The position numbers were made by a program, and so were the translations under genes. Source: a virus. From it: a DNA stretch of 64,000 bases. Below are positions 1-64,000 of the stretch, piece by piece (within the stretch, counting starts at the first letter, position 1; every line of letters starts with the position of its first letter). The notes under the pieces are model-generated. The model was not told the origin of the DNA. It saw only the letters and a program-made list of their open reading frames with translations, and ran no database searches. The stretch covers positions 1 to 64,000 of IMG/VR virus record IMGVR_UViG_3300036845_000721. The stretch is one strand, 5' to 3'.

Positions 1-1
1 C

Positions 2-1036
2 AACCCCGGCTGGCTGGGCGTGCTGGGCCACGGTCACGGCTACGCGGCAGGCGGCCTTGTCAGCAGCCTGTTCCCGGCATGGCCGGCGCCGTCCGGCAGC
101 TGGCAGCCCGGCCCCTGGTGGGGCGAACTGCTGACCAAGCAGGGCACCGAGACAGCCGCCTACGCCAGGGATGTTTCCGGGCTGCGGGCCGCGGCGGCGA
201 AACCGGGCAGCTGGGCGCACGCGCACCAGGCGGGCATCGCCGGGGAGATGGCTACCCTGGCCAGCCGCCAGGCCGCCGAGACAGCCGCCTACAAGGCGCT
301 CGGCGCACCCGGGGCGGTGCCCGTGACCGCCGCGCTGCGCCACCTGGCCACTGTGCTGCGAGCCGAGGGCACAACCATCCGGGACCAGGACCTGGCCACC
401 GCCCAGCCCGCCCTGGCGTCAGCCCTGTACCGCTCACTGGGGCAGCTGGCGCAGACCGCGGGGACGACGATCGCGCCGTCCGCGTCGGCCGGCATCACCC
501 CGTGGCCCGGAGGGGCGGGGTACGAGCCGCCTGGCGCGCCGGCCGGCCCGCCCCTCCCCCCGATGCCGGCCGGGACACCCGCCCTTCCCGCGGCGGCCGG
601 GGACACCCTGAAGCTGACTTACCAGCAGCTGCACGCGCTGAACCGGTCCGAGCTCACCGCGTTCGACCGGCAGCAGCTGCACCTGTGGCACGAGCTGCAC
701 CTGGAGCACCTGGCTCACCTGCGCGCGATGCAGGGGCACGCGGCCGGCGCCCTGATCGGCGGGGCCGGCGTGACCCAGCGGGAAGGCATGCTCTCGTCCA
801 TCCTGCCGACCAAGTGGTTCGACGCCGGCGGCCAGCTCGGTCCCGGTTACACCCTCGCCTACAACGGCACCGGCCGCAGCGAGACCGTCACCCCGGCCGG
901 CGGCGGGGGGATCACCGCGGGCGAGGCCGCCATCCTGGCCGAGCTGCGGGCGCTGCGCAGCGCCACTGCCCAGCAGGGCGCCGTCTTCGGCCGGGTGCTG
1001 AACGGCACCATGACCCGCGGCTACTACGGACGGTGA
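2..1036 (+). CDS. Tape measure protein, C-terminal part (5' truncated)
   Basis: The frame is open from base 2, so the gene begins left of the window. The visible 344 residues include two signatures common at the C-terminus of actinophage tape measure proteins: GYAAGGLV near the start, and WFDAGGQLGPGYTLAYNGTG followed by R-S-E-T-V-T-P near residue 280. A proline/glycine-rich hinge at about residues 165-200 is followed by a helical stretch rich in His, Leu and Gln. Tape measure proteins fill the tail tube and set its length, and are normally followed by distal tail genes, as here (next gene 3 nt downstream). An alternative is a separate tape-measure-associated protein, but the position and motif fit well. 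Confidence 0.8.
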   Translation, partial: NPGWLGVLGHGHGYAAGGLVSSLFPAWPAPSGSWQPGPWWGELLTKQGTETAAYARDVSGLRAAAAKPGSWAHAHQAGIAGEMATLASRQAAETAAYKALGAPGAVPVTAALRHLATVLRAEGTTIRDQDLATAQPALASALYRSLGQLAQTAGTTIAPSASAGITPWPGGAGYEPPGAPAGPPLPPMPAGTPALPAAAGDTLKLTYQQLHALNRSELTAFDRQQLHLWHELHLEHLAHLRAMQGHAAGALIGGAGVTQREGMLSSILPTKWFDAGGQLGPGYTLAYNGTGRSETVTPAGGGGITAGEAAILAELRALRSATAQQGAVFGRVLNGTMTRGYYGR

Positions 1037-1039
1037 CCC

Positions 1040-4000
1040 ATGCCTGACTCCCTCGTGATCGCGGACCGGTTCGAGCTGCTGGGCGGCTCCGGCGGAGTGC
1101 AGTCCGACATCCCGGAATGCCAGAACGCCGCCGGCCGGGGCGCCGTCTTCCAGCTGTACGCGCCGCAGACCAGCGGCCAGGGCTCCGGCGCGCAGGAGAC
1201 CTGGAGCCTGGGCGAGCCGCAGCCGGTCATCGACATCACCCAGACGCTGATGCTGGACGGCGAGCGGCCGTTCGGCGCCCGCGCGTCGAACCGGACGATC
1301 ACGCTGCCGCTCAAGATTACCGCGCCGGACCAGGTGACGCTGACCGCGGCCCGCGAGCTGCTGATGCAGGCGGTCGACGCGCAGACCTTCACGATGATCT
1401 ACACGCCCGCGTCCACCGGGCTGCCGGTCGTGTTCGACTGCTTCCGCGCCGAGCCGGCCAACTACGGCTACGGCTTCCTGCAGAACCAGCCGATCCCGAT
1501 CTGCAACCTCACGCTCACCTTCCAGGCGCTGCCCTACGGGCGCACCGAACCGTCGTCGCTGACCCAGGTGGCGTTCGCCTCGCCGCTGCTGGGCGGGGTC
1601 GGCGCGCCGCCCGCGCCGGTCGTGCTGGACAACTACGCCACCGTGTCCGGCACCAACTGGAGCCGGTCCACTACCCAGTTCGTCGTCGGCCCCGGCACCG
1701 CCCGGTACACCCCGCCGACCGGGCAGGTCTACCCGTGGCTGAAGGCGACCTACGCCAGGTCCGGGCTGTCGGTCAACATCACCGGGCTGCCCACGCTGTC
1801 AGTGTGGCTCGGGCAGTCCTTCGACACCGGCAACTGGGCGCCGTGGGCGCCGTTCCAGTCCAACGTCACGATGCGCTGGACGCTGACCGACAACGCCAGC
1901 CACACCATCAGCTTCTCCCGGTCGGCCGGCAACCTGCCGTGGTCGAACAACGCCAACACGCCGAAATGGACCCGGGTCTCCGCCGCCATCCCGCAGGGCA
2001 AAGCCGGATTCAACTACGGGCAGGTCACCGCCTACTCCCTCATCCTGACCAACTGGGCCGGCGGCGGAACCACCAGCTGGGTGCGGATGAACGCCTGGCT
2101 GGACGCGCTCACCGCCAACCCGCCCAGCCTGTCCAACCCGGCCAGCCAGCGCGGCGTGGTCTACAACATCATGGGCACGGCCGGCACCGCCCGCACCCCG
2201 GTATCCACCCAGTTCCAGCTGCCGCAGTCCGGGCCGGTAACCAGCGAGCTGCACGGCGCCGGCCAGTGGTGGCCGCCGGTCGGGGTCACCTCGGTGCAGG
2301 CCGAGTGCGTCGGCGCCGGCGGCGCGGGCGCAACGCGCACCACCACCGGGTTCGGCGGCGGCGGGGGCGGCGGCGAGTACGCGGCCGAGGCGGCGCTGGC
2401 CGTGGCGGCGGGCACCCCGGTGCCCTACTCGTGCGGCGCGGCCGGCAGCTCCGGCGCCAGCCAGCAGGTGACCACCTTCACCCAGCCGGGCACCGGGAAC
2501 TGGACCTGCCCGCCCGGGGTCACCACGGTCAAGGCCGAGTGCTGGGGCGGCGGCGGCCAGGGCGCGGCCGGCGGAGGCGGAGGCGCAGGCGGCAGCTATT
2601 CCGCGGAGCCGACGCTGGCGGTTACCCCCGGGAGGGTTTACCGGTTCACCGTCGGCATCGGCGGCTACAACACCCGGTGGGGCTTCGGCGCGGCCGGCAA
2701 CGGCGGGGTCACCACGTTCGCCGGCGACTCGGTGACGGTCACCGCGTCCGGCGGGAACATGCCGCGCAGCGGCGGCACGGTGGGCGGCAGTCCCGGTGCG
2801 GCCAGCGGCAACACCACGCACTTCCTGGGCGGCGCCGGCGGCACGTCACCGTCGTACGCCGGCGGCGGCGGGGGCGCGGCAGCCAGCGCCAGCGGCAACG
2901 GCACCGCGGGCAGCAACGGCGCGGGCAATACCGGCGGCGCGGGCGCGGCCGGCGCCGGGGGCGGCGGGGGCGGGGGCGGCGGCGCGAACAACCCCGGCTA
3001 CCCGGCCGCGGGCACCGCGCCCGGCGGCGGGGGCGGCGGCGGCTACGGGGCCGCCGGGAACAACGCGGGCGCGTCCGGCGGCCCCGGCCAGATCACGCTC
3101 ACCTACACCGTGGCGGCCGGCGCCCCTGTCAACGGCGCCAGCACCACGTTCGGTTCCGCGGGCACCACCGGGACCGTCGTCACCGCGCACGGCGGCGCGT
3201 CCGCCGCGCTCAACTCGGCGGCCGGCGCAGCGGGCGGGTCCGGCAGCGGCAACACCGCGCACTTCTCCGGCGGCGCCGGATCGACCGTGACGTCCGTCGG
3301 CGGGGGCGGGGGCGGCAGCGGGGGCAGCGCGTCGGCCGGCACCGCCGCGGCGGCCAACAGCGCGACCGGGGCAGTGGCCGTCACGGGCGGCGGCAAGGGC
3401 GCCAACGGGTCGGCCGTGGCCGGTACCGGCGGCGACAGCGCTTCCCCGCCAGGCGGCGGGGGCGGCGGCGGCGACAGCTCGGGCACCGCGGCGCCGGGCG
3501 GGGCAGGCGGCGCGGGCAGCATCGTGCTTACCTGGACGCCGCCGCTGGCCCCGTTCACCACGCTCATCGCGCACACCCCGGGCCGGCAGGCGCCGCCGTC
3601 GCTCAATCCCTGCGTGCCGGTCAATAACACCGCTGACACCCCCACCGGCATCGAGTACCCGGTTCCGTCGCTGGTGGCCGGCACGAACGCGATGTTCAAC
3701 GGCACCTATTCCGTCGTGCTGGTGGCCTATAACTGGGACAGCCCGGCGGTGCAGCGGACGGTCACGGTGACCGTGACCCAGTACGAGTACTACAGCGGGG
3801 CCGGCGACCCGGCTTACCAGCTGGCGGTTACCCGGACCTTCACCCCGGCCACCGACATCAGCAACGGCATCTGCATCATGGGCGAGCTCACGCTGCCGGT
3901 CAAGCTGGTCGACCCGTCCAACACCAGCTCGTTCTTCACCGTGTCGATCACCGATACCGACCAGAACGACCAGTTCCTGGACGTGCTTTTCCTCGATAGC

Positions 4001-4276
4001 CAGGGAAGCACGGTCCTGGTCAACCTGCCGCCCGGCGCCAGCAGCTACGTCAACATGTTCATTGACGAGCCGACCGCCGACCGTGACCTGGGGCTGATCC
4101 TGGGCAGCGACCTGGACCGGTCCCAGGCGGTCAGCGTGATGGACGCGGCGATCATATCCGGCTCGCCGTTCTACATCCTGCCCGGCGACAACACGTTCCT
4201 GGCCTACACCACCGCGGGCGCGCCCAACCTGGGCGTCAGCTACCTGAACCGGTGGTACCTGGAGCGGCTGGTTTAG
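1040..4276 (+). CDS. Large Dit-like minor tail protein with carbohydrate-binding-like and glycine-rich modules
   Basis: 1078 residues starting at ATG 1040. Residues 1-170 look like a distal tail (Dit) type domain (ITQTLMLDGERPFGARASNR and the strand-rich stretch to LTFQALPYGRTEP). Residues about 185-380 resemble a beta-sandwich carbohydrate-binding module (paired W, N and S residues, KWTRVSAAIPQG, SWVRMNAWLDAL). Residues about 405-830 hold glycine-rich repeats opening with CPPGVTTVKAECWGG-like units, a form seen in phage adhesins. Residues 830-1078 return to a conventional tail beta-domain. The order suggests a Dit platform with adhesion modules inserted. It ends flush against the next gene (TAG then ATG). 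Role in host binding is inferred. Confidence 0.75.
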   Translation: MPDSLVIADRFELLGGSGGVQSDIPECQNAAGRGAVFQLYAPQTSGQGSGAQETWSLGEPQPVIDITQTLMLDGERPFGARASNRTITLPLKITAPDQVTLTAARELLMQAVDAQTFTMIYTPASTGLPVVFDCFRAEPANYGYGFLQNQPIPICNLTLTFQALPYGRTEPSSLTQVAFASPLLGGVGAPPAPVVLDNYATVSGTNWSRSTTQFVVGPGTARYTPPTGQVYPWLKATYARSGLSVNITGLPTLSVWLGQSFDTGNWAPWAPFQSNVTMRWTLTDNASHTISFSRSAGNLPWSNNANTPKWTRVSAAIPQGKAGFNYGQVTAYSLILTNWAGGGTTSWVRMNAWLDALTANPPSLSNPASQRGVVYNIMGTAGTARTPVSTQFQLPQSGPVTSELHGAGQWWPPVGVTSVQAECVGAGGAGATRTTTGFGGGGGGGEYAAEAALAVAAGTPVPYSCGAAGSSGASQQVTTFTQPGTGNWTCPPGVTTVKAECWGGGGQGAAGGGGGAGGSYSAEPTLAVTPGRVYRFTVGIGGYNTRWGFGAAGNGGVTTFAGDSVTVTASGGNMPRSGGTVGGSPGAASGNTTHFLGGAGGTSPSYAGGGGGAAASASGNGTAGSNGAGNTGGAGAAGAGGGGGGGGGANNPGYPAAGTAPGGGGGGGYGAAGNNAGASGGPGQITLTYTVAAGAPVNGASTTFGSAGTTGTVVTAHGGASAALNSAAGAAGGSGSGNTAHFSGGAGSTVTSVGGGGGGSGGSASAGTAAAANSATGAVAVTGGGKGANGSAVAGTGGDSASPPGGGGGGGDSSGTAAPGGAGGAGSIVLTWTPPLAPFTTLIAHTPGRQAPPSLNPCVPVNNTADTPTGIEYPVPSLVAGTNAMFNGTYSVVLVAYNWDSPAVQRTVTVTVTQYEYYSGAGDPAYQLAVTRTFTPATDISNGICIMGELTLPVKLVDPSNTSSFFTVSITDTDQNDQFLDVLFLDSQGSTVLVNLPPGASSYVNMFIDEPTADRDLGLILGSDLDRSQAVSVMDAAIISGSPFYILPGDNTFLAYTTAGAPNLGVSYLNRWYLERLV

Positions 4277-6097
4277 ATGCCCGCCAAGAACGACCCGTCC
4301 CTGGTCCCCACCGCGCTGGTCAAGGCGCTGTCGGTTGAACAGCGGCTGAACGCGCTCGTCGGCCAGGTCGGACCGCAGACGCCGACCATCGTGTACGGCA
4401 GCACGTACACGGTGCTCACCCAGTACGCCAACGGCGACTACACCTGGACCTGCCCGCCCGGGGTGACGGCGATCAAGGTGGAGTGCTGGGGCGCGGGCGC
4501 CGGGGCGGGCGGCGGCAGCGCGTCCCTCGGCGGCGAGGGCGGCGGCGGCGGCGAGTACGCGATGGAGCCGGCTCTCGCGGTCACCCCGGGCAACGTCTAC
4601 AACTACACGGTCGGCAACGGCGGGAACGGCGGCGTCACCGGGCAGCCGGGCACGGGCGGCGGCGACACGTTCTTCAACGGCGACAGCAACCAGGTGCTGG
4701 GCAACGGCGGCAGCGCGGGCGGCGGCTTCATCGGCGGGGCCGGCGGAAGCGGCAGCTTTAACACGGTCGCCTTCCCCGGCGGCAACGGCGGCGGCACCGG
4801 CAGCCAGGGAACCGGCGGCTGCGGCGGCGGCGGCGGCGCAGGCCCGGACGGCCAGGGCTGGGGCGGCGGCACGTCGGCTCCCGGCGGCTCGTTCGGCGGC
4901 GCCGGCGACAACAACGTGAGCCCCGGCATCCTCGGCGGCAGCGGAGGGGGCGGCGGGAACGCCGGCGTCAACGGCAGCAACGGGACGAACACCGGGGCCG
5001 GGGGCGGCGGCTGCGGGACGGGCGCGAACGCCACCAACAAGACCGTCAGCTACGCGGCTACCGGCAGCCGCAGCTACTACGGGTCGGATGCGAGCGGCTA
5101 CGGCGGCACCAACAACGCCGTCCGGACCACCAACTCCACGATCTACCAGGGCGGCGAGACTTCCGGCGGCGGCGGCATCAACGGCACCCAGAAGGCCATC
5201 GTCACGTTCAACCAGGGCCAGATCGCCTCCGACTTCTCCGGCTTCACCATCACGTCCTGCAAGCTGTGGCTCACCAACCAGCACTCCTGGTACAACTCCG
5301 GGATGTCAGTCGACATCGGCGGCTGGCAGGTCGGCGGCGGCGCACCGAGCTCGTGGAACGGCGCCAGCAACGTCACGCACATCACCACACAGGGCAGCGC
5401 CGAGGGCGCTCGCACCGCCTTCGGGCTCGGCGCCTTCGGGCGGAACTTCGCCGGCCAGGCCGGCCCCACGCTATACGGCATCACGCTCGGTCCCGGCCCG
5501 GCGTTCAGCCTGAACTACTACGGCTACTTCTACGGCAGCAACGGCGGCGGGAATGCCCCGGTGCTGACCATCAGCGGCCAGTCCGGCACCGGGTCGAACA
5601 CCGCGGGCGCCGGCCATGACGGCGGGATCCGGATCACTTACCTGTCCGGCAACACGATGGTCGCCGCGGTGCAGCCGGCCGCCGTCACCGACAGTGCCGG
5701 GAACCAGGCCGCGGCCGGGTACACCGGGGCGGTCCAGGCCATCCAGCCGACCTCGAACCCCGCGGTACCCGAGGGATGGCGCAACCTGGCGCTGCCCAGC
5801 GGCTGGGGCGCACGCGCTCTCAGCACCGGATGGCGCTGCAAGCGGGCCGCGGAAAACAACATCATGCTCCTCCACGTCTCGCTGACCGGCCCGGCTACCC
5901 CGCCCGCGAACGGGACGGTAATCGCAACGCTGCCAGTCGGTTACCGGCCGACGTTCGACCAGAACCTGGCGCTTATCGACAACGCCGCCGGGACACGGCC
6001 CCAGCTCTATGTCCGGGGCTCCACCGGCAACGTGGAGGCCTGGAACATGCAGGCCAACCAGCAGATCAGCGGCATCGCCACTATCGCGCTCGATTGA
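4277..6097 (+). CDS. Glycine-rich minor tail protein, probable adhesin
   Basis: 606 residues; ATG directly follows the stop of the upstream tail gene. A short N-terminus (residues 1-50) could attach to the tail. YTWTCPPGVTAIKVECWG at about residues 55-72 opens a long glycine-rich domain to about residue 255, matching the module in the gene upstream. Residues 260-435 form a Ser/Tyr/Asn-rich beta region. The C-terminal 110 residues (PEGWRNLALPSGWG, then a section ending ISGIATIALD) resemble the terminal head domain of phage fibre and receptor-binding proteins. Duplication of the glycine-rich module between adjacent genes is visible. Receptor binding is inferred from family and position. Confidence 0.7.
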   Translation: MPAKNDPSLVPTALVKALSVEQRLNALVGQVGPQTPTIVYGSTYTVLTQYANGDYTWTCPPGVTAIKVECWGAGAGAGGGSASLGGEGGGGGEYAMEPALAVTPGNVYNYTVGNGGNGGVTGQPGTGGGDTFFNGDSNQVLGNGGSAGGGFIGGAGGSGSFNTVAFPGGNGGGTGSQGTGGCGGGGGAGPDGQGWGGGTSAPGGSFGGAGDNNVSPGILGGSGGGGGNAGVNGSNGTNTGAGGGGCGTGANATNKTVSYAATGSRSYYGSDASGYGGTNNAVRTTNSTIYQGGETSGGGGINGTQKAIVTFNQGQIASDFSGFTITSCKLWLTNQHSWYNSGMSVDIGGWQVGGGAPSSWNGASNVTHITTQGSAEGARTAFGLGAFGRNFAGQAGPTLYGITLGPGPAFSLNYYGYFYGSNGGGNAPVLTISGQSGTGSNTAGAGHDGGIRITYLSGNTMVAAVQPAAVTDSAGNQAAAGYTGAVQAIQPTSNPAVPEGWRNLALPSGWGARALSTGWRCKRAAENNIMLLHVSLTGPATPPANGTVIATLPVGYRPTFDQNLALIDNAAGTRPQLYVRGSTGNVEAWNMQANQQISGIATIALD

Positions 6098-6107
6098 GGA
6101 GGACCAG

Positions 6108-6407
6108 ATGGCTACCAATGTCCCGAACCCGGGCTCTTACCTGACCAGTATCGCCACCTACTTCACCGGGGTACGGGACAGTCTCGCGCGCCTGGCCGAC
6201 CAGCGCGCCTACATCGAGGCGATGGGCGGGCTGGAGTTCCTGACCGGGGCGGTCCCGGACGGGCTCGCCATGACCCAGGCTGACGCGTCCGCGCTGATCG
6301 CCTCGCTGGACCAGCACAACGATCTCAACACCGGCTATACCGGCGGCACCCCCGCGCCGCAGCTGGACTACAAGGACAACAGCGCGCCGTTCTGGGGCGG
6401 GATGTAA
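6108..6407 (+). CDS. Small tail-region protein, function unknown
   Basis: 99 residues. The start at ATG 6108 was chosen because GAGGAGGA lies 5-8 nt upstream, immediately after the previous stop; the longer in-frame start would overlap the upstream gene. The protein is helical at first (a YLTSIATYFTGVRDSLARLA section), then Gly/Pro-rich, ending APFWGGM. It lies between two tail proteins in the same transcript, so a minor tail or assembly role is likely. No domain recognised. Confidence 0.75.
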   Translation: MATNVPNPGSYLTSIATYFTGVRDSLARLADQRAYIEAMGGLEFLTGAVPDGLAMTQADASALIASLDQHNDLNTGYTGGTPAPQLDYKDNSAPFWGGM

Positions 6408-6419
6408 GGACGCACTGCC

Positions 6420-8408
6420 GTGGCACTGGAGCAGATCAACTACAGCCAGGTGGTGACACTCGCCCCGCAGCAGCAGAGAGGGACGGTGCCCCTCCTCGGC
6501 GGCGGCCTGTCCATGCTGGCATCCTCGGCCAACCAGCACTACTCCCGGCTGCCGTACCTTATCGCGGGCTCGCTGTCGATGACGTCGCCGCTCACGCCAG
6601 GGGACGAGTTCCAGCTGTATACCGGCACCGCGCTGAAAGAGCCGACGCTGTTTTCCGTGCAGGCCGTGCTGCCGAACACGGGCGGGGTCTCCAGCACCCA
6701 GACCGTATTCGGAACGACCCCGTCGCCGCCCAATACCGGTGACGGCGCCACCACCCAGGAAACGCTGGGCATGCAGTTCCAGTCGTCGGCGGCCTCCCCG
6801 GTGCGCGCCGTCTGGTACTACGCCAGCCCCGGCGTGCCGCTGCCGTCCTCGGTAGCGCTGTACGACACGACCACGCAGGCGGCGGTGATCACCAACAGCA
6901 GCCCGGTGTGGTCCGGCGGAGCCGGGTCCGGCTGGGTGCGATGCGACCTGACCAGCTATAACGTCACCCTGGTCGCCGGCCGGCCCTACCGCATATGCGT
7001 CTTCGGGTACAACGGCGGCAACGTGTGGAACTGGTTCTACACCCAGTACTTCGGGTCCGGCGGCCCCGGGAAGAACGGGGTGACCAACGGCGTCCTGACG
7101 GCCCCGGCGGCCAGCCAGGGATGGGTGCAGCCAGGCGCCAGCATCACCTACCCGGCCTCGCAATGGCAGAACAGCAACTACTGGATCGACATCGAGGTCG
7201 GCGTCAGCAGCGCCACCGCCGGCGGCAACTGGTACATCTTCATCGAGCCGGCACCGATGGCCGTCCCGGCTGCCGGCGACACGGCGGTGACGCACCCGGA
7301 GCCGAAGACCCCGCGCTGGCTCGGATCACTCGGCCACGTGACCGGGATGACCCGCAGCTACACGTGCCCCGGCGGCCCGGACACGCTGTCGCTGCTGCTG
7401 CGGCTGCCGCCGGACCTGCGCACCGACGCGCTCGATCCCGGGCGGGTGCTGCAGGTCTGGCGCGGCGGCTCCTGCGTCTGGGAAGGAAAACTCAACGAGC
7501 CGGCGAGCTCGGGCGACGGGTGGACGGTGACCGCCCGCGGTGCCGGGCACTACGGAGACGACTTCGCGGCCATCTGGACAACATGGAACGCCGACGACGC
7601 GGTCAACAAGGCGATCAGCCGCGGGCTGCGGTGGAGCAACATCTACACCATCGGCAACCCGACCGGGATCTACCTGGCGCAGCAGCAGGACAGCGGCTCG
7701 GAGAACATCACCAGCCATATGAACCTGCTGATAACCGGCGGCGGCCTGCTGTGGACCCTGCTGCCGGGAATCGCGTCCGAGGTGCCGGCCGGGCCATGGC
7801 TGCTGCGGGTCGTGCCGTGGAAATCCGACATCAACGGGAACCCGGTCGTGACCCCGGACCGGCTGCTGGTCTGCAGCACGCCCGTGCCGCGCACCGTCGC
7901 GGCCGACATCAACACGCTGGTGCTGCGCTACCAGGTCACCGCGGACATCCCCGCCACCGCCACCAGGAACGCGATCCCGGCCACGTACGCGATCACCACC
8001 ACGTCCATCGCGGCATCGGTGGCGAAACACGGGCCGATGGAGTACTACCTGGACCTCTCCTCGGCCGGGGTCATGACGGGGACGGCGGCGCAGGCGATCG
8101 GGCAGAGCATTCTCATCCGGTACGTGCGGGCCAGTTTCGCCGGGCCGTTCACCGCCTCGCCCGGCCAGGTGCGCAACGCGGCTGGCGCGCCGGTCGATCT
8201 CGGCTGCGACCAGGCCGGGCTGGTCTACAAGGTGATCATGACCGACGCGCCGTACGGCGGCGAGGTGGCGCTGGGGCCGCTGGTGTTCATGTCCGGCGCC
8301 TACTCCTACGACGAGGACACCGCGACCGCCACGATCACCCCGTTCCAGCAGGCGCGCACCGACATGGCCAGCCTGATCAGCGCGCTCTACCCGAACAAGT
8401 TCGGCTGA
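6420..8408 (+). CDS. Minor tail protein with DUF4082-like insert
   Basis: 662 residues from GTG 6420. Residues about 95-250 look like a DUF4082 beta-sandwich (TLGMQFQSSAASPVRAVWYY, then GSGWVRCDL, GRPYRICVFGYN, ending NSNYWIDIEVGV), a module usually found in secreted bacterial glycan-active proteins. From residue 285 the chain matches a hub-like minor tail protein: LDPGRVLQVWRGGSCVWEGK and DGWTVTARGAGHYGDDFAA are typical of actinophage baseplate/hub proteins next to the tape measure. Probable structural tail-tip protein with a glycan-binding insert; the insert assignment is by eye. Confidence 0.7.
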   Translation: MALEQINYSQVVTLAPQQQRGTVPLLGGGLSMLASSANQHYSRLPYLIAGSLSMTSPLTPGDEFQLYTGTALKEPTLFSVQAVLPNTGGVSSTQTVFGTTPSPPNTGDGATTQETLGMQFQSSAASPVRAVWYYASPGVPLPSSVALYDTTTQAAVITNSSPVWSGGAGSGWVRCDLTSYNVTLVAGRPYRICVFGYNGGNVWNWFYTQYFGSGGPGKNGVTNGVLTAPAASQGWVQPGASITYPASQWQNSNYWIDIEVGVSSATAGGNWYIFIEPAPMAVPAAGDTAVTHPEPKTPRWLGSLGHVTGMTRSYTCPGGPDTLSLLLRLPPDLRTDALDPGRVLQVWRGGSCVWEGKLNEPASSGDGWTVTARGAGHYGDDFAAIWTTWNADDAVNKAISRGLRWSNIYTIGNPTGIYLAQQQDSGSENITSHMNLLITGGGLLWTLLPGIASEVPAGPWLLRVVPWKSDINGNPVVTPDRLLVCSTPVPRTVAADINTLVLRYQVTADIPATATRNAIPATYAITTTSIAASVAKHGPMEYYLDLSSAGVMTGTAAQAIGQSILIRYVRASFAGPFTASPGQVRNAAGAPVDLGCDQAGLVYKVIMTDAPYGGEVALGPLVFMSGAYSYDEDTATATITPFQQARTDMASLISALYPNKFG

Positions 8409-8453
8409 GCCCGCGAGGTCTAAGGTGAGCAGTGACGGCGGGAGGAGGACGCG

Positions 8454-8636
8454 ATGGACCTGGAGGAAGGGCAGCGGCGCGGTTTCGGGATACCGGACCG
8501 CTCGCCGGAAATCCCGGAGGACGAGCGGGTAGAGCCCTGGGGCTGGCACAGCAAGATAGCGCCGAGGCATATCCGGCGCCGGCTGCGCCTGTACCGGGAG
8601 TTCCTGGAAAGACTGGGCGACCATGGCGATCAATGA
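8454..8636 (+). CDS. Small charged protein, function unknown
   Basis: 60 residues. ATG 8454 is preceded by a strong GGGAGGAGGAC. The 3' end overlaps the endolysin start by 14 nt, which suggests translational coupling. Rich in Arg, Glu and Pro with a basic C-terminal helix (RHIRRRLRLYREFLERLG). There is no membrane segment, so it is not an obvious holin despite lying directly before the lysin. Confidence 0.65.
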   Translation: MDLEEGQRRGFGIPDRSPEIPEDERVEPWGWHSKIAPRHIRRRLRLYREFLERLGDHGDQ

Positions 8637-9501
8637 GCTGTGGATCCCGTCACCGCACTATTCGACCGGGCGCAGCGGCTACAACAAGATCGTGTTCCAT
8701 ACCACCCAGGGCGCGATGAAGATCCGGGACCTGGGGTCATGGTTCCAGAATCCGTCCGCGCAGTGCTCATCGCACCACGGGGCCGACGGCTACGAGCGCG
8801 GGGTATTCGGCGCGTACGTCTATGAGAACTACAGCGCCTGGACGCAGGGCAACGCGAACGGCTACTGCCTGTCAATTGAGCTGTGCGGCTACGCGGAATG
8901 GTCGCGCAGCGAATGGCTTGATAACCGGCCGGTCCTGGTCGACAACGCGGCCGAATGGCTGCGGTACATGGTCGACAAGTACGGCATTCCCTGGACCCTG
9001 CTCAGCGACTCCCAGGCGCAGAATGCAAGTGTTCGCGGAATCTGCCAGCACGTCAATCTCGGCTCATGGGGCAGCGGGCACTGGGACTGCGGCTCCGGCT
9101 TCCCGATCGACGTCATTGTCGACAAGGCCAAGAAATGGGGCGGCGGCGGCGGAACTGCACCACCCCAACCGGAACCGGTCTACCTGGAGGATGACATGCC
9201 GGTAATCCCGCCCAACGACGTAAACGACCGGCAGATCGCGATCTGCGTGGCCGGGCCGCACAAGGACCTCGGCTTCTGCGTCGACGCCGCGGTCCTGTCC
9301 GGGCCGGTGCAGCTCCGGTGCGCGTTCCACATCATCAACGGCGGCTGGAAAGTCATCGAGGTCACCATCAACCCGGGCAACATCCGCCCGGTCGTCTGCC
9401 CCCGGGACGGCAGCAACAACAAGATGTCGTGGGACGGCCTCAGCATCGACCGGAGGGACAACATGCCGGTCGACATCTGGCCGGTTCTCGTTCCCGGGTA
9501 G
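8623..9501 (+). CDS. Endolysin: N-acetylmuramoyl-L-alanine amidase (Amidase_2) with novel C-terminal domain
   Basis: 292 residues. Residues 20-165 form an Amidase_2/PGRP-type zinc amidase: NKIVFHTTQG places a likely zinc ligand at H26; CQHVNLG (H143) and GHWDCGSGFP (H153, D155, C156) supply the rest of the metal site. Such enzymes cut the bond between MurNAc and the stem peptide. A Gly/Pro linker (about 172-185) leads to a C-terminal domain of about 90 residues (RQIAICVAGPHKDLGFCVDA, then NGGWKVIEV, ending PVDIWPVL) that is clearly shared with the DUF1906 protein at 44462-45379. That domain probably binds the wall or stabilises the enzyme. ATG 8623 overlaps the preceding small gene. Confidence 0.88.
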   Translation: MAINELWIPSPHYSTGRSGYNKIVFHTTQGAMKIRDLGSWFQNPSAQCSSHHGADGYERGVFGAYVYENYSAWTQGNANGYCLSIELCGYAEWSRSEWLDNRPVLVDNAAEWLRYMVDKYGIPWTLLSDSQAQNASVRGICQHVNLGSWGSGHWDCGSGFPIDVIVDKAKKWGGGGGTAPPQPEPVYLEDDMPVIPPNDVNDRQIAICVAGPHKDLGFCVDAAVLSGPVQLRCAFHIINGGWKVIEVTINPGNIRPVVCPRDGSNNKMSWDGLSIDRRDNMPVDIWPVLVPG

Positions 9502-9537
9502 GGGTCAAACGGCGTTTCGTCGCTTACCATCGGGAAC

Positions 9538-9831
9538 GTGGGGCTGTTTCGCAGGAACGCCGCGCCCCCGGCGCCGTCCGGGCCGCCGCTGGGCGTGATC
9601 CTGCACTACCGCGGCCTGGCCATTCCGTGCGAGGTGCTGCGCGAGGAGGACCTGGACCGCCGCGGCCGGACCGCGTGGGCGGCATGGCCGATCGAGCCGG
9701 CGCCGCTGATGCCGGGCGAGGAACCTGAGCTCACCGCGACGATACTGCCGGACGGCTGCCTGCTGTTCTACGGCCCCCTGCTCCAGCGGGCGCCAGACAG
9801 TGACGAATGGTGGCTGCCCGACGTGTGGTAA
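9538..9831 (+). CDS. Conserved-looking small protein, function unknown
   Basis: 97 residues from GTG 9538. N-terminus GLFRRNAAPPAPSGPP, then a compact segment beginning GVILHYRGLAIPCEVLREED, with acidic and Trp-rich ending (DSDEWWLPDVW). It is the last gene before a strong terminator, so it closes the late structural/lysis transcript. No membrane segment or known motif. Confidence 0.7.
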   Translation: MGLFRRNAAPPAPSGPPLGVILHYRGLAIPCEVLREEDLDRRGRTAWAAWPIEPAPLMPGEEPELTATILPDGCLLFYGPLLQRAPDSDEWWLPDVW

Positions 9832-9866
9832 CCGGGACGGCTGTGACGTAACTCCTGTGACATGAC

Positions 9867-9908
9867 AGTAGCCCAGGGCCGCGATTGGTCCTGGGCTACT
9901 GCTTTTGC
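9867..9908 (+). terminator. Rho-independent terminator ending the late operon
   Basis: A perfect 11-bp stem AGTAGCCCAGG / CCTGGGCTACT (9867-9877 and 9890-9900) with a 12-nt loop is followed by GCTTTTGC. It lies 36 nt after the stop of the preceding gene and separates the endolysin group from the two secreted hydrolases. Confidence 0.85.
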
Positions 9909-10031
9909 ACCGAGAAGCCTGGAGCGGCCGTAGCCGTCCTGTTATCGTCGGTGAGGTTAGCGCCGAGCCCGGGAAACGGCCTGAGAATCCTTCCCCCGGG
10001 ACGGCGGCCGATCCTGAAGAAAAGCATACAG

Positions 10032-10862
10032 ATGAAAATGCGACATGCGCGACGGGCAATATTGTCCGTCCTCGGCGCGGTGGCACTGGTCTTCGCCTTC
10101 GCCTACCAGGCGGCAGCCCAGCCCCGGCCGGACGCCCTCCCGCCCGTCGTGGCCGCGGGGCTGCCGGCCGCCTACCAGCCGGCAGCCCTGCACCATGCCC
10201 CTTCCCAGCTCACCCGGCTCTACACCGTCCGTCACGGCGACACCCTGAGCAGGATCGCCGCCGCCCGGTGCGGGGTGGCAGCTGACTGGACCGGCATTTT
10301 CGCCGCCAGCCGCGCCGCGTACCGGACCGGGGCCGACCCGAACCTGATCTATCCCGGGCAGCTGCTGGTGCTGAGCTGCAGGCAGGCGACGATCCCGCGC
10401 CAGGCCAGGACCGTGACCAGGGCATACGTCACCGGACATCCGCGTTATGCCAGCTCAGGCCATATCGACGCCCGGGGCAGGATCTGGGGCGTCAGCTACG
10501 GCTACCCGAACTACTGCGGCGACGGCGACGGCGACGGCTGGGACGTGGCCTGCGGTACCAGGCATCCCGCCTCGCGCGGCGGCAGCGGGTACCGCGGATA
10601 CAGCCGGCCGGCCGGCGGCACCTATCACGGCTCGGGCTCGATGCAGCAGTGCATCATCGCGGCCGAGTCCGGCGGCAGCAGCCAGATAATGAACTCCACC
10701 GGGCACTACGGGCTCTACCAGTTCAGTGCCAGCACCTGGGCAGGCAGCGGCGGGAACCCGGCCGACTTCGGGCACGCCAGCGTGGCCGAGCAGAACCAGG
10801 TCTACTACAACGCGGTCGCGGCCCGGGGCTACCGCGACTGGGTGCCGTATGACCATTGTTAG
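10032..10862 (+). CDS. Secreted LysM plus Rpf-like transglycosylase
   Basis: 276 residues; the start at ATG 10032 exposes a Sec signal peptide (MKMRHARRAILSVLGAVALV, hydrophobic to AAAQP). A LysM peptidoglycan-binding module follows at about 60-115 (YTVRHGDTLSRIAAARCGV, ending PGQLLVLSC). Residues about 155-175 contain YCGDGDGDGWDVACG, like the calcium-binding loop of excalibur domains. The C-terminal 75 residues are a resuscitation-promoting-factor/transglycosylase fold with catalytic Glu212 in IIAAESGGSSQIMNSTGHYG and LYQFSASTW. It likely cleaves glycan strands outside the membrane. The 130-nt leader after the terminator shows no clear promoter hexamers. Confidence 0.85.
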   Translation: MKMRHARRAILSVLGAVALVFAFAYQAAAQPRPDALPPVVAAGLPAAYQPAALHHAPSQLTRLYTVRHGDTLSRIAAARCGVAADWTGIFAASRAAYRTGADPNLIYPGQLLVLSCRQATIPRQARTVTRAYVTGHPRYASSGHIDARGRIWGVSYGYPNYCGDGDGDGWDVACGTRHPASRGGSGYRGYSRPAGGTYHGSGSMQQCIIAAESGGSSQIMNSTGHYGLYQFSASTWAGSGGNPADFGHASVAEQNQVYYNAVAARGYRDWVPYDHC

Positions 10863-11460
10863 ACGGGCCGCAGCCACGGCGGCAGTACTCGCCTTCATCA
10901 CCGTCCTGGCGATCGCCGCGGCCCCCGCGCACGCTGCCACGTCAGCCCGCGGCGCTCCCGTCGCGGTCCAGAGCGCATACGGCGGGTCGCGGGCCGGGAA
11001 CGAGGCGCTGAACTGGGCCGAGCGGCACGCGGCCGGCCGCTGGTACTGCTTCGGCGGTACCGGGCCGTCGTGCTGGGACTGCTCCGGCCTGGTGATGACC
11101 GCGTTCCGGTACGGCGCCGGGATCGCCCTGCCCCGCACCACCTGGGCGATGCCCGGCAGCCCGCGGCTGCACCGGATCCCGCTGGCGGACGCGCGCCGCG
11201 GCGACATCCTGTTCTACGGGCCGGGGCACGTGGAGCTCGATACGGCCTGGCCGCACGCGTCGTTCGGCGCGCACGACGCGGGCAGCCTGATCGGCTGGAT
11301 CAGCTGGGGTCCGTGGTGGCACCCGACGGCCGCTTACCGAGTCTGGTTAGGAGTTGCGATCGTTTGCAGCCGGCACCCGGAGTTTTCCGCCCGTTTCACT
11401 CCAGACAGTCCGGAAAGGGTTACACTCCGGAATACGGTTGGCGAGCCAGTCGCGGGGTAG
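10849..11460 (+). CDS. Secreted NlpC/P60-family peptidase
   Basis: 203 residues from ATG 10849, overlapping the preceding gene by 14 nt. The N-terminus (TIVRRAAATAAVLAFITVLA to APAHA) is a Sec signal peptide. The NlpC/P60 core has catalytic Cys78 in CWDCSGLVMTAF and His127 in GPGHVELD, with RRGDILFYG between them. Such enzymes cut stem peptides (often D-gamma-Glu to diaminopimelate). It forms a two-gene unit with the Rpf-like enzyme, the same partnership as bacterial Rpf/Rip pairs. The last 40 residues after the P60 core are unlike it and may be disordered. Confidence 0.82.
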   Translation: MTIVRRAAATAAVLAFITVLAIAAAPAHAATSARGAPVAVQSAYGGSRAGNEALNWAERHAAGRWYCFGGTGPSCWDCSGLVMTAFRYGAGIALPRTTWAMPGSPRLHRIPLADARRGDILFYGPGHVELDTAWPHASFGAHDAGSLIGWISWGPWWHPTAAYRVWLGVAIVCSRHPEFSARFTPDSPERVTLRNTVGEPVAG

Positions 11461-11678
11461 CCGGCACCGGGAACGGACGCAGGCTCCCTGGCCCGGGCTC
11501 GGACCAGTCCGCGTGCACGCATGCTGACGGCATGACAGGGAGAGCGCGTCTTAGCGGAACGGTTACCCCGCGGCAGGGCGGCCCGCGCGCAGGCGGTGGA
11601 CCCATCACCACCTGTCAGCACGCGGGCCGCGCCAGCCGTCCAGGATCATGATCCTGCCATGGCCCGGGCGCGGGAACA
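11461..11678. other. Intergenic region between convergent operons
   Basis: No gene is supported on either strand. The main structure is the nested inverted repeat at 11580-11628. This is where the rightward hydrolase transcript and the long leftward transcript meet. Confidence 0.55.
11580..11628. terminator. Nested hairpin, possible bidirectional terminator
   Basis: Outer arms GGCCCGCG / CGCGGGCC (11580-11587, 11621-11628) enclose a second hairpin GGTGG-N8-CCACC (11595-11612). There is no T tract, which is common for GC-rich actinobacterial terminators, so function is inferred from position at a convergent junction. Confidence 0.4.
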
Positions 11679-12071
11679 TCACCCGGCCCGCGCGATGCGG
11701 GCGTCGCAGCCGTCGGTGTCCCGGCAGAGCCAGCCGCCCGGGTGATCCGGATCGGCCTGCGAGGCGACCGTCAGCAGCGGCAGATGGCGCTCCCCGCAGT
11801 ACCGGCAGCGGGCCGGGTCGGCGTTGTTGGCCTCCCGGACGGCAGCCATCAGGTCCGGCAGGTCTTCGGTCAGCAGCTGCCGGATGTTGGCGACCGCGGT
11901 CCGCAGCGGGAACTCCGGGCCGAGCACGTCCCGGCCGCCGAGCCGGATGACCAGCTCGCGCAGCCGGGCTTCCGGGTCGGCGACCTCGCCGCGCGGCACC
12001 TCGTCTGGCAGCAGCACCTGCAGTACCCGCTGGCGGCGGCCCTCGATCTTCTCCAGGTGAACGGTCTTCAC
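11679..12071 (-). CDS. Zinc-ribbon protein, function unknown
   Basis: 130 residues from GTG 12071, overlapping the upstream gene's stop. A helical N-terminal two-thirds is followed by CRYCGERHLPLL and then WLCRDTDGCDARIA, giving two cysteine pairs that could hold one zinc. Last gene of the leftward block, so its transcript ends in the 11.5-kb convergent region. DNA or RNA binding is possible but not shown. Confidence 0.75.
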   Translation of the reverse strand: MKTVHLEKIEGRRQRVLQVLLPDEVPRGEVADPEARLRELVIRLGGRDVLGPEFPLRTAVANIRQLLTEDLPDLMAAVREANNADPARCRYCGERHLPLLTVASQADPDHPGGWLCRDTDGCDARIARAG

Positions 12072-12316
12072 GCGGCGGCCCGCACGCAGGCCCGGCCCTC
12101 GGGAGTAAGACGGTAGCCGTACGGGGCACCGCCGAACAACCCGGACTCGGCCAGCTCGCGGCGGATCAGGGCACGCAGCGCCTGCAGGGCCAGCCCGTCG
12201 TTCTCGCAGCGGGCCGCGGCGAGGATGTCCGCCTGGATCGCCGGAGCCTCCTCGCTGAGCCTGCCCAGGGCCAGCAGTACCTGCAGCTGGTCCGGGCTCA
12301 GCGACCGGACGTTCAC
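12068..12316 (-). CDS. Small winged-helix-like protein
   Basis: 82 residues from GTG 12316, which overlaps the upstream TGA (GTGA). Pattern of three helices followed by YGYRLTPEGRACVRAAA, the typical final strand and helix of winged-helix DNA-binding domains. The neighbouring protein also ends a domain with WSLTPDGTAWYRAG, so the two may be related. Probable regulator; no target known. Confidence 0.7.
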   Translation of the reverse strand: MNVRSLSPDQLQVLLALGRLSEEAPAIQADILAAARCENDGLALQALRALIRRELAESGLFGGAPYGYRLTPEGRACVRAAA

Positions 12317-12708
12317 GGAGTGCCCTCCGCGGCAGGCTCCGCGGCGGGCTCCGCAGTGTTCCAGGGTGGCCCCTCGGCAGCCTCGGCCAGCCGGGCCAGC
12401 GGCTCGCCGGCGCCCGGGAACGCTATCCGGGCGACCGCGACCAGCGCCTGCAGGTCGTCGCGGCGGACCTCGGCCAGCCCGTCGCTGCCGCCGTCCGGGG
12501 TCTCGCCGAGCGCGTCCAGCGCGGCGATCACGGTCAGCGCGTCCTCGTACTTCGCCACGCTGGCCCGGAAGGTGCCGTCCGGGATCTCGCCCTTGTTCAG
12601 CATCTCGGCGTGCCGGGCGGCGGCTTCGAGGATCAGCGTCAGCGACCGCTTCGCCGCGGCTACCTGCCGGGCTCGGGCTTTCGTGACCGGGCTCTTTGGT
12701 GGTGTCAT
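12313..12708 (-). CDS. Helical protein, function unknown (short form with its own start signal)
   Basis: 131 residues from ATG 12708, preceded by GAACAGGAGACGAAACT, an excellent copy of the element found before most non-structural genes here. Lys/Arg-rich N-terminus (TPPKSPVTKARARQVAAAKR), then helices, and an Ala/Glu/Pro-rich tail with the repeat AEPAAEPAAEGTP. The same frame is open upstream into the preceding winged-helix coding region, so a longer fused form is also possible. Confidence 0.75.
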   Translation of the reverse strand: MTPPKSPVTKARARQVAAAKRSLTLILEAAARHAEMLNKGEIPDGTFRASVAKYEDALTVIAALDALGETPDGGSDGLAEVRRDDLQALVAVARIAFPGAGEPLARLAEAAEGPPWNTAEPAAEPAAEGTP

Positions 12709-13035
12709 AGTTTCGTCTCCTGTTCGATTTCCGGTTTTTGCTCCGCCGGTTATTTGATTTCCGGCCCTGTACCAGGCGGTACCGTCCGGAGTAAGGGACC
12801 AGTAAGCGCCGTTCGGCCCGTCCTCGCTGCGCGCCCGCCCGGCGTTCTGCAGCTCTTTCAGCAGGCCGAGCACCAGCGTCATCGGCGCCGCCTTGTCCGC
12901 CGGTCCCGGCAGCAGCAGCGGGCCGGCGGAAGCATTGACCAGGTACGCGGTCGCCCCCGGCTGTGCGCCCAGCAGGGCAGCGGCGACGACCCGCAGCTGC
13001 GCCGCCCGCAGCTCCCGGGCCGCCTGGGTGCTCAC
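12313..13035 (-). CDS. Winged-helix domain reading through into the downstream gene (240-residue long form)
   Basis: GTG 13035 overlaps the upstream TGA. Residues 1-92 form a winged-helix-like unit (TLVLGLLKELQNAGRARSED, then WSLTPDGTAWYRAG). After this, no stop occurs; the frame continues through what looks like an intergenic leader (12709-12760, including the start-associated element) and joins the downstream gene in frame. Either the two genes are fused and the downstream product is also made from an internal start, or a stop codon was lost recently. Confidence 0.6.
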   Translation of the reverse strand: MSTQAARELRAAQLRVVAAALLGAQPGATAYLVNASAGPLLLPGPADKAAPMTLVLGLLKELQNAGRARSEDGPNGAYWSLTPDGTAWYRAGNQITGGAKTGNRTGDETMTPPKSPVTKARARQVAAAKRSLTLILEAAARHAEMLNKGEIPDGTFRASVAKYEDALTVIAALDALGETPDGGSDGLAEVRRDDLQALVAVARIAFPGAGEPLARLAEAAEGPPWNTAEPAAEPAAEGTP

Positions 13036-13337
13036 GGCGCCGGCTTCCCGCCCGCGCGGGATTCCCGGATGACGGCCATGCACCGGTCCAGCAGCGGATG
13101 AAAGACCGTCCCGTCCGCGCGCAGCTGGGGGATCGCGCCGACGGTGACGTAGGCACTGAGAATCTGCTGCACCGCCGCGGGCTCGCCGCCCGCCGCGATC
13201 GCGATCACGGCCTGGCGGATGCTCCACCCGGCGTAGGAGTCGAAGTCGGCGCCCGTCCACCCGGCGGTCCGGAACTTCTCATCGAACAGCCGCCCGGCGG
13301 TCTCCCGGATCGCCGCCGCATCCTGGTCAGTGGTCAC
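13032..13337 (-). CDS. Small helical protein, function unknown
   Basis: 101 residues. GTG 13337 chosen because GGGACAGGAGACAGCTC precedes it and the start overlaps the upstream TGA. The sequence resembles a small alpha-helical bundle (AAIRETAGRLFDEKFRTAGW, then QAVIAIAAGGEPAAVQQIL, CMAVIRESRAGG). No known domain. Confidence 0.72.
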   Translation of the reverse strand: MTTDQDAAAIRETAGRLFDEKFRTAGWTGADFDSYAGWSIRQAVIAIAAGGEPAAVQQILSAYVTVGAIPQLRADGTVFHPLLDRCMAVIRESRAGGKPAP

Positions 13338-13567
13338 GAGCTGTCTCCTGTCCCGGGCTTCTGCGCGAGGAAGCCGTAGTCGTCGGCCACCGGGCGGCGC
13401 AGCTCCCAGCCCTCGGCGGCCAGCTGGCGGAGGGAGGCGGCGAACTCCTCGCTTTTCGCGGCGGCTTCCTCCAGCGTGACGGCGCCGTCGATCGTCCACT
13501 TGGCGCGGATGATGAGCTCGTCATCGTCACCGCCCGGGAACACCTGCGGGGCCTGGCCAGCGGTCAT
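13334..13567 (-). CDS. Small acidic protein, function unknown
   Basis: 77 residues from ATG 13567, ATGA overlap with the upstream gene, and GAACAGGAGACAGGAGACC just before it (two tandem start elements). It reads like a small alpha/beta domain (DELIIRAKWTIDGAVTLEEA, LRQLAAEGWELRRPVADDYG). The tail PGTGDSS is the translated start element of the next gene. Confidence 0.72.
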   Translation of the reverse strand: MTAGQAPQVFPGGDDDELIIRAKWTIDGAVTLEEAAAKSEEFAASLRQLAAEGWELRRPVADDYGFLAQKPGTGDSS

Positions 13568-13893
13568 GTCATGGTCTCCTGTCTCCTGTTCTCGTCTTCG
13601 GCCCGGAGCCGCTGCAGCCCGCGGGCCGTCCGCTCCCATTCCTCCATGTTGTGCCGCAGCGCGGTGCCCAGGTGCGGCCAGCAGTAGACCCCGTCGCTAG
13701 CGGGCAGGAAGGCGTCGCGCAGCGCGGTGAACTGCCACCTGGCCCGGTTCCGGCACCTGTATTTCGCCATCGTCTGCGAGCTGTCCAGGGCGGCCAGCGG
13801 CATGTGCCCCCAGCGGTAGGCGTCGCAGTCCTGGGTGCGCTCCAGCCGGGTCACCCACGGCAGCCGGGCCACCAGGTCGGTGATCGCGCTCAT
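13564..13893 (-). CDS. Small protein with Trp/His/Cys-rich core, function unknown
   Basis: 109 residues from ATG 13893. Features DCDAYRWGHMP, MAKYRCRNRARWQFTALRD and GVYCWPHLGTALRH; the spaced Cys and His residues may bind metal. The tail RRQETMT comes from translation of the next gene's start-associated element. No family recognised. Confidence 0.72.
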   Translation of the reverse strand: MSAITDLVARLPWVTRLERTQDCDAYRWGHMPLAALDSSQTMAKYRCRNRARWQFTALRDAFLPASDGVYCWPHLGTALRHNMEEWERTARGLQRLRAEDENRRQETMT

Positions 13894-14228
13894 TGCTGCA
13901 GCTCCTGCTCGATCTCGCGGATCATCCGGCGCTGGTTGTCCAGGATGATCTCCGGCGCGCCCAGGTCGGTCAGCCGCTGCAGCTGAGCCTGGCGGAGCGC
14001 CAGCCGGTGCTCCAGGCCCGGCTCGGTATCAGCCCACTGATTCCATTCAGTGATCTCCTCCGGCGTGTCCTGATGCTCCGCGCGGGGCCGGCCGCAGCAG
14101 CCGTCGGTGAAGTAGTGGTCCGGCGGCTCGCGGGTCCAGTCGTGGCAGTTTCCGCAGTAACCCTCATCGACGTCGCGGGGGTGGTGCGACGTGCTGCCGC
14201 AGCGCGGGCAGGTATACGACGCGCTCAC
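13890..14228 (-). CDS. Zinc-ribbon protein, function unknown
   Basis: 112 residues from GTG 14228 (overlaps the upstream TGA). CPRCGSTSHH and YCGNCHDWTREPPDH make a clear two-knuckle zinc ribbon, with a further CC pair at DGCCGRPRAEH, followed by a long C-terminal helix (HRLALRQAQLQRLTDLG to EIEQELQQ). May act as a nucleic-acid or protein adaptor. Confidence 0.75.
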   Translation of the reverse strand: MSASYTCPRCGSTSHHPRDVDEGYCGNCHDWTREPPDHYFTDGCCGRPRAEHQDTPEEITEWNQWADTEPGLEHRLALRQAQLQRLTDLGAPEIILDNQRRMIREIEQELQQ

Positions 14229-14836
14229 GGCCGCTGCCCCGCTTCCTGCTCCAGCAGCTCCCACAGCCGCCGTTCCGCCTCGGCCCGGTGGTTGTCCCGG
14301 ACGTGCCCGTCGCCTGCGCGCAGGTCGGCCAGGATGTCGTCGCCCTGCTCCATCCGGGCGCGGGCCAGCCGGTGCGCGCGGTCGGGCGGTGTCGTGATGA
14401 TCTCGTGCAGGTGCGGTCCGGGCCGGTCCAGGCAGTGGCAGACCTTCCCGTCCGGGGACCGCACGACGTACTGGGCCATGCCGGGCAGCGCGTGGTAATG
14501 CGTCATGCCGTACCGCTTGCCGTCCGGGCCGTGGCACCAGCGCGTCCCGTCGATGCCCCCGGTGACCAGCCCCTCATGATCACAGTGACTCCACCAGACC
14601 GGTTTCCCGCAGTCGGTGCAGTAGCCTTCCTGGTTCCCGCCCGGCTCGATCCGGACGGTTCCGTCGGCGGCGCGGATGATCCAGTCGCCGGTATCGGCGT
14701 GAAGCCTGCCACCAGGCGGGATTTTCGCGAACCCGCCGATCCGGCCGCTATTCCAGGCCGCGGCCCCGGCCCATTCCGCCAGCGACCGCGCCTGGTGGCT
14801 GTCGCCGAACCGGCGGGCCTCGAAGTTGACGCTCAT
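14225..14836 (-). CDS. Hypothetical protein with Cys/His-rich core
   Basis: 203 residues from ATG 14836; GATGAGGAGACC lies just upstream and itself overlaps the stop of the large gene before it. Central CTDCGKPVWWSHCDHEG suggests a zinc site; KRYGMTHYHALPGMAQYVV and HCLDRPGPHLHEIITTPPDR add several histidines. C-terminus is helical and charged. No known domain. Confidence 0.74.
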   Translation of the reverse strand: MSVNFEARRFGDSHQARSLAEWAGAAAWNSGRIGGFAKIPPGGRLHADTGDWIIRAADGTVRIEPGGNQEGYCTDCGKPVWWSHCDHEGLVTGGIDGTRWCHGPDGKRYGMTHYHALPGMAQYVVRSPDGKVCHCLDRPGPHLHEIITTPPDRAHRLARARMEQGDDILADLRAGDGHVRDNHRAEAERRLWELLEQEAGQRP

Positions 14837-14843
14837 GGTCTCC

Positions 14844-16928
14844 TCATCTCGCCAGCCGGAACACGGTACGTTTCTTCGCAGGCTGCTTGAGCGGTTTCCC
14901 GGGCGGTCCCTTCCAGAAGCCCGCGACGTAGCTGATGCGGACGGTCTGCCCGTTGGCCAGGCAGACCGCGCACACGTCGTGGTCGTCGTCGGGCAGCAGG
15001 CCGGGCTGCCGGGCCGGGACCGGCTTGTGCTTGCGCGGGCCGTTCTCGTCGTGGTCCTCGTAGGGGTCGATGTGCCGGTAGAACTCCGCTGTCCACCATC
15101 GCCAGGACCAGTCGACCGGCTGCGGGTGGTGCGGTACCGGGTCGCTGTCGTAGACGTACTCGCGCAGCGTGACGATCCGCACGTGGTCGTGCCGCAGCGC
15201 CCGGCGGGCGGCCTGGCGCGGGCCGCCGGGCAGGGTCACCCGGACCGGCCGGGACTTCGGCAGCGTTTCCCCCAGGGTTTTCCACAGGGTGTGCAGCAGG
15301 CTCATCAGCTCCCGGCCGTTGGTCCGGTACCGTTCGCCCAGGTTCACCCGGACGCCGAACGGGAGGATCACGATCTGCTGCGGGACCAGGTTCCCGACCT
15401 GGTTGGCCACCCTGACCGCGCGCTTCTCCTGGTTCTTCCACCGGCCGAACGCGACGTCGTCGGGGATCCGCAGCCACAGCACGATCCGGACCGCGTCGAC
15501 CGGGGTACTCAGGCTGCCGGCCGGGATGCCGAACACGCCGGAGGAGGTGTCGGCGAGGACCGTGATCCGCTCCCAGGACACGGCGCGGACCGGCAGCCAG
15601 TACCCGGCCGCGGTTTCCGACAGCCACGCCGCGTCCAGCCAGGCGAACCCGGCCGGGACGGGCAGCAGGCCCTCGTCCAGGATGACCAGCTCGTCCCGGC
15701 TCCGGTCCTGGTGCATCTTCCGGCACATCGCCGTGGTGACCTGGATGGTGTCGGCACTCTCCAGGCCCCGGCCGATCAGCCGGGCCATCCGGGTGCCCTC
15801 GGGGACGTCGGCGCCCTTGGTCAGGTTCAGCGGCCAGAACATGCTGGCGGTCTTATGGTCCTGGCTCAGGCTGTTGCGGATATGGAAGGCCAGGTAGTCG
15901 GCGAGGTCGTCGCCCGGGTTGAGGTAATGCTTCGCCAGCCACTCGTGCGCGGCCAGCACCCGGTCGGCCGCCCAGTCCTCCCGCAGCCTGATGGCCTCGG
16001 CCGCTTCCAGGCTGCGCGCGAGGGCGGAGGTGTCCGCGGTGCCAGGGATCAGCTTCGCGCCCCGCCGGTCGGCGGCCTCCATCCGGTCATGCCAGCCGCG
16101 GACAGTCGCCGGGCTGCCGACCAGGACCCGGCCCGAGTCGTTCTCGTCGTCCGGGTCCAGGTCCTCGATCACCAGGTCGGTGTCCGCGAGATCGGCTGCG
16201 TTCAGGTCGTCGGTGACGATCAGCTCCGGCCCGCCGGCCGGCGAGCTGGCCAGGGGCCGCCATACCTGGTCGGCCGGGTCGCCCGTGTAGCCGTCCGGCA
16301 GCGGGATTCCCGCGGGCCGGTACCCGGCAGGCCGATCGGGGGCGATGATGTCGCCGGGCTGCAGTCCGCCTGGCAGCCCCTCGCCGCCGTCGGTGCGGGT
16401 GCCCCCGGTGATGACCTTCGCCGGCATGGTGCCCCGGGCGGCACCCTTGACGACCGAGTACTCCTCGGCGGCGGTGCTCCCGCCGGTCCGCGCCGCGCGA
16501 GCGATCGCCTGCAGGTTAGCCGGATCGGCCAGCTCGTCCGGGGACAGGCCACGGCCCAGCTTCTCCGTCAGCCCCGGCTGCTCGCTTTCCAGGGCCTGGG
16601 CGAAACGGTCCGGTGACCCGATAAGACGGCCGGCCGCGCCGGGGCGCAGGAACGCGGCCGGGACCTCCGCCTGCATGCCGCGCTTCCCTGCTCGCCGGGA
16701 AGCGCGGGCAACGAATCCCTCCTGCATCTGCGCGAGCGGGCTGTCCTTGGGCAGCCGGGTGACCGCGCCCCGTCGGGCCGGCACCTGGCCGGGGTCGGGA
16801 ATCGGTGTGCCTGCAGACTCCTCCGCTGCCGCGGCGGCTTCCGGGTCCTGGGCGAGCTGCGCGGCGCGGCGGCCGACGTCCCCCTCGTTGCCGATGTTCT
16901 TGCGCGGCGGGCGCTTTTTCTTCGCCAC
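14844..16928 (-). CDS. Large hypothetical protein of an actinobacterial/actinophage type
   Basis: 694 residues, GTG start at 16928 with two start-like AGGAG elements upstream. N-terminus is basic (MAKKKRPPRKN) and disordered. The core contains many Trp and charged residues without a recognised enzyme motif. The C-terminal 150 residues (VRIVTLREYVYDSD, VDWSWRWWTAEFYRH, CAVCLANGQTVRISYVAGFW) resemble actinobacterial hypothetical proteins in which a WxxRW...HW segment and a short basic tail recur, often on phages and mobile elements. A CxxC pair lies near the end. It is the longest gene in this block; function unknown. Confidence 0.8.
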   Translation of the reverse strand: MAKKKRPPRKNIGNEGDVGRRAAQLAQDPEAAAAAEESAGTPIPDPGQVPARRGAVTRLPKDSPLAQMQEGFVARASRRAGKRGMQAEVPAAFLRPGAAGRLIGSPDRFAQALESEQPGLTEKLGRGLSPDELADPANLQAIARAARTGGSTAAEEYSVVKGAARGTMPAKVITGGTRTDGGEGLPGGLQPGDIIAPDRPAGYRPAGIPLPDGYTGDPADQVWRPLASSPAGGPELIVTDDLNAADLADTDLVIEDLDPDDENDSGRVLVGSPATVRGWHDRMEAADRRGAKLIPGTADTSALARSLEAAEAIRLREDWAADRVLAAHEWLAKHYLNPGDDLADYLAFHIRNSLSQDHKTASMFWPLNLTKGADVPEGTRMARLIGRGLESADTIQVTTAMCRKMHQDRSRDELVILDEGLLPVPAGFAWLDAAWLSETAAGYWLPVRAVSWERITVLADTSSGVFGIPAGSLSTPVDAVRIVLWLRIPDDVAFGRWKNQEKRAVRVANQVGNLVPQQIVILPFGVRVNLGERYRTNGRELMSLLHTLWKTLGETLPKSRPVRVTLPGGPRQAARRALRHDHVRIVTLREYVYDSDPVPHHPQPVDWSWRWWTAEFYRHIDPYEDHDENGPRKHKPVPARQPGLLPDDDHDVCAVCLANGQTVRISYVAGFWKGPPGKPLKQPAKKRTVFRLAR

Positions 16929-16994
16929 TGGTCTCGCCTCCTGTCTCCTGATCCTGGTCGTACTGTACGGCCGGGCTGCGACATTCCCCGCCGG

Positions 16995-17357
16995 TCAGCC
17001 GGACTCGGACTTCGCCAGCTTCGCGGCCAGCTTCATGAACTCCCCGGCGAAGGCGAACCGGGTCCAGATGTGCAGCGCCAGCTCGGGTGATGCGCTCAGC
17101 GTGCCGCCGAACTGGGTCCACAGCTCCAGGGCCAGCGCGGCGACCGCGTACAGTCCCGGACCCATGTGGAAGGTGCTAAAGGTGACGCGCTGCTCGCTGT
17201 GGTAGTCGATTTCCACCCGGGTCATCCCGGCGCCGGCGTAGTACAGCGTGCGGCGCGGTTCCCGGTTCAGGCCGTGGTCGCGTGCCCAGGTATCCCACTT
17301 CTCACGGGAGATGCCGATGGTGCCTTCCTCGAACTCGATGGTGATGGTGCTGCTCAT
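16995..17357 (-). CDS. Small conserved-looking protein, function unknown
   Basis: 120 residues from ATG 17357, ATGA overlap with the upstream gene and a GACAGGAGACAGGATC element. An N-terminal beta part (SSTITIEFEEGTIGISREKW) with Y/H residues, then helical (LYAVAALALELWTQFGG, FAFAGEFMKLAAKLAKSES). The leader to the next gene, 16929-16994, contains no gene. Confidence 0.74.
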   Translation of the reverse strand: MSSTITIEFEEGTIGISREKWDTWARDHGLNREPRRTLYYAGAGMTRVEIDYHSEQRVTFSTFHMGPGLYAVAALALELWTQFGGTLSASPELALHIWTRFAFAGEFMKLAAKLAKSESG

Positions 17358-17584
17358 GATCCTGTCTCCTGTCCTTGATTCCTGATCCACTCGCGAGCTG
17401 CGGCCAGCGTGCCGAACGGTGATGGCCCGGGGTCCTCGTCCCCTTCCAGGGTCTGCACGTTCCAGCCGAGCACGTTGCGGCTGCGGCCCTGGTAAATCGC
17501 CTTGACGCGCCTGCCCTCGATCAGCCAGTGACCGGGCTCGATGCACCTCTGCTCAAGCGGGACTACCGGCCCGTGCTCTCTCAT
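17354..17584 (-). CDS. Small protein, function unknown
   Basis: 76 residues from ATG 17584. HWLIEGRRVKAIYQGRSRN and a terminal AAAREWIRN helix give a compact alpha/beta pattern like small phage proteins of the DUF type. Tail NQGQETGS is the translated start element of the next gene. Coupled by 4-nt overlaps at both ends. Confidence 0.7.
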   Translation of the reverse strand: MREHGPVVPLEQRCIEPGHWLIEGRRVKAIYQGRSRNVLGWNVQTLEGDEDPGPSPFGTLAAAREWIRNQGQETGS

Positions 17585-17901
17585 GCCAGCCAGTCCTGCC
17601 CGAGCACCTGCACGGCGGAGTGCTCCGCCCAGTCCCAGGCCTCCTGCCGGGCGCCGGGCGGCAGCGGCAGCTCGCCCGGGATTTCGTCCGGGGTCGCGTC
17701 CGGGGCACCGAGCGCGTCTTGCATGACTTGCAGCGACCGGGCGTACGCGTACGCCTCGCCGAACCCGGGCAGGCCCCGCGGGCGGCCCTCCCGGTTCGCC
17801 CGGTATACCGACGTGGCGAGCGCGAACCGGAGCTGCGCGATCGCCCGGTCCCGGGCCGCGTCCTGATTCGGCGGGGCGTACCTGGGCCTGGGCACCGTCA
17901 T
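17581..17901 (-). CDS. Small helical protein, function unknown
   Basis: 106 residues from ATG 17901, GACAGGAGACAGGAC upstream. Predominantly helical (RAIAQLRFALATSVYRANRE, AYAYARSLQVMQDALG), acidic C-terminal half. No recognised motif. Confidence 0.7.
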   Translation of the reverse strand: MTVPRPRYAPPNQDAARDRAIAQLRFALATSVYRANREGRPRGLPGFGEAYAYARSLQVMQDALGAPDATPDEIPGELPLPPGARQEAWDWAEHSAVQVLGQDWLA

Positions 17902-18362
17902 GTCCTGTCTCCTGTCTTGCCGGCTTCCGCCAGGTCCAGCAGTGCCTGCCAGCCGGGCAGGTCCAAGCGGATGGTCAGCTCGCTGTCGCCGGTATCGGCC
18001 AGGCCGAGGGCAGCCAGCCGCATCTTCGCCTGCCGCCAGTTTTCACGCAGTTCCTGCATCCGCTGGCCCGCCTGCTCGGCTTCGTCCTGCCTGCCCTGCT
18101 GTACCCGCGGGGTCATGTACCGGGCGTCCCGGCCGCTGCCCGTCTTGACCAGCGTTCCGTCGGCGACCAGGGCGTTGACCGCGCGGAGGACCTGGGCCAT
18201 GAACGCGTCGGTCATGTTCCCGCGGTCGTCATGCGCGCCCGGGACCTGCTGCCGGGCCAGCTCGTGGCGCGGCTCCCAGATGTCGAACGGGTTCTCCTCG
18301 GTCCCGGCCCAGGCCCGGACGCGGGCCAGCACGTCCTGGTAATCGGGTTTTCCGGCGGTCAT
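17898..18362 (-). CDS. Hypothetical protein, possible winged-helix
   Basis: 154 residues from ATG 18362 with GAACAGGAGACAGCACC upstream. Residues 40-95 could form a winged helix (TDAFMAQVLRAVNALVADGT, then LVKTGSGRDARYMTP). A charged coiled segment (GRQDEAEQAGQRMQELRENW) follows. Tail AGKTGDRT arises from the next gene's start-associated element. Possible regulator; low certainty. Confidence 0.7.
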   Translation of the reverse strand: MTAGKPDYQDVLARVRAWAGTEENPFDIWEPRHELARQQVPGAHDDRGNMTDAFMAQVLRAVNALVADGTLVKTGSGRDARYMTPRVQQGRQDEAEQAGQRMQELRENWRQAKMRLAALGLADTGDSELTIRLDLPGWQALLDLAEAGKTGDRT

Positions 18363-19033
18363 GGTGCTGTCTCCTGTTCCTGATCGTCCGGTGTCTCGTC
18401 TTCGCCGGCCAGGCGCATCTCGGCCAGCCACTGCCGCATGTCCTCCCATGCCTGCGCGACGACCACGGCAGGGTCCAGGGAGCCGGCGGCGAAGGTGACC
18501 AGGCTGCGGTCGGGCCGCTCGGGACCCCCCGGCCCGGTGACGATCGTCAGCTTCGCCTGCCACGCGCACTGCGCGGCAGTGGTGAGTTCGAGGATCCAGT
18601 CCCACCCGTCAGGATCGCAGGCCGCGTCGATCGCCGTCTCGATGCCGATCAGCCCGCCTCGAAGATCAGCGACCATCTCGGCGTCGTCGCCGTTCAGCCA
18701 GACGCCGGGCACCGCGCCGTTCTCGCCCAGCCGGGGCATTGCCACCGCCCGGATGCCCGCCTCGGACAGCAGCCGGGCGAGGTGGTCGCTGCGGGCCTGG
18801 GCGCTGCCCTGCTCGTCGTCCCAGTCCTCCGGGTCACGCAGTACCTGCCGGCCGCTGATCCCGTTGATGCCGGTGAACCCGGCGGTGGCGTTGTGCCCCG
18901 GTCCCAGCTTCGCCCGGAACCCGGCGGCCCGCTCGGCCGCGCGCCACCCGTCCACGCTGACCTCGCGCTCGGGCTCGCCGGGGCGGGTCACGAAGTACAG
19001 GTACCGGGTCTCCTCGTCGCTCGGGTAAGTCAT
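18359..19033 (-). CDS. Hypothetical acidic protein
   Basis: 224 residues from ATG 19033. The leader carries a TTCCGGTCGACCGGAA hairpin and GAACAGGAGATAGC. The N-terminus begins YPSDEETRYLYFVTRPGEPE; the middle is alpha/beta without a known motif; the C-terminal stretch (VVVAQAWEDMRQWLAEMRLA) is helical. Acidic tail DETPDDQEQETAP includes translated start-element sequence. Confidence 0.73.
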   Translation of the reverse strand: MTYPSDEETRYLYFVTRPGEPEREVSVDGWRAAERAAGFRAKLGPGHNATAGFTGINGISGRQVLRDPEDWDDEQGSAQARSDHLARLLSEAGIRAVAMPRLGENGAVPGVWLNGDDAEMVADLRGGLIGIETAIDAACDPDGWDWILELTTAAQCAWQAKLTIVTGPGGPERPDRSLVTFAAGSLDPAVVVAQAWEDMRQWLAEMRLAGEDETPDDQEQETAP

Positions 19034-19054
19034 AGTGCTATCTCCTGTTCCTTT

Positions 19055-19070
19055 TTCCGGTCGACCGGAA
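19055..19070 (-). promoter_or_regulatory. Start-associated hairpin, copy 1
   Basis: Perfect 16-bp palindrome TTCCGGTCGACCGGAA, followed on the minus strand by AAAAAGGAACAGGAGA and the gene start. A block of 33 nt including it is identical to the copy at 22568-22583. Seven such sites occur in the window, always just upstream of a ribosome-binding element or start. Confidence 0.75.
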
Positions 19071-19079
19071 GATCGCGGG

Positions 19080-20087
19080 CTAGTCCTCGTCGCCCTCGTC
19101 GCCCTCGTCGCCCTCGGGTCCGGCGATCATGTCGTTGTCCTGCATGTACGCCAGCAGGTCCGGCCAGTGATCGATGACGGCGGTCAGCTGGCGCCGCTCG
19201 TCCGCTTCCCGGTCCAGCTGTTCCTGGCGCAGCGGCATGTCCAGGTGCTCCCGGATCGCCTCCTGAATCATGGCGTCCAGGGTGGGCGGGTCGATCGCGT
19301 CCAGCTCCCAGCATTCGTCGGTATCGAAGGCATCGATGTAGCCGGCCGCCCGGGAGTCGGTGACCTTGACCGGGCTCGGCGGCGGGTTCAGCGCCAGCAC
19401 CTGGTCCATGTTCAGCGCGATCCGGTCGACCAGCGCGTGCGAGCGGTACATGGCCAGCCGGTCCTGGATGTCACGGCTGATGTCGATCCCGGTCGGGTCG
19501 TGGTCGCCCAGGTAGATGACCGTGCACTTGACGCCGCGGGCCTCGTGCCGGCGCAGCCGCCGGGCCGCGTCGTGGATCGCCGAGGTGGACGGGCTGCCCT
19601 TGCACTCGAACGTGGTCACGTCCCACGTTCCGGCCGCCTGCCGGATGACCTGCCCGAGGGCGGCCTTCTCCACCCAGACTTCGACGTGCTCGGGCTGCCC
19701 GGCCCAGCGGGCGCGGCGGTAGCCCTGCGCCGCGCCGGACAGGATGTCCTCCGGGCTGTCCCAGCCGTTGTCCGCGATGCCCGCAACGCGGCCCTCGTCG
19801 GTGATGTGATCCCAGTCGATCCAGCCGCCGATCCGCGCGTCGGATACCAGGTCGGTCAGCCACTTGTAGTTCTTCGTGACGTTGGCGGTGTAGTCGCCGT
19901 CGCTGCCCGGGATGAGGAACCGGCGGGAGGCCGGGAACAGGTCCCGCGCGATCAGCTGGTAGTACAGGCCCCGCAGGGTCAGCACGTAGCCCTGCGCGGC
20001 GTAGCTGGCGCAGATGGTTTCCGCGACCTCAACGACTTCCAGGGCCGCGCCGCGGAAGTCGCGCTGCTCGTAGGCGGTCTTGCTCAC
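19080..20087 (-). CDS. Spo11/topoisomerase VI subunit A-like TOPRIM protein
   Basis: 335 residues from ATG 20087. The N-terminal part has the winged-helix catalytic segment of the TopoVI-A/Spo11 class: LTLRGLYYQLIARDLFP with Tyr42/Tyr43, then NYKWLTDLVSDARIGGWI. A TOPRIM domain follows: VEVWVEKAALG (Glu140) and VIYLGDHDPTGIDIS (Asp195, Asp197), the acidic set that binds magnesium. KGSPSTSAIHD between them is typical. Tail is very acidic (GPEGDEGDEGDED). Such proteins occur in actinophages; nicking or double-strand cutting through a tyrosyl-DNA link is plausible but the partner (a TopoVI-B-like ATPase) is not seen here. Confidence 0.8.
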   Translation of the reverse strand: MSKTAYEQRDFRGAALEVVEVAETICASYAAQGYVLTLRGLYYQLIARDLFPASRRFLIPGSDGDYTANVTKNYKWLTDLVSDARIGGWIDWDHITDEGRVAGIADNGWDSPEDILSGAAQGYRRARWAGQPEHVEVWVEKAALGQVIRQAAGTWDVTTFECKGSPSTSAIHDAARRLRRHEARGVKCTVIYLGDHDPTGIDISRDIQDRLAMYRSHALVDRIALNMDQVLALNPPPSPVKVTDSRAAGYIDAFDTDECWELDAIDPPTLDAMIQEAIREHLDMPLRQEQLDREADERRQLTAVIDHWPDLLAYMQDNDMIAGPEGDEGDEGDED

Positions 20088-20275
20088 GGCAGGCTCCCGT
20101 CAGCCGGGCGGACGGCGGTGACCCGCCAGCCGAGCAGGCCGTCGTGCTTGGTGACGTCGGCCAGCACGTCCTGCAGCCGGCTGGCCAGGTCGCCCGGCAG
20201 GGGCAGTGCAGGCCGCACGCCCTCGATCGTCACGTCGTCCTTCGGTTCCGCGGTGACCCGCAGCTCGTAGTCCAT
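20084..20275 (-). CDS. Small protein, function unknown
   Basis: 63 residues from ATG 20275 with GAACAGGAGACAGGTC upstream and ATGA overlap with the next gene. Single alpha/beta pattern (DYELRVTAEPKDDVTIEGVR, DLASRLQDVLADVTKHDGLL). Coupled to the TOPRIM gene, so a partner role is possible. Confidence 0.68.
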   Translation of the reverse strand: MDYELRVTAEPKDDVTIEGVRPALPLPGDLASRLQDVLADVTKHDGLLGWRVTAVRPADGSLP

Positions 20276-20303
20276 GACCTGTCTCCTGTTCCTAGTGCGG
20301 GGG

Positions 20304-21320
20304 CTACGGGACCCACAGGCCGTGCTTGATGCCCCAGTACTTCGCGTACAGGCCGTAGAACATCAGCACGGCGAAGATCACCGAGACGGTGATGATGGTG
20401 GCCTGACGGCCGCGGCTGCCCTGCTCGGCGGTAGCACGCAGCGCGAGCAGCCGCCGGAACCGCCACTTGTAAGCCTCGGGGTACCAGGCGGCGGGGGCGG
20501 CTGCGCGCATGGAGGTGAGCTGATCGCGGGCCTCGTCCCGGGCCAGTGCCCCGGCCGCGAAGGCGTCCAGCATGTGCTCGGCGGCGTAGTCGACGGCGAG
20601 CCGGCGGCGCAGGTAGTACCGCTGGACGTCCAGGCCGGGCTTGACTGCCGGGCGATGGCCGGCGAACGCGCCCGCGCCGATGCCGATGACGATCGGCACC
20701 CACCACGCGGCGGGGGTCAGCCAGCCGGCGTGGTAGCCCTGCCGGTGCGCGATCGCCATGCCGCCGAAGATGACCGCGGAGAACACGATCTCGCCGGGGA
20801 TCGCCATCAGTAGCATGGACGGGATGAACAGCAGGTACTGCAGGCCGGAGGTGTCGGCGTGACGGGGCGTGCCGCGCAGGGTCTTGTACCGGGACTGGTA
20901 CGGCGACGGCATCCGCAGGAAGCACAGCACCCGGTCGACAACCGGGGTCTTGTCCTTCAGCGGCTGGAACTTGACCAGGACCAGGACCACCAGCGCGAAG
21001 GTGACGATGGTCTCGATGATGTCGCGGCCGTACAGGTGGCGGCCGACATCGTAGTTGGCGACGACCCACTTGCCGATGCCCCAGGGAAGGGCGCCGAAGT
21101 GCCAGATCGTGTCCAGGTTGTCCCAGTCGTGCTTGAGGCTGAAGCCCCAGTACTTGCCCTGGGTGATCAGGTCGTACAGGGCGTAGACGATCCCGATGGC
21201 GACCTGGGTCAGCGCCGCGAAGTAGGCGGTGTCCTTGACCTTGGCGAAGAACGGCAGCTTCGGCAGCAGCTCGTCGGCCGCTGAGCGGGGCTGTGCGACG
21301 GGTTCGGTGGTCATGATCAT
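20304..21320 (-). CDS. Polytopic membrane protein
   Basis: 338 residues from ATG 21320 (GGAAGG upstream; ATGA overlap). About five or six hydrophobic segments: around residues 38-55, 100-115, 160-192, 203-225 and 310-332. Cytoplasmic-looking loops are Arg-rich (RYYLRRRLAVDYAAEH, YKWRFRRLLALRATAEQGSR). Not recognised as a transporter or holin family. The size and loops resemble conjugation-type or secretion membrane proteins, but no motif confirms that. Confidence 0.75.
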   Translation of the reverse strand: MIMTTEPVAQPRSAADELLPKLPFFAKVKDTAYFAALTQVAIGIVYALYDLITQGKYWGFSLKHDWDNLDTIWHFGALPWGIGKWVVANYDVGRHLYGRDIIETIVTFALVVLVLVKFQPLKDKTPVVDRVLCFLRMPSPYQSRYKTLRGTPRHADTSGLQYLLFIPSMLLMAIPGEIVFSAVIFGGMAIAHRQGYHAGWLTPAAWWVPIVIGIGAGAFAGHRPAVKPGLDVQRYYLRRRLAVDYAAEHMLDAFAAGALARDEARDQLTSMRAAAPAAWYPEAYKWRFRRLLALRATAEQGSRGRQATIITVSVIFAVLMFYGLYAKYWGIKHGLWVP

Positions 21321-21634
21321 GGTCCTTCCGGTACGTAGCCGTGCCGCCAGGCCGGCTCGCTGTCGATGTCGATGCCGGCCTCGTACTGCTGGGCCAGCCG
21401 CCTGAAACGGGCCGTGACCGCATGCCGGACTCCAGGGGGCATGGTCGCGTCGCCGCCGGACGAGACGGCGTACAGCGCGGCCTGCCGGGCGACGCTGAGT
21501 ACGCTGTGGGGGACACCTGGGTCGAAGCGGGTGAGCACGACCCGGCGGCTGTCGTCCGCGATGAGGTACATCCAGTCGTCACCCTGGGCCTGCAGAACGC
21601 CGCCGCCCATGTCGGACCAGGAGAGCACGCTCAT
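21317..21634 (-). CDS. Small protein, function unknown
   Basis: 105 residues from ATG 21634, chosen for the ATGA overlap with the upstream gene. SVLSWSDMGGGVLQAQGDDW, then an RRVVLTRFDPGVPHSVLS core; helical C-terminal half ending HGYVPEGP. No known domain. Confidence 0.7.
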   Translation of the reverse strand: MSVLSWSDMGGGVLQAQGDDWMYLIADDSRRVVLTRFDPGVPHSVLSVARQAALYAVSSGGDATMPPGVRHAVTARFRRLAQQYEAGIDIDSEPAWRHGYVPEGP

Positions 21635-21903
21635 GGCCTGTCCTCCACGGGCGGCATGCGCCCCTCGGCCAGGGCCTCCAGGCTGGAGGGCCGGGCGGTG
21701 TAGACGTACCGGGTCAGCTCGCGCAGCACGCTGGCGAAGGCGATGGCGCGGAGCGCGGCCCGGTCGGCTGCCCGGGGCGGCTGGATGCCTTCCAGGGTCA
21801 GGGAGTCGTCCCGGGGCAGGGCCGCGTTCACGACCAGTTCCGCCCACTGGACGCAGCGGGCCAGGTCACCCACGTCTCCGGGCTGCTCCTCCGCGGCGGT
21901 CAT
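21631..21903 (-). CDS. Small helical protein, function unknown
   Basis: 90 residues from ATG 21903, 4-nt overlaps at both ends. Contains LARCVQWAELVVNAALPRDD and a helix AIAFASVLRELTRYVYTARP. No motif. Confidence 0.7.
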   Translation of the reverse strand: MTAAEEQPGDVGDLARCVQWAELVVNAALPRDDSLTLEGIQPPRAADRAALRAIAFASVLRELTRYVYTARPSSLEALAEGRMPPVEDRP

Positions 21904-22121
21904 GACGCCGCCGCCGGCGGCTGCCCGAGGGCCGCCAGGATCGCGCTGGCTTCCGCTGCCATCGCGGCTTCCGTGCCCGGAACGCCGTGCTCCCGGCGGT
22001 GCCGGGTCAGCGCGAGTGCCGCGATGACCGCCTGCGGCGCGGCTCCGGCCAGGAAGACCAGCGCGTCGTGCATCTCTGCCGGCGTCAGGCTGGCCGTGTC
22101 CAGCTGCTCGATGGCGGTCAT
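21900..22121 (-). CDS. Small helical protein, function unknown
   Basis: 73 residues from ATG 22121 (ATGA overlap). Ala-rich helices with LTPAEMHDALVFLAGAAPQA and LALTRHRREHG. Moderately hydrophobic but no clear membrane span. No motif. Confidence 0.68.
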   Translation of the reverse strand: MTAIEQLDTASLTPAEMHDALVFLAGAAPQAVIAALALTRHRREHGVPGTEAAMAAEASAILAALGQPPAAAS

Positions 22122-22546
22122 GATGCTGTCGCGGACGGGCTGGCCGGGGCGCTGGCGCCCTGGGACTGCGCGTAGGTGACGACGTTCTGCAGCCAGGTGT
22201 CGCGGGCCGAGCCCGGTCCCTTGGTGTGCAGTACGGCGAGGGTGAACGTCTTGACCGCGTAGGCCTCGATCTTGGCGGTGTCGCCCTGCGGGAAGGTGGC
22301 CTTGATCGCCGCCTGCACCGACATGACCGGGTGGACCGGGTGGAAGTTCGCCTGCAGGTTGGCGAGCAGCTGCTGCTCGGTCGCGGACAGGTCGCTGCTG
22401 ACGGTCGGGTTGGCGAGCGCGGACGCGGCCCGTGATGACGCGGCAGCCGCGCCCGGGCTGGTGGCTGTCTTGGTGCTGCACGCCGCAGCTGACGCGATAA
22501 GGACCGCGGCGGTCACGACGAGGGCAGTACGGGCGATGCGGTTCAT
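22118..22546 (-). CDS. Phage-encoded lipoprotein
   Basis: 142 residues from ATG 22546. NRIARTALVVTAAVLIASAA followed by A-C-S is a lipoprotein signal with a lipobox whose Cys23 would be lipidated. The mature part begins with a low-complexity Ser/Thr/Ala stretch, then a small helical domain (SATEQQLLANLQANFHPVHP to TYAQSQGA) and an Ala/Ser/Pro tail. Its leader has the second perfect hairpin plus GAACAGGAGACAG. Surface lipoproteins encoded by phages often block superinfection; that role is an inference only. Confidence 0.82.
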   Translation of the reverse strand: MNRIARTALVVTAAVLIASAAACSTKTATSPGAAAASSRAASALANPTVSSDLSATEQQLLANLQANFHPVHPVMSVQAAIKATFPQGDTAKIEAYAVKTFTLAVLHTKGPGSARDTWLQNVVTYAQSQGASAPASPSATAS

Positions 22547-22567
22547 TGATCTGTCTCCTGTTCCTTT

Positions 22568-22583
22568 TTCCGGTCGACCGGAA
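22568..22583 (-). promoter_or_regulatory. Start-associated hairpin, copy 2
   Basis: TTCCGGTCGACCGGAA, same as copy 1, with 33 nt of flanking identity including the downstream ribosome-binding element. It lies between the preceding stop and the lipoprotein start. Confidence 0.75.
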
Positions 22584-22591
22584 GATTCCGG

Positions 22592-22963
22592 TCAGAGTGC
22601 CTGCTGCACCAGGGCAGCCAGCGTATCGTCGGCCAGTTTCAGCGCCCAGCCCGGCGCGCCGGCGCGGGAGCCGTGGAAGTTCTCGCCGACGGCGCGGCCG
22701 GGGGTGCCGTCCTGGCGCAGCCGCAGGCCGCTGATGGTCAGGCTGACCAGCTTGATGTCGCCCGGCTCGGGGCAGAGATCGGTGACCTCCGGGCCGGCTG
22801 CGCGAGCCTCGAACGCCAGGTACAGCTTGTCCGGCCGGTAAGCGGCGCCGTCCTTGGCGTACGGCACGGGGCGGTCCGGGACGCTGCCCGGGACGATCTC
22901 GATGTCCCGGGACCAGCTGGCGAGTACCCGCGCGCTGTCGGCGGCGATCCGCGGTTCGCTCAT
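22592..22963 (-). CDS. Small beta-rich protein, function unknown
   Basis: 123 residues from ATG 22963; GTAGGAACC upstream, coming directly after the 40-residue gene. Strand-rich (DKLYLAFEARAAG, DIKLVSLTISGLRLRQDG) with a helical tail (WALKLADDTLAALVQQAL). No known family. Confidence 0.7.
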   Translation of the reverse strand: MSEPRIAADSARVLASWSRDIEIVPGSVPDRPVPYAKDGAAYRPDKLYLAFEARAAGPEVTDLCPEPGDIKLVSLTISGLRLRQDGTPGRAVGENFHGSRAGAPGWALKLADDTLAALVQQAL

Positions 22964-22968
22964 GGTTC

Positions 22969-23091
22969 CTACCGTCCCTTCCCGCCCTGCTTCACGCTTC
23001 CGCTCTCGTGCTTGCCGCCGCCGCTGCCGGTGCTGCCGGAGCCGCCGCTGCTGCCCTTGCCGTCGCCGTTGCCGCCCTTGTGCTCGGCCAT
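22969..23091 (-). CDS. Glycine-rich micro-protein (40 residues)
   Basis: ATG 23091 is preceded by CAGGAGAAGGATC and by another GATCAGGAGACAGGAGA. The product is hydrophilic and disordered: AEHKGGNGDGKGSSGG, a Gly/Ser middle, then KHESGSVKQGGKGR. The gene fits exactly between the terminator at 23135 and the next start, with codons of the same GC-rich style as its neighbours. No function known. Confidence 0.6.
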   Translation of the reverse strand: MAEHKGGNGDGKGSSGGSGSTGSGGGKHESGSVKQGGKGR

Positions 23092-23134
23092 GATCCTTCT
23101 CCTGTCTCCTGATCTTGATCCTGATCGTGTGGAA

Positions 23135-23175
23135 CTGCCCGCGCCGGGGAGCCTAGCTCAGCCCGGCGCGGGCAG
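23135..23175 (-). terminator. Strong hairpin, likely terminator
   Basis: Perfect 14-bp stem CTGCCCGCGCCGGG / CCCGGCGCGGGCAG with a 13-nt loop, 4 nt after the stop of the 90-residue gene. The minus strand continues TTCCACACG, so no real T tract. It would end the two-gene unit that starts at the 24.87-kb promoter. Confidence 0.65.
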
Positions 23176-23179
23176 TGTC

Positions 23180-23452
23180 TCAGTCCCCGGTTACCCGGAT
23201 ACGGGGGATCCGGTAATCGGGGTGGCCCGGGTCGGAATGGCTTTCGTGCCCGGTCAGCAGCCCCTCGATCCGGACCCGGATGAACCGGGGGGTCGTCGCC
23301 TGGCCGGGGGTGTCCAGCAGGTAGAGCACCGAGTTCCGGCACGCCCGGCAGTTCGCCAGGAGCACCGACGCCTCCACGCTGGCGTCAGCGGCTTCCTGCA
23401 GCAGCACATCGAGCGCGTCAGTCAGGGCGGGACCGGCGGTGACCTGGGTCAT
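23180..23452 (-). CDS. Small protein with CxxC, function unknown
   Basis: 90 residues from ATG 23452, two bases from the stop of the upstream gene. ASVLLANCRACRNSVLYLLD contains a CxxC pair; a beta region follows (RFIRVRIEGLLTGHESH). It forms a two-gene unit with the DUF932-like gene and ends at the strong hairpin. Confidence 0.7.
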   Translation of the reverse strand: MTQVTAGPALTDALDVLLQEAADASVEASVLLANCRACRNSVLYLLDTPGQATTPRFIRVRIEGLLTGHESHSDPGHPDYRIPRIRVTGD

Positions 23453-23454
23453 TG

Positions 23455-24819
23455 TCAGGCCCGCTTGGCCAGGTTCTGCATGACCGTGACGGCCTGGCGG
23501 TCCATCTCGGCGGCACGGTCGCCGCTGCCGATGGTCTGGCTGTAGGCGGTGATCGCGTTGGCGACCTGGCCGGCGGTGCCCTTCTCGGTGTTGCCGCCGC
23601 CCATCAGGAACATGTCCCAGACGCCGGCCGCCTCGGCCTTGGTGAACCCGGCGGCCCGGGTGACGTCCGTGACGACCTGCTCGGGGTGGGCGACCGGCGT
23701 GCCGGCCAGCGCCTCGATGTCACGGACCTGGCCGAGGAACCATTCCGGGCTGGTGAAGGTCCGCACCGCGTCCTTGGTCTGCTCGCGGATCAGGGCCAGC
23801 TCGGCGGCGTCGGTCTCGGCGGAGACCTGGATGACGCCGGGCTGCTTCTCGCTGCCGAGGTGGGAGCGCTTGTCGGCCTCGGCCAGCAGGGTCAGGCCGT
23901 TCCGGCAGGCCTGGACCCGGACCTCGGGGAAGATGTTCCGGCCGCCGTCACCGACGTCGGAGCAGGTAACCCGGATGCCGGCGAACACGATGGGCTCCTC
24001 GCCCGGCTTGTAGCCCTTGCCCTCCAGCTGGGCGGCGCGGAACGCGTCGGAGACGGTCCAGCCGCGCCAGCGGGAGTCGACCCGCAGCTTCATGCCGGGC
24101 CGGTCGCCGCCGTCCTCCGGACCCTTGCCGAGCTCGCCGGCCCGCCTCACGCCGCGGCCGTTGCCGTCGTCCAGCGGGGAGCGGTAGCCGTCCAGCAGCT
24201 TCGGCGCCAGCGCGGCCATGGCGGGGATGACGAACCGGACGTCCATCCGGCGCGAGGACAGCTGGCAGATGTCGGGCACGGGCGTGATGCCGGCCTCGGT
24301 GAAGCCCTCCAGGACGGCGGTCAGCACGTCGATGTTGTCCATGTCGACCCGGAACCGGGCGGACCGGACCGCGCGGAGCACGCCGTCGGTCTCGTTGTCG
24401 CCGCGCAGCATGCGCAGCAGCAGGCTCTTGCCGTAGCCGGGGAACTCCTGCTCCAGGTCGTCCTCGATCACCTCGGAGCCGTGCAGCATGAGATTGACGT
24501 TGGCGTCCCAGACGTCGGTGCGGGCCGGGTCGCGCTCGCGGAGCCGCTTGAGGTAGCCGCCGTCGATGCCGAGCATCTGGCCCAGGCCCTCGTCGGCGAT
24601 ATCGGTGGGCAGGTAGAACCCGGCCGCGTTGACCACGCCGGACGGGGTGACCAGCTGGGTCTTCTCGCCGGGCAGGACGACGATGCGCCCGCCCTCGGCG
24701 CGGATCATGTCCGGGCTGACCACGAGGTCCAGCCGGCGGGCGCGCTGCTGCTCCAGCAGGGCGCGGATGGTGGTGATGTCGGCGTTCCGTGCGGTGATGA
24801 GGTCGATCGCTGCCGTCAT
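23455..24819 (-). CDS. DUF932-like phage/plasmid protein
   Basis: 454 residues from ATG 24819, first gene after the 24.87-kb promoter and terminator pair. Contains YLKRLRERDPARTDVWDANV, SARFRVDMDNIDVLTAVLEG and VRVQACRNGLTLL, a pattern matching DUF932/phage-plasmid-like proteins common on actinobacterial mobile elements. C-terminal helices (VTDVTRAAGFTKAEAAGVWD, NAITAYSQTIGSGDRAAEM). Biochemical role is not established; expression level may be high because it has its own promoter and terminator. Confidence 0.7.
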   Translation of the reverse strand: MTAAIDLITARNADITTIRALLEQQRARRLDLVVSPDMIRAEGGRIVVLPGEKTQLVTPSGVVNAAGFYLPTDIADEGLGQMLGIDGGYLKRLRERDPARTDVWDANVNLMLHGSEVIEDDLEQEFPGYGKSLLLRMLRGDNETDGVLRAVRSARFRVDMDNIDVLTAVLEGFTEAGITPVPDICQLSSRRMDVRFVIPAMAALAPKLLDGYRSPLDDGNGRGVRRAGELGKGPEDGGDRPGMKLRVDSRWRGWTVSDAFRAAQLEGKGYKPGEEPIVFAGIRVTCSDVGDGGRNIFPEVRVQACRNGLTLLAEADKRSHLGSEKQPGVIQVSAETDAAELALIREQTKDAVRTFTSPEWFLGQVRDIEALAGTPVAHPEQVVTDVTRAAGFTKAEAAGVWDMFLMGGGNTEKGTAGQVANAITAYSQTIGSGDRAAEMDRQAVTVMQNLAKRA

Positions 24820-24865
24820 GAGATCCTGGTCCTTGTCTCTCGGGTGTATCTTGCTGTCTGATTAC

Positions 24866-24894
24866 AGTCTACGCTTCCGTCCCCGGCGACGCAA
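24866..24894 (-). promoter_or_regulatory. Promoter for the DUF932-like gene
   Basis: On the minus strand TTGCGT (24889-24894) and TAGACT (24866-24871) are separated by 17 nt. The stretch GTAGACTG-TAATC-AGACAGC is one of five copies of a shared promoter-like block. It sits directly after a terminator and about 47 nt before the gene start. Confidence 0.65.
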
Positions 24895-24913
24895 ATTCCG
24901 TCTCCGGAGACAG

Positions 24914-24958
24914 AAAAGCAGCGAGCCCCGGAACCGTACCGCTATCCCGGGACTCGCT
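24914..24958 (-). terminator. Rho-independent terminator
   Basis: A 12-bp stem with one mismatch (24947-24958 pairing with 24920-24931) is followed on the minus strand by GCTTTTCTGTC. It closes the transcript of the small membrane protein 26 nt upstream. Confidence 0.75.
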
Positions 24959-24984
24959 TATGCCGGCGTGGAGGAATCATGCCG

Positions 24985-25284
24985 TTACTGGCTGAAACGA
25001 TCCTGCCCTGCCGGCGGTTCAGGAACCTGGCCCTCCTGGCCGGTGCCCGGACGGTCGCGCCTCCGCCTGGACCGCGCGTAGCGGACGGTGGGGATCGCTG
25101 CCATCAGCGTCCAGAAGCCGATGACCCACCAGGTAACCGGCTCGTCCTGGCCGCCTCCCTGGTTGTCGAAGTTCAGCTTCGCGCGGGTGTAGTGCGCCAC
25201 GACGCAGATGACCGCGACCAGCCACAGCGCCCCGAGATAGGCGGCAGGGTGCGGTTCCCGCTGCCACCAGGGTTTCCTGTCCAT
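24985..25284 (-). CDS. Small membrane protein with two spans
   Basis: 99 residues from ATG 25284, GATCAGGAGACAGGCG upstream. Two hydrophobic segments, about 15-33 (AAYLGALWLVAVICVVAHYT) and 50-67 (VTWWVIGFWTLMAAIPTVRY), then a strongly basic tail (RSRRRRDRPG) and a hydrophilic end. Holin-like topology is possible, but the gene is far from the lysin. Flanked by terminators on both sides. Confidence 0.72.
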   Translation of the reverse strand: MDRKPWWQREPHPAAYLGALWLVAVICVVAHYTRAKLNFDNQGGGQDEPVTWWVIGFWTLMAAIPTVRYARSRRRRDRPGTGQEGQVPEPPAGQDRFSQ

Positions 25285-25312
25285 CCGCCTGTCTCCTGAT
25301 CTGTGATGTGCC

Positions 25313-25352
25313 GAGCGCCCGGCCCCGGATTGTTACCGGGAACCGGGCGCTC
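25313..25352 (-). terminator. Hairpin terminator of the secreted-protein unit
   Basis: Perfect 10-bp stem GAGCGCCCGG / CCGGGCGCTC with an inner 5-bp extension and no T tract, 34 nt after the stop of the gene at 25387-25878. Together with the promoter at 25.94 kb it isolates a single-gene unit. Confidence 0.65.
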
Positions 25353-25386
25353 GCGATGGGGGCCGGGTACTGCTACGGGATGGCGG

Positions 25387-25878
25387 TCAGTGGTACAGGT
25401 GGACCGCGTTCTCCAGGGACGCCGCGCCGGAACCCGCCTCAGTGCCGGTCTCGTCCCAGACGCCGGCCACCGTGCCGCGGTGGTAGGTAGTCGGGGTGAT
25501 CACCATGTCCTCCGACCGCGCGCCCTGCGGGTCGACAGCCGGGTAGTTGGAGTCGAGAATGACGTTGTCGCCGATGCAGAGACCGTTGACCCGGAGGACC
25601 TGGTGTCCGGCCGGGAGGCCCTTGTCGACCAGGACGCCGGAGATCAGGCCGTTGTCGCCGACGTGGAGGAAGACCGGGTACGTGAACGTGCTGCCCTGGA
25701 ACGTCAGGTCCAGGACGTTGTACCCGTTCAGGTTGGCCGCGCAGGCGTGGTGCGCCGGACGCGGCGGGAAGTTGGCCGTGGCCGCGCTGGCGCCTGACGC
25801 CATGGCGAGCGAGCCGATTGCCAGACCGCCAGCGGCCAGGGTTCCGATACCGGCGAGAAACTTGGTGCGGAATTGCAT
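25387..25878 (-). CDS. Secreted protein in its own transcription unit
   Basis: 163 residues from ATG 25878, with ACAGGAGATCAC upstream. QFRTKFLAGIGTLAAGGLAI to ASGASAATA is a Sec signal peptide. The mature domain of about 130 residues is beta-rich with two cysteines (HHACAANLNG and VNGLCIGDN) that could form a disulphide. No family recognised. It has its own promoter and terminator, a layout typical of accessory (moron-like) genes. Confidence 0.78.
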   Translation of the reverse strand: MQFRTKFLAGIGTLAAGGLAIGSLAMASGASAATANFPPRPAHHACAANLNGYNVLDLTFQGSTFTYPVFLHVGDNGLISGVLVDKGLPAGHQVLRVNGLCIGDNVILDSNYPAVDPQGARSEDMVITPTTYHRGTVAGVWDETGTEAGSGAASLENAVHLYH

Positions 25879-25935
25879 GTGATCTCCTGTTTCCTGTTGC
25901 TCCCCAGCGCGGGGCCATCCTGCGCTGTCTTTTAC

Positions 25936-25958
25936 AGTCTACGATGCAGGGCGGATCG
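25936..25958 (-). promoter_or_regulatory. Promoter-like element for the secreted protein
   Basis: Minus-strand TAGACT at 25936-25941 within GTAGACTG-TAAA-AGACAGC, another copy of the shared block; no convincing -35 is visible. About 58 nt before the start codon. Confidence 0.55.
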
Positions 25959-25988
25959 AATACGCCCTCATCCCGGTGTGATCAATGT

Positions 25989-26018
25989 CACGTGCAGTTT
26001 CCCGTGAAACTGCACGTG
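25989..26018 (-). terminator. Perfect 13-bp hairpin, terminator or operator
   Basis: CACGTGCAGTTTC / GAAACTGCACGTG with a 4-nt loop, 6 nt after the stop of the papain-like gene and about 48 nt upstream of the TAGACT element. It has no T tract on either strand. It could end the upstream unit or bind a dimeric regulator. Confidence 0.6.
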
Positions 26019-26024
26019 CATGTG

Positions 26025-26465
26025 CTATCGCGGCGCCCAGAAACCGTACACGCAGCGAGTCCCGTCACGGCACGGGTCATAGAGGTCATGCACCGTGCCG
26101 TCGATAACGGCAGCGTAGTGCCGGGACAGCGCTGTGACTAGCCGGCCGCCGGGCAGCTCGCCGGCCGCCAGGTGCACGGTGCAGCCGGTGCCGATCCGCA
26201 TCAGCGGGTGCCAGGCCCAGCCCAGCTCGCCCATCAGCCTGCGCATCAGCGGGGTGTAGACGCCCTCGCGGGCCGAAGACGGCCGGCGCCCGGGAACCCG
26301 GCGCTCCAGCCGCTGGACAGACCCGTTGATCAGGCTGTACGCGTCCGCATACGACATCGGGACGGCGATCGCGATGGCGCGGCAGGCGCAGTCGCTGGTC
26401 TCGCCCCGGTACCCGGCCGCGTAACGGCCGCCGTCGTCGTGCAGCCACGGCAGCGGCGCGGTCAC
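26025..26465 (-). CDS. Papain-like cysteine peptidase-like protein
   Basis: 146 residues from GTG 26465 (overlaps the upstream TGA). TSDCACRAIAIAVPMSYADA places a nucleophile-like Cys26 before a helix; SRHYAAVIDGTVHDLYDP gives His116 followed by Asp130. This Cys/His/Asp order and the phrase AVIDGTVHD are typical of papain-like or transglutaminase-like phage proteins. The substrate is unknown. It is the last gene of the unit started by the consensus promoter at 26.9 kb. Confidence 0.62.
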   Translation of the reverse strand: MTAPLPWLHDDGGRYAAGYRGETSDCACRAIAIAVPMSYADAYSLINGSVQRLERRVPGRRPSSAREGVYTPLMRRLMGELGWAWHPLMRIGTGCTVHLAAGELPGGRLVTALSRHYAAVIDGTVHDLYDPCRDGTRCVYGFWAPR

Positions 26466-26590
26466 GGCCGGCCCCCGCGGCGGTGCCTGCGGCGGTTCTC
26501 CGGCCAGAACGCCACGGCGAGGATGATGATCATCAGCACGGCGAAAAAGGACCCGAGAATCCAGTCCCACTGCCGCTCGGTCAGGATCAT
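26462..26590 (-). CDS. Single-span membrane micro-protein (42 residues)
   Basis: ATG 26590 overlaps the upstream TGA (ATGA) and the stop overlaps the next GTG. ILTERQWDWILG precedes one membrane span (SFFAVLMIIILAVAFW) and a strongly basic tail (ENRRRHRRGGRP), giving an N-out/C-in topology. The perfect fit between two genes supports it. Could be a holin/antiholin-like or membrane-regulatory peptide; unknown. Confidence 0.65.
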   Translation of the reverse strand: MILTERQWDWILGSFFAVLMIIILAVAFWPENRRRHRRGGRP

Positions 26591-26829
26591 GCCCATGCCC
26601 TCGCCGCCTCCCGCCCGGCCGGGGTGATCTCGTAGTGCACCCGGCGGCCCAGTACGCGGCGTTCCAGCAGGCCCTTGCGGACGAGGCTGGCGGCAGTCTG
26701 GTGCAGGCCTTCCAGTGAACTGCCCGCAGGCAGCTTCCCGGCCGCGACCAGGTTGCCCGGCGTCCGGACGTACTGACCCGGCTGATTGTAGGCGGCCAGC
26801 AGCCGCCGCTCGTTCCCGGTGGTTTTCAT
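26587..26829 (-). CDS. Winged-helix regulator (MarR-like size)
   Basis: 80 residues from ATG 26829 with GATCAGGAGACCGG upstream. KTTGNERRLLAAYNQPGQYV, then ASLVRKGLLERRVLGRRVHY and EITPAGREAARAWA, the recognition helix, wing and final helix of a winged-helix DNA-binding domain. First gene of a three-gene unit behind a near-perfect promoter whose -35 lies in a palindrome, so autoregulation is likely. Confidence 0.74.
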   Translation of the reverse strand: MKTTGNERRLLAAYNQPGQYVRTPGNLVAAGKLPAGSSLEGLHQTAASLVRKGLLERRVLGRRVHYEITPAGREAARAWA

Positions 26830-26879
26830 CCGGTCTCCTGATCCTGGGTGGCTCCCGGCCCTCGGGAACCGTCTCACCC

Positions 26880-26919
26880 AGTATACATCACAATCGAACA
26901 CTTGTCAAAAACAGTGTTC
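26880..26919 (-). promoter_or_regulatory. Consensus promoter with overlapping operator
   Basis: TTGACA (26903-26908), 17-nt spacer and TATACT (26880-26885) on the minus strand, an exact or near-exact primary sigma promoter. The -35 lies inside the palindrome GAACACT-N10-AGTGTTC (26896-26902 and 26913-26919). Downstream GTATACTG-GGTG-AGACGG matches the block shared with four other leaders. Confidence 0.82.
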
Positions 26920-26938
26920 TGACCAGGGCGTTTAGGAG

Positions 26939-28195
26939 CTAGTGAGAACCGCCAGCAGAACCGGAACCAGGCTGCGGCCCGGCGCTGCCGCCCGGGCTGC
27001 CGAAGACCGCACTGCCGGGGGAGGCAGCACTGTGCCACTGCGCCAGGCCGGAGCTCACGCCGCTGCTGCCCCCGGCACCGTAGACGCCGGGCGGCGCCGA
27101 CCAGCTGCTCCCGCCGCCGCCGCCGCCCATGGCTGAGCTGCCGCCGGAGCCGCCGGACGTGTGCACCGTGTTAACGGTGCCGGTGCCGCCGCGGGCGGTC
27201 CAGCCGGCGTTGACCGGGCATTGTTCCTGATGCCGGCCGCCGGGCAGCTCGCAGTGCCGGCACGGCTGGCTGCCGCGTACCGGGTCGGGCGGGAAGCAGG
27301 CCAGCAGCGCGTCCCGGGTCTCGAACGCCCGCACGCCGTAGTCGCACGCCAGCCGGTCGCCGATCACCGCGATCCACGCCTCGGCATGGTCCGCGCAGGC
27401 CTGCGCCCCGTCCTGGGTGATGCCGGCGGGCATCAGCAGCCTCCGGCCGTCGCGCAGGGTGCGGACCTCGTGGCCGCCCAGCTGCGGGCGCCCGTCATTC
27501 CAGCCGGGCCACAGACCGCCGGTCCCGGGTGCTTCCGGCAGCAGGGTGAACGGCAGGTGAACGGCCAGGATGCGGGCCTTCTGCGCCCGGAAGCCGCGGA
27601 CGGCGAGCCGGGTCCGGCCCCACGCCTGGATCGCGCCGAATACCGGGATCGTGTTGGTGTAGCTGCCCATGCTGCGGTGCTCTGGCTGCCAGTACGCCCA
27701 GAACCCGCAGCTGCAGTTTTTCGCCGGGGCCTGATGCAGATGATGCGGATCGGACGGGAAGGTATAACCTCCCCGGCAGGCGGCAGTGTTAGCGCCCGGC
27801 TGCCAGTTGTCCTGCACGCCGTGCAGCTTCCCGTGCGGCCAGTTCTGCTCTGCCTCGCCGGGATCGGCCGTCCAGTCCGGGGCCGGCAGCGTCCACCACC
27901 GGTAGCCGGTCACCGAGCCCGGCACCACGGCCGGCTCCGGCTCCTCCGGCGTCACCGGGTAGCCGTCGATAGATGTCACGCGCTCACCGTGCCCTGTCGT
28001 GTTGCGGGCGGTCGTCCCGGCGGCCGGGATGTAGCCGCCGCTGGCGTACCGGGCCACCGCCACCGTCTCGCCCGGCGAAAGCCAGGCCGGCACCCCGCCG
28101 GACCCGTAGCGAGCCTGCAGGTACCGGGCCGCGGCCTCGTAGTTCGCTTGCTTTACCCTGGCAAGCTGCTCCGCCGCGTACTCGCCGTCGCCCAC
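26939..28195 (-). CDS. Hypothetical protein with Cys/His motif and glycine-rich tail
   Basis: 418 residues from GTG 28195. The middle contains YRWWTLPAPDW, AACRGGYTFPSDPHHLHQAP and NCSCGFWAYW, then GAIQAWGRTRLAVRGFRAQK, a pattern seen in actinophage and actinobacterial hypothetical proteins. A second cluster, CRHCELPGGRHQEQCPVN, near residue 325 looks like a zinc site. The final 90 residues are Gly/Ser-rich and disordered. Function unknown. Confidence 0.76.
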   Translation of the reverse strand: MGDGEYAAEQLARVKQANYEAAARYLQARYGSGGVPAWLSPGETVAVARYASGGYIPAAGTTARNTTGHGERVTSIDGYPVTPEEPEPAVVPGSVTGYRWWTLPAPDWTADPGEAEQNWPHGKLHGVQDNWQPGANTAACRGGYTFPSDPHHLHQAPAKNCSCGFWAYWQPEHRSMGSYTNTIPVFGAIQAWGRTRLAVRGFRAQKARILAVHLPFTLLPEAPGTGGLWPGWNDGRPQLGGHEVRTLRDGRRLLMPAGITQDGAQACADHAEAWIAVIGDRLACDYGVRAFETRDALLACFPPDPVRGSQPCRHCELPGGRHQEQCPVNAGWTARGGTGTVNTVHTSGGSGGSSAMGGGGGGSSWSAPPGVYGAGGSSGVSSGLAQWHSAASPGSAVFGSPGGSAGPQPGSGSAGGSH

Positions 28196-28204
28196 GGCCG
28201 GATT

Positions 28205-28339
28205 CTACGCCGGAACGGGCTCGCGCGCCGGAGGATAAACGGGCTCGGCCGGGGCCGGCATCTCCGCCGGGGCCTCCAGCGGCTCGAAGATGATCGTCTC
28301 CTCGTCTTCCTCGCCGATGTCACCCGCGTAAATGCTCAT
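28205..28339 (-). CDS. Small acidic protein (44 residues)
   Basis: ATG 28339 with a very strong GGAGGAGGGGC. SIYAGDIGEEDEETIIFEPL is followed by a Pro/Glu/Ala repeat tail. Short acidic proteins of this look occur in actinomycete genomes and phages upstream of variable genes; role unknown. Confidence 0.7.
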   Translation of the reverse strand: MSIYAGDIGEEDEETIIFEPLEAPAEMPAPAEPVYPPAREPVPA

Positions 28340-28353
28340 TGCCCCTCCTCCGG

Positions 28354-28998
28354 TCACGACGCCAGCGCCGGCTCGGCCGCCCGCGTCGCCTTGTTCAGCT
28401 GGTACTCGTCGTACAGGTCTTCCAGTTCCCGCAGGTAGCGGGCGCGGCCCGCGCGGTTCCAGGCCAGCTCCGGGCGGCCGATCGACAGCGCGAAATCGCG
28501 CATCTCCTGGTTGCGCTTCATCCGGGCGTCCCGGTCCTGCGCCTCTGCCGACCGGGGCAGCTGCGGGGCTCCGGGCAGCAGCCCGGCCGGGCGCACCGGC
28601 TCCCCGTACTCCGACAGCGCCGCGACGAGCGCCCGCAGGTTAGCCGGCTTCGGGCGGCGCCGGTTCGGCCCGGAGCTCTCGTTCTTGGCGATCGCGTCCC
28701 GGGTCAGGCCGCCGGACACCGGGGCGCCGCACACTGTGCACAGCCGGACAAGGCCGTGCATCTGCAATGCCGGGACCGGCTCGTGCCCGTCCGCGGGCTT
28801 GTCCCGGTGCGCGAACGGCAGCGCGTCCGGGTGCCCGTCCAGGTACAGCCGCGCGACCCGGTCGGCGAGGTCCTGCCGAGACCAGCCGTTCCGCTCGCGC
28901 CACCAGATCAGCTGATGCGGGTCGATCATGACGCCGGACGCCGGACGCCGGATAACGGGCTGGCCGCCGGGCCTCCCGTCTTCCGCCTGTGTCGTCAT
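28354..28998 (-). CDS. XRE-type regulator with a split HTH and a CxxC insert
   Basis: 214 residues from ATG 28998. HQLIWWRERNGWSRQDLADR begins a helix-turn-helix; an insert of about 55 residues with VRLCTVCGAPVSGG is followed by LTRDAIAKNESS and KPANLRALVAAL, the recognition helix and last helices of an XRE/Cro fold. The C-terminal third (EMRDFALSIGRPELAW, RARYLRELEDLYDEYQ) is helical. Its AT-rich leader has an inverted repeat, suggesting autoregulation. Candidate control protein of the block. Confidence 0.73.
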   Translation of the reverse strand: MTTQAEDGRPGGQPVIRRPASGVMIDPHQLIWWRERNGWSRQDLADRVARLYLDGHPDALPFAHRDKPADGHEPVPALQMHGLVRLCTVCGAPVSGGLTRDAIAKNESSGPNRRRPKPANLRALVAALSEYGEPVRPAGLLPGAPQLPRSAEAQDRDARMKRNQEMRDFALSIGRPELAWNRAGRARYLRELEDLYDEYQLNKATRAAEPALAS

Positions 28999-29016
28999 AT
29001 CCGTCTCCGTGAAATT

Positions 29017-29063
29017 CCTCGCTGCGATAGCACTTACTACAGCATGATACTTAACTTATGTTA
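29017..29063 (-). promoter_or_regulatory. AT-rich leader of the XRE gene with inverted repeat
   Basis: TTAAC-N4-GTTAA (29050-29063) is next to minus-strand TTAAGTATCATGCTGTAGTAAG. It is much more AT-rich than its surroundings. A likely operator and promoter, though no clear -35/-10 pair can be fixed. Confidence 0.5.
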
Positions 29064-29089
29064 ACGGCCAGTAGATCCGGGCTGTTCCC

Positions 29090-29623
29090 TCACCCGGCCG
29101 CAGCGTGCACCGGGACGTGGCCGGCGTACAGGCCGAGCAGCCGGGCCATGTCCAGCCGCGCCGCGGCGACACCGCCGTCCCGGCCCGCTGCCGCCGTTTC
29201 CTCCAGGTACGCGAGATAGCGGGGCATGGCCTCCTCATAACGGTAGTTCTGCTTCCCGGGCCGGTTGCCGGCCGTCGGGATGCCGATGCCCTCCGCCTCC
29301 GCCCACTCGCGCAGCTCCCGGTAGAAATCCCGGGTGCCGGGGATCTCGCGGCGCTTGCCCTGGCCTTTCAGCCGCTCCCGGCGCACATCGTCGCGGCTCG
29401 GCAGCTCCGGCATCTCCGGCTGCACGCCGGGCTGGTGGCCTGCCTGCAGGTACGGGTCCAGGACCGCGTCCAGCTCGCCGGCATGCTTCCTCGTCAGGTG
29501 CAGCTCGCGGACGACGCCGTTCTTGCTGATGACCACCGTCTCCCCGTCCGGGCCGATGTCGGTGTGCTCACCGCGGGCCTCGTCCAGGTTGTCGGTGAGG
29601 ACGATCTGGATCCGGACGGTCAT
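29090..29623 (-). CDS. Lsr2-like nucleoid-associated / xenogeneic silencer protein
   Basis: 177 residues from ATG 29623. The N-terminal half matches the Lsr2 oligomerisation fold: TVRIQIVLTDNLDEARGEH, then GVVRELHLTRKHAGELDAVL and a PYLQAGHQPG end. A linker follows; the C-terminal half has FYRELREWAEAEGIGIPTAG and NYRYEEAMPRYLAYLEE, in the place of the Lsr2 AT-hook-like DNA-binding domain. It is longer than host Lsr2 (about 112 residues). In actinophages such proteins silence or counter-silence AT-rich DNA; it sits next to the AT-rich leader of the XRE gene. Confidence 0.72.
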   Translation of the reverse strand: MTVRIQIVLTDNLDEARGEHTDIGPDGETVVISKNGVVRELHLTRKHAGELDAVLDPYLQAGHQPGVQPEMPELPSRDDVRRERLKGQGKRREIPGTRDFYRELREWAEAEGIGIPTAGNRPGKQNYRYEEAMPRYLAYLEETAAAGRDGGVAAARLDMARLLGLYAGHVPVHAAAG

Positions 29624-29778
29624 GACCCGTCCTCGCCGTGTACCAGGCGTACCAGGTCTTTTGCCTCCTGGCAGTTCACGATGTCACGGCGCGGCCAGTG
29701 CCAGTGGATCAGCTTCCGGCGCGGCCAGCGCGCGTAGTACACGAGGCAGATGTGCTCTCCGGGCCGGAACAGCTTCAT
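29620..29778 (-). CDS. Small basic protein (52 residues)
   Basis: ATG 29778 overlaps the upstream TGA. KLFRPGEHICLVYYARWPRR, then KLIHWHWPRRD and a helical end. Aromatic- and Arg-rich; no motif. Directly precedes the Lsr2-like gene with a 4-nt overlap. Confidence 0.65.
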   Translation of the reverse strand: MKLFRPGEHICLVYYARWPRRKLIHWHWPRRDIVNCQEAKDLVRLVHGEDGS

Positions 29779-29987
29779 GACCCGCCCCGTTCCGCGGCGT
29801 CGATCCGCTCGCACGCGTCGATGTACTGCTGCTGCTGGGGAGCCGTCAGCACGGCGAACCGCTCCGCCGCCTGGCGCTTCAGCTTCTCGTGCGCCCGGCC
29901 CGCGGCCGTCAGTGCCCGGTATGTGGCCAGTGCCGCCGCCACCGGGCCGTCCGGGACGGGGTCCCAGCCGTCGCCGTCGCCGCTCAC
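29775..29987 (-). CDS. Small helical protein, function unknown
   Basis: 70 residues from GTG 29987 (overlaps upstream TGA). AAALATYRALTAAGRAHEKL and ERFAVLTAPQQQQYIDACER form two helices. No motif. Confidence 0.66.
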   Translation of the reverse strand: MSGDGDGWDPVPDGPVAAALATYRALTAAGRAHEKLKRQAAERFAVLTAPQQQQYIDACERIDAAERGGS

Positions 29988-30595
29988 CCGTCCGTGTCCT
30001 CGTACTCGGCCGCGAACAGCTGGCGGCCCATCCGCCGGTAGATCTCGTTCAGGAAGTCGATCTTCGTCAGCCGTGATCCTTCCGGCCGCTTCTCCCATAC
30101 GTCGTCGTCGTAGGCGTAGCTGCGCATGTGCTCGCGGTCGAAGATGCCGCGGACCCCGTTGGAGGCGGGCAGCGTCTGGGACTTGCGCACCGTGCCGCAG
30201 AAACTGGACTCCCCGGGGACGGAGATCTTCCGGGTGCAGGCCTCGGTGATCAGGAAGGCGCCGTCGCGCTGCGGGGACGGCACCGCCCGGAAGCCCTTCG
30301 GCACCCGCACGCCCGGGACCAGCTCCGGCCATTTGTGCCCGTAGGCCAGGCAGACCAGCTGGGCGACCGACAGCCCGCGCAGGTAGGTCTCGATCTCGTG
30401 CGCCAGGTCGGACAGGATGTCCCGGTCCGCGTGCCCCGGCAGGTCCGCCCGCTCGATCAGCGGCACCCCCGCCGCGGTCAGCCGCTGCCGCAGGTCCCTG
30501 CGGCGATGATCCTCGTAGTCGTCTGCCGGGTCCGGTGCCGGGCCGGGCAGCCGGGTGCCCTCCCGGATCCGGTCAGCCAGTGCCGCGTTCGCCAT
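29984..30595 (-). CDS. Hypothetical protein, first gene of a unit
   Basis: 203 residues from ATG 30595 with GATCAGGAGAGCAG upstream and the promoter-like block at 30.63 kb before it. Mixed alpha/beta: ETYLRGLSVAQLVCLAYGHK, ITEACTRKISVPGESSFCGT, and YRRMGRQLFAAEYEDTDG. Two cysteines in the centre could bind metal. No family recognised. Confidence 0.72.
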   Translation of the reverse strand: MANAALADRIREGTRLPGPAPDPADDYEDHRRRDLRQRLTAAGVPLIERADLPGHADRDILSDLAHEIETYLRGLSVAQLVCLAYGHKWPELVPGVRVPKGFRAVPSPQRDGAFLITEACTRKISVPGESSFCGTVRKSQTLPASNGVRGIFDREHMRSYAYDDDVWEKRPEGSRLTKIDFLNEIYRRMGRQLFAAEYEDTDG

Positions 30596-31164
30596 CTGCT
30601 CTCCTGATCGTAGGGTGCCGTCTGTCGCAGTCTACATAACATCCTCATGACCGGCCGGATGCCGCGGAACGCCGGGTCGTTGCCCTCCGCCTCGGTCAGC
30701 AGCTCGCGCATCGGGTCGGACATCGCCATCGACACCGCGCCGTTCCCGCGGCGGGCGGTCATCGCCTCCCGGATCACCGCGCCCGCGTCCGGCAGGCTCA
30801 CCGCCTTGTGCTGCGGCAGCTCGATGATCACGATCTCGCCGCGCGGCGGCGGCCGGTGCGGGGGGCACCGGTCCTGGCCGCGGTCGGGCAGCGACCCGCA
30901 GTACACCGCGCCCGCCGGCAGCCGGTCCCGGCGCACCTCGCCCGGCTTGCGCACGTGGCTGTCGGCGAACTCATCGAGATGCCAGACCACCGACAGGCTG
31001 GCCTGGTGCAGCACGTAGCTGCCGTCCGGCTTGCGGTACAGGGTCGCCTCGAACCACCGCGGGCGCCCGCCACCGGCCGCGCTGTACCTGGTAGTGACCG
31101 GCCCGGCGATCACCTCGCCGTCGATCTCGAAGTCCGCGAACTCGTCCCTGATAACGACAGGCAT
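30478..31164 (-). CDS. Hypothetical protein overlapping the next gene by 118 nt
   Basis: 228 residues from ATG 31164 with GATCAGGAGACCG upstream. The first 175 residues look like a real protein (VIRDEFADFEIDGEVIAGPV; RYSAAGGGRPRWFEATLYRK; a C and H rich loop CGSLPDRGQDRCPPHRPPP; EIVIIELPQHKAVSLPDAGA). From about residue 178 the frame runs through the promoter and start of the next gene and becomes Arg-rich, so the natural stop appears to have been lost near 30632. Confidence 0.68.
   Translation of the reverse strand: MPVVIRDEFADFEIDGEVIAGPVTTRYSAAGGGRPRWFEATLYRKPDGSYVLHQASLSVVWHLDEFADSHVRKPGEVRRDRLPAGAVYCGSLPDRGQDRCPPHRPPPRGEIVIIELPQHKAVSLPDAGAVIREAMTARRGNGAVSMAMSDPMRELLTEAEGNDPAFRGIRPVMRMLCRLRQTAPYDQESRWRTRHWLTGSGRAPGCPARHRTRQTTTRIIAAGTCGSG
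30629..30650 (-). promoter_or_regulatory. Promoter-like element inside the end of the upstream gene
   Basis: Minus-strand TAGACT at 30629-30634 in GTAGACTG-CGAC-AGACGGC, the third type-1 copy of the shared block. About 34 nt upstream of the next start; no good -35. Confidence 0.5.
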
Positions 31165-31209
31165 AAACGGTCTCCTGATCTTTCCCGGGTAACAGCGCTC
31201 CTACCGGCG

Positions 31210-31263
31210 AGCATACGCTGCCGCCAGGGCAGACCCCGGAATGACGGCGGCCGGCGCTATGCT
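31210..31263. promoter_or_regulatory. Divergent promoter region
   Basis: Two TATGCT hexamers face apart: minus strand at 31210-31215 and plus strand at 31258-31263. They drive the leftward block and the rightward replication block. No clear -35 boxes. The 134-nt gap from 31165 to 31298 holds no gene. Confidence 0.5.
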
Positions 31264-31298
31264 GGCGGGCAAGGATCAGGAGACCGGAAGGAACCGTG

Positions 31299-31670
31299 AT
31301 GGGAACCCCGAAAACCGCCGCGCCGCCGCCCGTGCCGGTGATGCCGCCGCCCGGCAGCAGGCTGGAGCAGCTGATGGTCATGCTGCCGGACGCCGAGGCC
31401 GCGCTGGCGGAGGCGAAGCAGCAGGCCGACATGATCAAGGCCGGCATCGAGACCGAGGCCGCGCAGCTGGCCACCGCGGCGAACGGCGGCCAGATCCCGT
31501 ACGGCATCCGGATCGCCGGCGTGCTCGGGCTGCCCGCCCGGATCATGCGCTGGCACGGCAGCGACACCACCTTCGACTCTGCCCGGTTCGAGGCCGACCA
31601 CCCGGGCGTGCTGGCCGCCTACCGCAAGCCCAAGCGGCCCTACTGGAAGATGGACAAAGAGGGCGGCTGA
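31299..31670 (+). CDS. Small helical protein upstream of the nuclease
   Basis: 123 residues from ATG 31299 (GGAAGGA 7 nt upstream; GTG 31296 would add one residue). Pro-rich N-terminus, a helix LPDAEAALAEAKQQADMIKA, then GIRIAGVLGLPARIMRWHGS and YRKPKRPYWKMDKEGG. This small protein recurs before phage RecB-type nucleases in actinophages as judged by its look; a partner of the nuclease is possible. Confidence 0.7.
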   Translation: MGTPKTAAPPPVPVMPPPGSRLEQLMVMLPDAEAALAEAKQQADMIKAGIETEAAQLATAANGGQIPYGIRIAGVLGLPARIMRWHGSDTTFDSARFEADHPGVLAAYRKPKRPYWKMDKEGG

Positions 31671-31705
31671 CCCCGAATGTCAGGACCCGGCGGGAGACTG
31701 GCCTC

Positions 31706-32575
31706 ATGAGCAGCCCGATGCAGCAGTTCTTCGGCCACACCCCCGTCCCGCCCGGCGGCAGCTCGGCGTGGGCGGCCGGCTACGGCCGGGACCTGCGCGA
31801 CGTCATCGTCCGGCAGGCGCACCGCCAGCCGCGCAGCGTGCAGCGGCACCTCGGCCCGTCCGAGCTGGGCGCCGAGTGCGACCGGCAGGTCGTGTCCAAG
31901 ATGTGCGGCGAGCCGGTCACCAACCACGTCTCCGACCCGTGGCCGTCGGTCGTCGGCACCGCCGTGCACGCCTGGCTGGCGGAGAAGTTCGACAACGAGA
32001 ACCGGCTCAACGGCCGGGTCCGGTGGCTGACCGAGGAGAAGGTCATGCCGCACCCGCTGTACCCCGGCACCTCCGACGTCTACGACGTCGCCGAGCAGGC
32101 GGTGGTGGACTGGAAGATCCTCGGCCCCACGTCGCTGGCCAAGCTGCAGGCCGCGGACGGGCCGCCGCAACGGTACGTGATCCAGCTGCTGCTGTACGCC
32201 TGGGGCTGGCGCAACCACGGCTTCCCGGTCCGCCGGGTCGCCATCGCCGGGCTGCCGCGCACCGCCCCGAGCCTCGCCGAGATGTACGTCTGGGACCGGT
32301 TCCTCACCCCCGCCGACGACCAGGCGGTCATCGAGATCCTGCAGCTCACCGAGGCCCGCCGTGCCGTCGCCCGGATGGTGCTCGGCGGCCAGCTGCCGAT
32401 CAGCCAGGTCAAGCGGACACCCGGCGGCGACGAGTGCTATTTCTGCAACTTCTACCGGCCGGAAACCGCCCGGGACCCCAGCATCCCCGGCTGCCCCGGG
32501 CACAGCGCCCCCGCGTCCTGGCAGCCGCCCGCCATGCCAGCCGGGAATACCGGCGGCGCACTCGCTGTAGTCTGA
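31706..32575 (+). CDS. PD-(D/E)XK nuclease, RecB/Cas4-like
   Basis: 289 residues from ATG 31706 (GGGAGA upstream). LGPSELGAECDRQVV, then GTAVHAWLAEKF (His88), GTSDVYDV (Asp124), AVVDWK (Asp135, Lys137) and YVIQLLLYAWGW (the Q-x-x-x-Y motif) give a complete RecB/Cas4-type active site. Cys58 plus a C-terminal CYFC and PGCPGH suggest an iron-sulphur cluster as in Cas4/AddB. Likely a replication or recombination exonuclease. Operon with the small gene upstream and the replication genes downstream. Confidence 0.85.
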   Translation: MSSPMQQFFGHTPVPPGGSSAWAAGYGRDLRDVIVRQAHRQPRSVQRHLGPSELGAECDRQVVSKMCGEPVTNHVSDPWPSVVGTAVHAWLAEKFDNENRLNGRVRWLTEEKVMPHPLYPGTSDVYDVAEQAVVDWKILGPTSLAKLQAADGPPQRYVIQLLLYAWGWRNHGFPVRRVAIAGLPRTAPSLAEMYVWDRFLTPADDQAVIEILQLTEARRAVARMVLGGQLPISQVKRTPGGDECYFCNFYRPETARDPSIPGCPGHSAPASWQPPAMPAGNTGGALAVV

Positions 32576-32644
32576 TAGCGTATTAACTCCCGGGACCACC
32601 CGGAGCCACGGAAAAGGAAAACGGAACCCCGTCAGGAGCACGAC

Positions 32645-33922
32645 ATGAGCTACCCGCCCGCACCCCCGCAGCAGGGCTACGGCCAGCCGCCCTACGACGG
32701 CGGCCAGCCCGGCTACCCGCCCGCGCCGCCCCAGGCACCGCAGCAGGGCTACGGCCAGCCCGGCTACCCCCAGCAGGGCTACGGCCAGCCCGCCTACCCC
32801 CAGCAGGGCTACCCCCAGCAGGGCTACCCGCCCCAGGCTCCCGGCTACCCGCAGCAGGGCTACGGCCAGCCCGCCTACCCGCCCCAGGCCCCGGCCGAGC
32901 CGGCTCCCCGCGGCACGCTGGCCGGCTTCTACGGCCAGCCCGCGGGCGGGTCCGGCAAGTCGATCAGCACGTTCCTGCACCGGCAGCAGGGCCAGTCCTT
33001 CACCGGCACCGTCGCCCGGGCCATCACTCCCGCCGATGTCCAGCCGCAGTACATCATGAACACCAGCCCGCCCGTGCTGCGGAAGTTCAACGACGGCAGC
33101 CCGATGATGAAGCTGGTCCTGCCGCTGCTCACCCAGCAGTCGGTCGACTTCCCCGACGGGCGCGCCTGCTGGCACGTGGCCGGGAGCAACCAGGCCGAGC
33201 TGGACCAGGCCATGTCCGAGGCCGGCGTCCCGGCAACCGACATCGGCGACGGCATGATGGTCCGGGTCCCGGAAGCCGGCGCGGTCATCACCATCACGTA
33301 CACGGGCGACCAGCCGATCCAGAACATGTCCGCGCGGAAGCTGCACCACGTCGTCTACCGGCGCCCGGCCGGCGCTGCCAACGGCCAGCCCCCCGCCGCC
33401 CAGCAGGCCCCGCCGCCCGCCCCGGCGCAGCAGCTGCCCGGCCAGCCGCCGGCTCAGCAGTGGCAGCAGCCGCCGGCTCAGCAGGGCGCGCCGCCGCAGC
33501 CGCCGGCCCAGCAATGGCAGCAGCCCCCGGCTCAGCAGGGACCGCCGCCGCAGGCCCCGGCCCAGCAGTGGCAGCAGCCGCCGGCCGTCCAGCAGCCCCC
33601 AGCCCAGCAGCAGGGCGTGCCGCCGCAGCCGCCGGCTCAGCAGTGGCAGCAGCCGGCCCAGCAGCAGGGCGCTCCGCCGCAGCCGCCGGCCCAGCAGTGG
33701 CAGCAGCCCCCGGCTCAGCAGGGACCGCCGCCGCAGGCTCCGGCCCAGGCGCCCGGCCAGCCGATGAGCGCGCCGCCCGGCACCGCGCCGGACACCGCCG
33801 CGAACATGGCCCGGCTGACCGGCCAGCCGATCCGGATCGATGACGGCACCGTCCTGCAGCCCGACGGATCGGCCGTCCGGCCCGACGGCACCGTCATCCC
33901 GCCGGCTGCCCCGGCCCAGTAA
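32645..33922 (+). CDS. Probable ssDNA-binding protein with low-complexity arms
   Basis: 425 residues from ATG 32645 (CAGGAGC upstream). Residues 1-85 are YPQQGYGQP-type repeats. Residues about 88-250 form the folded part: SFTGTVARAITPADVQPQYI, KFNDGSPMMKLVLPLL, ACWHVAG, GAVITITYTGDQP and ARKLHHVVY, matching an OB-like actinophage protein usually next to Cas4-like nuclease and helicase genes. Residues 255-390 are PPAQQWQQP repeats, then a short conserved tail (GTVLQPDGSAVRPDG). Probably binds single-stranded DNA; the arms may drive condensation. Binding is inferred. Confidence 0.7.
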   Translation: MSYPPAPPQQGYGQPPYDGGQPGYPPAPPQAPQQGYGQPGYPQQGYGQPAYPQQGYPQQGYPPQAPGYPQQGYGQPAYPPQAPAEPAPRGTLAGFYGQPAGGSGKSISTFLHRQQGQSFTGTVARAITPADVQPQYIMNTSPPVLRKFNDGSPMMKLVLPLLTQQSVDFPDGRACWHVAGSNQAELDQAMSEAGVPATDIGDGMMVRVPEAGAVITITYTGDQPIQNMSARKLHHVVYRRPAGAANGQPPAAQQAPPPAPAQQLPGQPPAQQWQQPPAQQGAPPQPPAQQWQQPPAQQGPPPQAPAQQWQQPPAVQQPPAQQQGVPPQPPAQQWQQPAQQQGAPPQPPAQQWQQPPAQQGPPPQAPAQAPGQPMSAPPGTAPDTAANMARLTGQPIRIDDGTVLQPDGSAVRPDGTVIPPAAPAQ

Positions 33923-34013
33923 CACCCGGCCCCCGCCCGCCCGGCCGGGCAGCGGAACCACCCCTCCGCGGCCCGGCCGGGCCAGCCGTCTCCCGCCAGG
34001 AGGAGATGCCCCC

Positions 34014-35798
34014 GTGACCGCCACGCTGACCGGCGAGCTGACCGCCGACGGCCGCCAGATCGTGCTGATCGGCAGCGGTGACGACCATGACCTGAACCAG
34101 CTGGCGACCCGGCTGGGCACCCTCACCCCGCTGCTGTCCGAGCCGGACGGCATGAAAGACAGCGGCATCCTGCTCGCCCCGGCCACCTGGCCGATGGTCG
34201 TCCAGCTCGGGCACAGCTTCCGCAACGGGCACGGCACCTTCACCCCCGGCGCCCGGCTCGCGGACTGGATGGCCGCCGAGGCCGCCCGCCGCGTCACCCC
34301 GCCGCCGCCGCTGCCGGACGGCATCGTGCCGCCCGGCGAGCGCGCCCGGGGCTACCAGGCCGAGGACGCCGCCGCGATCGCCGCGGCCGGCAAGGCGCTG
34401 GTGCTGCACGACCCCGGCCTCGGCAAGACGGTCATCTCCGTCCTCGCCCTCGAAGCCCGCCGCCGGGCCGGGCACGCCGTCTTCCCGCTGCTGGTCATCG
34501 CGCCGTCCTGGGAGGTCGCCGACGTCTGGTCCCGGCACATCCGGACCTGGGCGCCGCACTGGCCGGACCCCGTCTACTACCGGGGCGCCGCCCGCCGCGG
34601 CCTGCTCGCCGGGGCGCGCGGCAGCGACTGCGTGCTGCTCACCACCTACGCCACCGCCCGCCGCGACGCCGCGCTGGCATCCGGCCCGCTGTGCCTGCTG
34701 CGGCCCGCCACCGTCATCGCCGACGAGGCCCAGCTGATCGGCAACGACACCAGCCAGCAGTCGCAGGCGGTGCAGCGGCTCGCCCGGCACGCGGCCCAGG
34801 TGCTGCTGTGCTCCGGCACGCTGATCAAGCACTCCATGAGAAACGCCTACCCGGCGCTGAACGCGCTCGATTCGCGCAGCTTCTCCGCCTGGAAACGGGT
34901 CAGGCCGCGCTACATGGCCGTCCGGCCGGGCGACGGCGGCTACGACGAGATCATCACCGGGCTGCGGCCGGAGATGGAGGCCGAGTTCTTCGCCTGCCTG
35001 GAGGGCCAGCTGGTCCGCCGGGCCAAGGCTGACGTCGCCGGCCAGCTGCCGCCCAAGATCTACTCCGAGCGCTGCCCGGAGATCCCGCCGGAATGGCGCC
35101 GCGCCTACGACACGATGGAAGCCGACATGCTGGCCGAGCTGCCCGACGGCGGCGAGCTGCCGGTAATGTCCGTCCTCGCGCAGCTCACCCGGCTGTCCCA
35201 GCTCGCGTCGGCCGCCGCCGACGTCACCGTCACGTACGAGCCGGACCCGGCGACCGGGCTGCCCGTCGCGCACTACGCGGTCGCGCTGAAGCGGCCCAGC
35301 TGGAAGTCCGAGTCCGTGCTGGGCATCCTGGCCGAGCGGCCCGGCATGCCCGTCGCGGTGTTCTCCGAATCCCGGCAGCTGGCCATGCTCACCGGGGACT
35401 ACTGCACCGAGGCGGGGCTGCGCACCGGGTACGTCACCGGCATCGGCGGCGGCGTCACCATGGCAACCCGCAGGCAGGCCGTCGATGACTTCCAGGCCGG
35501 CCGGCTGGACGTCATCATCTGCACGGCCGGCGCCGGCGGCCTCGGCATCACCCTGACCGCGTCGAACTGCGGCGTCATGATGCAGCGGTCCTGGGAACTG
35601 GACCTGGCGCTGCAGCCCGAGGACCGGCTGCACCGCATCGGCGCCGAGATCCACCCCCACGTGGAGATCATCGACCTGATCGCGAAGAACACCGTCGACC
35701 AGCGGCGCCGCACCGTGCTGCGCGGCAAGGCCGGCCAGCTCGCCCAGTTCTGCCGCGACCCGCGCATCGTCGCCGAGCTGCTGGGCGGCCGGCGATGA
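34014..35798 (+). CDS. SNF2-type superfamily 2 helicase/translocase
   Basis: 594 residues from GTG 34014, chosen for CAGGAGGAGAT upstream; residues before it in the same frame look like linker. RecA-like motifs: I DPGLGKT (133-139), II DEAQ (237-240) in TVIADEAQLIG, III SGT (267-269) in LLCSGTLIK. The C-terminal half has GGLGITLTASNCGVMM and a motif VI EDRLHRIGA. SNF2 proteins translocate on dsDNA and do not fully separate strands; phage versions act in replication or recombination. ATGA overlap with the next gene. Confidence 0.86.
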   Translation: MTATLTGELTADGRQIVLIGSGDDHDLNQLATRLGTLTPLLSEPDGMKDSGILLAPATWPMVVQLGHSFRNGHGTFTPGARLADWMAAEAARRVTPPPPLPDGIVPPGERARGYQAEDAAAIAAAGKALVLHDPGLGKTVISVLALEARRRAGHAVFPLLVIAPSWEVADVWSRHIRTWAPHWPDPVYYRGAARRGLLAGARGSDCVLLTTYATARRDAALASGPLCLLRPATVIADEAQLIGNDTSQQSQAVQRLARHAAQVLLCSGTLIKHSMRNAYPALNALDSRSFSAWKRVRPRYMAVRPGDGGYDEIITGLRPEMEAEFFACLEGQLVRRAKADVAGQLPPKIYSERCPEIPPEWRRAYDTMEADMLAELPDGGELPVMSVLAQLTRLSQLASAAADVTVTYEPDPATGLPVAHYAVALKRPSWKSESVLGILAERPGMPVAVFSESRQLAMLTGDYCTEAGLRTGYVTGIGGGVTMATRRQAVDDFQAGRLDVIICTAGAGGLGITLTASNCGVMMQRSWELDLALQPEDRLHRIGAEIHPHVEIIDLIAKNTVDQRRRTVLRGKAGQLAQFCRDPRIVAELLGGRR

Positions 35799-36028
35799 TC
35801 CTCCGGACAGTCATGCAGTACTCGGACAGCCTGCGCATCCGGGGCATGGTGCGCCGCTGGCTGGGCGTCCCAGCGCCGTGCGGGATCTCCCATGAGGACC
35901 CGTACAACCCGTGCCTGCCCGGGGAAGACCACCGCGGGCTGTGGTGCGCCACCTGCGGACTGCGCCAGCGGCCCGCCATCACTACCGGAATTTCCGGCCG
36001 GCCGGAAAGATCAGGAGACAAGCCATGA
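35795..36028 (+). CDS. Small zinc-knuckle-like protein whose tail encodes the start hairpin
   Basis: 77 residues from ATG 35795 (ATGA overlap). IRGMVRRWLGVPAPCG, a loop PYNPCLPGEDHRGLWCATCG with four cysteines and a histidine, likely zinc-binding. The final GISGRPERSGDKP is encoded by the TTTCCGGCCGGCCGGAAA hairpin plus GATCAGGAGACA, meaning the control element is translated here. Confidence 0.7.
   Translation: MILRTVMQYSDSLRIRGMVRRWLGVPAPCGISHEDPYNPCLPGEDHRGLWCATCGLRQRPAITTGISGRPERSGDKP
35991..36008 (+). promoter_or_regulatory. Start-associated hairpin, copy 3
   Basis: Perfect 18-bp palindrome TTTCCGGCCGGCCGGAAA followed directly by GATCAGGAGACAAGCC and ATG. It lies inside the 3' end of the preceding gene. 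The only plus-strand copy with the full cassette. Confidence 0.72.
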
Positions 36029-36516
36029 CCACGAGCAACATTCCCATCCGGGTCCGGTGCAGCGGGCTGTGCACCGTGCACTGCGATCACCGCGACAGCG
36101 AGCCCGGCGGCCAGCACGGTCCCGGAAATGACGAGATCGCCTCCATCCTGGCCGACATCGAGCTGATCGACTGGCACCTGGACGCCGCCGCGCCGCAGAT
36201 TTACCGGCAGGACCCGGCCGCGTCCGCCGAGCTGAACGAGGCCAGGGCGCTGCTCAACCGGTTCCGGCGAATCGCGGCCGGCCCGGCATCCGAGGGCCAG
36301 GAAGCGGTCGACGCGCTGAACGAGGCGACCGGCGGCAACCCGCGCAAGGGCGTCATCGGCGACGACGACACGATCCTGGGCGAGCTCGGCGACGGCGCGG
36401 TGGCGAACCTGCTGGCCATCCAGTCGATCGTCAAGGACACCGACGCCGCCTGGGCGGTGTTCCTGGCCGCGCTCGCGAAGGCGCGCAGCCGGGTGCCGGA
36501 CGGGGACCTGCCGTGA
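36025..36516 (+). CDS. Helical protein, function unknown
   Basis: 163 residues from ATG 36025. CSGLCTVHCDHRDS at residues 12-25 may bind metal. The rest is helical with a coiled-coil-like core (EIASILADIELIDWHLDAAA, then ARALLNRFRRIAAG, VANLLAIQSIVKDTDAAWAV). Probably an accessory replication protein by location; no motif. Confidence 0.7.
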   Translation: MTTSNIPIRVRCSGLCTVHCDHRDSEPGGQHGPGNDEIASILADIELIDWHLDAAAPQIYRQDPAASAELNEARALLNRFRRIAAGPASEGQEAVDALNEATGGNPRKGVIGDDDTILGELGDGAVANLLAIQSIVKDTDAAWAVFLAALAKARSRVPDGDLP

Positions 36517-36665
36517 CCGGGCACCGGCCATGGCCAGGGCGGCGGCGGCGCCCGAGCGGCCCGCTGTGCCGGGCCTGGGAACTCAACGGACCCGGCACCC
36601 GGTGGGACGGCTGCGAGCACGACTCCTGCTGGGCGATCGTCACCGGACTGGGGGGACGGCCGTGA
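36513..36665 (+). CDS. Small Arg/Gly-rich protein (50 residues)
   Basis: GTG 36513 overlaps the upstream TGA; the stop overlaps the next GTG. TGHRPWPGRRRRPSGPLC, then WDGCEHDSCWAIVTG, with three cysteines and one histidine. Found only because it fits the overlap pattern; plausible zinc knuckle. Confidence 0.55.
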   Translation: MTGHRPWPGRRRRPSGPLCRAWELNGPGTRWDGCEHDSCWAIVTGLGGRP

Positions 36666-37048
36666 CCCCGGCCGAGGCCCGGATGGACGCGCTGTGCCAG
36701 GCGTTCCAGGCCGCCATCGACGGACCGGAGCCGGCCGCGGCGCGCACCGCGCAGTTCACCGTCGACGGGGCCGCGTACTACGCGGTCACGCCCGGCCAGC
36801 GGACCGCGCTGATGGTCCTGGCTCCCTGGCGGGTCTGGAACCTGAACGCGACACGGAGGGACCCGGAACTGCCGCACCAGTTCGTCTCGCTCAAGATCGC
36901 GGCCGGCCTCGCGGTCACCTGCAACTGCCTGGCCCGCGGCTGCCCGCGGCAGTTCATCGCCACCCACGGCGACGGCGAGGCCCTGGACGGCAGCGAGGCG
37001 CTGGCGCTCTGGCGCGGCTGGCACGAACGGCGGGGGGTAAAGGTATGA
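36662..37048 (+). CDS. Small protein with CxC cysteines, function unknown
   Basis: 128 residues from GTG 36662. Beta-rich core with AYYAVTPGQRTALMVLAPWR and a distinctive VTCNCLARGCPRQFIATHGD, three cysteines suited to metal binding, then a final helix (SEALALWRGWHERRG). No family. Confidence 0.7.
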   Translation: MTPAEARMDALCQAFQAAIDGPEPAAARTAQFTVDGAAYYAVTPGQRTALMVLAPWRVWNLNATRRDPELPHQFVSLKIAAGLAVTCNCLARGCPRQFIATHGDGEALDGSEALALWRGWHERRGVKV

Positions 37049-37509
37049 CTTGGCGATGGCACGAGGACATCCGCTGCATGATCTGGCATGGCGAGCCCGG
37101 TGACCCGGACCCCTGGCTGGCGACGGCAGCGGCGCACTGGCACGGCCGGCTTCCCGGGTACCAGCCAGGGTTGGGGATGCCGCCGGGGCCGGAATGGCCG
37201 GAAGTACCGTCGTACTGGCCGGAAAGCGAAGGCATGCCGGACGCCGAGCAGGTGAAATGGCTGCAGTACCGGCTGGCGCTGGAGCAGCAGCGCTGCCGGC
37301 AGTACCAGGCGGACCTGATCCGGATGCAGGACCGGGTGCAGCCGCAGCAGCCTGTGCAGCCGCCCGCGCGGCCGGAACCGGAATCCCTGGCGCAGCGGTT
37401 CCTGCCGCCGCGCTGGCTGGTAACAGCGTGGATGATCCTGCTGCTGCTGACCGGGGAAGCCTTCCTGGCCGTGCTGCTGGGGGCGGCGCTCCGGGCGGTG
37501 GGATCGTGA
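37045..37509 (+). CDS. Single-span membrane protein
   Basis: 154 residues from ATG 37045. Trp/His-rich N-terminus (TWRWHEDIRCMIWHG), a Gln-rich coiled segment (LEQQRCRQYQADLIRMQDR), Pro-rich linker and a C-terminal membrane span (LVTAWMILLLLTGEAFLAVL). Topology: soluble N-terminus inside, anchor at the end. It could tether replication proteins to the membrane; speculative. Confidence 0.68.
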   Translation: MTWRWHEDIRCMIWHGEPGDPDPWLATAAAHWHGRLPGYQPGLGMPPGPEWPEVPSYWPESEGMPDAEQVKWLQYRLALEQQRCRQYQADLIRMQDRVQPQQPVQPPARPEPESLAQRFLPPRWLVTAWMILLLLTGEAFLAVLLGAALRAVGS

Positions 37510-37718
37510 GCTACGACCCGGATTTCGCGGTTTTCCCGCGCCGGCTGCCGTCACGGCCCCGGCTCCGGGCGCGGACACGGCTGCGGCACGCCGTGCGCAA
37601 CGCGCTCTGGGCCGCGAGCGGCCGGCTGTGCGGCTGGCACGGACCCGGCCGCCGGATCGCGTTCGAGGCCGGGCACCTGCTCGGCGAGACCGGCTGGAAG
37701 CTGAGGGACCCGTCATGA
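37506..37718 (+). CDS. Small basic protein, function unknown
   Basis: 70 residues from GTG 37506 (overlaps the upstream TGA). Arg-rich N-terminus (FPRRLPSRPRLRARTRLRHA), ending EAGHLLGETGWKLRDPS. Could be nucleic-acid-binding; unknown. Confidence 0.65.
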   Translation: MSYDPDFAVFPRRLPSRPRLRARTRLRHAVRNALWAASGRLCGWHGPGRRIAFEAGHLLGETGWKLRDPS

Positions 37719-38227
37719 TCACCGTCCTCGGCGGCGACCCCGGGAACACGGCCGGGTTCCTGCTGGCCGGCTGGCGTCCCGGCGAGCGGAAGGCCGCGTT
37801 CGCCCGCGCCTTCCAGTGCGACGGCGACTCCGCTGCGCTGCTGCTCGCCTGGATCTGCGACAGCGAGGCGGCTCTCACCCCGGGCATCACCGCCGTGCAG
37901 ATCGAGGCGTGGGACAGCCGCCCCCTCCCGGGCGGGCTGCACGGCGCCAGCCCGTCCGCCATCCAGGCCCAGATCAGCGACCTGGAGGCGGTCCTGGCCG
38001 GGCGCGGGGTGCCGTGCGTTATCCGGCCCGTCGCCGACGTCAAGACGTGGGCCGGCGACGAGCGGCTGAAGCGGGCAGGGCTGCTGGACACGGTCAGCCC
38101 GGCGCCGATGCGGCACGCGAAGTCGGCCGCCTGGCACTGCCTGTACTGCGCGGTGCACGACTGCGGCCTGCCGGATCCGCTGTCCCGGCGGGCTGGCGTA
38201 CAGGAGGCGCGGGATGTGCCAGGCTAG
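37715..38227 (+). CDS. RuvC-like Holliday junction resolvase
   Basis: 170 residues from ATG 37715 (ATGA overlap). ITVLGGDPGNTAGFLL gives the first acidic residue Asp8; AVQIEAWDSRPLPGG supplies the second (about Glu68). DVKTWAGDERLKRAGLL is typical of phage RuvC-like proteins. The closing motif, normally H-A-x-D-A, reads RHAKSAAWHCLY, so the final Asp is missing. Probable branched-DNA resolvase, or a degenerate version. Confidence 0.68.
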   Translation: MITVLGGDPGNTAGFLLAGWRPGERKAAFARAFQCDGDSAALLLAWICDSEAALTPGITAVQIEAWDSRPLPGGLHGASPSAIQAQISDLEAVLAGRGVPCVIRPVADVKTWAGDERLKRAGLLDTVSPAPMRHAKSAAWHCLYCAVHDCGLPDPLSRRAGVQEARDVPG

Positions 38228-38356
38228 GGGAACAGCAACGGGAACCCGCCACTGCCAGGAAACGGGTCCCCGTGATGCTGCTCAGACCACCGCACCGCCC
38301 GCTGAAGGGGTGAGGATCTTGACCACCACTGTCATCATAACTGACAGGGGGCCGGA
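38228..38356 (+). promoter_or_regulatory. Intergenic hairpin and inverted repeat before the GIY-YIG gene
   Basis: A hairpin with 11-bp arms (38238-38248, 38263-38273, one mismatch) could end the upstream transcript. Then TTGACC lies about 20 nt before CTGTCA-N7-TGACAG (38329-38347), a possible operator. It is one of the few gaps in the plus-strand block. Confidence 0.45.
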
Positions 38357-39265
38357 ATGACCGCCGGCACGCCAGCAGGCAACGGCCAGGAGCTGTCCGG
38401 CCAGCATGTGCTCTACCGGCACTGGGCCAAAGACGGCACCCTCCTGTACGCCGGGCGGACCAACAATCCCCCGGCCCGGATGCGCAAGCACCGGTCAGAA
38501 GCTGACTGGTGGGCGTCCGTCTGCTGGACTACTTACGAGAAGTTCCCGTCCCTGGAAGCGCTCAAGGCCGGGGAGGCCTGGGCGATCGAGCACGAAAACC
38601 CGCAAGGGAACATTCAGGGACGGGTGTTCCAGGCTCCCCCGCGCAAGAGCCCGGAGCCGGGCACCGACCCTTATGTCCCGGTAAGAACCCGGGACCTGAG
38701 ACCAGACCTGGAGCTCATCCACCCGCTCTCGCGCGAGTTCTCCGTGTACGGAGGCGGCGACACCGTTCGGCGCGCCCGGGAATGGGCGCTGAACCGCCGG
38801 TACTACCTGCTGGACGGGCTGCCGGCCTGCGCTCACGCCTTCTACCTGATGAGGTGCCCGAACGCCGGCCGCTGCATCCCGCACGCAGACCACACCCAGG
38901 TGTGGGTCCCGGCCCCGGACTTCAGCAGGTTCGAGACCTACAGCGGTGCAGAGCCGCCGTTCATCCTCACGCAGCCGTACCGCGGCAGCCTGCCGGAGGG
39001 CGATGAAGACGACGCACCGGCAGCCGGGCTGCCCGGGCAGGCAATCAGGCTCCCGGCAGAAGTTACCGCTTACGCCGCCGCTCACGGGCTCGGTGCCGAG
39101 ACCTGGATCTCCGACGCCTGGTACTACCCGGAGCACTGCGTACCTGTCCGGCTCACGCCGCACGGAGGCGGCTACGTATCGTTCCCCCTGGAGACGGAGA
39201 CGCTGAGCCTGATGTGCGCCTGGCGGGACGAGTGGCCGGAAGCGGTACCGGAATGGCTCAAGTGA
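38357..39265 (+). CDS. GIY-YIG domain protein with unknown C-terminal domain
   Basis: 302 residues from ATG 38357. Residues 17-65 are a GIY-YIG nuclease domain: HVLYRHWAKDGTLLYAGRTN, then PPARMRKHRSEADWW, with the Arg of AGRT and a Glu downstream. Residues 100-200 include YLMRCPNAGRCIPHADH, a possible metal site. The C-terminal third is mixed alpha/beta with no known match. It sits between a RuvC-like gene and the polymerase fusion with a 1-nt overlap to the latter, as a freestanding homing-type or repair nuclease. Confidence 0.72.
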   Translation: MTAGTPAGNGQELSGQHVLYRHWAKDGTLLYAGRTNNPPARMRKHRSEADWWASVCWTTYEKFPSLEALKAGEAWAIEHENPQGNIQGRVFQAPPRKSPEPGTDPYVPVRTRDLRPDLELIHPLSREFSVYGGGDTVRRAREWALNRRYYLLDGLPACAHAFYLMRCPNAGRCIPHADHTQVWVPAPDFSRFETYSGAEPPFILTQPYRGSLPEGDEDDAPAAGLPGQAIRLPAEVTAYAAAHGLGAETWISDAWYYPEHCVPVRLTPHGGGYVSFPLETETLSLMCAWRDEWPEAVPEWLK

Positions 39266-42200
39266 TGGCTGACCTCATGCCGCCGCCCGTCGCCTGGCTG
39301 TCGGATATCCACCGGGCCTACCTGAACGAGCACGCCGTCACCGACGAGATCATCGCCACTGCCCGGATCCGGTCCGAGGGCGAGGTAATCGTTTTCCCGT
39401 GGCGGGACAGCGACCTGGTCACCGAGCAGCGCCGCGTGTGGCCCGAGCCCGAGGACGGGCTGCCCGAGGGCATGCCGAAATACTGGTGGGAGGCGGGGCA
39501 CTCCCCACACCTGTGGGCTGTCCGGCCCGTTACCGGGCTGCCCGCCAGTGCCCCGGTAATCATCGCCGAGGGCACCAAGCAGTCCCTGGCCGTCGCGTCC
39601 TGGGCGCCCCTGGAGTACGCCGTCTACGGGATGCCCGGATGCGATATCGGGCTGGTATCGATGCTGCAGCGGGCCGGGCTGGACCGGTTCGGCGGCCATC
39701 CGGTGGTCATCATGCTCGATGCCGACGCGGCCGAGAACCTGAACGTGTACGAGGCCGGCGAGAAACTGGCCGAGCTGCTGGATCTGGAAGGCGCCGCGGC
39801 GATCGCGTTCACCCGGCTGCCCGCTCAGGGCAAAGACGGGATCGATGACTTCCTGGGCCTGGTGGAACCGGAAGGCCGCCGGACCGAGGTGCTGGCCAAG
39901 CTGCTGTCCCGGGCCGAGCCGAAACCCGCCGGGCGCAGGCCGGTGCGGCGCCCGGTCAGCGAGGAGCCGCCGGACACGGGCGGGCTGCCCGCGGTCACCG
40001 TGAACAAGAACCGCCGTGAGGTCATCCACGAAATCCTGTGGCATCTCCAGCAGCGGTGGAACGGCACCGAGCTGTTCTGCTACGGAGGGGCGCTCACCCG
40101 GCTGCGCGAGACAGCGACAGAGCCGCTGGAGGAAGGCGCATTCCTGCGCTGGATGGTAGAGGCAGTCTGCCCGGTCAAGTACACCCCGGCCGGCCCGGCC
40201 AGCCCGGCCCGGTATGAGCCCACCTGGCCGGACCAGCAGACGGTCAAGGCCCTGCTGTCCTCCGGCGACGAGTTCGCCCCGCTAACCCGGGTCAGCCGCA
40301 CCCCGTTCATCCGGGCCGACGGCACCGTCTGCGCCAAGAACGGGTACGATCCTGCCAGCCAGACCATGCTGATCACCGGGAACTCCGGAATGGACCAGCT
40401 GGACATCCCGCACGAGCCGACACAGCAGCAGGCCATCACCGCCGCCGGGTACCTGCTGGACGAGTGGCTGGGCGACATGCCGTTCCGGGACCGGGCCAGC
40501 CGGGCCGGGGCGCTCGCCCTGGTGCTCACCCAGTTCATCCGCGGCCTGGTGCCGCTGGCCCCGCTCGCGGTCATCTCCGGACTGCAGCCGGGCGTCGGGA
40601 AGGGGCTGCTGGCCGACTGCGTGCAGCTGATGATCGCCGGAGAGGCCGCGCCGCCGCTGCCCTGGAGCCAGGTAGACGACGAGGAGAACCGAAAGCAGAT
40701 CACCAGTGCCTTCAAGGCCGGCGCTAACCTGGTCTGGTTCGATGAGGCGCACCAGATCGAGTCGCTGGCGCTGTCCCGGGCCATTACCTCGCTGACCTAC
40801 GCCGACCGGATCCTCGGCCTGACCAAGCAGGTCAGCTGGCCCAACCAGGTCACCTGGCTGGCTACCGGAAACCAGGTGGCGGCCAGCTCGGACATGGCCC
40901 GGCGGGCCTACTGGATCGAGCTGTACCCGGACGTGCCCGACCCGGAGAACCGGCCGGAATCCGATTTCAGCCACCCGGACCTGCGCGGCTGGACACTGGA
41001 TGCCCGGCCCCGGCTGATCACCGAAGCGCTGACCGTCATCCGAGCCTGGTACGCGGCCGGCCGGCCGCCGCATTCCCGCGGGCTCCTGATGGGATCGTTC
41101 GAGACCTGGGACAAGATGATGTCCGGCATCCTGGCCTACGCGGGGATAGACGGGTTCCTCGGCAACCTGGCCGCCAAACGGGCCGAGCGCGACGTCACCG
41201 GGGGGTACTGGGCCGAGCACGTTGCCTGGCTGCGCGCCCAGTTCGGCGCCGGGGAGTTCGCCGCCCAGGACGTGAAGATCCGGGCCGCCGGCTCCGGCGG
41301 GGCCTGGGATGCCCCGCCCCGGCTAGAGGACTTGAGCCGGGAAGGGTGGACCCGGGTGCTCGGCCAGGCGTACGCCCGGAATGCCGACCGGTGGTACGGG
41401 CAGTTCCGGCTGCACCGGTCCGGTGAGGGATTCGGGCACTCGGCACGCTGGACGATCCAGCAGCGGGGTGAAGAAACGGCACTCCCGGCTCCAAGAGACA
41501 ACACCCTGCCTGACCTGGGCGGGGGGAACAGGGGGAACGAATCCGGGCCGCCCGCGAACGGGTCGTTCGCTGCCCCAACCGCAAACGAAACCCTGCCTGA
41601 GCTGGGAGGATACGGTAATGGGGGAACAGAAATGCGTTCCCCTGCTACAGAAACCATGCCTGAGCTGGGCGGGCTTCCGGAAAACAGCGGTTTCGGGGGA
41701 ACAGGGGGAACTACTACCCCAGGTGTCCATGTGCGCGCGGGTGCGGGCGCACACGCGCGCGTTACGCGCGAGGGGGATTTCGTTCCCCTTGCTCCCCCTG
41801 TTCCCCCGAACCCCCCTGTTGCCGGAACCGGCCCGGTGCTCGGCTTCGACCTGGAAACCGGCGAGGCCGGGAAGCTGTTCACCTACACCCCGCACGATGA
41901 GACCGGCTACGTCCGGCTCGCCGGGATCACAGGCCCGTCCGGCGCGAACATGATCACCGGGGTACCGCAGCTGCTCGCGATGCTGGGCATGGCGCGGCGG
42001 GCGTACGGGCACAACATCCTCGGCTTCGACGGGCTGGCGCTGGCCCGCTGGGCGGGCGCGGACTGGGACTGGTTCTGCGACCGGGCGGTGGACACCGAGC
42101 TGATCGCCCGGCAGGCGTTCCCGCCCCGGTCCCGGGAGTCCGGCACGTCGGCCGACAAGCTGGGCCTGGACGCGGTGGCGGCGCTGCTCGGGCTGTCCGG

Positions 42201-43605
42201 CAAGACCGACGAGCTGTCCCGGCTGGCCGCTAAGCACGGCGGCTACGACATGATCCCGGCCGACGATCCGGAGTACCTGGCCTACCTCCGCGGCGACCTG
42301 GACGCCACCCGCGGCGTCGCCGGGCAGCTGCTGCGGCACTACGACGAGGACGCCTACCTGCCGCGCGAGCACGAACTGGCCCGGATCGCCGGGCACATGG
42401 CGCTGAACGGGCTGGCGGTCGACATCCCGCTGCTGACCCAGCGGTACGAGGCCGGCGAGCAGCGCAGGCAAGACGCCCTGCAGGCACTGCACGACGGCTG
42501 GGGCCTGCCGCTCGGCCGGGCCGTGATGCGCGGGCGCGGTCACGCCCGGCACGAGGAGACCGAAGGGTTCACCGCGCCGCTGGCCACCGCCGAAGGCCGC
42601 GCCTGGCTGGCCGCCCAGTGGGAGCGGTACCAGGTCCCGGACCCGCCGCTGACCGCGAAGGGACTGCTGGCCATCGGCAGCGACGAGCTCGCGGTCATCG
42701 GCCGCGACCCGGACTGCCCGCCGGACCTGCGGGCGATGCTGGCGCTGATGAACATCGTCACCACCACCCGGTCGGTCTACCAGACCGCGCGGGCGTGGCT
42801 GTGCCCGGACGGCAAGGTGCACCCGAAGATCAGCTTCCGGCAGGCGTCCGGCCGCTGGTCGGTCACCGACCCCGGGCTGACCGTGTTCGGCAAGCACGAG
42901 GGACGGCACGTGGAACGGGACATCTTCACCGCCAGCGAAGGCCGGGTGCTGATGAGTTTCGACCTGGAGCAGGTGGACATGCGGGCGATCGCCGGGCACA
43001 GCCAGGACCCGGCCTACATGGAGCTGTTCAGGCCCGGCCGCGACGCGCACTCCGAGATCGCCGCCCGGGTGTTCGGCGAGGCGCCCCGGGACGCGAAAGG
43101 CCGCCACCCGATGCGCCAGCCCGCGAAAGCCCGGGGCCACGGCTGGAACTACGGGATGGGTCCGGACCGGATGATCCGCGACGGGGTCGACCCGGACATG
43201 GCCTACGGGTTCGACAACGGGATGAAAGCCGCGTTCCCGGTGCTGTGCGACTGGCGCGAGGGCATCCGCGCCATCGCGGCGGCCGGCGGCATCCTGGACA
43301 ACGGGTTCGGCCGCCGGATGCGCGCCGACCCGCGGCACGCGCACACCGTCGCCCCGGCGCTGATGGGCCAAGGGGGAGCCCGCGACATCATGGGCCAGTG
43401 CCTGCTGCAGATCGACCCGGCGCTGCGCCCGTACATGGTGCTGCAGGTGCACGACGAGGTAATCCTGGACGTTCCGGAGGGCGATGCCGGGGAGGCCGCC
43501 GCCGAGGTCCGCCGGGCCATGACCTGGACCTGGCGGGACGTCCCGATCCTGTGCGACCAGGCCGGCCCCGGCCGGTCCTGGGGCGAGCTGTCGGGGGACA
43601 AGTGA
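39265..43605 (+). CDS. TOPRIM / AAA+ helicase / family A DNA polymerase fusion
   Basis: 1446 residues in one uninterrupted frame from ATG 39265. (i) Residues about 95-195: TOPRIM/DUF3854-like part, VIIAEGTKQSLAV and HPVVIMLDADAAENL. (ii) About 395-630: P-loop ATPase, Walker A GLQPGVGKG (439-447), Walker B LVWFDEAH (D493, E494), then ATGNQ sensor. (iii) 736-855: Gly/Pro/Thr linker with three LP(D/E)LGG-type repeats. (iv) From 862: 3'-5' exonuclease (D862, E864; Y1007, D1011). (v) Polymerase: motif A D1233 in SFDLEQVDMRAIAG, motif B K1288 to Y1296, motif C VHDE (H1396-E1398). A primase-helicase region and the replicative polymerase in one chain; no separate primase gene is visible. Confidence 0.88.
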   Translation: MADLMPPPVAWLSDIHRAYLNEHAVTDEIIATARIRSEGEVIVFPWRDSDLVTEQRRVWPEPEDGLPEGMPKYWWEAGHSPHLWAVRPVTGLPASAPVIIAEGTKQSLAVASWAPLEYAVYGMPGCDIGLVSMLQRAGLDRFGGHPVVIMLDADAAENLNVYEAGEKLAELLDLEGAAAIAFTRLPAQGKDGIDDFLGLVEPEGRRTEVLAKLLSRAEPKPAGRRPVRRPVSEEPPDTGGLPAVTVNKNRREVIHEILWHLQQRWNGTELFCYGGALTRLRETATEPLEEGAFLRWMVEAVCPVKYTPAGPASPARYEPTWPDQQTVKALLSSGDEFAPLTRVSRTPFIRADGTVCAKNGYDPASQTMLITGNSGMDQLDIPHEPTQQQAITAAGYLLDEWLGDMPFRDRASRAGALALVLTQFIRGLVPLAPLAVISGLQPGVGKGLLADCVQLMIAGEAAPPLPWSQVDDEENRKQITSAFKAGANLVWFDEAHQIESLALSRAITSLTYADRILGLTKQVSWPNQVTWLATGNQVAASSDMARRAYWIELYPDVPDPENRPESDFSHPDLRGWTLDARPRLITEALTVIRAWYAAGRPPHSRGLLMGSFETWDKMMSGILAYAGIDGFLGNLAAKRAERDVTGGYWAEHVAWLRAQFGAGEFAAQDVKIRAAGSGGAWDAPPRLEDLSREGWTRVLGQAYARNADRWYGQFRLHRSGEGFGHSARWTIQQRGEETALPAPRDNTLPDLGGGNRGNESGPPANGSFAAPTANETLPELGGYGNGGTEMRSPATETMPELGGLPENSGFGGTGGTTTPGVHVRAGAGAHARVTREGDFVPLAPPVPPNPPVAGTGPVLGFDLETGEAGKLFTYTPHDETGYVRLAGITGPSGANMITGVPQLLAMLGMARRAYGHNILGFDGLALARWAGADWDWFCDRAVDTELIARQAFPPRSRESGTSADKLGLDAVAALLGLSGKTDELSRLAAKHGGYDMIPADDPEYLAYLRGDLDATRGVAGQLLRHYDEDAYLPREHELARIAGHMALNGLAVDIPLLTQRYEAGEQRRQDALQALHDGWGLPLGRAVMRGRGHARHEETEGFTAPLATAEGRAWLAAQWERYQVPDPPLTAKGLLAIGSDELAVIGRDPDCPPDLRAMLALMNIVTTTRSVYQTARAWLCPDGKVHPKISFRQASGRWSVTDPGLTVFGKHEGRHVERDIFTASEGRVLMSFDLEQVDMRAIAGHSQDPAYMELFRPGRDAHSEIAARVFGEAPRDAKGRHPMRQPAKARGHGWNYGMGPDRMIRDGVDPDMAYGFDNGMKAAFPVLCDWREGIRAIAAAGGILDNGFGRRMRADPRHAHTVAPALMGQGGARDIMGQCLLQIDPALRPYMVLQVHDEVILDVPEGDAGEAAAEVRRAMTWTWRDVPILCDQAGPGRSWGELSGDK
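41515..41820 (+). repeat. G-run/C-run repeats inside the polymerase linker
   Basis: GGGGGAACA-type units occur at about 41515-41538, 41617-41640 and 41694-41716, with the inverted form (GTTCCCC, TGTTCCCCC) at 41636 and 41788-41815. They encode the low-complexity hinge. The stretch also uses more A-rich codons than its neighbours. It may be only codon-level repetition, or an embedded binding array. Confidence 0.5.
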
Positions 43606-43814
43606 GGACCCGGCCGTTCATGCGGGCGCACTTCGCCTGCGACCCGGGCGGCTGCGGCGCGCGGCCGGGTGAGCCGTGCCTGAACTACACCGGGCGCGGC
43701 GGCCGGTACGGCGAGCCGGTGGAGGACGTGCACGCGGCCCGGCTGCGGAAGTTCCGGGCCTGGACCCGCGCTGAGCAGCAGCTGGAATCTTCCGGCCGAT
43801 CGGAGAATCAGTGA
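43602..43814 (+). CDS. Small zinc-binding protein (phage C-x(n)-PGEPC type)
   Basis: 70 residues from GTG 43602 (overlaps the polymerase TGA). AHFACDPGGCGARPGEPCLN followed by a DVHAARLRKFRAW helix is the usual small zinc-binding domain of actinophages (C..C.A.PG.PC...H). Likely nucleic-acid contact; coupled to the polymerase. The tail SSGRSENQ is encoded partly by a degenerate start hairpin. Confidence 0.7.
   Translation: MRTRPFMRAHFACDPGGCGARPGEPCLNYTGRGGRYGEPVEDVHAARLRKFRAWTRAEQQLESSGRSENQ
43790..43807 (+). promoter_or_regulatory. Start-associated hairpin, degenerate copy 4
   Basis: TTCCGGCCGATCGGAGAA keeps the core CCGATCGG palindrome and overall order, followed by TCAGTG with the GTG start. 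It lacks a full AGGAG element; weaker than the other copies. Confidence 0.45.
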
Positions 43815-44452
43815 ACGATCAGGATCAGGCTGTGCTGGACGGCAGCATGGGCGCCTGGGAGCGCAGCCGCCCGCCCGGGATTCTCCGGCAGGCACGGCTG
43901 CTGCCGCCCGGCATGCGCTGCACGGCGTACTGGTACTCGGCGCGCCGGGGGCTGCCGACAGCGATGTGCTGCCTGCTGGAGCTGGGATCGCGGGCGGCGC
44001 ACATGGCCCGCCAGGCGGGGCAGGCCACGGTGCGCGTTGCCGAGGGTCCGTTCCTGGTCAACACCTGGCCCGAGGAGTTCTGGGACGCCGCCGCGGCCAC
44101 GATGGACTGGCGCTGGACCGCCTGGCAGTACGCGGCCGGCGCCCGGATGCTCGTCGGTGACAGCAGCGACGCCGAGTTCACCGCCTGCCTGGACCGCTAC
44201 GGCGCCGAGCTGGCCGCGGGCTGCGGGCTACCCCGCCGGCCCGGCCCGGACGGTGAGACGTGGCCGGACTGGATCTGGGGCCGGGTCTCCGGCGCGATGG
44301 CGAACAACGCGGCCGAGTACGGTGACTGGCACCTGGGCAGCCAGGACCTGGACGAGCTGCTGAACGGCGCCGCCTGCGAGATCTACCGGCAGCCGGTCCC
44401 GCGCGGCGACCCGGAGCACCCGCACGGCTACTGGGAAGCCGGCGACTACTAG
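43811..44452 (+). CDS. Hypothetical protein
   Basis: 213 residues from GTG 43811. RQARLLPPGMRCTAYWYSAR, AHMARQAGQATVRVAEGPFL, NTWPEEFWDAAAATMDWRWT. Rich in Trp and Ala, acidic C-terminus (DLDELLNGAACEIYRQPVPR). No family recognised. Last gene but one of the replication block. Confidence 0.7.
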   Translation: MNDQDQAVLDGSMGAWERSRPPGILRQARLLPPGMRCTAYWYSARRGLPTAMCCLLELGSRAAHMARQAGQATVRVAEGPFLVNTWPEEFWDAAAATMDWRWTAWQYAAGARMLVGDSSDAEFTACLDRYGAELAAGCGLPRRPGPDGETWPDWIWGRVSGAMANNAAEYGDWHLGSQDLDELLNGAACEIYRQPVPRGDPEHPHGYWEAGDY

Positions 44453-44461
44453 GCTGGGGCC

Positions 44462-45379
44462 ATGGCACTGGTAGCGCGCGGTTACGACTGCTCGTGGGAT
44501 CCTCCCGACCAGCAGTGCATGAAGAACGCCGGGTACGCGTTCATGGTCCGGTACGCGTCACGAGACCCGTCGCAGGCAGGCAAGAACCTGACCCGGGCCG
44601 AGCTCGATTCAGCGCTGGCGAAGGGCCTCGGGGTCTGCGTGGTCTGGCAGGATTCCAAGTCGCAGATGAAGGGCGGCTACTCGGCCGGCACCTCGCACGC
44701 CGGCAGCGCGGACTCATTCGTGCGGGGCCTGGGCCTGGGCGGTATCCCGGTTTACTTCGCGTGCGACTTCGATCCCGTCTCGTCCGACTGGGCCGCGGTC
44801 GACGGCTACTGCGACGGGGTGAAAGCGGTGCTCGGGAAGTCCCGGGCCGGGGGATACGGCGGTTACAGCTTCATCAAGCGCGAGCTGGACGCGGGCCGGA
44901 TCACCTGGGCCTGGCAAACCTACGCTTGGAGCGGCAGCCCGACGACGTGGGACGCCCGCGCCCAGATGCGCCAGGTGAAAAACGATTACGCCCGCTGTGA
45001 CGGCTACATCGATGACGACGAGGCGCACGCCGCCGACTACGGCCAGTGGCCCCGCCCGGCCGCCGCCGCCCCGCAGCAGGCCGAGGCACTGGACCCGGTG
45101 TGCCTGCCGCCCCGGGCCGTGTCAGGCCGGCAGGTCTCCGTCTGCCTGAACGGCCCGCACCGCGACTTCGGGATCTGCGTGGACGCCTCCGTGCTGCAGG
45201 GCTCGGTGCACATCCGGGCCGCGCTGCACCTCATCAGCGGCGGCTGGCACGTCATCCAGGTCTACGCCGACCCCGGGCACGACCGGGTGGTGGTCAGCCC
45301 GCCGTCGCCCTACGACGGCGCCAGCCTGCACCGGCAGGACGACCAGCCGGTGGACGTCTGGCCGGTGTTCACGGCGTAA
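44462..45379 (+). CDS. Second lysin: DUF1906 glycoside-hydrolase-like protein with shared C-terminal domain
   Basis: 305 residues from ATG 44462. Residues 5-200 are a DUF1906 (Rv2525c-like) TIM-barrel: ARGYDCSWDPPDQQCMKNAG, YAFMVRYASRDPSQ, GLGVCVVWQDSKSQ, IPVYFACDFDPVSSDWAAVD, TWAWQTYAWSG. After a Pro/Ala linker the last 90 residues (RQVSVCLNGPHRDFGICVDA, SGGWHVIQV, QPVDVWPVF) match the C-terminal domain of the amidase at 8623-9501. It probably degrades or binds peptidoglycan. Odd location: end of the replication block, 2 nt from a convergent gene. Only a weak ribosome site (GGCTGGGGCC). Confidence 0.8.
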   Translation: MALVARGYDCSWDPPDQQCMKNAGYAFMVRYASRDPSQAGKNLTRAELDSALAKGLGVCVVWQDSKSQMKGGYSAGTSHAGSADSFVRGLGLGGIPVYFACDFDPVSSDWAAVDGYCDGVKAVLGKSRAGGYGGYSFIKRELDAGRITWAWQTYAWSGSPTTWDARAQMRQVKNDYARCDGYIDDDEAHAADYGQWPRPAAAAPQQAEALDPVCLPPRAVSGRQVSVCLNGPHRDFGICVDASVLQGSVHIRAALHLISGGWHVIQVYADPGHDRVVVSPPSPYDGASLHRQDDQPVDVWPVFTA

Positions 45380-45381
45380 CG

Positions 45382-45606
45382 TCAGCCGTCCTCTCCGAAC
45401 AGCCGGACCAGGGCGCGCCCCAGCTCGGCTGCCTCCTCGCGCGGCATCTGGAACTCGCCCCGTTCGGCGCCCGCCGGCCCGAGTACCGCGAACCGGATCG
45501 TCCTGGTTTCGAGCCTGGGCGGCATCTCGCTGCCGTCCGCGTGGTCATCCACCTGGACGGCGAGCGTCCTGCCGCCCTCGCAGGCGGTTTCCTTGACGGT
45601 GATCAT
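45382..45606 (-). CDS. Small protein, function unknown
   Basis: 74 residues from ATG 45606 with GAACAGGAGACAGCAC upstream. ITVKETACEGGRTLAVQVDD, then a beta strand FAVLGPAGAERGEFQMP and a helix EAAELGRALVRLFG. Its stop lies 2 nt from the stop of the DUF1906 gene on the other strand. Confidence 0.72.
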   Translation of the reverse strand: MITVKETACEGGRTLAVQVDDHADGSEMPPRLETRTIRFAVLGPAGAERGEFQMPREEAAELGRALVRLFGEDG

Positions 45607-46163
45607 GTGCTGTCTCCTGTTCTGGTGATGGTTAACTGAATCGCCCGGACCCGCTGCCATACCGGCTTCGGCTCGGCCAGCCCGGCCTGGATCAGCTTGG
45701 TGCGCCGGTCGCCGAGCGTCCAGGCGACCGCCGCGGCCAGGTTGAGGCAGCCGTCGGCAGGCAGCGTGACGAACTGCCGGCAGACCGCCCGGATCCCGGT
45801 GTGCTGTTCCTCCTCCAGCGAGCCGTCCTCCGGCCCGAACACGTACAGCGCATTCTCCGGGTGCTCGAACCAGGCCAGGTCCTGCGCGGTGCGGCTGATC
45901 TCCACCGCGACCGGCTCCGTGCCCGGCGGGAACTCCTCCAGCCAGCGGTACGGGTCCGCCGGGAGCAGCTGCGTGGTGTACCGGGGCATCCGCTCCTCGC
46001 GCGGCAGCCGGCTCATCGCCCGCCACTCGGCTTCCGCCCGGTTGCCGGTGTACCACAGCTGCGCCACGCCCAGGCAGGCGCAGGTCCGCAGCGCCTTGCC
46101 GACGTTCCCGGCTTTTTTCGGGTCGATCAGCAGTACCGCCGGCGTGATTCCCTGGCTGGTCAT
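45603..46163 (-). CDS. SpoU/TrmH-family (SPOUT) RNA methyltransferase
   Basis: 186 residues from ATG 46163. VLLIDPKKAGNVGKALRTCA (motif 1, with the conserved N), NALYVFGPEDGSLEEE (motif 2) and FVTLPADGCLNLAAAVAWTL (motif 3) are the three SpoU signatures that build the knotted S-adenosylmethionine site. Family members 2'-O-methylate rRNA or tRNA. Rare in phages of this type. Preceded by a 4-nt overlap with the Cys-rich gene. Confidence 0.82.
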   Translation of the reverse strand: MTSQGITPAVLLIDPKKAGNVGKALRTCACLGVAQLWYTGNRAEAEWRAMSRLPREERMPRYTTQLLPADPYRWLEEFPPGTEPVAVEISRTAQDLAWFEHPENALYVFGPEDGSLEEEQHTGIRAVCRQFVTLPADGCLNLAAAVAWTLGDRRTKLIQAGLAEPKPVWQRVRAIQLTITRTGDST

Positions 46164-46558
46164 GACCGTACCTGCGTCCGGTCGTACAGCGGGACGTACT
46201 GGCCGATCATCGCGTGCTCCCGGCAGCCGGTTTCGGAGCACGCGATGAACCGCCCGTTCTGGAGGTGGGCCAGCCGCTCGCCCAGGCAGCAGGCGCAGGA
46301 CGGCCGGGCGTGGATGTGCTCGGCCAGGCAGCCGACCGTTACCGTGAAGATCGCGTAGTGGCGGCACGGCCCGTCGCCAGCCAGCCAGGCTCCGCACCGC
46401 CGGGCCGGGTCCGGGCCGCCCAGGAAGGCCTGCAGCGTGACCGGGTAGCCCGGGTCCTCCCACGGGTCCGGGTCCTCCCAGTATTCCGCGATCTGGCTGA
46501 TCTGGCCGTCGCAGCCGGCGGCCAGCGTCTCCAGCAGCGTTTCCGTGACGGTGATCAT
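46160..46558 (-). CDS. Cys-rich protein, function unknown
   Basis: 132 residues from ATG 46558 with GAACAGGAGACACGACC upstream. Cysteines cluster: DPARRCGAWLAG, PCRHYAIFTVTVGCLAEHI, SCACCLGERLAHL, IACSETGCREHAM. Probably binds two zinc ions. Adjacent to the methyltransferase, so an RNA-related role is possible. Confidence 0.7.
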   Translation of the reverse strand: MITVTETLLETLAAGCDGQISQIAEYWEDPDPWEDPGYPVTLQAFLGGPDPARRCGAWLAGDGPCRHYAIFTVTVGCLAEHIHARPSCACCLGERLAHLQNGRFIACSETGCREHAMIGQYVPLYDRTQVRS

Positions 46559-46577
46559 GGTCGTGTCTCCTGTTCGC

Positions 46578-46697
46578 TTATCCTGACAGTGCCGCAGCGG
46601 CATGGTTAACCGCCAGTCTCGTGCGGTGCCGGTTTCGGGGACGGAGCCATCTGCGGCCGTCCATTCCGGGCCGGGGCCGCACGGGACGCCAGCTCAT
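46578..46697 (-). CDS. Arg-rich micro-protein (39 residues)
   Basis: ATG 46697 overlaps the upstream TGA (ATGA) and the stop falls immediately before the next gene's GAACAGGAGAC. Content SWRPVRPRPGMDGRRWLRPR then NRHRTRLAVNHAAALSG. No protein evidence; supported by overlap geometry only. Confidence 0.4.
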   Translation of the reverse strand: MSWRPVRPRPGMDGRRWLRPRNRHRTRLAVNHAAAALSG

Positions 46698-46939
46698 CCG
46701 GCGCAGTCGATGACCGTCATCGGCCAGTACCGGGCGACCTCGGTCGCGCCGCCGTCCCGGACGTGCAGGATCTCCCAGCCCGTGCCGACGGGCAGCCCGC
46801 GAATGTGCTGCGCTAGCTCCCCGGGCAGGGTGAACCGGCGGGTGGTCTCCGGGTCCGGGTGCGGATAGCCCCGGATGATGTACTCGTCGCCTTCGCGGTC
46901 CGGTTCCATCAGCGTGGACTTGCCGTCTGCCATGATCAT
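46694..46939 (-). CDS. Small protein, function unknown
   Basis: 81 residues from ATG 46939 (GGGGGAGCG upstream; ATGA overlap). IMADGKSTLMEPDREGDEYI, RRFTLPGELAQHIRGLPVGT, HVRDGGATEVARYWPMTVI. Small alpha/beta; no motif. Confidence 0.68.
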   Translation of the reverse strand: MIMADGKSTLMEPDREGDEYIIRGYPHPDPETTRRFTLPGELAQHIRGLPVGTGWEILHVRDGGATEVARYWPMTVIDCAG

Positions 46940-47208
46940 GATCGCTCCCCCGCCGTTACGGGTTCCTCGGCCGCCGCCTTGTCCGTGGGCCGCCAGTGGT
47001 AGGCGGAGCCCGTGCCGATGTCGGTGACGAAGCCGCGCGCCTGCAGGTGCGTGAGCTCGGCGTTGGCCGTGGTCCGGCTGAGCCCGGTCGCGGCCGAGAC
47101 CTGGCGGGTGTTCACGGTCCGGCCGGCCGCGGCCAGGCGGCAGACTGCCCGGTAGATGTCCATCTCCCGGCCGGTCAGGTACTCGGCGCCGTCCTTGAGG
47201 TACGTCAC
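46936..47208 (-). CDS. Winged-helix regulator
   Basis: 90 residues from GTG 47208 (CAGGAGGCAGCAC upstream). LTGREMDIYRAVCRLAAAGR, VNTRQVSAATGLSRTTANAE (helix-turn-helix), LTHLQARGFVTDIGTGSAYH (wing). A MarR/ArsR-sized transcription regulator. Possible control gene for the second leftward block. Confidence 0.75.
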   Translation of the reverse strand: MTYLKDGAEYLTGREMDIYRAVCRLAAAGRTVNTRQVSAATGLSRTTANAELTHLQARGFVTDIGTGSAYHWRPTDKAAAEEPVTAGERS

Positions 47209-47534
47209 GTGCTGCCTCCTGTCTCGGATGTCCCGGTCGGCGGCGGCCCGTAGGCGCAGACCGAGATGTGTGCGTACAGCTGGTCCCCGGCCGCGATCGC
47301 GGTCTGCTGGTCAGCGGTCAGCGGGACTATCTGGTCGGTGGTCAGCGCCCGGGCGTTCCTGGCTTCCGCGTCGATCGTGGAGAAGACCTGGTACGGGGTC
47401 TGGACGGCCAGCCGGCCGGCGTCCCAGCCGGTGAGCATGGCCGCGTGCGCGATCGCCTCGGTCTCCAGCTCGGCCGGGGTGTGCCCGGTGACCAGGACCT
47501 GCTCGGTGATGAACCGGGGTGTGCGGTCTTCCAT
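47205..47534 (-). CDS. Hypothetical protein behind a start hairpin
   Basis: 109 residues from ATG 47534. EDRTPRFITEQVLVTGHTPA, then VQTPYQVFSTIDAEARNARA and an ISVCAYGPPPTG end. The leader has the 9-bp hairpin at 47555-47576 and GAACAGGAGACAGGC. Its tail SETGGST includes translated start-element sequence of the next gene. Confidence 0.72.
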   Translation of the reverse strand: MEDRTPRFITEQVLVTGHTPAELETEAIAHAAMLTGWDAGRLAVQTPYQVFSTIDAEARNARALTTDQIVPLTADQQTAIAAGDQLYAHISVCAYGPPPTGTSETGGST

Positions 47535-47554
47535 TGCCTGTCTCCTGTTCCTGA

Positions 47555-47576
47555 ATTTTCCGGCTGACCGGAAAAT
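47555..47576 (-). promoter_or_regulatory. Start-associated hairpin, copy 5
   Basis: ATTTTCCGG-N4-CCGGAAAAT, perfect 9-bp arms. On the minus strand it is followed by TCAGGAACAGGAGACAG and the start codon. Confidence 0.74.
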
Positions 47577-47633
47577 CGTTATTCCCCCCTGCATTCAGGT
47601 TTCCCTGGCGGGAGCGGTCGTTATCGTGGCCGT

Positions 47634-48371
47634 GTGAGTGTCAGGTCCGGGCCGGGCGCCGCGCCGCGCGGCCACCGCTGGGAGCGGTTCGCCCGGATGG
47701 TGGTCGCCCGTTACGGCGGGCTGTGCCATCTCTGCGGCCATGGCGGCGCCCGGCAGGCCGACCACGTGATCTCGGTGGCCGACCGGCCGGACCTGGCCTG
47801 GGACATGTCCAACTGCCGGCCCGCGCACGGCGCGCCCGGCAACCCGTGCCCGGTGTGCTCCCCGAAGGCCGGCAAGCCGGTGAACTGCAACCAGCTTCGC
47901 GGCCCGATGAGTATCGAGCGGGCGAAGCGGATCATCGCCGAGCTGACCGGCGGCGGCCAGCACGCCCGGCCCCAGGCCCGGCCGGAACCGGACCCGGGAG
48001 CCGGGCGCGACTGGTTACGCCAGCTTGTCCATGTCCGGCGTTGCGCGGAATGCCTTGAAGCCGATGTTGTTAGCTCCGCACGCGGACAGCGGGATGCCGA
48101 GTTCTCCGCCGAAGTTGCCGGCCCCGTTGGGGTTGTAGTCCATGATCACCTCCTCCCGAGAGTGCCGGGCGGGCCGTACCGGACCGGGTCCGGGACTTTC
48201 GCCCAGTCGATGCGGATTGTTACCGCGTCATGGTCGCCCTCGGTGTCGGGGGTGATCACGATCGCGTCCTCGGGAAGCGAGTTCAGGATCCAGTCCAGCG
48301 CCAGTCCGGCACAGACCCGCTCGCTGGCGATCTGGGTGACGCCGGGTTCGTTGCGGCGCAGCTTCCGGTAG
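47634..48371 (+). CDS. HNH endonuclease (plus strand, 3' end overlaps minus-strand genes)
   Basis: GTG 47634. Residues 28-90 are an HNH domain: LCHLCGHGGARQADHVISVA (first Cys pair and D-H), then NCRPAHGAPGNPCPVCSPKA, a zinc finger around the catalytic site. The gene lies opposite to all neighbours. In this frame no stop occurs until 48371, although the domain and its basic tail end near 48010 at AGRDW, a usual C-terminal ending for phage HNH proteins; the remainder is antisense to two minus-strand genes. The real end may be near 48012 or the stop was lost. Confidence 0.72.
   Translation: MSVRSGPGAAPRGHRWERFARMVVARYGGLCHLCGHGGARQADHVISVADRPDLAWDMSNCRPAHGAPGNPCPVCSPKAGKPVNCNQLRGPMSIERAKRIIAELTGGGQHARPQARPEPDPGAGRDWLRQLVHVRRCAECLEADVVSSARGQRDAEFSAEVAGPVGVVVHDHLLPRVPGGPYRTGSGTFAQSMRIVTASWSPSVSGVITIASSGSEFRIQSSASPAQTRSLAIWVTPGSLRRSFR
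48015..48143 (-). CDS. Micro-protein (42 residues)
   Basis: ATG 48143 is preceded by GGGAGGAGGTGATC, one of the best ribosome sites in the window. DYNPNGAGNFGGELGIPLSA, then CGANNIGFKAFRATPDMDKL. Its stop codon region is antisense to the HNH gene. Function unknown. Confidence 0.72.
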   Translation of the reverse strand: MDYNPNGAGNFGGELGIPLSACGANNIGFKAFRATPDMDKLA

Positions 48372-48427
48372 GTGGTGAGCCGGAAGCTGACTGCCGGGAC
48401 TGTCTCCTGCTGGCTGCTGGTTGTCAT
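48146..48427 (-). CDS. Small protein, function unknown
   Basis: 93 residues from ATG 48427 with GACAGGAGCAGCG upstream. VPAVSFRLTTYRKLRRNEPG, GLALDWILNSLPEDAIVITP, and a DAVTIRIDWAKVP strand, an alpha/beta pattern without known match. Confidence 0.68.
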   Translation of the reverse strand: MTTSSQQETVPAVSFRLTTYRKLRRNEPGVTQIASERVCAGLALDWILNSLPEDAIVITPDTEGDHDAVTIRIDWAKVPDPVRYGPPGTLGRR

Positions 48428-48693
48428 CGCTGCTCCTGTCCTGATTGCGGCGGGCTGTCGGGCAGGTCCCGCACGTATCCGGCCTTCGTCCGCCAGCGGC
48501 GGTGGCAGGCACCGCACCGGCACTCGGACCAGGCCGACCGGGTGAAGTGGTAGCCGTTGAACGCGGAGCTGTTGCCCTCGCGCACGGCGACCCACCAGGA
48601 GGCCCGGTGCTCCCGGGCGCACTCCTGCTGGCGCTTGTGGTCTTGCTCCTGGATGCGCCTGTCGACGGCGGCCAGTGCCGGGTCGATGCTCAC
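48424..48693 (-). CDS. Small CxC-type protein, function unknown
   Basis: 89 residues from GTG 48693 (overlaps the upstream TGA). Basic helical start (DRRIQEQDHKRQQECAREHR) and SAWSECRCGACHRRWRTKAG, a compact zinc-like knuckle. Tail SGQEQR encoded by the next start element. Confidence 0.68.
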   Translation of the reverse strand: MSIDPALAAVDRRIQEQDHKRQQECAREHRASWWVAVREGNSSAFNGYHFTRSAWSECRCGACHRRWRTKAGYVRDLPDSPPQSGQEQR

Positions 48694-50669
48694 GAGCCCG
48701 CCGAGACCGGGTGCCTAGCGTCGCTGAACGCCCCGATCTGCTGGCTGGAGGCGGCGGCGGTGAACTTGTTCACGGTCAGGGTCACCGGGTCGCCGGGCTG
48801 GGCCAGCACGATCGCCGGGCCGAGCTGGCTGGTGCCGGTGTAGACCACGGCGTAATCCGGCTTGCCGCCGGGGCCGCACAGCGTGAGATAGTAGGTTTCG
48901 TTGCCGCCGGAGGTGTCGGACGCCTTTCCGCAGACGGTCCCGGTGCGGGTGACGGTGGACACGCCCGCCCCCGGCTGCGTGCCGGCGCTGCTGCCCTGGG
49001 CGAGCTGCTGCTGGTAGTTGGCCAGCGCCGCGTCCCGGCTGTTCCCGGCGGCCACGGCCGACCCGGACACGTTGTAGGCCGACACGAAGCCGACCGCGGT
49101 GAACGTGGGGTTGGCTACCGGCGGCTCGCCGGTCCCGCACGGGTCGCCCTGGTCGCCCTCCTGCTGCGCCGGGGCGCTGCCCGACGTCGTACCGGTGCCT
49201 GGCTCGTAACTGACCATCCAGGTCAGCTGGCCGTAGATCTCGTGCAGGGTCATGGCCTCGGGGACCAGGTGGCTGGACCTGACGTTGACCGCCCCGGAGC
49301 CCTGGCCGTTCGCGCCGACGCCCTGCGCGTTGCAGAACGCGCTGCCGACCGAGGTCTCGGTGGCCATCGGGCCGGCCGGGGTGTAGACCTGGATCGACCC
49401 GGTTGCCGAGTTCATCTCCAGGATCCGGTAGGTGGACACGTCGCTGCCGTGGCTGGTCAGCAGCATCCGCCAGGACGGGTTCTCGGCTCCCGTGTAGACC
49501 AGCACCGGGTCGCCGGAGACCGTGAACCGGTTGGTGTAGCCGGTGCCGCCCCACGCGCGGCGGGAGTTCTCGCCGTACCAGTCCCCGATGGTCGCGGCCA
49601 TTGACTGGCTGTAGACCCGGTCCACCCAGACCGGGAGGGGCGGGTAGCCGCCGCCGGCCGCGGCGGTCCGGCCGGGCAGCGCGTAGCGGGTGACCTGCCC
49701 GGTGTGCGCGTTGATCAGCAGCACGCCGACCGGCGCGAAGAACGTCCAGCCGACCTGCGGCCGGAGCAGCGTGACGGAGTAGTACGGGACCGGGTCGCAC
49801 AGCTGCGCCGTGCCGTCGGGGCCGCACCCGTCCGGGATCTCCAGCGTCGGGTTGTCCAGCAGGTAGCCGGAATACCCGTGGGTGCGCGCCCACCGGTCCG
49901 GTTCCGAGCCCTGGCCGCCGCCGAGGATGACGGTCATCGACGCGTTCGGGTACTGCGGCGCGTACCGCTCGATCACGGTGCCCGGCCCGCCCGGGTTCTC
50001 GCCGGAGACCATGATGTAGCCGGGGCTCTTGCCGTGCAGCTTGCCCTCCAGCGGGAAGGCGTACCACATGTGGCCGTTGACCCGCTGCAGCGTGGCCGGG
50101 CCGAGGTGCAGGTAGCTGGCGAAGCCCAGGGTTCCCGCGAGCCCGGAGCTCATCGCCTGCGACGCCCGGGTGTACGCCTCGTCCGGGGTGACGACCACCA
50201 GGTTGGTGGTGACGGACGCCGGCAGCGTGCCGGGCGGGTTCTCATTGACGCGCACGATGCCGTACGCCTCCACCGGGCAGTGCTGCCCGTTGGAGCCGAT
50301 CCCGGAGTTCGCCGACGGGCACGCCACCAGGCCGTGGCCGGAGCCGTGCCCGTTGATCCAGACGCCGCCGGCCACGAGCAGCACGATGAGCGGGACGACC
50401 GTGCCGGCGCTCACCGACTGCGCCGCCCCGTCCGCGATCCAGCAGACGAGCATGACGGTCGCGATGTTGAGCAGGACCAGCGGCAGCAGGCCGCTGAAGG
50501 TCATCATCGGCCGGGTGTGCACTGCCCAGTCCTCCATGAGGACGAGGAAGAACGTGAGGATGAAGGCAACGGCGGCTGCCGCGCCCCAGTTCTTGCCGCG
50601 GATCACGGCGAGTACCGCCGCGATCGCCGCGAATATCAGGCTGAAGATCAGCCCGATCCCGATTCCCAT
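48690..50669 (-). CDS. Large membrane-anchored protein with extracytoplasmic domain
   Basis: 659 residues from ATG 50669 (GAACAGGAGACAAGTG upstream). Four hydrophobic segments within residues 1-110 (GIGLIFSLIFAAIAAVLAVI, AFILTFFLVLMEDWAV, GLLPLVLLNIATVMLVC, VVPLIVLLVAGGVW) and a domain of about 550 residues, probably outside, with several cysteines (ACPSANSGIG, QHCPVEAY, GCGPDGTAQLCDP). MWYAFPLEGKLHGKSPGYIM is the most distinctive part. Central to a run of three membrane proteins; envelope attachment or modification is a guess. Confidence 0.76.
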   Translation of the reverse strand: MGIGIGLIFSLIFAAIAAVLAVIRGKNWGAAAAVAFILTFFLVLMEDWAVHTRPMMTFSGLLPLVLLNIATVMLVCWIADGAAQSVSAGTVVPLIVLLVAGGVWINGHGSGHGLVACPSANSGIGSNGQHCPVEAYGIVRVNENPPGTLPASVTTNLVVVTPDEAYTRASQAMSSGLAGTLGFASYLHLGPATLQRVNGHMWYAFPLEGKLHGKSPGYIMVSGENPGGPGTVIERYAPQYPNASMTVILGGGQGSEPDRWARTHGYSGYLLDNPTLEIPDGCGPDGTAQLCDPVPYYSVTLLRPQVGWTFFAPVGVLLINAHTGQVTRYALPGRTAAAGGGYPPLPVWVDRVYSQSMAATIGDWYGENSRRAWGGTGYTNRFTVSGDPVLVYTGAENPSWRMLLTSHGSDVSTYRILEMNSATGSIQVYTPAGPMATETSVGSAFCNAQGVGANGQGSGAVNVRSSHLVPEAMTLHEIYGQLTWMVSYEPGTGTTSGSAPAQQEGDQGDPCGTGEPPVANPTFTAVGFVSAYNVSGSAVAAGNSRDAALANYQQQLAQGSSAGTQPGAGVSTVTRTGTVCGKASDTSGGNETYYLTLCGPGGKPDYAVVYTGTSQLGPAIVLAQPGDPVTLTVNKFTAAASSQQIGAFSDARHPVSAGS

Positions 50670-50687
50670 CACTTGTCTCCTGTTCCT

Positions 50688-51548
50688 TCAGACGCGGTGC
50701 CGGACGGCGACCGCGTGGTCTTCGGGCATGGCGAGAATGTCGCCGGCCTGGTCTATTTCCAGTACCGTGCCCGGGTCGGAAGCCTCGGTGAACGGCTGGG
50801 CGACGCCGACCGTCCAGCTGATCCCGTTCCCGTCGGTGAACGTGACCCGCCCGCCCGCGACCCGGACCGGGAGCACGACGTGACCGCCCGGGTCCAGGCT
50901 CCAGGCCGGGTCGCTCGCCGGAACGGTCCAGGGCGACGGGTAGTACAGGCCGTTGCTGTTCAGCAGCACCAGCGCGCGGGGCGAGCCGGCGGACGGCTGC
51001 GCGACGGCGGGAATCCCCCAGTCGTGCTCGAACTGCTGCAGGACGGTGTCCGCGGCCGGCGGGGCCTGCTGCGGCGCGAACGCGGTCGGCAGCGGCTGGC
51101 TGGCAGCCGGTGACGCTGCCGGACCGCTGCTTTCGGAAAGGACGTGCCAGACGCCTGCTGTAATGAGCCCGATGGCAAAGGCCAGGGCTGCAAGTACGAT
51201 CAGCGCTCTGCGTGGCAGCAGCGGCTCGCGGGGCCGGGTCCGGGGCGCCGGCCGCGGGGTGCGCGGCTGGGGTTCAGCTGTCTGGGTGATGATCGCGTCC
51301 AGCTCGGCGGCCTGCGCCCGGGTCAGCGGCGGGTTCATCTCCCGGTACCCGACCAGCCAGGTGCGGGCGCGGGTCTCCAGCAGGGCGCGCTGCTGCGGCA
51401 CCTGGGCCGCCTGCGCCAGCAGGCCCTCCAGGGTTGTCTCCTCGGCATCCGGCATGAAGACGGCGATCCCGGCGGTGCCGCCGGGCGCCTGCTGCCAGAC
51501 CTGCACCTTGCGCAGGAAGTCCAGCGCCGGGGTGGGATAACTGTTCAC
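50688..51548 (-). CDS. Single-span membrane protein
   Basis: 286 residues from GTG 51548 (GGGAGGAAACC upstream; overlaps the upstream stop). Helical cytoplasmic part (LDFLRKVQVWQQAPGG, TTLEGLLAQAAQVPQQRALL), one membrane span about residues 115-137 (ALIVLAALAFAIGLITAGVW), then a Pro/Ser linker and a beta-rich outer domain (GIPAVAQPSAGSPRALVLLN). Neighbour of the large membrane protein. Confidence 0.73.
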   Translation of the reverse strand: MNSYPTPALDFLRKVQVWQQAPGGTAGIAVFMPDAEETTLEGLLAQAAQVPQQRALLETRARTWLVGYREMNPPLTRAQAAELDAIITQTAEPQPRTPRPAPRTRPREPLLPRRALIVLAALAFAIGLITAGVWHVLSESSGPAASPAASQPLPTAFAPQQAPPAADTVLQQFEHDWGIPAVAQPSAGSPRALVLLNSNGLYYPSPWTVPASDPAWSLDPGGHVVLPVRVAGGRVTFTDGNGISWTVGVAQPFTEASDPGTVLEIDQAGDILAMPEDHAVAVRHRV

Positions 51549-51925
51549 GGTTTCCTCCCGGATTTCTCGATCATCTTGGCTACGGGCGGGGTCAGGTAGC
51601 CGGTCAGGATGACGTACGAGCCCTCGTCGCTGTTGCCGCCTGCCTCGTCCCAGAAGACCTGGTACCCGCGGTGTTTCGCATCCAGGAACGCGCGGCATAG
51701 CATTACCGCGGCCCAGTCGCTCCCGGTCCAGTAGGCGACCGCCCAGTCTTTCTGCGGTTCACCTTCGCTGCCGTTCACGGGCTGGAACCGGCCCGCCTGG
51801 ACCTGGGCGGACCATGCAGTGTCCTCATGAGCCGGCACGGCTGCTGCCCAGTAGGCTGCCCACGCCATGCTGCCCTGGATCAGCTCCTCGAAGTCGGCGT
51901 CGTCCATGCGGATCGTGATATTCAT
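51545..51925 (-). CDS. Small protein, function unknown
   Basis: 126 residues from ATG 51925 with GAGGAGGAAACAC upstream, not the usual start element. NITIRMDDADFEELIQGSMA, DWAVAYWTGSDWAAVMLCRA, YVILTGYLTPPVAKMIE. Trp/acidic-rich; no family. Confidence 0.7.
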   Translation of the reverse strand: MNITIRMDDADFEELIQGSMAWAAYWAAAVPAHEDTAWSAQVQAGRFQPVNGSEGEPQKDWAVAYWTGSDWAAVMLCRAFLDAKHRGYQVFWDEAGGNSDEGSYVILTGYLTPPVAKMIEKSGRKP

Positions 51926-51936
51926 GTGTTTCCTCC

Positions 51937-52230
51937 TCACGTGACCGGGCCGATGTCCTGGCCGCTCCGGTACCAGCGGAAGGTCCGCGACGGGGTGCCG
52001 GGCCGCAGCCGGGTGACGTGCTGCGGCGGCCCGGAAACCGACAGGAACTTCGCCCGGATCATAGCCAGCTCGCAGCCGGGCAGGTCCGGGCCGTAGTACT
52101 CCGGGCCGGTTTCGCCCGGCTCGATCCGGTAGCAGTCCTCCGGGACGGCCGGCGCGCCCGCCCCGGGCGGCTGCTCGGGCACCCGGCTGCGCTTCAGCTC
52201 CGCGACCTCGGCGGTGGTCGTTGCCGTCAT
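51937..52230 (-). CDS. Small protein, function unknown
   Basis: 97 residues from ATG 52230 (ATGA overlap). CYRIEPGETGPEYYGPDLPG and RLRPGTPSRTFRWYRSG; mostly beta and loop. No motif. Confidence 0.66.
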   Translation of the reverse strand: MTATTTAEVAELKRSRVPEQPPGAGAPAVPEDCYRIEPGETGPEYYGPDLPGCELAMIRAKFLSVSGPPQHVTRLRPGTPSRTFRWYRSGQDIGPVT

Positions 52231-52760
52231 AGCGCCCTCTTGGTGGCGAGGGAGCGTGCCGCCGTGGTCAGGGTCCAGCGGACCGGGTCCGGCGGCTCGG
52301 CCGTGTCCCGGACGTAGCCGTCGATTCGCAGCGCCTCCAGTTCCCGGCTGACGCGTGCCCGGCTCGTGCCCTGGAGTCCGTCCGCCCGGTTCACCCGGAG
52401 GGCCAGGTCGGACAGGAGCAGCCCGTCCGGGGCGCTGGTTTCCAGCAGCGCCGCCAGGATTACCCGGCGGAACGGGCTGGCCGGCACGGGCTCCGGGACT
52501 GCGGTTAGCCGCAGCCGGTAGGTGTCCGCGATATGCCGCGTGGCGCGCTCGTGGCGGCTGACCTCCGCCTGGAGGTTGGCGGCGTGCTCGCGCAGCTCCT
52601 GGTTCTCCAGCCGCAGCCGCTCGTCCTCGGCGTCGGACTGGATCGTCTCGCAGGTGACTGTTCCCTGGCCCGCCTGCGCGGCGGTTTCAGTTACGTAGTT
52701 CTCGTAGTCGGCGCGGGTGCCGCTGTTGGCGCGGCGCCATTCCCCGAAGGTCATCGTCAT
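52227..52760 (-). CDS. Coiled-coil plus winged-helix protein
   Basis: 177 residues from ATG 52760 with ATAGGAGACAGCGG upstream. Residues 45-75 form a coiled coil (DERLRLENQELREHAANLQA); residues 95-175 a winged helix (SPFRRVILAALLETSAPDGL, TSRARVSRELEALRIDGYVR). Likely DNA-binding regulator of the following membrane gene group. Confidence 0.72.
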   Translation of the reverse strand: MTMTFGEWRRANSGTRADYENYVTETAAQAGQGTVTCETIQSDAEDERLRLENQELREHAANLQAEVSRHERATRHIADTYRLRLTAVPEPVPASPFRRVILAALLETSAPDGLLLSDLALRVNRADGLQGTSRARVSRELEALRIDGYVRDTAEPPDPVRWTLTTAARSLATKRAL

Positions 52761-52770
52761 CCGCTGTCTC

Positions 52771-53529
52771 CTATCCGGTGGTCGTGGTGGTGGTCGTGAC
52801 GGCGCCGGTCTTGCTGACCGACGTCTTGTGCGTGACCGTGGTCGTGGCGGTGCCGCACTTGGTTGCCGTCTTGACGGACCGGCTGTGCGCGCCCGTGCTG
52901 GATGCCGAGTTCGTGACCGTGGTCTTGGCGGTGCACGCGCCTGCTCCGCCGATGCTGCCGGACCAGCGGTGCAGCGCGGGCGCCGCTGCCGAGACCGGCC
53001 AGGGCGGCGCGGGCACCGGGCTGAGCCCGTTGTAGGCGGCCAGCGCGTTCAGGCTGTCACGGAGCTGCCCGTAGGCGGCCCGCCAGCCGCCGGTCAGGCC
53101 GCCGGCGTAGGCGGTCAGGTAGCCCTGCGTGTCGTAGGCGAACCGGGCGGTGTCTTTCCCGTTGCCGGCGTCCTTGGCGAGCACCTGCAGGGCGTAGCCG
53201 TACCCGTCCGCGACCCACGCCTCGCGGTGGTCCCGGTCCGCCTGCCGCTGGTCGGCCAGCACCTGGGCCAGGTCACCGGCGATGTTCGCCGGCGCCCCGA
53301 TCCCGGCGACGGCTGTCTGCTGGACCGGGTGCGGCCGGTGGTAGCCCGACGCTGCCCAGCCGCCTGCTGCTGCCAGCATGGCGATCACGACCAGGCCCGG
53401 CAGCCATGGCACCAGCAGCACCCGCGCCGTCCCGCGCCTGATCGCCTGGCCCCGGTGCGGGCGCGGGCGCGGCGGCTTTCCGGGGTCCGGAGCCGGGCGG
53501 CGGCCGGTGCGGGAGTAGTCCTTTTTCAC
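52771..53529 (-). CDS. Membrane-anchored protein with Thr-rich tail
   Basis: 252 residues from GTG 53529. Basic start (KKDYSRTGRRPAPD), one membrane span about residues 42-62 (VLLVPWLPGLVVIAMLAAAG), an extracytoplasmic helical domain (LAQVLADQRQADRDHREAWV; GLTGGWRAAYGQLRDSLNAL) and a Ser/Thr tail of repeats (KTTVTNSASST, KCGTATTTVTHKT, ending TTTTTTG). Third in the membrane cluster. Confidence 0.72.
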   Translation of the reverse strand: MKKDYSRTGRRPAPDPGKPPRPRPHRGQAIRRGTARVLLVPWLPGLVVIAMLAAAGGWAASGYHRPHPVQQTAVAGIGAPANIAGDLAQVLADQRQADRDHREAWVADGYGYALQVLAKDAGNGKDTARFAYDTQGYLTAYAGGLTGGWRAAYGQLRDSLNALAAYNGLSPVPAPPWPVSAAAPALHRWSGSIGGAGACTAKTTVTNSASSTGAHSRSVKTATKCGTATTTVTHKTSVSKTGAVTTTTTTTG

Positions 53530-53927
53530 GCGGTCTTCCCTTCGGCGGTGAGCTGGTAGGACCGGGGGCCGCCCTGGGTACGGCCGCCGGGCTTCCGGAC
53601 CATCTGCCGGCCCGGCTTGACCAGTCCCAGGGCGGCCAGGCGGGAGCCGGTGCGGTGCAGGCTGAACGTGGCGCTGCGCACCGGCACGCCGGCCCAGCGG
53701 CCCGGGTGCGCGGCGATCAGCTGCGCCGGGGTGGCCTTGCCGCCCGGAGCTGCCTGGAGCGCGTCCAGCATCCATCTCTGGCCCGGCGTCAGCCGTGCCC
53801 CGGTTCCCCCCCGAACGCCAGTTCCCCCCTGGATGCCGATTCCCCCCTGGGCGCCGGAAACCCCGGCTCCGGCGCCGAGCAGGGCGGCCAGCTCCGCGGA
53901 TTGCGCGCGGGCCAGTTCGGTGTCCAT
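53526..53927 (-). CDS. Winged-helix-like protein with GGxG repeats
   Basis: 133 residues from ATG 53927. After a short helix comes GGIGIQGGTGVRGGTGARLT, encoded by near-direct repeats of CAGGGGGGAA, then a winged-helix-like domain (QRWMLDALQAAPGGKATPAQ; VRSATFSLHRTGSRLAALG; SYQLTAEGKTA). The upstream TGA overlaps its ATG by one base. Probable DNA-binding protein. Confidence 0.7.
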   Translation of the reverse strand: MDTELARAQSAELAALLGAGAGVSGAQGGIGIQGGTGVRGGTGARLTPGQRWMLDALQAAPGGKATPAQLIAAHPGRWAGVPVRSATFSLHRTGSRLAALGLVKPGRQMVRKPGGRTQGGPRSYQLTAEGKTA

Positions 53928-54670
53928 CAGACCGGGCTCTCGTCTACGATGCCGGTCTCGTCGGCGACGTCGCTGCGCCACTGGTCCACCTGGTCCTCGG
54001 TCGGCTCATCCGGCGTGTACGTGCCGTTGCCGCCGCAGCAGTCACAGTCCGCGTCGCCTTCGCCCTCGCACTCGCCGCAGTCGGTTTCCTCGGGCTCGGG
54101 GAAGTCCGGCACGCTCGTGTCGCGGATTTCGCCGGCCCAGGACCGCAGCTGCTCGGCGGTGTCCCGCAGCTCGTCGGACTGGCTGGTGGCGTGCTGGAAA
54201 CCGGATTCCAGGCTGTCCGCGGACTCGTCCTTCGCGTCCGCGATCGACTCGATCTCGTCGGCCGCCTCCGCCAGCGCGGACTCCACGTCATCGACGGACT
54301 CGGCGCCGGCGATCGAGTTCTGGAAGTTATGGCTGACCCGGGCCAGCTGGGCGCTCAGCGAGTCGCTGTACTCCCAGACCCGCCAGTCCGGATGGCTCGC
54401 GTGGCGGCGCAGCGTCCGGCTGCTGTACGGCCCGGACCGCGGCGCGATCCACTTGTAGGCCGTGCCCGGCATGATGGGCTCGCCGCAGAGGTCGCAGGTG
54501 TACGGCTTCAGCGGCTGGCTCAGGTCCCGCTGGGTGCGCCGCACGACAACACCCCGGCCGCCCTTGGCCGTCCGGCTGACCGGGACGATCACCTGATTGC
54601 CGGCTGGATCGGTGACCGGCGCCCGGGCGTAGCGCTGCTGCGCGCTCTGCACGCGGTGGATTCTCGGCAT
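53927..54670 (-). CDS. Zinc-finger protein with DnaJ-like cysteine repeat
   Basis: 247 residues from ATG 54670 with GAACAGGAGACTGC upstream. YTCDLCGEPIMPGTAY near residue 58 is one zinc site. Residues 95-200 are acidic helices. A second cluster, CGECEGEGDADCDCCGGNG, resembles the CxxCxGxG repeats of DnaJ-type zinc fingers. Acidic tail. May act as an adaptor or chaperone-like factor; inferred from the motif only. Confidence 0.73.
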   Translation of the reverse strand: MPRIHRVQSAQQRYARAPVTDPAGNQVIVPVSRTAKGGRGVVVRRTQRDLSQPLKPYTCDLCGEPIMPGTAYKWIAPRSGPYSSRTLRRHASHPDWRVWEYSDSLSAQLARVSHNFQNSIAGAESVDDVESALAEAADEIESIADAKDESADSLESGFQHATSQSDELRDTAEQLRSWAGEIRDTSVPDFPEPEETDCGECEGEGDADCDCCGGNGTYTPDEPTEDQVDQWRSDVADETGIVDESPV

Positions 54671-54694
54671 TGCAGTCTCCTGTTCTTCCGGGGG

Positions 54695-54961
54695 TTACCC
54701 GTACATGTAGTCGGCCCAGTCGTCGCCCAGCACCGCGCGCAGCCGGTCCGCTTCAGCCTCGGCGATCGCCAGGCGGTCCGGGTCATGGCGGGCGCGGCGC
54801 GGCTCTGGCAGGGAAACACGGCCGGCCGGGTGCAGCCGGCAGCCAGGCCCGCACGGCAGGGTCCGGACGGCGGTGTTGAGCCGGCCGGCCAGCTCCGGGT
54901 AGCGCTTGCGCAGCAGCAGCCGGACGTGCCGGCGATTGGACTGCGCTGCCGCCGCGCTCAT
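54695..54961 (-). CDS. Small protein, function unknown
   Basis: 88 residues from ATG 54961 (ATGA overlap). RRHVRLLLRKRYPELAGRLN, PCGPGCRLHPAGR, and an acidic end DRLRAVLGDDWADYMYG. Two cysteines; no motif. Confidence 0.67.
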   Translation of the reverse strand: MSAAAAQSNRRHVRLLLRKRYPELAGRLNTAVRTLPCGPGCRLHPAGRVSLPEPRRARHDPDRLAIAEAEADRLRAVLGDDWADYMYG

Positions 54962-55446
54962 GACCCGTCACCCCGCTTGCAGATGTCGCAGACCAGCGGG
55001 CCGGTGAGGACGAACCCCGCCGGGGCGTCCAGTTCCCCGTCCGCGAGCCGGACCATCGAGCCGGTCAGGTGCGGCCGGCAGTCAGTGCGCCCGATGTCGG
55101 TCCACCGGACGCCCCAGGCGTCGGCCGGCAGCCGCCCGGCCAGCACGTCCGCCCGGGTGACGCGGCGCGCGTTCAGCACCGCGAAGACGGAGTAGGCCAT
55201 CCGCTCGGCCCGGCGGAACTCCCGCCGGTCCCGGGGCCGGGTGCCGGTCAGCTCCGGGACGTGCGCGACGTCGTTGAGGTGGTCGGCAATCGCCTGCCAG
55301 AACTCCTGGGCCGGGTCTGCCCGCACCCCGATGGTGTACGCGTGCCGGATGGCCTGCTCGGCGGCCCGGATCAGCTCCGGCCCCTGCAGGTACTCGCGCG
55401 GGTCTTCCCAGTCCGGGTCGCCCGGCTGCGGTGTCAGTTCGGTCAT
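54958..55446 (-). CDS. Hypothetical protein
   Basis: 162 residues from ATG 55446 with GATCAGGAGACACGAC upstream. Helical core (ELIRAAEQAIRHAYTIGVRA; FWQAIADHLNDVAHVPELTG; ERMAYSVFAVLNARRVTRAD), ending with PLVCDICKRGDGS. No known family. Confidence 0.7.
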   Translation of the reverse strand: MTELTPQPGDPDWEDPREYLQGPELIRAAEQAIRHAYTIGVRADPAQEFWQAIADHLNDVAHVPELTGTRPRDRREFRRAERMAYSVFAVLNARRVTRADVLAGRLPADAWGVRWTDIGRTDCRPHLTGSMVRLADGELDAPAGFVLTGPLVCDICKRGDGS

Positions 55447-55498
55447 GTCGTGTCTCCTGATCCTGGTCGTTCTCGCGTGATCTCGGCTAGTCCTGGGC

Positions 55499-56077
55499 TC
55501 AGCGGCCTAGTACCCGGGCGACTAGCGCAGTCCGGGCCGGCAGGTCCAGGTCGTCTTCAGCCAGGGACAGCAGGTCCTCCAGCGTGCTTTCAGCCTGTTC
55601 GCGCAGCGGCGGCGGGATCAGGTGCAGGACCGTCTCCCACAGCTCTTTCTTGGCGTCCGCGACCGCGTCCGGGTGCAGTGCGCAGTCCGGCAGGTGGTCC
55701 GGCGGCCCGCCCGGCGCCGTCGCCTCGCCGCCGCAGAGGCCGCAGGCCCAGGGCATCAGCGAGTCCCGGATCGCCTGCGTCGCCGACCCGTCGCCGATGT
55801 CTGACTCGCCGGGCAGTTCTGCGGCGGTGACGCCGCCGACTACCCACCGGCCCCAGTCGACCTGGCTGCCCGGCTCCTCGTCCAGCGCGGTGTCGACCGC
55901 CTCGCCGACTTCGGCCGCGCTCACCGCGTCGCCGGCCGGCACCCGCACGGTGAGCATCAGCTGGAACTCGCGGAACGCGTCCGGGTTCTCCTCCTCGTCG
56001 TCCGGGTCGTGCTCGTCCCGTAGCAGGTCTCTGTTGAACCGCTCCTCGGCGGGGTCGCGCTCGCCATCGCTGTTCAC
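55499..56077 (-). CDS. Acidic protein with CxxC, own promoter
   Basis: 192 residues from GTG 56077 with GAACAGGAGACGG upstream and a TATACT block about 30 nt before that. Acidic N-terminus (NSDGERDPAEERFNRDLLRD to DPDDEEENPD), CGLCGGEATAPGG in the middle, helical C-terminus (ESTLEDLLSLAEDDLDLPAR). First gene of a leftward subunit of this block. Confidence 0.72.
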   Translation of the reverse strand: MNSDGERDPAEERFNRDLLRDEHDPDDEEENPDAFREFQLMLTVRVPAGDAVSAAEVGEAVDTALDEEPGSQVDWGRWVVGGVTAAELPGESDIGDGSATQAIRDSLMPWACGLCGGEATAPGGPPDHLPDCALHPDAVADAKKELWETVLHLIPPPLREQAESTLEDLLSLAEDDLDLPARTALVARVLGR

Positions 56078-56103
56078 TGTCCGTCTCCTGTTCTGTCTCT
56101 TGC

Positions 56104-56125
56104 AGTATACACTACAGGTTGTAAT
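56104..56125 (-). promoter_or_regulatory. Promoter-like TATACT block
   Basis: Minus-strand TATACT at 56104-56109 in GTATACTG-CAAG-AGACAGA, the fourth/fifth member of the shared block. The start codon is about 27 nt downstream. No -35 can be identified. Confidence 0.55.
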
Positions 56126-56131
56126 CGGGGG

Positions 56132-56629
56132 TTAGCGGGTGATGGCGTCCAGGTACGCGCGGGCGGCGTCCCTGATCACCGAGTCGTCGTCTACGCTGGC
56201 GCCGAAGCCGACCGCATCGATAACTTCCAGCGCCGCTTTCAGCTGCGCGGCGGCGGCGGCCTGCCCGTCCGGGTCGTCCAGGCCCTCCTGCGCGCCGACG
56301 ATCACGGACACCAGCCGGACGGCCGGCCAGCCGTGCGACCGGAGCTGGTGCGCCCCGCCGGTCTCTGGGAACGAGATGCGCCGCCCGAGGGTCATGCCGA
56401 ACACGCCGGCTACCGCGTCCCGCCCGCCGTCGAACGGGTGCACGTCGATGCACAGGTGGTTCCCGAGCGCCATCGGGTTGATGACGACAACGCGCCCGGC
56501 TTCGTCCCGGATGATGACGAACGGGCTCGCCTCCCGGCTGCCCGGCTCGCTCGCGGCGATCTCGGTGACCGGGTGCGTGCCGTCCGGGTTGTACCGGGCG
56601 AGGAAGCCGTCCAGGGTGTGCTCTGCCAT
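56132..56629 (-). CDS. Hypothetical protein
   Basis: 165 residues from ATG 56629 with GAACAGGAGACAGATC upstream. Beta-rich (SPFVIIRDEAGRVVVINPMA; VRLVSVIVGAQEGL) with a helical end (AAQLKAALEVIDAVGFG; IRDAARAYLDAITR). No motif. Confidence 0.72.
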   Translation of the reverse strand: MAEHTLDGFLARYNPDGTHPVTEIAASEPGSREASPFVIIRDEAGRVVVINPMALGNHLCIDVHPFDGGRDAVAGVFGMTLGRRISFPETGGAHQLRSHGWPAVRLVSVIVGAQEGLDDPDGQAAAAAQLKAALEVIDAVGFGASVDDDSVIRDAARAYLDAITR

Positions 56630-56651
56630 GATCTGTCTCCTGTTCTGGGGT

Positions 56652-56840
56652 TTAGTCGTTGTCCGCGAACGGGCCGCGCGCCACCTGGTAACGGCTCTCG
56701 AACTCCTGCTCGGCGCGCCGGTCCAGTTCCTGCTGGATTGCCTGCTCCTCGCGCATGTCCAGTCCGCCGCCTGCCAGGCGGGCCTGCAGCTCGCTGGCGT
56801 CTTCGCCGGCCAGGTCTTCCTCGCCGGTCTCGCCGGTCAT
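56652..56840 (-). CDS. Small acidic coiled-coil protein
   Basis: 62 residues from ATG 56840. TGETGEEDLAGEDASELQAR, then a helix MREEQAIQQELDRRAEQEFE. Coupled by overlap with the upstream gene. No function known. Confidence 0.67.
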   Translation of the reverse strand: MTGETGEEDLAGEDASELQARLAGGGLDMREEQAIQQELDRRAEQEFESRYQVARGPFADND

Positions 56841-57112
56841 GTCACCCGCTCCCAGCCTGCTGCCGCGTAGATGCGCTGCATGATCTCGCGGGCGCCGTCC
56901 CGCTCGAAGTCCACGCCGGACGTCGCGCTGAAGACCCAGTCTTCGACGGCCTCCAGCAGGTCCGCGCGGTCACCCGGCGGCAGCGTCTCGAACGCCGCCA
57001 GCATCCGGCTGCGGCGCCGGGCTGACGCCCCCAGGTTGTCCGGGTTCATCACCAGGCAGGACAGCCGGCCGGCGTCCTTCGCCGGGGGCATGTCCGGGTA
57101 CATCATGGTCAT
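56837..57112 (-). CDS. Small protein behind a start hairpin
   Basis: 91 residues from ATG 57112 with TTCAGGAGGCAGATC. SCLVMNPDNLGASARRRSRM, then helices (LPPGDRADLLEAVEDWVFSA; REIMQRIYAAAGWERV). The hairpin at 57129-57146 lies in the 3' end of the upstream gene. Confidence 0.71.
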   Translation of the reverse strand: MTMMYPDMPPAKDAGRLSCLVMNPDNLGASARRRSRMLAAFETLPPGDRADLLEAVEDWVFSATSGVDFERDGAREIMQRIYAAAGWERVT

Positions 57113-57663
57113 GATCTGCCTCCTGAACTTTCCGGCCGACCGGAAATTCCCTCCCGGCCGCGCTGGCTTACTTCCCCGTGGGTGACCGGCTGCTGGCCGG
57201 TGAACCAGCCGAGCGGGCATGGCCGCACCAGCGGGCGCCGTCCGTCCCGCAGCACGATCACGTACGGTCCCTCGTGGGCGTGGCTGCACCGGTAGCGGTG
57301 ATGCTCTCGCGCGTGCCAGCCCGCCAGGAACTCGTTCGACCGGGGGATGCCCTGGATCAGCGCCGCATCTGCGTGCAGTTCACGGACGTGGGCGCGCAGC
57401 TCACTCAGGTCCAGCGCCCACCGGTCGATCAGCCACGGGTCACCGGGGGTGCCGGCGCCGGCCAGCAGCGGCTTCACCGTGTTCCGGCCGGCCAGCTCGG
57501 TCCCGCTGCCCTTGACCTGGATGTTCATGTCCCAGTCCACGGCGACCAGCCCGGCCGCCTCCAGGCCCTCGATCTGGCCGCGCGTCCGGTCGTTCAGCAC
57601 CAGCCCGCCAGTTATCAGCAGCCGGTTCAGCAGCCGCAGCTGGCCGGGCGTCAGCTCAGGCAT
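57109..57663 (-). CDS. Hypothetical protein with winged-helix-like N-terminus; tail encodes the start hairpin
   Basis: 184 residues from ATG 57663. PELTPGQLRLLNRLLITGGL and IEGLEAAGLVAVDWDMNIQV suggest a small winged-helix start; a longer C-terminal part has ELHADAALIQGIPRSNEFLA and HHRYRCSHAHEGPYVIVLRD. The final EGISGRPESSGGRS is the translated hairpin and start-associated element, nearly the same peptide as in the gene at 35795. Confidence 0.7.
   Translation of the reverse strand: MPELTPGQLRLLNRLLITGGLVLNDRTRGQIEGLEAAGLVAVDWDMNIQVKGSGTELAGRNTVKPLLAGAGTPGDPWLIDRWALDLSELRAHVRELHADAALIQGIPRSNEFLAGWHAREHHRYRCSHAHEGPYVIVLRDGRRPLVRPCPLGWFTGQQPVTHGEVSQRGREGISGRPESSGGRS
57129..57146 (-). promoter_or_regulatory. 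Start-associated hairpin, copy 6
   Basis: TTTCCGG-N4-CCGGAAA, followed on the minus strand by GTTCAGGAGGCAG and the start at 57112. It is inside a coding tail. Confidence 0.72.
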
Positions 57664-57976
57664 CGCTCGCCGCCTGCCTGCGGATGTCAGCCGCGTTCTT
57701 CGGGGTGCGCTGGACGATGCGCAGCCTGTACCCATACGGCGGGGTTTCCAGCTCGCGCTTGAGCGCCGCGTACTCCGCTTCCGTGGCCGGTCGCGTGCGG
57801 CTGACCACGCTGGTCGGGCTCGCCGCGCCGTGCTGGCCGACGTGCTCGTACGATTCGCACATCAGGCCGGTGTGGTCGGCGGGCTCGCACGGGAACAGCG
57901 CGATCACGCCGTCTCCGATCATTGACGTGTCCCGCCACTTGCGGAACATCACGACGGTAATCTCGTCGTCTGCCAT
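57656..57976 (-). CDS. Small protein, function unknown
   Basis: 106 residues from ATG 57976 with GATCAGGAGGCATGAC. EITVVMFRKWRDTSMIGDGV, LFPCEPADHTGLMCESYEHV with two cysteines, and a YGYRLRIVQRTPKNAADIRR tail. Small alpha/beta of unknown role. Confidence 0.7.
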   Translation of the reverse strand: MADDEITVVMFRKWRDTSMIGDGVIALFPCEPADHTGLMCESYEHVGQHGAASPTSVVSRTRPATEAEYAALKRELETPPYGYRLRIVQRTPKNAADIRRQAASDA

Positions 57977-57977
57977 G

Positions 57978-58481
57978 TCATGCCTCCTGATCGTTGTCGT
58001 GGCGGCCTTGGCCGCAGGTGGCGCACGGCCCGGCCGGCGGGATCGCGTGCGTGACGCCGGCCGGGCTGGTCCATTCGCGCCAGCCGGGCGGCAGCGCGGT
58101 GACGAAGACCGTCCCGCAGCCGCCGCACCGGATCTCCTGGCCCGGCTCCGGGTACGGCAGCTCCTCGCAGCACTCGAACACCAGGGACGGCTCGCCTGCG
58201 GGTTCCCCTTCGGTACCGGGCGGGAGCACTAGCACGGGCTCGCCGCTGGCGGTATCGATCTCGATGTCCGGGCCGCCGTCCACGTACGCGACCTGCACGC
58301 TATCGGGCAGGCCGCCGGTCTCGAAAGCAGCCCACTCGCCGGAGTAGCTGCCCGTCCCGCCGCAGGCGGCCTCGTGCACACGGTGCGCGGTGCGCAGCCA
58401 TTCCTCACGGGTCGCCGGCCTGATGGCCTTGCCGGTGTCGTAGTCGCACAGCGTGCCCCAGTCCTGAACCGGCTCGCTCAC
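57978..58481 (-). CDS. Zinc-ribbon-like hypothetical protein
   Basis: 167 residues from GTG 58481 (overlaps the upstream TGA). LVFECCEELPYPEPGQEIRC-G-G-C followed later by GPCATCGQGRHDN gives a split zinc ribbon. N-terminal helix TREEWLRTAHRVHEAACGG. No family. Confidence 0.7.
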   Translation of the reverse strand: MSEPVQDWGTLCDYDTGKAIRPATREEWLRTAHRVHEAACGGTGSYSGEWAAFETGGLPDSVQVAYVDGGPDIEIDTASGEPVLVLPPGTEGEPAGEPSLVFECCEELPYPEPGQEIRCGGCGTVFVTALPPGWREWTSPAGVTHAIPPAGPCATCGQGRHDNDQEA

Positions 58482-59224
58482 GACCGCATCTCCCCGGGCA
58501 GGTACTCGGTGACTACCGCGCCGTCCTCGGACCGGAACGCGTCCCGGGGCTGCGGCGGCATGGTCTCGAATCCGGCCCCGGCCAGCGCTATCCGCAGCCG
58601 GGCCAGCGCCAGGCCGCCGCGCGGCGCGGCGAGCACGGCCACCACCGGGACGGTGACGAGCCACGCCCCGCGGCCGTCTTCGTATGCCGTCCGGGCGCTA
58701 GGCAGGTCGTACAGGTCGAAGCCCAGGTGGATCACGCTCGCCGCGACCGCCGCGACCGCCTCCAGCCCGTTAACGGCGGCCTGCCGGGCGGTCACCCGGG
58801 CCAGCACGTTCCAGGCCCGTTCCTCGTCATCGCTGTCGTCGTCGCGCTGGTACCAGTCCAGCAGCTCGTTGGCGGCGTCCACCGCGTCGCGGAGGATGAC
58901 GGCCGGGTCGTACAGGCCGCCTTCCTCGTCCGGCTCGGGCAGCCGGTCCAGGTATTCGACCGACTGGACCTGGCCGCCCAGCCAGGGCGCGCCAGGGTGG
59001 TCCTCGTCCGGCGGGCGGATGATGACCCGCCAGGCATCGATCTCGCCGTCGCCGTTGGCGAGCGAATCGACCGCCATCTCGCACGGTCCGGTGATCAGCG
59101 GCTCGCCCTCGCCGGGATGGATGGCCGCGTCCAGGGCCATCATCGCGTCATGGTCGGTCTCCACCGGGTGGCAGGCCGCCAGCTCCGGCAGCCGGGATTC
59201 GTCCAGCGTGAATCGCTGTGTCAT
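58478..59224 (-). CDS. Hypothetical acidic protein
   Basis: 248 residues from ATG 59224 with GATCAGGAGACAGGACC upstream. Repeated acidic loops (RPPDEDHPGAPWLGG; DRLPEPDEEGGLYDPAVILR; YQRDDDSDDEERAWNVLARV) and a C-terminal helical half. No domain recognised. Confidence 0.72.
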   Translation of the reverse strand: MTQRFTLDESRLPELAACHPVETDHDAMMALDAAIHPGEGEPLITGPCEMAVDSLANGDGEIDAWRVIIRPPDEDHPGAPWLGGQVQSVEYLDRLPEPDEEGGLYDPAVILRDAVDAANELLDWYQRDDDSDDEERAWNVLARVTARQAAVNGLEAVAAVAASVIHLGFDLYDLPSARTAYEDGRGAWLVTVPVVAVLAAPRGGLALARLRIALAGAGFETMPPQPRDAFRSEDGAVVTEYLPGEMRS

Positions 59225-59421
59225 GGTCCTGTCTCCTGATCTGTCTGCCGTCGTTTTACTGTTATTGCCGGGTAAGTCCGGGCCGGGAAGAACCAGCGGA
59301 TAACCCGCTGGTACTGCGGGCACTCGCATTTCGAGCAGTCCTCGCCCAGCCGGTGGTGCTGGTGCGCCTCGTACGCGTGACCGCAGCGGCAGGCCGGTTT
59401 CGGCTTCATAGCCTTTGCCAT
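59221..59421 (-). CDS. Small zinc-ribbon protein of the CxCGHxYxxH type
   Basis: 66 residues from ATG 59421 (a closer in-frame ATG at 59409 is also possible). CRCGHAYEAHQHHRLGEDCS then KCECPQYQRV is the small phage zinc ribbon that recurs in actinophage early genes. Basic tail ending TVKRRQTDQETGP, partly translated start element. Confidence 0.7.
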   Translation of the reverse strand: MAKAMKPKPACRCGHAYEAHQHHRLGEDCSKCECPQYQRVIRWFFPARTYPAITVKRRQTDQETGP

Positions 59422-59434
59422 ACCCGGCCATGCT

Positions 59435-59674
59435 CTAACTCGCCAGCCCTTCGACCGCCCGGCGGTAATCGCCGTAGATACCCTCGGCAGCCGCTCGCGC
59501 GGCGTCCTGGCTGTCATGCGGCTCGTCGGCGGTCAGGTAGCCGGGAACCCGGACCTCCAGCACCACCCCCGCCGGGCCGTCCGCGCGGCGGATGCGGAAC
59601 CAGCCCCGCTCCAGCCGGGTCACCGCTACCGGCACGCCGCGCTCGGTCACCCGGCCGTCCAGCGGCGCGCTCAT
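59435..59674 (-). CDS. Small protein, function unknown
   Basis: 79 residues from ATG 59674 (ATGA overlap). TRLERGWFRIRRADGPAGVV, EVRVPGYLTADEPHDSQDAA and a terminal helix. Beta then alpha; no motif. Confidence 0.67.
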   Translation of the reverse strand: MSAPLDGRVTERGVPVAVTRLERGWFRIRRADGPAGVVLEVRVPGYLTADEPHDSQDAARAAAEGIYGDYRRAVEGLAS

Positions 59675-60627
59675 TCCCCGTCACGGCGGAACTGCGCCCA
59701 CCCGCCCGCGTAGTGCAGCTCGATGCCCGCGGCCACCTGCGCGTCGGTCAGGTCCGCGACATCCTCCGCCTCATAGAGGTCGGCCCACTCGCAGTCCGCG
59801 ATCCAGCTCCGCGCCGCGCTCAGCACCGCCGGCGGGACGCGCCGGACCCGGGACAGCGGCCGGGCGATGCCGGGCAGGCCCGGGCCGTTCGCGGTCAGCA
59901 CGGAGGCGACGACGGCATCGCTGCCCGGGTCCTCGTCCAGGTAGCTGGCGAAGACGCACAGATGCTGCCTGCCGTCCGGGTCCGCGCACTCGATGACCTG
60001 GCCCGGCTCGAACACGGGCACGACCCGTGCCCGGTCCTGCACGAACGCCTCGCCCGCGCTGCGGTCGCCGGCCACCGCCAGCCAGATGCCGAGGGTGCCG
60101 TAGTCGCCGACGACCTCCATGAGATCGCCGTCGTACCGGACCAGCTCGCCCGGCTCGTACTCAACGCCGGCCAGCGGCAGCAGCCTGTCTCCCCCCTCGT
60201 CGTGGAATGCCCGGACCTCACTGTCGATGCTCTCGGCGGCCGGGCCGTGCTCGCCGGAGATCCACGCGGACGGGAACTCGCCGCGCTCGGCCATCCAGCG
60301 GGCCGCCTCGTAGATCGCCACCTGCCGGTCCGGGTAGGCGTGCCGGGTCTCGGCCGCCCACGACAGCCAGTACTTGCCCCGGTACAGGTTCACGTACAGG
60401 TCGTTCTCGTCCGGTCGCTCGTCCCAGTCGTCCGCGACCTTGCCGGCCTGCCCGGTTGCCGTGGCCAGCGCCCCGGTCAGCCGGTCCGCGTCGTCGGCGG
60501 TGCGCCCGCACCGGACCCGCACGGTGCCGTCATCGGTCTTGATGATCAGCGTGACGTCGCCGTCCTCGTCCTCGGTGCGCCAGGCCTGGATGTCCAGTGT
60601 CTCCAGGGCGTTCAGCTCGATATTCAT
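59671..60627 (-). CDS. Hypothetical protein behind a start hairpin
   Basis: 318 residues from ATG 60627 with GATCAGGAGATCTGAC and the hairpin at 60656-60671. N-terminal beta domain (NIELNALETLDIQAWRTEDE; VTLIIKTDDGTVRVRCGRTA), then DLYVNLYRGKYWLSWAAETR, and GELVRYDGDLMEVVGDYGTL; helical C-terminus. No recognised family. Confidence 0.72.
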   Translation of the reverse strand: MNIELNALETLDIQAWRTEDEDGDVTLIIKTDDGTVRVRCGRTADDADRLTGALATATGQAGKVADDWDERPDENDLYVNLYRGKYWLSWAAETRHAYPDRQVAIYEAARWMAERGEFPSAWISGEHGPAAESIDSEVRAFHDEGGDRLLPLAGVEYEPGELVRYDGDLMEVVGDYGTLGIWLAVAGDRSAGEAFVQDRARVVPVFEPGQVIECADPDGRQHLCVFASYLDEDPGSDAVVASVLTANGPGLPGIARPLSRVRRVPPAVLSAARSWIADCEWADLYEAEDVADLTDAQVAAGIELHYAGGWAQFRRDGE

Positions 60628-60655
60628 GTCAGATCTCCTGATCGTGGATCGGATT

Positions 60656-60671
60656 TTCCGGTCGCCCGGAA
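60656..60671 (-). promoter_or_regulatory. Start-associated hairpin, copy 7
   Basis: TTCCGG-N4-CCGGAA, followed on the minus strand by AAATCCGATCCACGATCAGGAGATC and ATG 60627. Confidence 0.72.
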
Positions 60672-60678
60672 TGTTCGG

Positions 60679-60783
60679 TTACGGCTGCGCCCGCCACGCC
60701 AGCACTGCCGCGACGATGACGACGAGGACGACGATCCCGGCTGCGGTCAGGCCCTCGCCCAGCCCTGTGACCCAGCCGGGCAT
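60679..60783 (-). CDS. Single-span membrane micro-protein (34 residues)
   Basis: ATG 60783 in a TGATG overlap with the upstream stop. PGWVTGLGEGLTAAGI followed by a membrane span (VVLVVIVAAVLAW) and RAQP. Supported by overlap geometry and hydrophobicity; holin-like or membrane-regulatory peptide is possible. Confidence 0.58.
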   Translation of the reverse strand: MPGWVTGLGEGLTAAGIVVLVVIVAAVLAWRAQP

Positions 60784-61286
60784 CACCGGGACCGCCTTTG
60801 CACGGAACTGAGGAACACCGGCACGCGCCGGCCGCTCCGGGACAGCACGACGACATCCCCGCTCCGCTGCGGGTCGTCCGGGTTGTCCACCGGGCCTTCG
60901 TAGGTGCCGTTGAACCAGCGCAGTCTGCCCAGCTCCCGGAATTGCACTGGCTCGCCCGGGGTCAGCGGGACCAGCCGGTTCTCCAGCTTGCGGAAGATGT
61001 CGTCATCCCCCCGGCTGAACCTGGCGTACTCCTCGCGGATCTCAGCTAGGATCTCCGAGATGGCCTCGGGGGCCATGCCCGGCGGGTTCGCGCGGACCGC
61101 GTCCGCCAGCTTCCGCAGCGCGATCAGCTCGCGCAGGTTGGCGGCCGGCGTGCTGCCCGCGCCGTAGTTCACCGCCGAGACGTGCAGGAAAGCGGTGTCC
61201 CTGCGGTTCCGGTCGGCGACCGCCAGCGCGTCAACGGCGGCCAGCGCCCCGGCTACGGTGATGGTGGTCTCGGTCTCCATGGTCAT
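60783..61286 (-). CDS. Hypothetical protein
   Basis: 167 residues from ATG 61286 (GGAGG upstream). Helical (TITVAGALAAVDALAVADRN; NLRELIALRKLADAVRANPP; ILAEIREEYARFSRGDDDIF), then a beta end (RELGRLRWFNGTYEGPVDNP; DVVVLSRSGRRVPVFLSSVQ). No motif. Confidence 0.71.
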   Translation of the reverse strand: MTMETETTITVAGALAAVDALAVADRNRRDTAFLHVSAVNYGAGSTPAANLRELIALRKLADAVRANPPGMAPEAISEILAEIREEYARFSRGDDDIFRKLENRLVPLTPGEPVQFRELGRLRWFNGTYEGPVDNPDDPQRSGDVVVLSRSGRRVPVFLSSVQRRSR

Positions 61287-61873
61287 GCCTCCATTCGCCC
61301 GGTGCCCTGCAGCACCCGGATAACGTCTTGCCGCTGCTCCATCGCTTCCTGCCAGCCGCTGCTCGGGTAGCGCCCGGACAGGATGGCCGCGATGGCGTCC
61401 AGCGCCCCGGACTCCGGCGTGGTGCGCTTCTCGGCCGCGTTCAGCTTGGCCGCCGCGCGCTGGGCTGAGCTGTAGCTGGCGTAGCGGACCAGGGTGTCGG
61501 CCGCGCTGAGGTAGTACCGGTCCCGGACCGGAACCCGGTCGCTCTCCGCGCCAGCCCCCCGGATCAGGAACCAGTGCCGCTTGCCCGCGCCGTTGCTGGC
61601 CGGCTGCCAGGGCGGCAGCGCGAGGCCGTTGTCTTCGCCGAGGAAGGCCAGGATCTCGCGGGCGAACCGGGCCAGGTCGCCGGCGGATGGCCGGATGCTG
61701 ACGTAGCTGCCGCTCCCCGGCTTCTCCGCGTGCAGGCCGGGGCTGTCAGGCGTCCCCTCCAGGTACAGGTACGCACCCGTGCGGAGGCTGTCCCAGGCGG
61801 TATGGCCCCAGAGTCTCGCGTGGCCGTGGGCTGGCAGCTCCGGCAGCCCGGTGTCGGCAGTGGTCTCGGTCAT
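61283..61873 (-). CDS. Hypothetical protein
   Basis: 196 residues from ATG 61873 with GACAGGAGACAGTAC upstream. TAWDSLRTGAYLYLEGTPDS, SYVSIRPSAGDLARFAREIL, RYYLSAADTLVRYASYSSAQ and a C-terminal helical part. No domain. Confidence 0.7.
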   Translation of the reverse strand: MTETTADTGLPELPAHGHARLWGHTAWDSLRTGAYLYLEGTPDSPGLHAEKPGSGSYVSIRPSAGDLARFAREILAFLGEDNGLALPPWQPASNGAGKRHWFLIRGAGAESDRVPVRDRYYLSAADTLVRYASYSSAQRAAAKLNAAEKRTTPESGALDAIAAILSGRYPSSGWQEAMEQRQDVIRVLQGTGRMEA

Positions 61874-62205
61874 GTACTGTCTCCTGTCTTCGTTCCGAAC
61901 ACGTCCGCCTCGGTGAGAGGTGCGGCGCTGGTGATGCCGGCGTTCGCCAGCTTGCGGGCCAGCCCCAGCACGGAGCTGCGCTCGCCCAGCGTGTACTCGC
62001 CCTCGCTGGCGATGTCGGCGCGCATGCCGACCGCCAGCCCGATCGGGTACGCGGCGGCCGGCGGGATGACCAGCACCCCGTCTTCGACCCGGGCGCCGGC
62101 CTCCGCCGCCGCGGCCATGCTCTCGCTGCCGCTGGCGATCAGGTCGGCCAGCCATTCCGCCTGGCGCGGCGTGACCGGGATGCGGATATCGGTTTTGTCT
62201 GTCAT
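61870..62205 (-). CDS. Small protein, function unknown
   Basis: 111 residues from ATG 62205 (GGAGGCAGCTGACA upstream). RIPVTPRQAEWLADLIASGS, then a beta strand DGVLVIPPAAAYPIGLAVGM and helices. Ends KTGDST, translated start element of the next gene. Confidence 0.68.
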   Translation of the reverse strand: MTDKTDIRIPVTPRQAEWLADLIASGSESMAAAAEAGARVEDGVLVIPPAAAYPIGLAVGMRADIASEGEYTLGERSSVLGLARKLANAGITSAAPLTEADVFGTKTGDST

Positions 62206-62207
62206 TG

Positions 62208-62492
62208 TCAGCTGCCTCCGGTCAGGCCGCGCTGGATCGCGTCCATGATCGCGGACGCGGCCTCGCGGCAGCCGATTGTCTGGGCGTAGTCGGACTGCAG
62301 GTTCCACTCGTGGATCACGCTGATCACTTCGATCAGGGCGGTGGCGAACGCGGCCACGGTCGGGTCGGCGGCTGCGCGGGCATGGGCCAGGGCCGCGCTC
62401 AGCTGCCCTTCCACGTCCGCCGGGCCGGGGAACAGCGCCCGCAGCTTGCTGGCGGCGGCGGCGAAGTCCGGGTCCGGGGGTGTGCTGCTCAT
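62208..62492 (-). CDS. Small helical protein, function unknown
   Basis: 94 residues from ATG 62492 with CAGGAGGACAACGCG upstream. Ala-rich helices (FAAAASKLRALFPGPADVEG; ALIEVISVIHEWNLQSDYAQ). Two bases from the next gene. No motif. Confidence 0.68.
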   Translation of the reverse strand: MSSTPPDPDFAAAASKLRALFPGPADVEGQLSAALAHARAAADPTVAAFATALIEVISVIHEWNLQSDYAQTIGCREAASAIMDAIQRGLTGGS

Positions 62493-62537
62493 CGCGTTGT
62501 CCTCCTGTGTTCTCGGGTGCCGAGTGCAGAATTGCAC

Positions 62538-62996
62538 TCAGGCGGCCAGCAGGGCCGGCGTCTTGCGCTTGCGCCGGTACCGTTTCGGGATGATCGACAG
62601 CCCGGTCCGAGTGCCGGGATTGCAGCGCGGGCACAGCTTCGGTCCGTAGTTCCGGTCCTTGAGCGCCTTCTCGTGCTCCTCGGTGGCGCTCGCCCAGATC
62701 CGGACGATGGTGAACTCGGTGCCCGCCCCGGTGACCACGGCCAGCAGCCGCGCGCCGCGCCCGGCCCGGTGCTGCCTGATCCGGTCCGCGACCCCGGCCG
62801 CCTGCTCGCCGGTCAGGTACCGGCAGGTGATCCGGGTCTGCATCGCGGCCCGGACCTCGGCCATGATCTCCGGGACGGCGAGCGCCGGGTCATCGGGGTA
62901 GGCGAAGCCGAGGTAATGCCGGGCGTGCTGGTAGGGATTGTCCGCCCAGCACACCAGGTACAGCGCGCCGCGCCGCCGGTACCGGCGCCGGCTCAC
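62538..62996 (-). CDS. GIY-YIG-like nuclease-fold protein
   Basis: 152 residues from GTG 62996 (overlaps the upstream TGA). ALYLVCWADNPYQHARHYLG has the spacing of GIY...YIG strands; RIRQHRAGRGARLLAVVTGA and LKDRNYGPKLCPRCNPG match the actinobacterial form ending in a CPxC knuckle. Basic tail KRYRRKRK. Possibly inactive or a DNA-repair nuclease. Confidence 0.65.
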   Translation of the reverse strand: MSRRRYRRRGALYLVCWADNPYQHARHYLGFAYPDDPALAVPEIMAEVRAAMQTRITCRYLTGEQAAGVADRIRQHRAGRGARLLAVVTGAGTEFTIVRIWASATEEHEKALKDRNYGPKLCPRCNPGTRTGLSIIPKRYRRKRKTPALLAA

Positions 62997-63433
62997 GCGT
63001 CCCGCTCCGGATCGTGCAGCCCCGGCCACATGCTGCCGCGCGGCGGCGCCTGCGGGCAGGCCAGCCGGTCGATCTCGTCCCGGCCGTCGTCACGCGGCGG
63101 CCGTGCCCAGGCATCGCTCTGATCGGCCCACAGCCCGTCAGCGCCCTGCTCGATGTCTGCCCGGCAGTACCGGCACCTGCGCACCAGGGCATCGGTCCCG
63201 GCGTGCATGCCCGGGGCCAGGTCGCGGATTACTCGGCCGTCGCCCGCGTTCCGCCAGTAGTAGCCGTTCTCGTCCGGGCTGCGCGTCTCGTCATCGGCCG
63301 AGATGCTGACACGGGTCACCTGCCGGCCCAGCCGGTCGGTCAGGCCGATGACGACGTTGACGATGCAGCCGGGCAGCTCGATGTGCAGCCGGTCCCCGCT
63401 GCGGTTGCGCTCGCCGAACACGATGGTTTTCAC
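62993..63433 (-). CDS. Hypothetical protein with zinc knuckle
   Basis: 146 residues from GTG 63433 with two tandem start elements upstream (GATCAGGAGACAGGAGACAG). Beta-rich (KTIVFGERNRSGDRLHIELP; CIVNVVIGLTDRLGRQVTRV), then RRCRYCRADIEQGADGLWAD, a CxxC site. No family. Confidence 0.7.
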   Translation of the reverse strand: MKTIVFGERNRSGDRLHIELPGCIVNVVIGLTDRLGRQVTRVSISADDETRSPDENGYYWRNAGDGRVIRDLAPGMHAGTDALVRRCRYCRADIEQGADGLWADQSDAWARPPRDDGRDEIDRLACPQAPPRGSMWPGLHDPERDA

Positions 63434-63846
63434 GGTCTGTCTCCTGTCTCCTGATCTTTCCGGGCCGCCCGCCGCCGGGTGTAGTCCTGCACGATGCCCA
63501 GGAACACGCGGTCCTTGAACAGCTCGCCGGCGGGCAGCTGCGAGTAGTCGTCCACCAGGCACGGGTGCGTCTTCCTCACGGGGTCCTTGACGTCGCCCCG
63601 CTTCCAGCCGTCCTTGCGCTTGGCAGCCGCCCAGCGCTGCCACAGCTGTTCCGCCGTGACGCCCGCCAGGACCGCGAGCACGCTGTCCCGGGTGGACTCC
63701 GCCATCCACCCGGGCGCGTCTTCCAGGCGCGGTGTCGGAGCCTCCGGCGGGCTGCCGGTACCGAGCTGGAGCCACCAGATCGCGCTGTTGCACGCGGCGA
63801 CCAGTTCCTCTAGCTCAGCGTCGCTTAGTCCCGGCACGGCGGTCAC
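63430..63846 (-). CDS. RyR-domain protein
   Basis: 138 residues from GTG 63846. The core AEQLWQRWAAAKRKDGWKRG followed by DPVRKTHPCLVDDYSQLPAG and ELFKDRVFLGIVQDY matches the RyR repeat domain first known from ryanodine receptors (W..K...GW..G...D...K.HP.L..Y..L). In phages and bacteria its ligand is unknown, perhaps nucleotide-related. Tail KDQETGDRP is translated start element. Confidence 0.75.
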   Translation of the reverse strand: MTAVPGLSDAELEELVAACNSAIWWLQLGTGSPPEAPTPRLEDAPGWMAESTRDSVLAVLAGVTAEQLWQRWAAAKRKDGWKRGDVKDPVRKTHPCLVDDYSQLPAGELFKDRVFLGIVQDYTRRRAARKDQETGDRP

Positions 63847-64000
63847 CCGGCTGGCTGGCAGGTGCAGTGCTTGTCCAGCCCGGAGCCCTGCAGCCCGCAG
63901 TCGCCGGCGTGCACGACCGGGGCCGCCTCGGTCACGGCCGGGTAGAAGCCCTGGCTGATGCCGTCCAGCAGCTTCGCCATCGCCTCCGAGAACGTGGACA
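63843..64000 (-). CDS. C-terminal part of an unknown protein (gene runs off the window)
   Basis: The frame is open to base 64000 and ends at TGA 63843-63845, which overlaps the next GTG. The visible 51 residues include FSEAMAKLLDGISQGFYPAV and HAGDCGLQGSGLDKHCTCQP, with three cysteines and two histidines near the end. Confidence 0.65.
   Translation of the reverse strand, partial: STFSEAMAKLLDGISQGFYPAVTEAAPVVHAGDCGLQGSGLDKHCTCQPAG

Follow-up and report, generated by a model that had tools for sequence, protein, structure and literature searches.

Two unrelated lysins of a soil phage share a C-terminal module that is probably a wall-glycan-binding domain kept matched within the genome

IMG/VR record IMGVR_UViG_3300036845_000721 is the 131,444-base sequence of a soil phage, and its positions 1 to 64,000 make up the window, i.e., the whole stretch of DNA that was analyzed. 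The first-pass annotation had described an amidase (8623-9501) and a DUF1906 protein (44462-45379), and both open reading frames (ORFs) are present as described. The amidase gene lies in the lysis region, after the tail genes, and the DUF1906 gene follows the DNA polymerase gene, 35 kb from the lysis region. The features of the two loci are as follows.

8454..8636, + strand: 60-aa ORF overlapping the amidase start, with no assigned function (a relative exists at locus L008)
8623..9138, + strand: Amidase_2 catalytic core of the first lysin, residues 1 to 172 (Pfam PF01510, E 2.7e-9)
9139..9192, + strand: linker of the amidase, Gly/Pro/acidic (from the translation)
9193..9498, + strand: common C-terminal domain, copy 1 (W1; BLASTP, profile, and AF2 model with pLDDT 85.7 and pTM 0.77)
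44462..45058, + strand: Rv2525c-like (formerly DUF1906) catalytic-type domain of the second lysin (Pfam PF08924, E 5.3e-25)
45059..45103, + strand: linker of the second lysin, unlike the amidase linker (from the translation)
45104..45376, + strand: common C-terminal domain, copy 2 (W2; BLASTP and profile)

That relative of the 60-aa ORF precedes the amidase gene at L008 (50% over 40 aa). Within the amidase core, H26, E86, H143, and C156 are invariant among five aligned homologues, and we take them to be the zinc/catalytic residues of T7-lysozyme-type enzymes; the identity of the amidase to mycobacteriophage lysins is only about 30 to 34%, with 72% of the query covered. The DUF1906 lysin matches PHROG 13480, endolysin (E 2.6e-22). 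Its closest relatives outside IMG/VR, encoded by a Streptomyces plasmid (41.6%) and a mycobacterial prophage (37.5%), have different C termini, and both were rejected as carriers of the module. The polymerase of Actinoplanes phage phiAsp2 matches the window polymerase (39.6%, 88% of the query) and is followed by two like-sized genes; Pas57 of this phage was considered as a lysin counterpart and rejected, as it looks like a Ser/Thr-rich protein whose start is hydrophobic.

When the two lysins were compared by BLASTP, amidase residues 195 to 290 aligned with residues 215 to 304 of the DUF1906 protein (46/96 identical, about 48 to 49%; 65/96 positive; 102 bits; E 5e-30), which bears out the earlier proposal that one homologous C-terminal domain of ~95 residues is present on both. 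The catalytic parts, Amidase_2 and Rv2525c_GlyHyd-like, gave only trivial matches to each other and are thus unrelated, again as proposed. Leave-one-out profiles found W1 and W2 at E values of 1e-26 and 1e-28 among 10,267 ORFs, with the top non-member at about 1, and the whole record contains exactly two copies of the domain. Seven distinct family sequences were obtained, six on amidases and one on a DUF1906 protein; six were confirmed by leave-one-out profiles (E 1e-28 to 2e-9), and the seventh, L168, was found at E 9e-16 with a profile built without it. The DUF1906 tail of L186 (E 0.15) is a possible member that was left out of the family count. A scan of viral sequences with the two-copy alignment yielded 170 pattern matches, none of which was confirmed, and the W1, W2, L008, and L025 domains alone matched nothing in the phage collection at E ≤ 1 (tblastn); the L038 domain matched two Aeromonas phages at E 0.9, which we judged to be chance. 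Plasmids, queried with the whole DUF1906 protein only, gave no match reaching the tail. Scans of bacterial genome contigs with the amidase and DUF1906 alignments confirmed no copy, although these scans required near-exact patterns of 7 to 8 residues, so absence is not implied.

In the seven-row family alignment, D31, R42, A44, H46, D81, R87, and D89 are invariant. The conserved cysteines and Pro-His pair that the first-pass annotation had offered as a signature are not family-wide, since Cys29 occurs in four of the seven rows, Cys18 in two, His23 in four, and Pro22-His23 jointly in two. The conserved Trp largely stands, position 52 being Trp in 6/7 rows and Phe in the other, while the ending PVD(I/V)WPV is present in both window copies but peculiar to them.

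The tail matched no named family in Pfam, NCBIfam, PHROG, or PDB sequences, in agreement with the first-pass annotation. Across the six members scanned, PG_binding_1 (PF01471), LysM, SH3b, choline-binding repeats, and other Pfam wall-binding families were absent from all six, no CBM or discoidin family reached E ≤ 1 in Pfam or NCBIfam, and the sole Pfam match was that of one member to PF25776 (Ig_VWDE; E 0.025). AlphaFold2 modeled W1 as a beta-sandwich, and the nearest solved folds include CBM32-like modules, albeit without significance (best Foldseek E 7e-3). The C-terminal domain of a GH29 fucosidase aligned over 85 residues (VIA Z 8.1, rmsd 2.7) and the CBM32 of AlyQ over 91 (VIA Z 7.7, rmsd 3.2, a background-level score), a VIA Z of about 8 being the usual background. 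CBM32/F5-8 type C (discoidin) domains are beta-sandwiches, as the module is modeled to be, and the listed chains align with 81 to 102 of the 102 module residues at background scores (Z 6.4 to 8.1), whereas the window module is shorter and has no sequence match to them. As modeled, the module resembles jelly-roll sugar-binding domains, although the match is weak, and for this reason the glycan ligand that we infer for it rests on analogy.

To see what else occupies this position, we grouped 80 IMG/VR loci sharing the common amidase core by their C termini, which are of several unrelated types: the window module (5 loci), a tail that we call type b (21), PG_binding_1-like tails (14), "GYWT..DGAV"-type tails (30), other types (7), and no tail (3). 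When tails were clustered by similarity, linkers drew three module members into the "GYWT" group, and a profile separated them. Every PG_binding_1-like tail scanned (14 from amidases and 2 from DUF1906 proteins, 16 in total) matched PF01471; the profile for these tails also catches L029, a type b tail. PG_binding_1, although unrelated in sequence to the window module, thus takes the same C-terminal place on homologues of both enzymes. The type b tail was modeled (AF2, pLDDT 91.1) as a two-blade fold like that of fucose lectins, with PHL (VIA Z 11.1, rmsd 2.0, 90 residues aligned), RSL (VIA Z 8.8), and BambL among the listed matches; the model matches the two blades of solved fucose-lectin propellers of the PLL/RSL type, while Pfam lectin families matched none of 18 type b members. 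The overall arrangement is that of the endolysin wall-binding class, namely, a C-terminal module behind a linker on a peptidoglycan hydrolase, at a place taken by a recognized module in homologues.

Three records, the window phage, G012, and G032, carry both lysins far apart with a tail on each, and the matching of tails was tested on these three phages. In all three, one tail is common to both lysins, but it differs between phages, G012 and G032 having type b tails unlike the window module. Against 99 distinct amidase tails, each DUF1906 tail had its best match in the amidase tail of its own genome (101, 156, and 144 bits, versus 74, 50, and 65 for the runner-up), and each record has exactly two copies of its own module type. 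Between the three phages, the cores are 73 to 78% (amidase) and 60 to 65% (DUF1906) identical, whereas the modules are 26 to 28% identical (G012 versus G032) or differ in type. Modules from the same genome are about 49, 77, and 73% identical. In trees, tails group with their genome-mates rather than with orthologues of their enzyme. The W1+W2 clade had support of 99/99 (97/95 once L168 was added), the G012 pair 98/99, and the G032 pair 100/99, and a W1+L008 clade was rejected (p-AU 0.0045) even though these amidase cores are 92% identical. The tail therefore tracks the phage and not the enzyme, and what it follows in the phage is probably its host. A matched tail is nevertheless not obligatory, since in L012/L013 (probably one phage) and L168 the amidase and DUF1906 genes adjoin and only the amidase has the module, while a short acidic stretch ends the DUF1906 protein. 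Among 22 of the 54 loci from a polymerase scan, no other record had both lysins, and G104, whose DUF1906 protein has a different tail, was excluded from the matching test because it has no amidase of this type.

Since linker-to-linker recombination would disseminate tails of any kind, and the sample is only three phages, module sharing might be a neutral by-product of recombination between lysin genes, without selection for a common ligand. The third positions make this very unlikely. At identical residues of the module pairs, 19/32, 19/37, and 25/40 third positions are alike, and at those of orthologous amidase cores, 34/63, 27/61, and 40/77. The module pairs are as diverged as the cores, so their resemblance is old and has been kept at the protein level. 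In addition, DUF1906 proteins of other records have tails of many kinds, so any tail can attach.

Given that PG_binding_1 follows homologous amidase cores at the same place, that a two-blade lectin-like fold does so elsewhere, and that the module matches between both lysins of one phage, wall binding is favored over assembly as its predicted role, which supports that half of the first-pass interpretation. An oligomerization or enzyme-regulating domain, which would form multimers or keep the enzyme inactive until lysis, is unlikely. RSL, which type b modules resemble, trimerizes, and the linkers ahead of the module are acidic; however, PG_binding_1 stands in for the module in homologues of both enzymes, there is no need for an oligomerization domain to match across two enzymes of a phage or to vary from phage to phage, and oligomerization of the lectin type would itself accompany sugar binding. 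We regard as least likely of all that the domain serves to dock the two lysins on a component of the phage (tail, holin, or chaperone). A phage-borne partner would account equally well for genome-wise matching, and the amidase gene does come after the tail genes, but the record has no third copy and no obvious partner, the DUF1906 gene is remote from the lysis region, and the alternative modules include a recognized peptidoglycan-binding family and a lectin-like fold.

Taken together, these results make it quite probable that the module is an exchangeable wall-glycan-binding domain of actinophage lysins, with binding being predicted, that is kept matched within the genome. The ~95-residue beta-sandwich, flexibly linked to the catalytic domain, would probably anchor the enzyme to host wall glycan. 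In the window phage, it is carried by an N-acetylmuramoyl-L-alanine amidase and by a glycosidase-like Rv2525c/DUF1906 protein, whose target bonds should differ, such that both would concentrate on the same wall polymer. Matching may have arisen when, in a given lineage, one lysin gene received a copy of the other's module, and it may persist because both enzymes must recognize the wall of the same host. Such copying would not be recent, as synonymous sites are no less diverged between genome-mate modules than between phages.

The Cpl-1 lysozyme and the Pal amidase have a common module that is found on lysins from different phages as well as on the host autolysin, whereas here the module is shared within a single phage, by its two lysins, and related phages have another, again matched. 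Pneumococcal phage lysins are described as sharing a choline-binding module across unrelated catalytic domains, set by the host wall ligand (PMC4929436, PMC6023083); the modular exchange is alike, but the window module differs in sequence and fold. Mycobacteriophage LysA proteins have C1/C2 C-terminal segments (Payne and Hatfull; reviewed in PMC6116114) that are similar by description, as actinophage lysin C termini that match no conserved domain and for which wall recognition is proposed but, according to the review, binding not yet shown; the window tail, however, matched nothing in the phage collection. In Gordonia phages that encode two LysA proteins, the lysins are likewise separate, with one catalytic domain each, and wall-binding regions are described in 6/16 phages, but the available part of that account mentions no C-terminal module common to both lysins (PMC9671378). 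In the literature covered, mostly outside subscription journals, we found no account of a phage whose two lysins have a common module that varies in concert from phage to phage.

Binding modules common to different lysins are already classical. Here, one phage has the same tail on two unrelated lysins while its relatives, with catalytic parts alike, have a different matched tail, a natural experiment indicating that something common to both enzymes, most simply the host wall, determines the tail. More broadly, there is a little less than an even chance that large actinophages match their lysin anchors by concerted evolution, a new module being copied to the other, unrelated lysin, both tails binding the same ligand, the module type reading out the host wall glycan, and the window module constituting a new glycan-binding family. 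The analysis yields module types, as yet unnamed, whose predicted folds are sugar-binding-like. It also offers a way of recognizing wall-binding modules that have no known homologues, as the C terminus common to one genome's two lysins, and module type might serve to indicate the wall chemistry of the host where a phage has not been cultivated.

The virus record behind the window is 131,444 bases long, with the window (71% G+C) forming its first 64 kb. The genes for wall enzymes are as follows:

8623-9501, amidase with an Amidase_2 domain (PF01510, E 2.7e-9, Pfam)
44462-45379, Rv2525c-like protein, formerly DUF1906 (PF08924, E 5.3e-25, Pfam)
within 10080-11460, LysM and Rpf/transglycosylase-like protein (PF01476, E 1e-4; PF06737, E 5e-8)
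within 10080-11460, NlpC/P60 protein with a hydrophobic stretch at its N-terminus (PF00877, E 1.8e-10)

The first-pass annotation had proposed that the amidase and the DUF1906 protein share a C-terminal domain while their catalytic parts are unrelated, and both statements held: the terminal ~95 residues are 48% identical (E 5e-30), whereas no alignment was found outside them and the cores belong to different families (PF01510 versus PF08924). The entire 131,444-base record carries two copies of this module, which we call W1 (amidase) and W2 (DUF1906 protein); a third was sought without success. The lysin role of phage PF08924 proteins is putative, coming from PHROG and GenBank annotation. The two further hydrolase-like genes lie 3' of the amidase, bringing the candidate wall enzymes in the record to at least four, and relatives of the LysM/Rpf-like gene adjoin the amidases of two other large records, G012 and G032. 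Elsewhere, 39265-43605 encodes a single protein of 1446 aa that includes both a primase-like part (DUF3854/PHROG primase) and a family A DNA polymerase part; 88% of its length is related to Pas55 from the Actinoplanes phage phiAsp2.

When IMG/VR was scanned with both lysins, profiles identified the module in five more distinct lysins, all amidases of the same type (loci L008, L012, L025, L038, and L168; L013 encodes a protein identical to that of L012 and was counted once with it). Leave-one-out profiles retrieved each of the first six members from 10,267 open reading frames at E values of 1e-28 to 2e-9, with the best non-member at 0.19 or worse, and the L168 tail scored 9e-16 against a profile made without it. 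Five of 40 whole records behind such loci contained the module, in one copy each and on amidases already known. Pfam, PHROGs, and NCBIfam gave no meaningful E value for any of six members, nor did PDB chains match by sequence; thus, the family appears to be unnamed in the libraries searched, as first suggested. The residues originally singled out fared less well. D31, R42, A44, H46, D81, R87, and D89 are invariant in the seven-row alignment, but C29 is kept in four rows and C18 and the PH pair in only two each, so the cysteines and PH are traits of the window's two copies rather than of the family. The tryptophan largely survived (position 52 is W in six rows and F in one).

An AlphaFold2 model from a six-row alignment is a beta-sandwich (mean pLDDT 85.7, pTM 0.77), likely jelly-roll-like. 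Foldseek returned nothing from the PDB at E ≤ 0.001; its top match was the insecticidal protein PirA (E 7e-3), and the lower-ranked matches were mixed, with jelly-roll and carbohydrate-binding domains among them. In VIA-align, a GH29 fucosidase scored Z 8.1 through its C-terminal domain and the CBM32 of AlyQ scored Z 7.7, alongside other matches that included CBM32, CBM35, CBM29, and picornavirus capsid jelly-rolls. Since a Z of ~8 is ordinary background when a model matches nothing clearly, we treat kinship to carbohydrate-binding modules as a lead.

When 80 loci whose amidase cores are homologous were compared, with tail grouping corrected by profile, the C-terminus proved to be the new module on 5, a different ~95-residue module (type b) on 21, a PG_binding_1-like tail on 14, a "GYWT..DGAV..FGDA" tail on 30, several others on 7, and none on 3. 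All 16 PG_binding_1-like tails scanned (14 on amidases, 2 on DUF1906 proteins) match PF01471. Type b, carried by both lysins in two large phages, was mapped at these places:

L181, 4628-4906, type b module
L022, 4541-4825, type b module
L171, 4625-4894, type b module
L109, tail of the amidase, type b module

Type b matches no Pfam family, and its AlphaFold2 model (pLDDT 91.1, pTM 0.82) resembles two blades of fucose-binding propeller lectins (PHL, Z 11.1, rmsd 2.0 over 90 residues), with further matches including PLL, AFL, SapL1, AAL, and the two-blade RSL and BambL. RSL functions as a trimer. One recognized peptidoglycan-binding family and one lectin-like fold therefore occupy the new module's place. 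The commonest tail is repeat-like, "GYWT..DGAV.AFGDA.Y" (L043, L049, L085, and about 27 more amidases with tails like these), and the one such tail tested had no Pfam match. L045, L077, and L120 carry more unnamed short C-termini on the same core, possibly further binding modules.

PF08924 was present in 4 of 107 amidase-bearing records searched (36 + 50 + 21, some of them distant relatives or near-duplicates): G012 (108.8 kb), G032 (190 kb), and G002 and G003, the records of L012 and L013, which are probably one phage. In three large records, namely the window's, G012, and G032, both lysins are tailed and lie far apart, and the tails match: the window's record has the new module on both and no type b, while G012 and G032 each have exactly two type b copies, one per lysin. 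Among 99 distinct amidase tails, the best match of each DUF1906 tail in these three phages was the amidase tail of its own genome (101 versus 74 bits for the next best in the window, 156 versus 50 in G012, and 144 versus 65 in G032). The chance of this outcome is ~(1/99) cubed for tails drawn at random from the pool, and ~1 in 3,600 if type alone were common to both lysins (5 window-type and 27 type b tails). Type b modules are 73 to 77% identical within each genome versus 26 to 28% between G012 and G032; the cores of the three phages are 73 to 78% (amidase) and 60 to 65% (DUF1906) identical.

The trees agree. W1 and W2 form a clade (support 99/99; 97/95 after L168 was added), and grouping W1 with L008 was rejected (p-AU 0.0045 and 0.0049) despite 92% identity between their amidase cores. 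Among 29 type b modules, genome mates likewise pair (G012, 98/99; G032, 100/99). Had one ancient duplication preceded the divergence of the phages, the DUF1906 tails would group together, which they do not in the trees. Instead, these lineages probably each transferred the module from one lysin gene to the other, or acquired it on both, in separate events, or the copies are repeatedly homogenized. No copying was recent, as the third positions of identical residues are alike at 19/32, 19/37, and 25/40 sites in genome-mate modules, similar to 34/63, 27/61, and 40/77 in orthologous amidase cores.

Two cases weaken a strict matching rule. A DUF1906 gene lies directly 3' of the module-bearing amidase gene in L012/L013 and L168:

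L012, 10001-10642, DUF1906 gene
L168, 4001-4642, DUF1906 gene

Their products lack the module and terminate in a short acidic stretch that looks like the linker preceding the module on amidases. The module may have been lost, or one anchored lysin may be enough where the genes are adjacent. Sixteen other DUF1906 records have no amidase of this type and thus have no bearing on matching; PF01510 was found in 0 of 17 DUF1906 records, although that model missed the divergent L168 amidase, which was found otherwise. The L168 record was the seventeenth of the set in which amidases of this type were sought.

Lysin modularity and binding modules common to unrelated lysins are classical, as described for pneumococcal choline-binding lysins (PMC4929436, PMC6023083), and two lysA genes within one actinophage have been reported (PMC9671378). 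The literature searched yielded no account of matched lysin tails changing in step. The lysins studied here are modular, their tails are exchangeable, and tails match within a genome. We propose that the module is a wall-binding domain whose ligand would be a host wall glycan, and that it would concentrate an amidase and a glycosidase-like enzyme on the same polymer. A change in the host wall would then favor both enzymes taking on one and the same new module.

Follow-up and report, generated by a model that had tools for sequence, protein, structure and literature searches.

A phage reading frame that joins a TOPRIM primase-like core, an SF3-like ATPase and a proofreading-type family A DNA polymerase

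Proteins that combine several activities of the replication fork in one chain are already known in other builds. GP55 of lactococcal phage 1706 unites helicase, priming, synthesis and proofreading functions, and its de novo DNA synthesis has been shown biochemically (PMC12205980). The 1606-residue PolA polyprotein of Pyrovirus/OS3173 consists of a DUF927 P-loop helicase-like part, an exonuclease and a family A polymerase (PMC7689252), and the apicoplast PREX precursor holds a primase, a helicase, an exonuclease and a family A polymerase (PMC6523293, PMC7689252). Fusions of DnaG with D5 helicases have also been described (PMC2579912). In the papers we searched, we did not find a description of a DnaG-type core joined to an SF3-like ring and a proofreading family A polymerase; a deposited example is Pas55 of the Actinoplanes phage phiAsp2 (NC_005885, 1415 aa), whose annotation reads putative DNA polymerase only.

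The locus studied here lies in a 64,000-nucleotide stretch of DNA (the window), which is part of a 131,444-base virus record (IMG/VR IMGVR_UViG_3300036845_000721); the host of the virus is probably a soil actinobacterium. The open reading frame runs on the plus strand from an ATG at 39265 to a stop codon ending at 43605 and encodes 1446 residues with no internal stops, exactly the single uninterrupted frame that an earlier sequence-only reading had proposed, and 36 relatives share the join. Its start codon shares one base with the stop codon of the preceding gene (TGATG), although translation might also begin at a GTG that lies 17 codons before it. The order of the modules is TOPRIM primase core, SF3-like helicase, linker and 3'-5' exonuclease/family A polymerase. 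Pfam recognizes DNA_pol_A at residues 1181-1441 (4e-32) and the TOPRIM-like domain DUF3854 at residues 95-197 (8e-5), while in PHROGs the C-terminus corresponds to phrog_17 (DNA polymerase), the N-terminus to phrog_16213 (DNA primase) and the middle is covered by phrog_10537, phrog_29234 and phrog_19930. These matches, together with the fold comparisons and motif residues set out below, bear out the earlier description of a TOPRIM part, a P-loop/AAA+ helicase, a repetitive linker and an exonuclease-polymerase module with intact motifs A, B and C. The GC content at third codon positions ranges from 0.89 to 0.99 across the enzyme parts, compared with 0.64-0.73 in sequence windows that contain the linker.

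The AlphaFold2 (AF2) fold and the DUF3854 match delimit a DnaG/T7 gp4-type primase core, lacking the zinc-binding domain, at residues 13-235 (39301..39969, plus strand). The model of residues 1-241, built from 47 sequences, has a pLDDT of 92.8 and a pTM of 0.88. A fold search of the PDB with this model gave five significant matches only, all of them T7 gp4 or bacterial DnaG primases; the best matches to the basal domain and TOPRIM were 6n9x and 2au3 (TM 0.56-0.57 on the query, probability 1.00). Since primases are the only significant folds returned, the N-terminal part is best described as a DnaG/gp4-type core, and a TOPRIM of the OLD nuclease or topoisomerase type can be ruled out. The TOPRIM glutamate E102 in the motif EGTKQ (39568..39570), the DxD motif D152-A-D154 (39718..39726) and the third acidic pair D194 and D195 (39844..39849), all on the plus strand, are invariant in alignments of 48 and 47 sequences and are present in 52 of 52 hits, where, as in the counts of 48 and 75 hits given below, some loci duplicate one contig. 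Sequence searches of the PDB were less informative: the primase-helicase profile found no match, and the primase profile found weak TOPRIM matches only (E = 0.3-0.5), with the glutamate and the DxD motif in register. We interpret the N-terminal domain as a TOPRIM primase core, and predict from its sequence and model that it synthesizes RNA primers.

Three further observations bear on this assignment. The EGxxD motif of DnaG reads EGTKQ in the window protein. The chain contains no zinc-binding domain, and PF01807 has no match anywhere in the 131-kb record. In the DnaG and gp4 primases the zinc-binding domain serves template-directed priming. Its absence need not be fatal, because in NrS-1 PrimPol a loop is reportedly used in place of the zinc finger (PMC8718748). 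The function of DUF3854 has been described as unknown, and the domain also occurs in a Rep protein of a plasmid thought to replicate by a primer-free rolling-circle mechanism (PMC10079941); the literature that we searched on the domain yielded no biochemical test of it.

The helicase module occupies residues 246-735 (40000..41469, plus strand), including an N-terminal accessory part and a conserved C-terminal end. Its Walker A motif GLQPGVGK (40579..40602) contains K446, kept in 48 of 48 hits, and its Walker B motif LVWFDE (40729..40746) contains D493 (48 of 48) and E494 (46 of 48). By analogy with SF3 helicases, N536 is a candidate motif C-like sensor asparagine and R546/R547 a candidate arginine finger (40870..40905, plus strand as for both Walker motifs); N536 and R547 are kept in all 47 readable hits. 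The conservation of the catalytic residues of both the TOPRIM and the ATPase across the relatives indicates that this half of the protein is not degenerate, and the sequence-only reading had named non-catalytic homologs as the finding that would count against it. The AF2 model of residues 1-739 (26 aligned sequences) has a mean pLDDT of 87.6, and its best PDB folds are the C-terminal region of the NrS-1 polymerase, SaPI5 PriRep1, pox D5/E5 and the ASFV PrimPol; the Aquifex DnaG is also among the matches. The ATPase is a conserved module (62% mean column identity in an alignment of six), with no match in Pfam or NCBIfam, D5_N, DUF5906 and primase_Cterm included; DnaB_C, the domain of RecA-like DnaB/SF4 helicases, has no match either. 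Because a profile comparison (hhalign) of the window ATPase with the D5 ATPases of relatives was not significant (probability 0.95%), the SF3 assignment derives from the fold. A hexameric form and 3'-5' unwinding are predicted from this modelled likeness.

In other replicons the same ATPase is found behind primase domains of different kinds. At six loci (L080, L088, L091, L092, L094 and L104) it follows an AEP Prim-Pol domain, and at L110 a RepB primase domain precedes it. Iyer and colleagues have used such in-place replacement as an argument for inferring equal function (PMC2579912), and the presence of AEP and RepB domains in the place of the TOPRIM part thus supports its reading as a primase. 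At L091, a family A polymerase from Ktedonobacter, encoded at 9447-11813 beside the Prim-Pol/ATPase gene, has a docking domain of the TubC_N type close to the N-terminal end.

Between the helicase and the exonuclease lies a low-complexity linker of about 120 residues (residues ~736-856; 41470..41832, plus strand), with three copies of a PELGG-like motif. The corresponding linkers of the relatives are 84-247 residues long and unconserved, and the PELGG-like repeat, present three times in the window protein, occurs once in the relative L005, so there is no conserved linker motif. A frameshift or intein boundary in the linker, which had been anticipated as a possible objection to the fusion, is ruled out, with 36 relatives in frame across linkers of their own. 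The one intein-like insert that we observed (Hom_end, LAGLIDADG_3) lies elsewhere, directly after the Walker A lysine of the fused relative L012 (201-5765).

The exonuclease and polymerase together span residues ~857-1443. Motifs A, B and C and the residues of exo motifs I-III are present, and nearly all of 75 hits retain the motif residues. The 3'-5' exonuclease (residues 857-1015; 41833..42309) contains D862, E864, D922, Y1007 and D1011. The palm and fingers of the family A polymerase (residues 1180-1443; 42802..43593) were identified from PF00476 (4e-32) and from alignments with the Taq, Klenow and Bst enzymes. Motif A is DLEQVDMR (42961..42984), with D1233 and, at the position of E. coli Glu710, D1238; motif B is RQPAKARGHGWNYG (43114..43155), with R1284, K1288, Y1296 and, at the position of E. 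coli Phe762, H1292; motif C is VHDE (D1397; 43447..43458). All of these features lie on the plus strand.

In PolA enzymes, positions 710 and 762 are known to govern which sugars and nucleotides are selected. Asp occupies 710 and His occupies 762 in each of the clade's 67 polymerases, whether fused or split. In the first alignment the invariance of His762 was due in part to the search pattern (GHGWNYGM was a query word), a bias that the set recruited through the ATPase and the annotated phage records remove. Nine polymerases outside the clade have Glu at 710 and Phe or Tyr at 762. We found no description of a histidine at 762 in a literature search aimed at it, which is weak evidence of absence. 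A published PolA survey retained only Phe, Leu or Tyr at this position (PMC9069017), so its residue filter would have excluded the class of PolA enzymes marked by the Asp710/His762 pocket. It is conceivable, although to our minds doubtful, that the clade forms a functionally distinct class, in which this pocket goes together with a tethered DnaG-type primase that lacks zinc and with SF3 rings that can be exchanged, and which has been fused repeatedly and independently into self-priming one-chain replicases.

Comparison with the known systems places the protein closest to phiAsp2 Pas55, a single annotated CDS in which all three modules are arranged as in the window protein. Pas55 is 39.6% identical over 89% of the query, is the single near full-length tblastn match among phage records and the top match among predicted viral structures; its polymerase part, however, belongs to a different clade from that of the window. 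The Streptomyces phage Mischief19 has homologous TOPRIM and polymerase parts in two adjoining genes (DNA primase, gene 58; DNA polymerase I, gene 57), but carries a helicase part of D5_N/DUF5906 type, unlike that of the window. The sequence-only reading had named T7 gp4 as an existing bifunctional primase-helicase; a likeness to it holds for the fold of the primase core, whereas the helicase resembles SF3/D5 enzymes, and the window protein has neither the DnaB/SF4 helicase nor the zinc domain of gp4. PREX is eukaryotic and proteolytically processed, and its helicase is of the Twinkle/T7 type. GP55 of phage 1706 pairs an AEP primase with a family B polymerase, where the window protein has a TOPRIM and a family A enzyme. 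NrS-1 PrimPol, SaPI5 PriRep1 and pox D5/E5 (PDB 6k9e, 7ola/7pds, 8wh3) share the fold of the helicase module but carry another primase domain and have no separate proofreading polymerase in the chain. In the mobile elements encoding TV-Pol and CcPol-MP, a family A-type polymerase is tied to a D5/SF3 helicase, but priming is done, or predicted to be done, by the polymerase itself, and there is no TOPRIM part (PMC2579912, PMC10061031). The Pyrovirus 3173 protein, from thermophilic viruses, is likewise fused or split among its relatives, and no TOPRIM has been reported in it (PMC7689252).

Relatives were collected by tblastn against phage records, scans of IMG/VR and GTDB, and profile searches over the fetched loci. 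The TOPRIM, this ATPase and the polymerase occur in one frame in 37 ORFs including the window's (35 clusters at 90% identity), 31 of which are complete at both ends and measure 1299-1548 residues. The closest, with 60% identity or slightly less, are L005 and L042, on contigs of 108.8 kb and 122.4 kb. In 14 further ORFs the TOPRIM and the polymerase are joined in one frame with a D5/P4-type SF3 ATPase (D5_N/DUF5906), and there are three additional D5-polymerase ORFs, two of which end at a contig edge. One of the D5-type fusions, on the 98,815-bp contig L036, is annotated as a phage/plasmid primase of the P4 family, and this contig is probably a phage-plasmid. The primase-helicase and the polymerase are separate adjoining genes at L004 (Mischief19), L011, L017, L028 and L030, and at L086 the two genes overlap by 4 bases; in Streptomyces phages the split versions are a "DNA primase" and an adjoining "DNA polymerase I". 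The earlier reading had noted that phages normally encode these functions separately; the fusion is real but no one-off, being found in phiAsp2 and on some fifty contigs.

In a tree of 33 polymerase domains, the monophyly of all fused ORFs is rejected (AU p = 1.6e-15), and it is also rejected when only those fused ORFs that carry this ATPase are considered (p = 2.6e-5). L007, which has this ATPase, is sister to L027, which has a D5 ATPase, and the fused L035 is sister to the split L023. These sister pairs and the rejected monophyly indicate that the genes were fused or split, and the helicase part exchanged, on more than one occasion, on a tree that reads the same for gain as for loss of the fusion. 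With such fused and split pairs, and differing helicases on close polymerases, the reasons for which replication enzymes fuse become directly testable.

We consider it probable that the protein is a single-chain phage replicase in which a primase core, an SF3-like ring helicase and a proofreading family A polymerase are coupled. The identity and order of the modules, their conserved catalytic residues, the recurrent fusion and the exchange with known primase domains, as read from sequences and predicted folds, carry this interpretation; what we infer is that the ring assembles, that it primes, that primers are passed on along the linker and that synthesis is coupled. The ATPase would assemble into a hexameric ring and open the fork, and the primase cores borne on the ring would lay RNA primers on the exposed strand. 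Polymerases on the long flexible linkers would then pick up these primers and elongate them while proofreading, priming and extension being coupled by high local concentration and not by tight docking. Priming without a zinc domain is the weakest step: as this domain is absent from the chain, another element must recognize the template, perhaps the N-terminal part of the ring, a neighbouring subunit or a separate protein. SSB, ligase and primer removal would probably be provided by the host or by unrecognized phage proteins. Should the proposal be right, one polypeptide would prime, open and copy the phage fork with proofreading. The phrase "one-protein replisome", used in the earlier reading, goes further than these observations, and one-chain precedents of other builds exist. 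We found no report of a bench test of any such fused protein in the literature.

Several other explanations have to be weighed against this coupled replicase. The drop in third-position GC around the linker could point to two genes joined by assembly or annotation error, but the same join in the isolate phiAsp2 and in 35 further ORFs with different linkers refutes an artefact, the probability of which we regard as negligible. The chain might instead be a polyprotein, or give dual products, with cleavage in the linker or an internal start releasing a primase-helicase and a polymerase, as reported for apicoplast PREX. The linker is long, of low complexity and unconserved, the PREX precursor is processed (PMC7689252) and the split-gene relatives evidently function as two proteins, all in keeping with such separation. 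On the other side, the sole in-frame internal start is weak (a GTG at residue 823 with a 4-base Shine-Dalgarno match), the compared linkers have no conserved cleavage motif, and the fused form recurs in separate lineages, which suggests that the tether itself matters; we hold processing to be unlikely.

Recurrence also bears on the proposal that the fusion is functional but uncoupled, a neutral by-product of gene order that leaves the running of the fork unaffected. Split versions with adjoining genes are evidently viable, as this would predict, but the fused form appears at several separate places in the polymerase tree and all 28 rows of the phiAsp2-like clade retain it, and to this proposal, too, we assign a low probability. 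It is quite improbable, finally, that the protein is a helicase-polymerase with a non-priming TOPRIM, which would bind metal or DNA for origin melting or loading while primers came from the host DnaG or from the polymerase. The missing zinc domain, the replacement of EGxxD by EGTKQ and the precedent of priming by the family A polymerase CcPol with its partner MP in SCCmec elements (PMC10061031) are in its favour; the retention of every TOPRIM acidic residue, the return of primases without OLD nucleases or topoisomerases in the fold search, and the AEP and RepB primase domains that occupy its place elsewhere argue for the priming core of the coupled replicase.

The surroundings of the gene speak to its self-sufficiency. 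An SNF2-type helicase (33840..35798; PF00176, 2.7e-17), which three close relatives also have in their records, is a point against full self-sufficiency, as it could share the work. A Cas4/RecB-like exonuclease (31241..32575; phrog_1674 exonuclease, 2.4e-56) and, directly upstream of the replicase, a GIY-YIG endonuclease (38357..39265; phrog_16880, 1.5e-16; PF01541, 2.7e-4) are, like the SNF2 gene, on the plus strand. The SNF2 helicase and two nucleases expected as neighbours are thus present, but no SSB-like protein such as the one listed with them turned up: Pfam SSB matches nothing in the 131-kb record or in the other tested records (five in all, possibly incomplete), and Pol III alpha is likewise absent from five tested, possibly incomplete records. 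In 11 records including the 131-kb record, some possibly incomplete, neither a DnaB-type helicase nor a zinc ribbon of DnaG was detected. Upstream of the replicase, a conserved ORF at 37628-38227 with a GGDPGNTAG motif probably encodes a RuvC-like nuclease, with an internal ATG near 37712 as its likely start. Just downstream, at 44462-45379, lies an Rv2525c-like glycoside hydrolase that is classed as an endolysin in PHROGs.
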